Positions 1-14,052 of a stretch of DNA of 14,052 nt are shown here, one piece after another; the first letter of the stretch is position 1; every line of letters starts with the position of its first letter. The position numbers were made by a program, and so were the translations under genes. The stretch is from positions 181 through 14,232 of the forward strand of contig PMBP01000275.1 of NCBI GenBank assembly GCA_003152975.1, given 5' to 3'. Source of the DNA: Phycisphaerales bacterium. Its GTDB lineage: Bacteria > Planctomycetota > Phycisphaerae > Sedimentisphaerales > Anaerohalosphaeraceae. The notes under the pieces were generated by a model. The model had not been told where the DNA came from, did not search any database, and was given only the letters and a program-made list of their open reading frames with translations.

Positions 1-1634
1 TCGTCGAAGAAGATGCCGTTGTTGGGCGCCCCGCCGAAGGCGGTGGGGGTGCGGTGGGCGTCGTGGAGGAGGTTGCCGCGCAGGACCGTGCCGGGCTGGC
101 GGCCCAGGGTGTAGATGCAGCCGCCGTCGGCCAGGACCCGCATGACATCGTGGATGTGGTTGAACTCGACGATGTTGCCGCGCTGGCTGGTGGGCGTGGG
201 GTCCCAGCGGAAGCCCACGGACACGCCCGTGTAAGGCATGTGATGGACGAGGTTGTGGGCGATGCGGGTGTCCTGCGTGAAGGCCGAGAAGACGCCGACG
301 GCGCCGTAGCTGACCTGGCCGCAGTCGCTCAGGACGCAGTTGGTCACCGAGTTGCCGACGGGGACCTGCGCCGGGTCGGGCCAGTCGGCGTCGAGGGTCT
401 GCTCGCCGAGGATTGACTTGTCGCGGTGACCGATGTGGACGCCGTTTGCGCCGATGTCGGAGATCGTGCAACCGACGACGGCGTTGTTGCGGCACCCGGC
501 GCCGAGGGCGATGCCGCTTGCGTCGGTGTGGGCAACGGAGGACCACTCGATGCGGCAGTCGGCCGCGAAGGCGAGCTCAATAGCGGCGGGTTGGCAGAAG
601 GACGGGCCGTCGGCGCGGATACCGTGGTAGCCGGCCTGGATGCCGCGGTATCCGAAGGCGGGGATGTCCCAGCCGGCGTTTTCAAAAGCCAGCCCAAAGA
701 AGCGGATATTGCGGACTGGCTTTGACGGCTCGCCGCGGACTTGCACGAGGGTCTGTAACACCGGCGCGATGAATGCGTGGTCGTTGGGATTTTCGCCGGG
801 CTGGGCCATGTAATGGACCGTCTGTGCGTCGCGGTCGAGGAACCACTCGCCGGGCTGGTCGAGAAACGCGCGGGAGTGTTCGAGGAAGCAGGCCATCCCC
901 ACGCGGGCCGAGCATGCGTCGTGGCCGAGCCAGGACATCTGGGTAGCGGCAGTGATCGTCCGGCCGGCGACCTTGTCGATGCGGGCGCGGGACAGCGACC
1001 AGTTCTGCAGGACGACCAGTTCGGTCTGTTCGACCTTGGTTGCAGCGGGGATGTCGGCATCGAGGGTCAATGTGCGGAACTCGCCCTCGACCTGGGTCAG
1101 GTGCAGCATGGCATCGCCGTTGGGGTGCCGCGCGCGGGTCAGGCGCACACCGTCGCGGGTGAGCTGGCGGAACCACCACGGGCCTGCCGGGGAGGCAGGC
1201 AGCTTGGCCGACCAGAGGTTACCGTCGCCCTTGGTCCAGTTCGCGATCCGCCGGCCGCTGCTGATGACAACGGCGCCGGGGGCTGCGTCGGGCGATTCGG
1301 CGGAGGTGTAGGTGATCGAAAACTGCTCGGTGCCGGATTGATCGGGACTGATCAGCCACGGTCCGGCCAACTCATACCGGCCGGGGACGAAAACGACCCG
1401 CAGATCGGACTTGAGGCCCTGCTTGACCTCGGCGGCGACGGCCTTTTGGACCCGTTCAACCGTGGCGAATGGCTTTTCTTCGGTTCCGGGATTGGCATCA
1501 TTACCACCCGGAGCAATATATAAGGATTTGGCGGCCTGGGCGTGCGCGGGGCAGGGAACCATTCCCAGAGAGAAACTTCCGATAAAAAGGGCCGCGATGA
1601 GGGTGCAACGACGACAGGTTGGCATCCGTTTCAT
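1..1634 (-). CDS. Secreted right-handed parallel beta-helix protein, probable polysaccharide-active enzyme (3' end outside window)
   Basis: This is an open frame of 544 codons from ATG 1634 to the left edge with no stop, so the C-terminus is missing. GGAGG at 1642-1646 sits 7 nt before the ATG and fixes the start. Residues 1-33 form a Sec-type signal (basic MKRMPTCRR, hydrophobic core, cleavage near AHA/QA). Next comes the segment YIAPGGNDANPGTEEKPFAT at about 39-58, the usual opening of secreted beta-helix (DUF1565/pectate-lyase-like) proteins. A region with ITYTSAE and VVISSGRRIANW follows, then repeating beta-helix coils rich in Asn and His (NAVVGCTISDIGANGVHIG, NIVEFNHIHDV, DGGCIYTLG, VLRGNLLHDA). 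Such folds occur in polysaccharide lyases and in GH141/GH110-like hydrolases. The layout resembles GH141-like proteins, but the family and substrate are not settled. It is transcribed divergently from the 1835-7084 unit, which suggests shared regulation and perhaps release of the glycoside that unit processes. Confidence 0.85.
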   Translation of the reverse strand, partial: MKRMPTCRRCTLIAALFIGSFSLGMVPCPAHAQAAKSLYIAPGGNDANPGTEEKPFATVERVQKAVAAEVKQGLKSDLRVVFVPGRYELAGPWLISPDQSGTEQFSITYTSAESPDAAPGAVVISSGRRIANWTKGDGNLWSAKLPASPAGPWWFRQLTRDGVRLTRARHPNGDAMLHLTQVEGEFRTLTLDADIPAATKVEQTELVVLQNWSLSRARIDKVAGRTITAATQMSWLGHDACSARVGMACFLEHSRAFLDQPGEWFLDRDAQTVHYMAQPGENPNDHAFIAPVLQTLVQVRGEPSKPVRNIRFFGLAFENAGWDIPAFGYRGIQAGYHGIRADGPSFCQPAAIELAFAADCRIEWSSVAHTDASGIALGAGCRNNAVVGCTISDIGANGVHIGHRDKSILGEQTLDADWPDPAQVPVGNSVTNCVLSDCGQVSYGAVGVFSAFTQDTRIAHNLVHHMPYTGVSVGFRWDPTPTSQRGNIVEFNHIHDVMRVLADGGCIYTLGRQPGTVLRGNLLHDAHRTPTAFGGAPNNGIFFD

Positions 1635-1676
1635 GGTCTAACCTCCATTGAAATAGGGTTTTCGACGATTGAGCGG

Positions 1677-1705
1677 ATTCTAACCTGTGCCGCGGGCAGC
1701 GTCAA
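1677..1705 (-). promoter_or_regulatory. Sigma70-type promoter for the beta-helix gene
   Basis: On the minus strand, -35 TTGACG (1705-1700) and -10 TAGAAT (1682-1677) are separated by exactly 17 nt. Each hexamer matches consensus at five of six positions. Transcription would start near 1670, giving a leader of about 35 nt that contains the GGAGG ribosome site. The call rests on sequence match and position only. Confidence 0.7.
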
Positions 1706-1755
1706 TCCGGCACAAGAGTTTAAGATGGGGCGAGTGGGGAACCTGGATATAGTTG

Positions 1756-1785
1756 TTGACGATGATTCGGCCGGGATGGTACAAT
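1756..1785 (+). promoter_or_regulatory. Sigma70-type promoter for the 1835-7084 operon
   Basis: On the plus strand, -35 TTGACG (1756-1761) and -10 TACAAT (1780-1785) are separated by 18 nt. Each hexamer matches consensus at five of six positions. The start would be near 1792, about 43 nt before ATG 1835. It shares its -35 hexamer with the divergent minus-strand promoter. The two -35 elements are 50 bp apart (1706-1755), enough room for one regulator between them. Confidence 0.7.
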
Positions 1786-1834
1786 TCCGCCTCGAATATC
1801 CGGGGGGATAACCTGAAAACCGAAAGGTACGGCC

Positions 1835-2752
1835 ATGGATCGAAGGGCGTTTTTGGCGAGCGGACTGGCGGTTGGCGCGGCGATGGGGGCGGGGAGTGCC
1901 TTTGCCCAGGAGGCGGCCAAGCCGAACCGGGCGAAATTCCGGTTGCGATATGCGCCGAACATGAACGCGTTCAAGGGTCACGCCGGGGATAATACCGTCG
2001 ATCAGCTCAAGTTCCTGGCCGACGAGGGGTTCACGGCCGCGTTTGATCTGGGAATCGGCGGGCGGCCGGCCGACCAGCAGGACGCGATCATCGCCGAGAT
2101 GGACAAGCAGGGGATGCTGCTGGGGCCGATCGGCGTGCCGGGCGGGCTGGGTATCAAGTCGATGGTCGAGACCGACAAGGACATCCGTGAGACCCTCAAG
2201 ACCAAGATGAAGGGCGCTGTCGAGGCGGCCAAGCGCATCCGGGCCAAGTGGCTGCTGGTGGTGCCGGGCAATTACAACCAGGGCGTGGAGTGGGACTACC
2301 AGACGGCCAATGTCATCGAGAACCTCCGGGCTTGTTGCGAGGTCCTCGAGCCGTCGGGCGTAGTGATGGTGCTCGAGCCGCTGAACTGGTACACCAATCA
2401 TCCGGGGCTGTTCCTGACGAAAATTCCGCAGGCCTACTTAATCTGCCGGGCCGTCAACAGCCCGTCGTGCAAGATCATCAACGATCTCTATCACCAGCAG
2501 ATCACCGAAGGCAACCTGATCCCCAACCTCGACCGGGCCTGGAGCGAGATCGGCTCGTTCCATGTGGGCGACAATCCCGGCCGCAATGAGCCGGGCACCG
2601 GCGAGATCAACTACAAGAATGTCTTTCGGCATATCTTCAAGAAGGGCTACCAGGGCGCGCTGTGCTGCGAGCACGGCTTCAGCAAGCCGGGCAAGGAAGG
2701 CGAACGGGCGATGATCGAGGCGTACCGGGCGTGCGATAATTTTGAGGCATAA
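1835..2752 (+). CDS. Tat-exported hydroxypyruvate-isomerase-like sugar isomerase/epimerase (TIM barrel, PF01261)
   Basis: The protein has 305 residues. The N-terminus MDRRAFLASGLAVGAAMG is a twin-arginine signal ending near AFA/QE at 24-25, so the mature enzyme should act outside the cytoplasm. The rest is an AP-endonuclease-2-type TIM barrel. By eye the four expected divalent-metal ligands are Glu181 (LEPLN), Asp217 (INDLYHQQ), His243 (FHVGDNPGR) and Glu279 (CCEHG). The stretch GRNEPGTGEINY at 249-260 is a hallmark of the hydroxypyruvate isomerase (Hyi) branch. True Hyi is cytoplasmic, so the export signal argues for another substrate, plausibly a keto-sugar or glycoside made by the oxidoreductases downstream. 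A weak AAAGG lies about 7 nt before the ATG. It is the first gene of a five-gene unit, and the next start follows within 70 nt. Confidence 0.88.
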   Translation: MDRRAFLASGLAVGAAMGAGSAFAQEAAKPNRAKFRLRYAPNMNAFKGHAGDNTVDQLKFLADEGFTAAFDLGIGGRPADQQDAIIAEMDKQGMLLGPIGVPGGLGIKSMVETDKDIRETLKTKMKGAVEAAKRIRAKWLLVVPGNYNQGVEWDYQTANVIENLRACCEVLEPSGVVMVLEPLNWYTNHPGLFLTKIPQAYLICRAVNSPSCKIINDLYHQQITEGNLIPNLDRAWSEIGSFHVGDNPGRNEPGTGEINYKNVFRHIFKKGYQGALCCEHGFSKPGKEGERAMIEAYRACDNFEA

Positions 2753-2818
2753 TCAGGCAGGTCGGCGCCGGGCCGATCGTCTAATAAGGATGGCCATTTG
2801 AGAATGGAGCGGAGAACG

Positions 2819-3454
2819 ATGACGCGAAACGGTCTGTGGATGCTGTCGGTTGTGGTGGTGATTGCGGTGATGACGGCCGGTTGCCAGAGCCAGAAGACCT
2901 TTCTGTATAACGGCAAGGACCTCACGGGCCTCAAGCCCTATCCGGCCGACGCGGGCCATTGGTCGGCCAAGGGCGAAATCCTCTATAGTACCGGCAAGCC
3001 CAACGGCTACATCCGCACCGAGACGGTCTATCAGGACTTCAAACTGCATGTCGAGTGGCGCTGGCCGGCAGAGCCGACCAATAGCGGCGTCTTTCTGTTC
3101 CTCAACGGGGAGGACACGACCTTTCCGCGGTGCATCGAGGCCCAGCTTCAGCACACCAACGCCGGCGACTTTGTGATCATGAACCATTCGGGGGCGACGG
3201 TCAAGGGCGTTCGGTACGAGGATGCCGCCAAGCAGTTCATCGGCGTCAAGAAATTCCAGGCCAGCACCGAAAAGCCGGCCGGGGAGTGGAACACCTACGA
3301 CATCGTCTGCAAGGGCGACACGATCCAGTTGTTCGTCAACAACACCCTGCAGAACGAGGCCACCAAGACCAGCGAAAAATCCGGCTTTATCGGTCTGCAG
3401 AGCGAAGGCGGGCCCATCGAGTTCCGGAATGTGTATCTTGAACCGTTGAAATAA
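2819..3454 (+). CDS. DUF1080 (PF06439, 3-keto-disaccharide hydrolase family) lipoprotein
   Basis: From ATG 2819 the protein has 211 residues. Two upstream in-frame starts exist, TTG 2798 (7 nt after AAGGA) and ATG 2804. I chose 2819 because it follows GGAG and gives a compact signal peptide. MTRNGLWMLSVVVVIAVMTAGC ends in a lipobox-like TAGC, although Thr at -3 is not typical. The cysteine would be lipidated and anchor the protein in a membrane. The remainder is one concanavalin-like beta-sandwich of the DUF1080 family: FLYNGKDLTGLKP, HWSAKGEILYS, FKLHVEWRWP, NSGVFLF, CIEAQLQ, GEWNTYDIVC, IGLQSEGGPIEFRNV. Pfam names this family 3-keto-disaccharide hydrolase. Members often neighbour Gfo/Idh/MocA oxidoreductases and TIM-barrel isomerases, as here. 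The substrate is unknown, and a purely binding role cannot be excluded. Confidence 0.87.
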   Translation: MTRNGLWMLSVVVVIAVMTAGCQSQKTFLYNGKDLTGLKPYPADAGHWSAKGEILYSTGKPNGYIRTETVYQDFKLHVEWRWPAEPTNSGVFLFLNGEDTTFPRCIEAQLQHTNAGDFVIMNHSGATVKGVRYEDAAKQFIGVKKFQASTEKPAGEWNTYDIVCKGDTIQLFVNNTLQNEATKTSEKSGFIGLQSEGGPIEFRNVYLEPLK

Positions 3455-3501
3455 ATATCCGGTGAAAAACGATTATCCTGGAACGGGATTGGATCAATAC
3501 G

Positions 3502-3508
3502 AAAGGGG
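3502..3508 (+). promoter_or_regulatory. Ribosome binding site favouring the GTG start of oxidoreductase 1
   Basis: AAAGGGG lies 6 nt before GTG 3515 but 12 nt before the in-frame ATG 3521. The spacing favours GTG as the start. The two choices differ by two residues and do not affect the Tat motif. Confidence 0.5.
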
Positions 3509-3514
3509 ATTGGC

Positions 3515-4783
3515 GTGAAAATGACGGATGTGACGCGGCGTGATTTCATGAAGGCCGGCGTTGTGACGGCGGCGGCGATGTCGATGGGGCGCGGCGTGTA
3601 TGCGGCCGGGACGGAAAAGGTGAAGGTCGGGTTGATCGGCTGCGGCGGGCGCGGCAGCGGCGCGGCGGCCGATTGCCTGGAAGCGGATCCGGCGGTGGAG
3701 ATCGTCGCGATGGGCGACCTATTCAAGGATCGGCTCGACGGATCGCTCAACGGCCTCAAGACCAAGTACGCAGATCGCATCAAGGCCAACACCGATACCA
3801 GCTTTGTCGGCTTTGACGCCTACAAGCAAGTCATCGGCAGCGGCATCGATATGATCATCGAGGCCTGTCCGCCTCATTTCCGGGCCCCGCACCTCAAAGC
3901 GGCGATCGAGGCCGGTAAGCATGTCTTCATGGAAAAACCCGGCGGCGTCGATCCGGCGCAGATCCGCTCGGTCATCGCAACATCGGAGCAGGCGGCGCAG
4001 AAAAAATTGGCGATTGTCGTCGGCACGCAGCGGCGTCACCAGTTCAACTATGTCGATGTCGTCAAGCGGCTGCAGGAGGGTGCCATCGGTGACATTCGCG
4101 CCGCCCAGTGCTATTGGAACGGTGGCGACATGCTGGGCTACTGGAAGTGGTGGGACCAGGAAAAAATGTCCGAGATGGAGTGGCAATGCCGGAGCTGGCC
4201 ATGGTTTGTGTGGACCAGCGGCGATCATATCGTCGAGCAGCATGTTCACAACCTCGATGTCGTCAACTGGGTCCTCGGCAGCCATCCGGTTTCGGCGATG
4301 GGGATGGGCGGCCGGGCCGTTCGCAAGCTCGGTAACATTTGGGACCACTTCGCCGTCGAGTACCAGTACCCCAACAATGTCCGCGTGCTGAGCATGGCTC
4401 GGCAGATCAACGGGTGCAGCGATCGCGTCTCCGAGCATTTTGTCGGGACGACGGGCACGGCTTATACCGATGGCGGCGGCGTGGGACGCATCGAGGGACA
4501 AAAACCCTACGAGTACAAAGGCGAGAACCCCAATCCGTATGTCCAGGAGCACAAGGACCTCATCCAGAGCATCCGCGATGGCAAGCCCCTCAACGAGGGC
4601 AAGCGTCTGGCCGAGAGCACGATGACCGCGATCCTGGGCCGCATGAGCGCCTACACCGGTCGCGAGATCAAGTGGGACTGGGCGATGAATGCCTCGAAGC
4701 TGGACTTGGCCCCGGCCAAATACGAGTGGGGTTCGATGCCGGTCGATCCGGTGGCGGTGCCGGGAGAGACCAAGTTGGTGTGA
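3515..4783 (+). CDS. Tat-exported Gfo/Idh/MocA family NAD(P)-dependent oxidoreductase 1
   Basis: The protein has 422 residues from GTG. TRRDFMKAG at 7-15 with a hydrophobic stretch and VYAAG at 28-32 is a twin-arginine signal; such enzymes are typically exported folded with their nucleotide. The Rossmann fold starts at VKVGLIGCGGRGSGA (36-50). EKPGG carries Lys141, the family's usual catalytic lysine. GDHIVEQHVHNLD at 236-248 is the active-site helix. Aligned by eye with canonical members (motif D-x3-H), Glu241 stands where Asp is usual, followed by His245 and Asp248. Residues 200-233 are unusually rich in Trp and Tyr (WNGGDMLGYWKWW, SWPWFVW) and may form an aromatic sugar-binding wall. The likely reaction is hydride transfer to or from a sugar hydroxyl, but which carbon cannot be read from sequence. 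It lies 60 bp after the DUF1080 gene and is paralogous to 5801-7084. Confidence 0.9.
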   Translation: MKMTDVTRRDFMKAGVVTAAAMSMGRGVYAAGTEKVKVGLIGCGGRGSGAAADCLEADPAVEIVAMGDLFKDRLDGSLNGLKTKYADRIKANTDTSFVGFDAYKQVIGSGIDMIIEACPPHFRAPHLKAAIEAGKHVFMEKPGGVDPAQIRSVIATSEQAAQKKLAIVVGTQRRHQFNYVDVVKRLQEGAIGDIRAAQCYWNGGDMLGYWKWWDQEKMSEMEWQCRSWPWFVWTSGDHIVEQHVHNLDVVNWVLGSHPVSAMGMGGRAVRKLGNIWDHFAVEYQYPNNVRVLSMARQINGCSDRVSEHFVGTTGTAYTDGGGVGRIEGQKPYEYKGENPNPYVQEHKDLIQSIRDGKPLNEGKRLAESTMTAILGRMSAYTGREIKWDWAMNASKLDLAPAKYEWGSMPVDPVAVPGETKLV

Positions 4784-4820
4784 GCCGTGCAGCGGTTGTT
4801 GTGTGGTTCGTGATAATGGT

Positions 4821-4843
4821 TCAATTGTATATTGAATATTGAA
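4821..4843 (+). repeat. AT-rich spacer with inverted and tandem repeats
   Basis: Within the 81-bp gap between oxidoreductase 1 and the next gene, TCAAT (4821-4825) and ATTGA (4831-4835) form a short inverted repeat around TGTAT. TATTGAA then occurs twice in tandem (4830-4836, 4837-4843). The segment is sharply AT-rich in GC-rich surroundings. It could be an internal promoter or operator, but I found no convincing -35/-10 pair. Confidence 0.4.
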
Positions 4844-4864
4844 TAATGTATTCGGGAGCATGAC

Positions 4865-5752
4865 ATGAATCGAAGAGACCTATTCAAATCAGCGGCTGCG
4901 GTGTCTGTGGCCAGCGCATTGGGTTCGACCGTACCGGCTCGGGCCCAGAAGCAGGAAAAGAAACCGGTGGTACTGAAGATCAGCAGCCAGGATGGACGGA
5001 TTCCCGGCAAGAGTCTTCGCGAGAAAGTCGAGAAGCTGGAAAAGTGGGGCGCCGCGGGTTTGGAATTGGGAGGGGGCGGGCTTTCCGGCCGGATCAAGGA
5101 GGCCCAGGAGGCCATCAAGGGCACCAGCATCAAGATCAGCGCGATCTGCGCGGGCTACTCGGGTGCACCCATTTCGCAGGATCCTGAGGAACGAAAGAAA
5201 TGTGTGGCTTCCATCAAGGAGCTTCTCAAGTCCGTTGGCGAACTGGAATCAACCGGCCTGATCGTAGTGCCGGCGTTCAATAACCAGACGACGCTGGACA
5301 ACAAAGAGGCCCGCAAGATTTTTGTGGAGATGATGCCAGAGCTGGGCGAGGCGGCCGTGCAGTGCAAGACGCGGATTTTGCTGGAGCCGCTCAACCGCGG
5401 CGAGGCGTTTTTCCTGCGGCAACTGGCCGACGGCGCGTCGCTTTGCCGCGACATCAATCACCCCGGCGTGTGCATGATGGGCGATTTCTATCACATGTGC
5501 ATAGAAGAAACCAGCGACTGCGGAGCGTTTTTATCCGCGGGTAAATACCTGCATCATGTGCATTTGGCCAGTAAAGCCCGCAATCTCCCCGGCCAGGATG
5601 AGCGGAGTTTTGTCGATGGTTTCCGGGGCCTCAAGATGATCGGCTATCAGGACTACTGCTCGCTGGAATGCGGGTGCAAAGGCAATCCCGAAGTAGAAGT
5701 TCCCAAGTCGTTCGAGTTCCTGCGCAAGCAGTGGGACGAAGCGACGATCTGA
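4865..5752 (+). CDS. Tat-exported sugar phosphate isomerase/epimerase-like TIM barrel protein
   Basis: The protein has 295 residues, and GGGAG ends 6 nt before the ATG. MNRRDLFKSAAAVSVASALG is a twin-arginine signal with cleavage near ARA/QK (26-28). The mature part is a PF01261-type barrel: VVLKISSQDGRIPGKS, LEKWGAAGLELGGGG, IKISAICAGYSG, TGLIVVPAF. Putative metal ligands are Glu174 (LLEPLNR), Asp207 (MGDFYHM), His233 (HHVHLAS) and Glu268 (SLECG). It is only distantly similar to the first barrel at 1835-2752 and lacks that protein's GRNEPGTGEINY segment, so the two probably handle different intermediates or stereochemistry. It sits between the two oxidoreductases. A similar-looking TIM barrel is the lyase-type partner of the oxidoreductase in bacterial C-glycoside cleavage (DgpB/C), which is a reasonable alternative to a simple isomerase. 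Confidence 0.86.
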   Translation: MNRRDLFKSAAAVSVASALGSTVPARAQKQEKKPVVLKISSQDGRIPGKSLREKVEKLEKWGAAGLELGGGGLSGRIKEAQEAIKGTSIKISAICAGYSGAPISQDPEERKKCVASIKELLKSVGELESTGLIVVPAFNNQTTLDNKEARKIFVEMMPELGEAAVQCKTRILLEPLNRGEAFFLRQLADGASLCRDINHPGVCMMGDFYHMCIEETSDCGAFLSAGKYLHHVHLASKARNLPGQDERSFVDGFRGLKMIGYQDYCSLECGCKGNPEVEVPKSFEFLRKQWDEATI

Positions 5753-5788
5753 TGCGAACATAACGGTAAAGACAGACAGATTTTTTTC

Positions 5789-5794
5789 AAGGAG
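5789..5794 (+). promoter_or_regulatory. Ribosome binding site selecting ATG 5801
   Basis: AAGGAG lies 6 nt before ATG 5801 but only 3 nt before the adjacent in-frame TTG 5798. The ATG is therefore the better start. Confidence 0.65.
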
Positions 5795-5800
5795 TTATTG

Positions 5801-7084
5801 ATGGAAACAAACGGCAAGATTCTGAATGTGTCGCGGCGGGACTTCCTGAAGGTTTCGGCGGTCTCGATGGCGGCGCTGTCGATCAGCCCGGCGGGCCTGT
5901 ATGCAGCCGGCGACGACGAAATCAAGGTGGCGCTGATCGGTTGCGGCGGCCGGGGAACGGGCGCTCTGCAACAATTCATCGAGGCCGGCACCAAGATGTT
6001 GAACCTGAAGGTCAAGGTTGTCGCCCTGACAGATCCCCAGAAGGATCGTCTGGAAAAGACAGCCAAGGAACACAATGTCCCGACGGAAATGTGTTTCTCG
6101 ACATTCGACGGTTATAAGAAGGTCGTCGCCAGCGATGCCCAGTATGTGATTCTGGGTACCAGCCCCAACTTCCGCCCCGTGCACCTGGAAGCGGCGATCG
6201 AGGCGGGCAAGAATGTGTTCATGGAAAAGCCCGTGTGTGTCGATCCGCAGGGTTGCCGTCGCGTCATCGCCGCCGGCGAGAAGGCCAAGGAAAAGAAACT
6301 GGCGATCGTCGCGGGGACTCAGCGCCGGCACGAAAAGAGCTACCGCGAGACGGCGGCCGCCATCGAGCAGGGGGCCATCGGGCAGATCATGGGCGGCCGG
6401 GTGTGGTGGTGCGGCGGGGCCCTTTGGAAGACCGAGCGGAAACCGGGCGAGAGTGACGCCATGTATATGGTCCGCAACTGGGTCAGCTTTGCCGAGATGA
6501 GCGGCGACCACATCGTCGAACAGCATGTCCATAATCTGGATGTGGCCAACTGGTTCATCGGCCGAACGCCCAAACAAGCCCTGGGCTTTGGCGGACGGGC
6601 TCGCCGCAAGACCGGCGACCAGTTCGACTTCTTCAGCGTCGACCTCGATTACGGCGATGACCTGACGATCCACAGCATGTGTCGGCAGATCAACAACACC
6701 CACGGTCCGGTTTCGGAGGCCTTCGTCGGCACCAATGGAACAACCTCGGGCGGAAGCTTCAAGATGGCCAACAAGAAGAACCTCAACATGCCGAAGTTTC
6801 CGGACGGCGATCCGTATGTGATCGAGCACTTCGACCTGATCACCAGCGTCCGCGAGGGCAAGCCCCTCAACGAGGCCAAGACCGTGGCCGAATCGACGCT
6901 GACGGCGATCATGGGCCGGATCTCGGCCTACACGGGCCAGTATGTTCGCTGGTCGGACCTGACAACCAACAAGGATTCGCAATTCTACAACCTCCGGCTT
7001 TCCCCCTCGGCCGAAGACTTCGAAAAGGGCGATGTCAAGGCCCCGGCCGACGAAGTCGCCCCGATTCCCGGAAAAGATGCTTGA
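5801..7084 (+). CDS. Tat-exported Gfo/Idh/MocA family NAD(P)-dependent oxidoreductase 2
   Basis: The protein has 427 residues from ATG 5801. SRRDFLKVSAVSMAALSISP (11-30) is a near-consensus twin-arginine signal, ending around LYAAG. IKVALIGCGGRGTGA (41-55) is the nucleotide-binding loop. MEKPVCVDP carries Lys143. GDHIVEQHVHNLD at 235-247 gives Glu240, His244 and Asp247 at the active-site positions, again with Glu in the usual Asp place. It shares blocks with the 3515-4783 paralogue (AAIEAGK, the EKP lysine motif, GTQRRH, GKPLNE, AYTG). The substrate-side segment 200-233 differs, having WWCGGALWKTERKPGES in place of the Trp-rich stretch. Specificity has therefore probably diverged, perhaps one oxidation step and one reduction step. 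It is the last gene of the unit, 48 bp after the TIM barrel and 59 bp before a strong terminator. Confidence 0.9.
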   Translation: METNGKILNVSRRDFLKVSAVSMAALSISPAGLYAAGDDEIKVALIGCGGRGTGALQQFIEAGTKMLNLKVKVVALTDPQKDRLEKTAKEHNVPTEMCFSTFDGYKKVVASDAQYVILGTSPNFRPVHLEAAIEAGKNVFMEKPVCVDPQGCRRVIAAGEKAKEKKLAIVAGTQRRHEKSYRETAAAIEQGAIGQIMGGRVWWCGGALWKTERKPGESDAMYMVRNWVSFAEMSGDHIVEQHVHNLDVANWFIGRTPKQALGFGGRARRKTGDQFDFFSVDLDYGDDLTIHSMCRQINNTHGPVSEAFVGTNGTTSGGSFKMANKKNLNMPKFPDGDPYVIEHFDLITSVREGKPLNEAKTVAESTLTAIMGRISAYTGQYVRWSDLTTNKDSQFYNLRLSPSAEDFEKGDVKAPADEVAPIPGKDA

Positions 7085-7143
7085 TTGGGTAGATCCCATT
7101 GTTGGATGCTCTCAGTAATTTGAATTTCGGAATTGTCCTCCAG

Positions 7144-7173
7144 CCCCGTCCGGATGCTCCGGGCGGGGTTTTT
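7144..7173 (+). terminator. Rho-independent terminator closing the 1835-7084 operon
   Basis: CCCCGTCCGG (7144-7153) pairs with CCGGGCGGGG (7159-7168), giving a 10-bp stem with one G-U pair and a 5-nt loop ATGCT. TTTTT follows immediately (7169-7173). It lies 59 bp after the stop of oxidoreductase 2 and separates that unit from cimA. Confidence 0.88.
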
Positions 7174-7175
7174 CG

Positions 7176-7204
7176 TTGCCTTGCCGAAAGAGGATTGGTA
7201 CAGT
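7176..7204 (+). promoter_or_regulatory. Candidate promoter for cimA
   Basis: TTGCCT (7176-7181) and TACAGT (7199-7204) are 17 nt apart, each matching sigma70 consensus at four of six positions. The pair lies just after the terminator and about 37 nt before ATG 7242. The match is modest. A promoter is expected here because the terminator isolates cimA, but this exact pair is tentative. Confidence 0.3.
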
Positions 7205-7241
7205 GGTGTTTTCTTAATAACGCAAGGAAACAGGTGTAACA

Positions 7242-8816
7242 ATGGACAGGGTAACGATTTACGACACAACGCTTCGGGACGGCATGCAGGCCGAGGGGAT
7301 CAGTTTTTCCCTGGCCGACAAGCTGCTGATCGCCCATCGTCTGGACGATTTCGGGATCGACTACATCGAGGGCGGCTACGCCGTCGCCAACCCGAAGGAA
7401 ATGGAGTTTTTCCAGCAGATCCGCCAGCGGAAGCTGCGACACGCGCGGATCGCCGCGTTCGGCAACACCCGCCGGGCCGACCTGACCGTCGAAGCCGATC
7501 CATCCCTGGCGGCCATCCTGCAGTGCCAGGCCCCGGCCGCAACGCTGGTCGGCAAGACCTGGGATATGCATGTCACCGAGGTGCTGCGGTGTTCGCTCGA
7601 CGGCAATGTCCTGCTGTGCGCCGAGTCGGTGGCCTATCTGAAGAAAAAAGGCCTGGAGGTCATCTTCGACGCCGAGCATTTTTTCGACGGCTACAAGCGC
7701 AACCCGGCATATTCGCTGAAGGTCATCGCCGCCGCCGCCGAGGCTGGCGTCGATGTCATCGCCTTGTGCGAGACCAACGGCGGCTGCCTGCCGCAGGAGG
7801 TCTATGAGATTACCACCGCCGTGCGCAAGGCCCTGCCCGGCGCGGCGATTGGGATTCACTGCCACAACGATTCCGACTGCGCCGTGGCCAATTCGCTGGC
7901 GGCCGTCTGCGCCGGCGCCCGGCAGGTGCAGGGCACCATCAACGGCATCGGCGAGCGAACGGGCAACGCCAACCTGTGCTCGATCATCGCCAACCTCGAG
8001 CTGAAGGCCGGCTACGCGACTGTCGGCCCCGAGAAGCTGCCGCATCTGACGGAGTTGTCGCGGTTCGTGTTCGAGGTGGCCAACATATCCCCGGTGATGA
8101 ACCTGCCGTTCGTCGGGGCCAGCGCCTTCGCGCACAAGGCCGGCCTGCATGTCAACGCACTCCGCAAGAACAAGTCAACCTACGAGCATATCGATCCCTC
8201 GACCGTCGGCAACGAGCGGCGGTTCCTGATCTCCGAGCTGTCCGGCCAGTCCAATGTCTTGGCCAAGCTCGAGCGCCACAAGCTACATGAGGACAAGGCC
8301 CTGGCCAAGAAGATTTTGGCGATGGTGCAGGAATTGGAGAACGAGGGTTACCAGTTCGAGGCCGCCGAGGGCAGCTTCGACCTGCTGGTCAAGAAGGCCC
8401 TGGGGACCTATCGTTCGGGCTTCGTGCTGGAAAAGTACCATGTCAATGTCGAACGCAACGGCGGCGGGCGGATCGTGACCGAAGCCACCGTCAAGTTGAC
8501 CGTGGACGGCAAGACCCAGCATGTCGTCAGCGAGGGCGACGGCCCGGTTAACGCCCTCGACAGCGCGCTGCGAAAATCGCTGGAGGGTTTCTACCCGAAC
8601 TTGTGCGACATGCACCTGATCGATTACAAGGTCCGCGTGGTCAATGCCCGCGAGGGCACCGCCGCCCGCGTCCGCGTCATCATCGAATCCCGCGACAAAG
8701 ACGACCTGTGGGGTACCGTCGGCGTGTCGGAAAATGTCATCGACGCCAGTTGGAAGGCCCTCGTCGACAGCGTCGAATACAAGCTGCTCAAGGACGCCGA
8801 CGCCAAAAAATCCTGA
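7242..8816 (+). CDS. cimA: Citramalate synthase (2-isopropylmalate synthase family, TIGR00977-like)
   Basis: The protein has 524 residues, usual for this family. It condenses pyruvate and acetyl-CoA to (R)-citramalate, the first step of the threonine-independent route to 2-oxobutanoate and isoleucine, in the cytoplasm. The HMGL-like TIM barrel begins with YDTTLRDGMQAEG (7-19), which holds the catalytic Arg and metal-binding Asp. Asp143 and Glu145 (IFDAEHFFDGYK) are typical of this branch. HCHND at 206-210 supplies the metal-binding histidines, and GTINGIGERTGNANL at 231-245 is the family signature. A LeuA-type regulatory domain follows at about 375-515 (GSFDLLVKKALGTYRSGF, then VRVIIES near 477), implying feedback control, classically by isoleucine. 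AGGTG lies 5 nt before the ATG. This housekeeping biosynthetic gene sits between carbohydrate genes and is followed after 36 bp by a secreted protein gene. A closely related homocitrate or isopropylmalate synthase is much less likely. Confidence 0.92.
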   Translation: MDRVTIYDTTLRDGMQAEGISFSLADKLLIAHRLDDFGIDYIEGGYAVANPKEMEFFQQIRQRKLRHARIAAFGNTRRADLTVEADPSLAAILQCQAPAATLVGKTWDMHVTEVLRCSLDGNVLLCAESVAYLKKKGLEVIFDAEHFFDGYKRNPAYSLKVIAAAAEAGVDVIALCETNGGCLPQEVYEITTAVRKALPGAAIGIHCHNDSDCAVANSLAAVCAGARQVQGTINGIGERTGNANLCSIIANLELKAGYATVGPEKLPHLTELSRFVFEVANISPVMNLPFVGASAFAHKAGLHVNALRKNKSTYEHIDPSTVGNERRFLISELSGQSNVLAKLERHKLHEDKALAKKILAMVQELENEGYQFEAAEGSFDLLVKKALGTYRSGFVLEKYHVNVERNGGGRIVTEATVKLTVDGKTQHVVSEGDGPVNALDSALRKSLEGFYPNLCDMHLIDYKVRVVNAREGTAARVRVIIESRDKDDLWGTVGVSENVIDASWKALVDSVEYKLLKDADAKKS

Positions 8817-8852
8817 GTCGGCGGCACGCATTCCATTTCTTCGGAGGTTCCC

Positions 8853-10979
8853 ATGGCAAGACGATGGCTCTTGATCATCCTCGGATATTGCGCGATGTGC
8901 GATTGGCTCTATGCGCAGCAAGCAACGCCGTCCTTTCGCGACTGCAAGACGATCTTCCAGACTAACACCGGTTTTGATCCGCGACTGGCGATCGCCGTTG
9001 ACGGCGTAATCGTCCATCGGCACGCCGCATCATTCGCCGGTGAATTGGACTCCTGGCGAAAGCAGGGCTTTGCCGTCGGGCGGATGTTCTTTGCCGACTC
9101 CGACGCGGGTAACGCCTACTGGACCGGCAAATGGGACGGTACCGAGCACCCGCAGGATGTCGAGCGGGACCAGGCCGGCAATGTCATCCAATGCGCCGGC
9201 GTGCGCCCATACATGCTGCCCACCGACGGCTGGATCCGCTACCTCGAGCAGATGGCCTCGCAATCCATCGTGTTCGGCGCTGGCGCGATCCTGCCCGAAG
9301 AGCCGCTGGCGCATGTCATCTCCGGCTACGAGAAAAGCTTCAAGACCCTGTGGTTAAAACGCTACAACCGGCCGTGGCAGGGCCAGCACGAATCTGCCGA
9401 GGCGCGATACCTGACCGCGGAACTGAAGAGTGAACTGTACCTCCAATTGGAAAGACGACTGTTGGAGTTGACAAAAAAAAGCGCCGCCTCCGACGGTCGG
9501 CCCCGCGCGTTCATCCTGCCGATCCACTCGATCTACAGCAATATCGCCGCCCAGATTGTCGCGCCGCTGGGGACCTCGACGGACCTGCCCGGCGTTGACG
9601 GCTACATCGGCCAGATCTGGACCGGCCCGGTCAACTGGGCCCTGGGACACTACGACTCGCCGAGCAAGAGCTTCTTCGGCAGCGCGTTTGTCCTGTACGA
9701 TTTCTTCACCCAACTGGCCGTCGGCAGCGATCGAAAAATGTGGCTGCTGATCGATCCGGTGGAGGACAACCCCGACCACACCTGGGCCCAGTTCCAGCAG
9801 TGGTACCAGCACGGCGTCGCCGCGATGCTGATGATGAAGGATACCGACCGCTACGAGGTCATGCCCTGGCCGGACCGGATCTTTCTGCCCGGCTACGGCA
9901 TCGGTGGCAAGACGCCCGCGCCCGAAAATTACCGCGTCGTGATTTTGTCGGTCACGCAGGTCCTACAGGAAGTGCCGCTGGGGGGCCAATGGGAGACGGG
10001 AGGCGAAGCGATCGGCGACGGCGTCGGCGTGGCGATGGCCGACACACTGATGGGCCAGCCGCATCCCGGCCCGTGGCTGCAGGGGGCCTATGGGATGCTC
10101 CTGCCGCTGGTCGAGCGGGGGATCCCCGTTTCGTCGGTGGTGCTCGAACGGGCCAAAGAGGCCGAGTACCTCAATCGCTTCAAGGTTATCGTGCTGTGCT
10201 ACGAAGACTTCAAGCCCGCCGAGCCGGCGATGAACGAGTCGATCGCGGCGTGGGTCAAGGCCGGCCGCTCGCTGATCGTCCTCGGCAAGGACGGCGACGA
10301 GCTGGACCGTTGCGCGAATTTTTGGTGGCACAAGCGGGGCTTTGCTTCGCCGCTGGCGCATCTGCTCTCGCTGCTGAATCCTGCAAACGAATCTTCGTGG
10401 GCTATCGGGTCCGGCCATGTGACTCGCAGCGAAGTTTCTCCGCGAATCTTCGGCACCGCCACTGCGGCTGAAAAAGAGTATCTGCCCCTGGTCGATGCGG
10501 CCTGGAAGCAGGCCACCAGCAAAACGCTGGCCCGGCCGGGCTCGATGGTTATGCGGCGAGGGCCGTTTGTCATCGCCCGTGCCGAGACAAAACCGGTCAA
10601 ACTGTCCGGCCGTCTGCTGGATATCTTCGATCCGTCGATGCGGATCGTCAGCGGTGTCGAGCTGGCCCCCGGCCATAGCGGCCTCTATCGCGATGTTCAG
10701 TCGGATCTTGCCGCCGGTACGCCCAAAGTCCTGCACGCAACCCATCGTCTGATGAGCCAATCAAGCGACAACGGTGTCTTGCGGTTCGTTGTTCGCGGCC
10801 CCGCCGAGACCCCGGCCGTAGTGCGGATTGTCTGGCCCAAAGACACGGCGCTGGAGATTTCCGCGACGGATCTCGATGGAAAATCAATCGCGGTTCAGCC
10901 GGAACGGGACAGCGAGACTGCCCTGCTGCGTTTCGCCAATCATCCCCAGGGTGTGATGGTATCCTGCGGCAAACAATAA
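8853..10979 (+). CDS. Secreted multidomain glycoside-hydrolase-like protein of unassigned family
   Basis: The protein has 708 residues, and GGAGG lies 5 nt before the ATG. MARRWLLIILGYCAMCDWLYAQQ is a Sec signal cleaved near YA/QQ (21-22). I do not recognise a named family. Residues 30-340 look like a TIM-barrel hydrolase. The strand-end segment GAGAILPEEPLAHVI at 142-156 has Glu149/Glu150 where clan-A enzymes carry an acid/base. It is followed by a helical stretch resembling the region after that glutamate in GH42-like proteins (FKTLWLKRYNRPWQ, ESAEARYLTAELK). Further barrel strands are suggested by RAFILPIHSIYSN and KMWLLIDPVEDNPDHTW. Residues 405-480 (LPLVERGIPVSSVVLER, FKVIVLCYEDFKP, AWVKAGRSLIVLGKDGD) look like the glutamine-amidotransferase-like domain found behind GH42-type barrels. 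A beta-rich domain closes the protein (560-705). Catalytic assignment is inference. The 36-bp gap suggests co-transcription with cimA. Confidence 0.8.
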   Translation: MARRWLLIILGYCAMCDWLYAQQATPSFRDCKTIFQTNTGFDPRLAIAVDGVIVHRHAASFAGELDSWRKQGFAVGRMFFADSDAGNAYWTGKWDGTEHPQDVERDQAGNVIQCAGVRPYMLPTDGWIRYLEQMASQSIVFGAGAILPEEPLAHVISGYEKSFKTLWLKRYNRPWQGQHESAEARYLTAELKSELYLQLERRLLELTKKSAASDGRPRAFILPIHSIYSNIAAQIVAPLGTSTDLPGVDGYIGQIWTGPVNWALGHYDSPSKSFFGSAFVLYDFFTQLAVGSDRKMWLLIDPVEDNPDHTWAQFQQWYQHGVAAMLMMKDTDRYEVMPWPDRIFLPGYGIGGKTPAPENYRVVILSVTQVLQEVPLGGQWETGGEAIGDGVGVAMADTLMGQPHPGPWLQGAYGMLLPLVERGIPVSSVVLERAKEAEYLNRFKVIVLCYEDFKPAEPAMNESIAAWVKAGRSLIVLGKDGDELDRCANFWWHKRGFASPLAHLLSLLNPANESSWAIGSGHVTRSEVSPRIFGTATAAEKEYLPLVDAAWKQATSKTLARPGSMVMRRGPFVIARAETKPVKLSGRLLDIFDPSMRIVSGVELAPGHSGLYRDVQSDLAAGTPKVLHATHRLMSQSSDNGVLRFVVRGPAETPAVVRIVWPKDTALEISATDLDGKSIAVQPERDSETALLRFANHPQGVMVSCGKQ

Positions 10980-11091
10980 CCTGGAGGGCCCTGTCCGCTG
11001 AGGCGGATCGGGGCCGAGCGAGTATTCCAGTGCCGGGTGGCAGCCACCGAGTCCCGATTTTTTTCGGGATGAGGTGGATGTCAAATGTTCT
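10980..11091. repeat. Convergent spacer with three small hairpins
   Basis: Three inverted repeats lie between the convergent stops: TCCGC/GCGGA (10994-11007, loop TGAG), GGTGG/CCACC (11036-11048, loop CAG) and TCCCGA/TCGGGA (11052-11069, loop of six T). None is followed by a T-run on either strand, although 11058-11064 is seven T inside the third structure. The third could act as an imperfect bidirectional terminator. No coding signal was seen. Confidence 0.45.
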
Positions 11092-11523
11092 TCAATCCTC
11101 ATCGACCTTCATTCGTCGGCTCTGCTTGATCTTACTGTGTTGCCGCTTATTCTCCAGCCGCCGCTGCTTTTGGCCGTAGGGGACTTGCGTTTTTTTGCGG
11201 GGTTTGGGGGGTGTAAGGGCCTGTCGCAACAGTTCAGCCAGCCGCTCGGTCGCGGCCTTGCGGTTGGCCAATTGCGTGCGATGCTCCTGACAAGTGATCT
11301 GCAACCGGCCGAAGCGGTCCAGCCGCCGGCCGAGCATCCGTCGGATCCGGTCTTTGTGGAACACGCTTAATGTCGCACAGCTCTCGAAATCAAACGACAC
11401 CGTCGCGCGGGTGCTCACCTTGTTTACATTCTGCCCGCCTGGCGCGCTGCTGCGAGAAAACGACACTGTCAGGTCATCGGCTCGAATGACGATCCCATCT
11501 CGGATTTCAAATTCTTCGGCCAT
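11092..11523 (-). CDS. arfB: ArfB-type peptidyl-tRNA hydrolase (ribosome rescue factor, YaeJ/ICT1 family)
   Basis: The protein has 143 residues, close to the roughly 140 of E. coli ArfB. It hydrolyses peptidyl-tRNA on ribosomes stalled at the end of truncated mRNAs. The release-factor catalytic motif GGQ is at 29-31 in SRSSAPGGQNVNKVSTRATVSF; Ala27 replaces the Gly usual in SSGPGGQ. A compact domain-3-like fold follows (HKDRIRRMLGRR, LQITCQEHRTQLANRKAA). The C-terminal tail 107-139 is strongly basic (KPRKKTQVPYGQKQRRLENK, then KIKQSRR), matching the tail that occupies the empty mRNA channel. No RF1/RF2 codon-recognition domain is present. The start lies only 4 nt after the stop of the upstream malectin gene. 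The nearest SD-like sequence is the purine-rich end of that gene, so translation may be coupled. Being next to a secreted glycan enzyme is unusual. Confidence 0.93.
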   Translation of the reverse strand: MAEEFEIRDGIVIRADDLTVSFSRSSAPGGQNVNKVSTRATVSFDFESCATLSVFHKDRIRRMLGRRLDRFGRLQITCQEHRTQLANRKAATERLAELLRQALTPPKPRKKTQVPYGQKQRRLENKRQHSKIKQSRRMKVDED

Positions 11524-11527
11524 CGTA

Positions 11528-14052
11528 TTACTTGGCCCTCACCACCACCGTCTGATTCAGTTTTGGCGCGGTGGCCGGGAAAAACAGGTGTTTACTATCG
11601 GCCGTCCCCGCGTCGATGTAGTATTCCAGATCAGCCCCGGTCATTTCCGCGGGTAGCGTGATCTGATAGACGCCGCGGGCCAGATGCGTCATCGGCTTTT
11701 TGACATACTCGCCCTTACCCATCGGCCGCACGAAGATCGCGATCTCCGTGGGCTTGGTACCCTGAATTACGGCCCGGATCTTCAGCGCTTCGCCGGTGTT
11801 AATCATCGAGCGAACCGTCGGCACAAACAACCGCGCATCTCCCGTGTAACCTTTGGCGAGCCTGGCATCGTCGGGAAGCGGAGTGCCCAGGAGCTTTTCC
11901 AATTCCTGCCCCGGCCGAGTCAGCACCATCGGGATCACATGCTGTTGCCAGTTGGTGACATTGCCCAGCCCGCCCTGCGTGGTCACCGCCTGCAGCAGCC
12001 AGCGATGAACCTCCGCCACATCGGCGACAAGCTGTTTGCGGAGCGGCAGTGCCAGTTCCGCGGCGGCCTTCTTTCTCGCGGCCTCGTCAGGTGCGGCCTT
12101 GGCCTTTTCGATCGCCGCGTTGTATAGCGCCCAGTCGCAGTTGACTTTGGCAATTGCCCGGAGATAACGGAACTGGTTGAGCCAATAATTGAAGCGTTCG
12201 AGGTTCCCCTCGCCGCGGATCTTCGGCACAAGTGCCGCCATCTGATCGACAAATGCATACTCCTTGCTGACCTGTTCCCACGGCCGGCCGTCGGGAACGA
12301 TGCCGCCGGGACCATCCACCCAGGTCGAAGGCCGCGGAAGGCAACCGGCGCGATAGGGCTTCTGGTCCGGCGTGTATCCGCCGTCGAGCCGCACAAAGAC
12401 CGCCGCAAGCTCGACCGCCGCCTCCGGGCCGAACTGCGACTTCGCCCAGTCGGCATAGAAATCATCCACCGGCAGATCGCGCGGCCGCGTGTCGGTAGCG
12501 ACCATCGACTGCATGTCGGCCTCGTAGTCCTTCCACGCTGGGCCGCCGCAGTTGATCTTGCGGACGAAGGCCTTTGCATCGGCGGCGTTGCCATCGATGG
12601 CGATCCCGGCGATTGACGGGAACTCGACCTGCTTGACAAACCCAATCACCAGCAACCCGTCGGTGACCGCGACATCCTTAAATATGCGATCCATCGCCTT
12701 GTCCTTGCCGACGGTCGCGAAGATGTCCAGCGACTCGATGACCGTCTTGCCCTGCAATTTCACGCCGAAGACCCGCTTGCCCTTTTCGGTATAGTGCGGC
12801 TCGCAGAATTTCAGCGAGACGGTGTAAGTGCCGTTGGGAACCCTAAACTTGTAGGCCTCGACATCGTAGCGGACCGTCTGGTAGATCGTCGGCTCCTGCG
12901 TATCGGTGATCGTGTTGTTGGGGAACTGTGCGACATTGCCGCCGACGCATCCCTCAGCCGGCAGCGCCGGTTCGATCTTGCCAGTCTTGCCGGGCGCGGG
13001 GTTCCAGCCTGATTGATCCCACGCCGCCATCGCCAGGGCCGAGACATTCGGCCCCAGGATCCGTGTCCGCCAGTGAATACCCATCAGGCCCGTGCACCCG
13101 TAGGCCAGCGCGTCGGCCGCATCGCGCCGCATCCGTCCGGCCCAGAGCTGCGGAGCGATCAGTGCCGGATCATCCTCCATCCACGGGATTGCCCAGATCG
13201 GCCGGCCCTTGATCTTCGCAAAGCCCGGCTCGACGAACGAAAAGCCCACATTACAGTTGATGCAGCTCAGCGGCATCGACTTGGGTAGAAAGTTATCGAA
13301 CAGCGCACGGTCCGTCGGTGGCCCAAGCACCCACCCGCAGGTCGCCAGAACAAACGGCGGCTTGACCTTTTCCGCGGCGTTGATCGCGGCCTTCAGGTCC
13401 GCGATCGTCGCATCGACCTGCTCCTGTTTGGTCCCCTCCCATGTCCAGCCCTCCGGCGTCCAGAACCAGTAGTAGTCCAGCGGCTGGACCTGCTTGATCC
13501 GCGCGAACATCCCCTCATAGACCTCCTGTACCACGGCCGGATCGGCGGGGTTTTTCCCGGCGGCCTTGAGCCGCTCTTTAACGGGAGTCGGGATCGTCAG
13601 CGGCGTCTCGGTACCGATGCAGGTCTGGATGCCCAGCGACTTGGCATACGAGAAGATGTCGTTAAGAAACACGCCCATGTCGTTAAAGAGCTTATCCTGC
13701 GTGGCCTTCGGGGCCGTCGTCCAGGGATTGACGCCGGTCATGTAGTCAGCGCCGTAATCATCGGTTTCGAAAATCTCGTCTGCTCCGTTGATGTAGGCCC
13801 CGGTGTTGGTCTTCTCGCAGCCCCAGGCCCCGGTGATGTTGTTGGTGGTAAAGTGCCGCGCGGGATACGACGCCTTCACCGTGCCGTCGGGATTGATCTC
13901 CTCTTTCGGGCCGATCCACACCAGCGGCTCGGGTCCCACGCCGCCTTCCGGGTAGGTGTGTAGTCCGAAGAAATTCATCCGCAGCTTGGGCAATTGGCCG
14001 AGCACGGCCTTGTAGCCCTCCGCGTCCCACCAGTCCGGCCCCTCGGGAAAAT
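11528..14052 (-). CDS. Very large glycoside-hydrolase-like TIM-barrel protein with internal malectin domain (5' end outside window)
   Basis: The frame is open to the right edge, with about 840 codons visible. Upstream of GTG 14005 it reads FPEGPDWWDAEGYKA and joins smoothly, so that GTG is an internal valine and the true start lies outside. Positions below count from that codon. Residues 1-340 look like a TIM-barrel hydrolase: LRMNFFGLHTYPE at the start resembles alpha-glucuronidase-like enzymes, with possible active-site acids in GTETP (133) and WFWTPEGW (185). Residues 353-475 (about 12,581-12,949) are a malectin-type carbohydrate-binding domain: TIYQTVRYDVEAYKFRVPNG, YTVSLKFCEPHYTEKGKRVF, GLLVIGF, IAGIAIDG. 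A helical region with LPVDDFYADWAKSQFGPEAA follows at 500-700, then a beta-sandwich to the TAA stop (VRSMINTGEALKIRAV, LEYYIDAG). Export is likely but the signal is not visible. Family and substrate are unassigned. It is probably co-transcribed with arfB. Confidence 0.82.
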   Translation of the reverse strand, partial: FPEGPDWWDAEGYKAVLGQLPKLRMNFFGLHTYPEGGVGPEPLVWIGPKEEINPDGTVKASYPARHFTTNNITGAWGCEKTNTGAYINGADEIFETDDYGADYMTGVNPWTTAPKATQDKLFNDMGVFLNDIFSYAKSLGIQTCIGTETPLTIPTPVKERLKAAGKNPADPAVVQEVYEGMFARIKQVQPLDYYWFWTPEGWTWEGTKQEQVDATIADLKAAINAAEKVKPPFVLATCGWVLGPPTDRALFDNFLPKSMPLSCINCNVGFSFVEPGFAKIKGRPIWAIPWMEDDPALIAPQLWAGRMRRDAADALAYGCTGLMGIHWRTRILGPNVSALAMAAWDQSGWNPAPGKTGKIEPALPAEGCVGGNVAQFPNNTITDTQEPTIYQTVRYDVEAYKFRVPNGTYTVSLKFCEPHYTEKGKRVFGVKLQGKTVIESLDIFATVGKDKAMDRIFKDVAVTDGLLVIGFVKQVEFPSIAGIAIDGNAADAKAFVRKINCGGPAWKDYEADMQSMVATDTRPRDLPVDDFYADWAKSQFGPEAAVELAAVFVRLDGGYTPDQKPYRAGCLPRPSTWVDGPGGIVPDGRPWEQVSKEYAFVDQMAALVPKIRGEGNLERFNYWLNQFRYLRAIAKVNCDWALYNAAIEKAKAAPDEAARKKAAAELALPLRKQLVADVAEVHRWLLQAVTTQGGLGNVTNWQQHVIPMVLTRPGQELEKLLGTPLPDDARLAKGYTGDARLFVPTVRSMINTGEALKIRAVIQGTKPTEIAIFVRPMGKGEYVKKPMTHLARGVYQITLPAEMTGADLEYYIDAGTADSKHLFFPATAPKLNQTVVVRAK

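Follow-up and report, generated by a model that had tools for sequence, protein, structure and literature searches.

Near-complete synonymous loss of the tetranucleotide ACGT in an uncultured planctomycete genus, probably selected by a Type II restriction enzyme

Gene content of the window and the missing ACGT

We analyzed a stretch of 14,052 nucleotides (1..14052, hereafter the window) from the metagenome-assembled genome of a Phycisphaerales bacterium, placed in the order Sedimentisphaerales and the family Anaerohalosphaeraceae. This genome, designated G000, comprises 3.24 Mb in 540 contigs and is 68% complete. Nine proteins of the window were compared with Pfam, and all but one gave a match. 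The matches are ordinary and include xylose isomerase-like barrels, Gfo/Idh/MocA oxidoreductases, a 3-keto-disaccharide hydrolase domain, an RF-1 domain protein, a malectin protein, and a cimA-like protein. The genes for a xylose isomerase-like TIM barrel (1835..2752, plus strand) and for the malectin-domain protein (11528..14005, minus strand), both assigned by Pfam, are two of the nine genes that entered the divergence and recovery test described below. The cimA-like gene (7242..8816, plus strand) encodes HMGL-like (PF00682), HCS_D2 (PF22617), and LeuA_dimer (PF08502) domains. It is the basis of the codon observation and served as the query for the comparison with relatives.

A reading made from the sequence alone had claimed that the palindrome ACGT is completely absent from the window, and an exact string search, which for a palindrome covers both strands, indeed returned a count of zero. 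Dinucleotide-preserving shuffles of the window (n = 200) contained 42.3 ACGT sites on average (SD 6.0), and a maximal-order Markov model expected 29.4, in agreement with the few tens anticipated by that reading. The resulting z value of −6.3 is the lowest among all 256 tetramers. The trinucleotide ACG, estimated by eye at about 200 copies, occurs 210 times and is followed by A in 67, by C in 57, by G in 86, and by T in no case. Other palindromes that had been listed as present are common, with 129 copies of GATC, 121 of TCGA, 48 of CATG, 25 of GTAC, and 87 of GCGC. ATGT is over-frequent (70 copies vs. 44 expected). CTAG and TTAG also have a count of zero in the window, with an expectation of 8.8 for CTAG; underrepresentation of CTAG has been described for the majority of genomes tested (PMC4687349).

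In the cimA-like gene, all nine junctions of Asn, Asp, or His with Val are written NAT-GTC, just as the sequence-only reading had stated. CAT-GTC encodes His110-Val (7569..7574), His303-Val (8148..8153), and His427-Val (8520..8525), AAT-GTC encodes Asn122-Val (7605..7610), Asn338-Val (8253..8258), and Asn498-Val (8733..8738), and GAT-GTC encodes Asp171-Val (7752..7757). The remaining two junctions, His400-Val (CAT-GTC) and Asn402-Val (AAT-GTC), lie close together at 8439..8450, and all nine are on the plus strand. The gene otherwise prefers AAC for Asn (18 AAC and 6 AAT codons), and four of the six AAT codons precede Val.

Depletion of ACGT in the genus and across the order

The deficit extends far beyond the window. 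In G000, the hexamer GACGTC occurs 65 times compared with 1,139 occurrences of its reversed control CTGCAG. The sampled contigs hold 24 ACGT sites vs. ~470 expected in G000 and 37 vs. ~556 expected in a congener, Phycisphaerae bacterium isolate AS27yjCOA_69 (G001, 93% complete). For these counts, contigs were taken by round numbers, with C10 included and C111 omitted in G000 and C202 of G001 included as a contig chosen for its match; contigs consisting entirely of N were dropped (5 of 29 in G000 and 5 of 24 in G001). The Markov measure gave 25 sites vs. 351 for G000 with C111 and C10 included, and 22 vs. 379 for G001 after removal of C202. A window-only or otherwise local effect is therefore ruled out by the GACGTC deficit and the sampled contig counts. 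Normal ACGT counts elsewhere in the same genome, which the earlier reading had said would speak against it, were not found, as the contigs are depleted about 20-fold. The observation is thus confirmed as a real and striking feature of the sampled G000 contigs and of those of the congener.

The few remaining sites are unevenly distributed. Eleven of the 24 in G000 sit in the last ~2 kb of one contig. In G001, contig C202, which we read as a Type I restriction–modification (R-M) island, accounts for 15 of the 37. When a foreign-looking stretch and a Type I R-M island are set aside, the residual ACGT content amounts to 3–6%, and isolated sites also occur elsewhere in the genus genomes. Judged by eye, the proteins encoded in three ACGT-bearing regions of G000 (C380:1–5000, C69, and the end of C152) look foreign or chimeric. 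All 16 flanking contexts are low, with 0–7 sites each in 401 kb of genus DNA vs. 19–147 in 370 kb of control DNA. Another word of the restriction type, GTMKAC, is likewise avoided in the genus.

The comparison with related genomes, which the sequence-only reading had called for, revealed a lineage-specific pattern. Among the cimA loci of 80 named genomes, only three had an observed/expected (o/e) ratio for ACGT below 0.05, and the other 77 ranged from 0.30 to 1.76. The three low loci are L051 of G001 (1 site vs. 38.7 expected), L059 of isolate AUK119, which belongs to G031 (2 vs. 52.0), and L063 of Planctomycetales bacterium 4572_13, which belongs to G034 (0 vs. 68.8). When 118 genomes were ranked by GACGTC/CTGCAG, the lowest were G034 (3/307), G067 (3/177), G078 (11/462), and G001 (42/1098), with G000 in ninth place. 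This ratio is a crude proxy, as the genomes on ranks 5–7 (G046, G050, and G056) have direct ACGT o/e values of 0.71, 0.74, and 0.82. Direct sampling of 15 genomes yielded seven with an o/e of at most 0.15, namely G000, G001, G031 (9 sites vs. 94.5 expected), G034 (0 vs. 144), G067 (0 vs. 24), G078 (9 vs. 64), and G115. An eighth genome, G036, had 0 sites vs. 63 expected in the three of six stretches used for the genome comparison and 17 vs. 85.9 over all six, the stretches left out holding 3, 5, and 9 sites.

Codon frames and persistence of the avoidance

Loss of ACGT can result from selection on the word itself or from mutation. The sequence-only reading had pointed out that ATGT and ACAT are the products expected from deamination of 5-methylcytosine at ACGT. 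In such a scenario, a C5 methyltransferase would mark ACGT and the methylated cytosines would decay to T, without any selection on the word. We therefore compared the three codon frames of ACGT in 263 genes, called by codon usage, from 401 kb of native-looking G000 and G001 DNA (48 loci, 105,686 codons), with expectations from synonymous shuffles. Contigs C1, C24, C69, C152, C380, C10, and C111 of G000 and C202, C240, C482, and L051 of G001 were excluded because they look foreign, are small, represent R-M islands, or correspond to the window. The set includes C2, C32, C88, and C366, which had first been chosen for holding GACGTC. As controls we used 20 loci, hand-picked from the 80 and lying on the high side in both GC content and ACGT o/e; other eligible loci were left unused.

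In the genus, ACGT was depleted in every frame, with 6 sites observed vs. 313 expected for ACG|T, 16 vs. 374 for NAC|GT, and 7 vs. 82 for A|CGT. The corresponding numbers for the controls were 210 vs. 279, 620 vs. 658, and 79 vs. 77. The lost ACG|T sites were distributed over ACC, ACT, and ACA. The share of ACA among the non-ACG Thr codons was 0.160 both before T (117/733) and elsewhere (498/3105; Fisher p = 1), although conversion of every lost ACG|T to ACA would have yielded 375 ACA codons before T. In the A|CGT frame, the sites disappeared while Arg was kept. The Arg share was 0.061 vs. 0.063, that of His 0.017 vs. 0.019, and that of Cys 0.0134 vs. 0.0127, and only 1 of 354 fourfold codons preceding CGT ended in A compared with 10% elsewhere. 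Since deamination of A|CGT would proceed only via His, which does not rise, or Cys, which barely shifts, this result counts against it. ATGT was almost doubled in the NAC|GT frame (730 vs. 372 expected, 1.96-fold), in which NAT is the only synonymous way out, and reached 0.92- and 1.34-fold in the other two frames. The sequences of G034 and G067 contained no ACGT in any frame, and the ACA share was again similar (42/140 vs. 213/837, p = 0.25).

What deamination has in its favor is the ATGT excess of the window, the mildly raised A|TGT count in the pooled genes (60 vs. 45, 1.34-fold, with 1.14-fold in the controls), which is a small point, and the precedent of Helicobacter pylori, for which an ACGT loss skewed to ATGT and ACAT has been reported (PMC10423294). 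The unchanged ACA share, the retention of Arg, and the confinement of the large ATGT excess to NAC|GT stand against these points. Moreover, no match to the C5 methyltransferase family PF00145 was found in G000 (68% complete, E ≤ 1) or in G001 (93% complete, 1e-5). We give deamination hardly any credence, and this part of the earlier reading finds no support here. We conclude that synonymous choice in every frame has removed almost all ACGT from the sampled DNA of the two genus genomes, and that the pattern reflects selection on a DNA word and not biased mutation.

To place the avoidance in time, we made use of the divergence between the two species. The window genes and their counterparts at L051 have dS values of 0.56–1.62 and differ at 593 of 1641 fourfold sites. 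We simulated the recovery of ACGT by redrawing synonymous codons up to the observed divergence, with codon usage as the mutation target, which makes for a rough estimate. Had the species stopped avoiding ACGT when they split, the window genes would contain 12.5 ACGT sites (minimum of 200 runs, 5), compared with none observed, and the pooled genes would have regained 306 of 777 sites, compared with 29 observed. Within the limits of this rough simulation, both species thus kept up the avoidance after they had diverged, until now or until very recently.

The same numbers bear on the idea that the ancestor of the genus lost an ACGT-specific system, of which the absence of the word would be a slowly fading trace. 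Several observations fit such a fossil: no cognate endonuclease was found in the genus, the residual ACGT content is 3–6% and not zero, G031 looks partly refilled, and traces of lost systems have been documented (PMC4687349). A loss before the split, however, would have refilled ACGT to about one third of the normal level. With 36% of the fourfold sites changed and almost no ACGT present, the scenario fits only if the system was lost very recently and independently in both lineages. We regard it as unlikely.

Candidate restriction systems and the proposed cause

A pointer to a restriction enzyme comes from related genomes. In G034, an endonuclease-like gene that we term endonuclease-1 (L161:6113–6898) directly precedes a C5 methyltransferase gene (6898–8064), and G067 carries the same pair on the minus strand of L162. 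In G078, endonuclease-1 lies at a contig end and a C5 methyltransferase match on another contig, so that the two genes adjoin in two of the three carriers. These three are the only carriers among 161 genomes of the order, all of them are ACGT-depleted, and they are the three lowest of the 118 genomes ranked by GACGTC/CTGCAG. The chance of two further carriers ranking next lowest is 1 in 6,786, a figure that is too favorable because G034 and G067 were examined for being depleted and only G078 was a blind case.

The protein has 262–272 residues (G034 and G067). It belongs to no Pfam or NCBIfam family, and it has no match better than 0.04 in PADLOC or better than 0.19 in PDB. We retrieved 858 homologues, and among the best 120 some carry the name "restriction endonuclease" in their source records. 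In an alignment of 76 sequences, E168 and Q170 never vary and D155 is more than 90% conserved; we take these residues to be the putative nuclease site of a PD-(D/E)XK-type enzyme with a D..ExQ motif. The AlphaFold model is confident (pLDDT 92). Out of sample, homologues with 47–66% identity are encoded on three viral contigs, which have ACGT o/e values of 0.17, 0.04, and 0.09 and on which ACGT ranks 3 of 135, 1 of 136, and 1 of 136. The first of these, L305, has a deficit of several CG words (CCGG 0 vs. 10.4, ACGC 2 vs. 20.5; CpG o/e 0.73). The other two look like each other and, by our own reading, like Helicobacter, where ACGT is known to be rare, and are therefore weak as independent cases. 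Judged from depletion alone, endonuclease-1 is predicted to be of the MaeII/HpyCH4IV type with the 4-bp specificity ACGT.

Endonuclease-1 is present in part of the depleted genomes. It is carried by three of the eight ACGT-poor sampled genomes (the seven with an o/e of at most 0.15 plus G036), and a profile search found none in G000, G001, G031, G036, and G115. A phylum-wide search gave 0 of 392 genomes, a set that includes no positive control, and none was found in plasmid and phage collections. The search for an ACGT-specific methyltransferase or restriction enzyme proposed in the sequence-only reading thus yielded neither a C5 methyltransferase nor endonuclease-1 in the genus. Methyltransferases were searched there in the families PF00145, PF01555, and PF02384. 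PF01555 methyltransferases, represented in G000 by a CcrM-like protein of 331 residues on C187, were set aside as a cause because such matches are present in 114 of 118 genomes, including genomes with normal ACGT. Two PF02384 loci were also judged unlikely, namely the Type I HsdRMS island on C202 of G001, which itself has near-normal ACGT (15 vs. 21), and a fragment on C111 of G000 that we read as Type IIG-like.

G001 alone among the 161 genomes encodes an open reading frame with an HNH-like motif (L194:7259–7996) followed by a beta-class methyltransferase, the latter split over the end of C240 and the start of C482, which overlap by 141 bases. Both labels are our own reading; Pfam returned no meaningful match for the HNH frame, and its best PADLOC match is weak (PDC-M01B, 5.8e-4). 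It is conceivable, though doubtful, that this cassette provides the genus with its ACGT system and is a relative of a Thermus enzyme that cuts ACGT/. It is the only complete two-gene Type II-like cassette that our searches of PF00145, PF01555, and PF02384 revealed in G001. Thermus makes Tsp49I (ACGT/), and two Thermus plasmids carry homologous pairs. In both of them ACGT ranks lowest among the 136 strand-merged tetramers (o/e 0.48 and 0.44), compared with values of 0.95, 1.00, and 1.24 for 40-kb stretches taken from three further Thermus plasmids. The two plasmids share many annotated genes, however, and are hardly two independent cases. Further points against the cassette are that it was not found in G000 (68% complete) and that its own region holds ACGT, with one site inside the cassette and two just upstream. 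Its AT-richness is no proof of recent arrival, because G034 has an AT-rich cassette as well (0.41 vs. 0.53). The only further Planctomycetota genome with the HNH cassette, G334 (1 of 392), did not bear out the out-of-sample prediction, although it carries a broken copy: its ACGT o/e is 0.57 (rank 9), and it is poorest in TCGA (4 vs. 181). Neither the phage collection nor the viral contigs contained HNH homologues.

Selection against ACGT might have a source other than restriction, for example a regulator whose binding there is harmful, a transposase that targets the word, or a mechanical trait of the DNA, since any selection at the word level passes the frame test. We consider this very unlikely. 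The avoidance is patchy in that related genera show a normal density of ACGT, it concerns all 16 flanking contexts (0–7 sites vs. 19–147), the genus also avoids the restriction-type word GTMKAC, and three depleted genomes carry one specific endonuclease family. A Type II restriction enzyme is the probable selector of ACGT loss. Among the candidate causes named in the earlier reading, restriction of the MaeII/HpyCH4IV type, whether past or present, is the best supported because lineages are either on or off, because endonuclease-1 occurs in depleted genomes, and because the DNA around its homologues is poor in ACGT.

We propose that cells of the genus harbor, or harbored until very recently, an orthodox Type II R-M system specific for ACGT (the specificity of MaeII, HpyCH4IV, and Tsp49I). 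ACGT sites that are occasionally left unmethylated would carry a cost, and lineages that shed such sites one by one would be favored. We hold it to be likely that the near-total synonymous loss of ACGT, which continued after the split of the two species, was brought about by a system of this kind. More tentatively, unrelated systems may have driven ACGT near zero more than once in the order, in each case by synonymous selection. In some genera the system would pair a D..ExQ endonuclease with a C5 methyltransferase, and in the genus of the window it would pair an HNH endonuclease with a methyltransferase of the beta class.

Avoidance of restriction sites is already known in kind, and what is useful here is this particular case together with the codon-frame test. 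It is established that genomes avoid orthodox Type II sites, the more strongly the longer the system has resided in them, and that lost systems leave traces (PMC4687349). Our case resembles the account of Rusinov et al. (2015; PMC4687349) in the genome-wide depletion of a palindrome that is switched on or off between lineages and is also seen where the system is no longer found. It differs from that account in that the depletion is near-total, with an o/e of ~0.05 in the genus and zero in the stretches sampled from G034 and G067, in that it concerns uncultured Planctomycetota, and in that the frame test separates selection from mutation. Among the literature matches listed, there was no study of restriction-site underrepresentation in Planctomycetota. 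ACGT is also rare in Helicobacter (table with HpyCH4IV in PMC3849833). In H. pylori, as in our genus, it is strongly underrepresented, varies between lineages, and lies mostly in the frame NAC|GT (M.Hpy99XI, PMC10423294; HpyCH4IV counts, PMC3849833). PMC10423294 credits largely m5C deamination, whereas the codon redistribution in our genus opposes it and no C5 methyltransferase was found there. MaeII (A/CGT) of Methanococcus aeolicus is part of an ACGT system with an m5C methyltransferase (PMC10113651) and can be likened, by description only, to the Type II specificity and C5 methyltransferase predicted and observed, respectively, beside endonuclease-1 in G034 and G067. Tsp49I of Thermus provides a parallel for G001, in that ACGT-poor Thermus plasmids hold HNH and methyltransferase pairs homologous to its cassette; that Tsp49I itself is a member of the HNH family is a guess.

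The ACGT depletion is extreme enough to be visible by eye, and in unculturable organisms it works both as a fossil and as a sensor of restriction specificity. It points to an endonuclease family that lacks a curated model and has a predicted 4-bp specificity, and it flags foreign stretches within a metagenome-assembled genome. The codon-frame test tells selection against a restriction site from deamination of 5-methylcytosine, two processes that are easily confounded for ACGT. If the tentative reading of repeated loss through unrelated systems is true, the deamination account of ACGT in H. pylori may need the same frame test.

Further words avoided in the genus

Besides ACGT, GTMKAC words were avoided in the 401 kb of native-looking sequence pooled from the window's metagenome-assembled genome and the congener compared with it. 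GTCGAC occurred 13 times against 161 expected, GTATAC 3 times against 29 and GTAGAC 9 times against 51; the window itself held 2 GTMKAC words, with 12.6 expected. In the same pool, AGCCT/AGGCT was counted 44 times (365 expected), CTAG 15 times (172 expected) and CAGCTG 8 times (90 expected), the last word occurring 18 times against 105 expected in the controls. Within the window, AGGCT was found 3 times, compared to an expectation of 14.6.

Candidate methyltransferases

A Type IIG/Eco57I-like methyltransferase fragment, as we read the PF02384 match at positions 2153-3493 (minus strand) of contig C111 in the window's genome, is possibly behind one asymmetric avoided word. The same genome encodes a CcrM-like PF01555 methyltransferase of ~330 aa (L163:4067-5059, contig C187). 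It has homologues in the order and seems to be widespread there: 114 of 118 genomes gave a hit to PF01555. This protein may represent a conserved orphan methyltransferase.

Avoided words in other lineages

GATC was nearly missing (observed/expected 0.01-0.05) from the cimA loci L064, L067, L085, L086, L087, L088, L098, L108 and others of the relatives compared, and AGGCT was also almost lacking in L086 (1 versus 22 expected), L088 (2 versus 34) and L114 (0 versus 26). The avoided words differ from lineage to lineage across the order.

Five palindromes were strongly avoided in the small genome of another member of the Planctomycetota, G334 (L282-L298): TCGA (4 versus 181 expected), CTAG (6 versus 122), GATC (29 versus 361), AGCT (25 versus 163) and GGCC (60 versus 307).

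ACGT-bearing stretches

Stretches containing ACGT (L010:1-5000, L012:5200-7236, L006 and L008:3200-4011) lie within, or are joined to, nearly ACGT-free contigs. They may stem from contigs that are chimeric, from contamination or from recent transfer. To clean the bin of the window's genome, one could use the density of ACGT.
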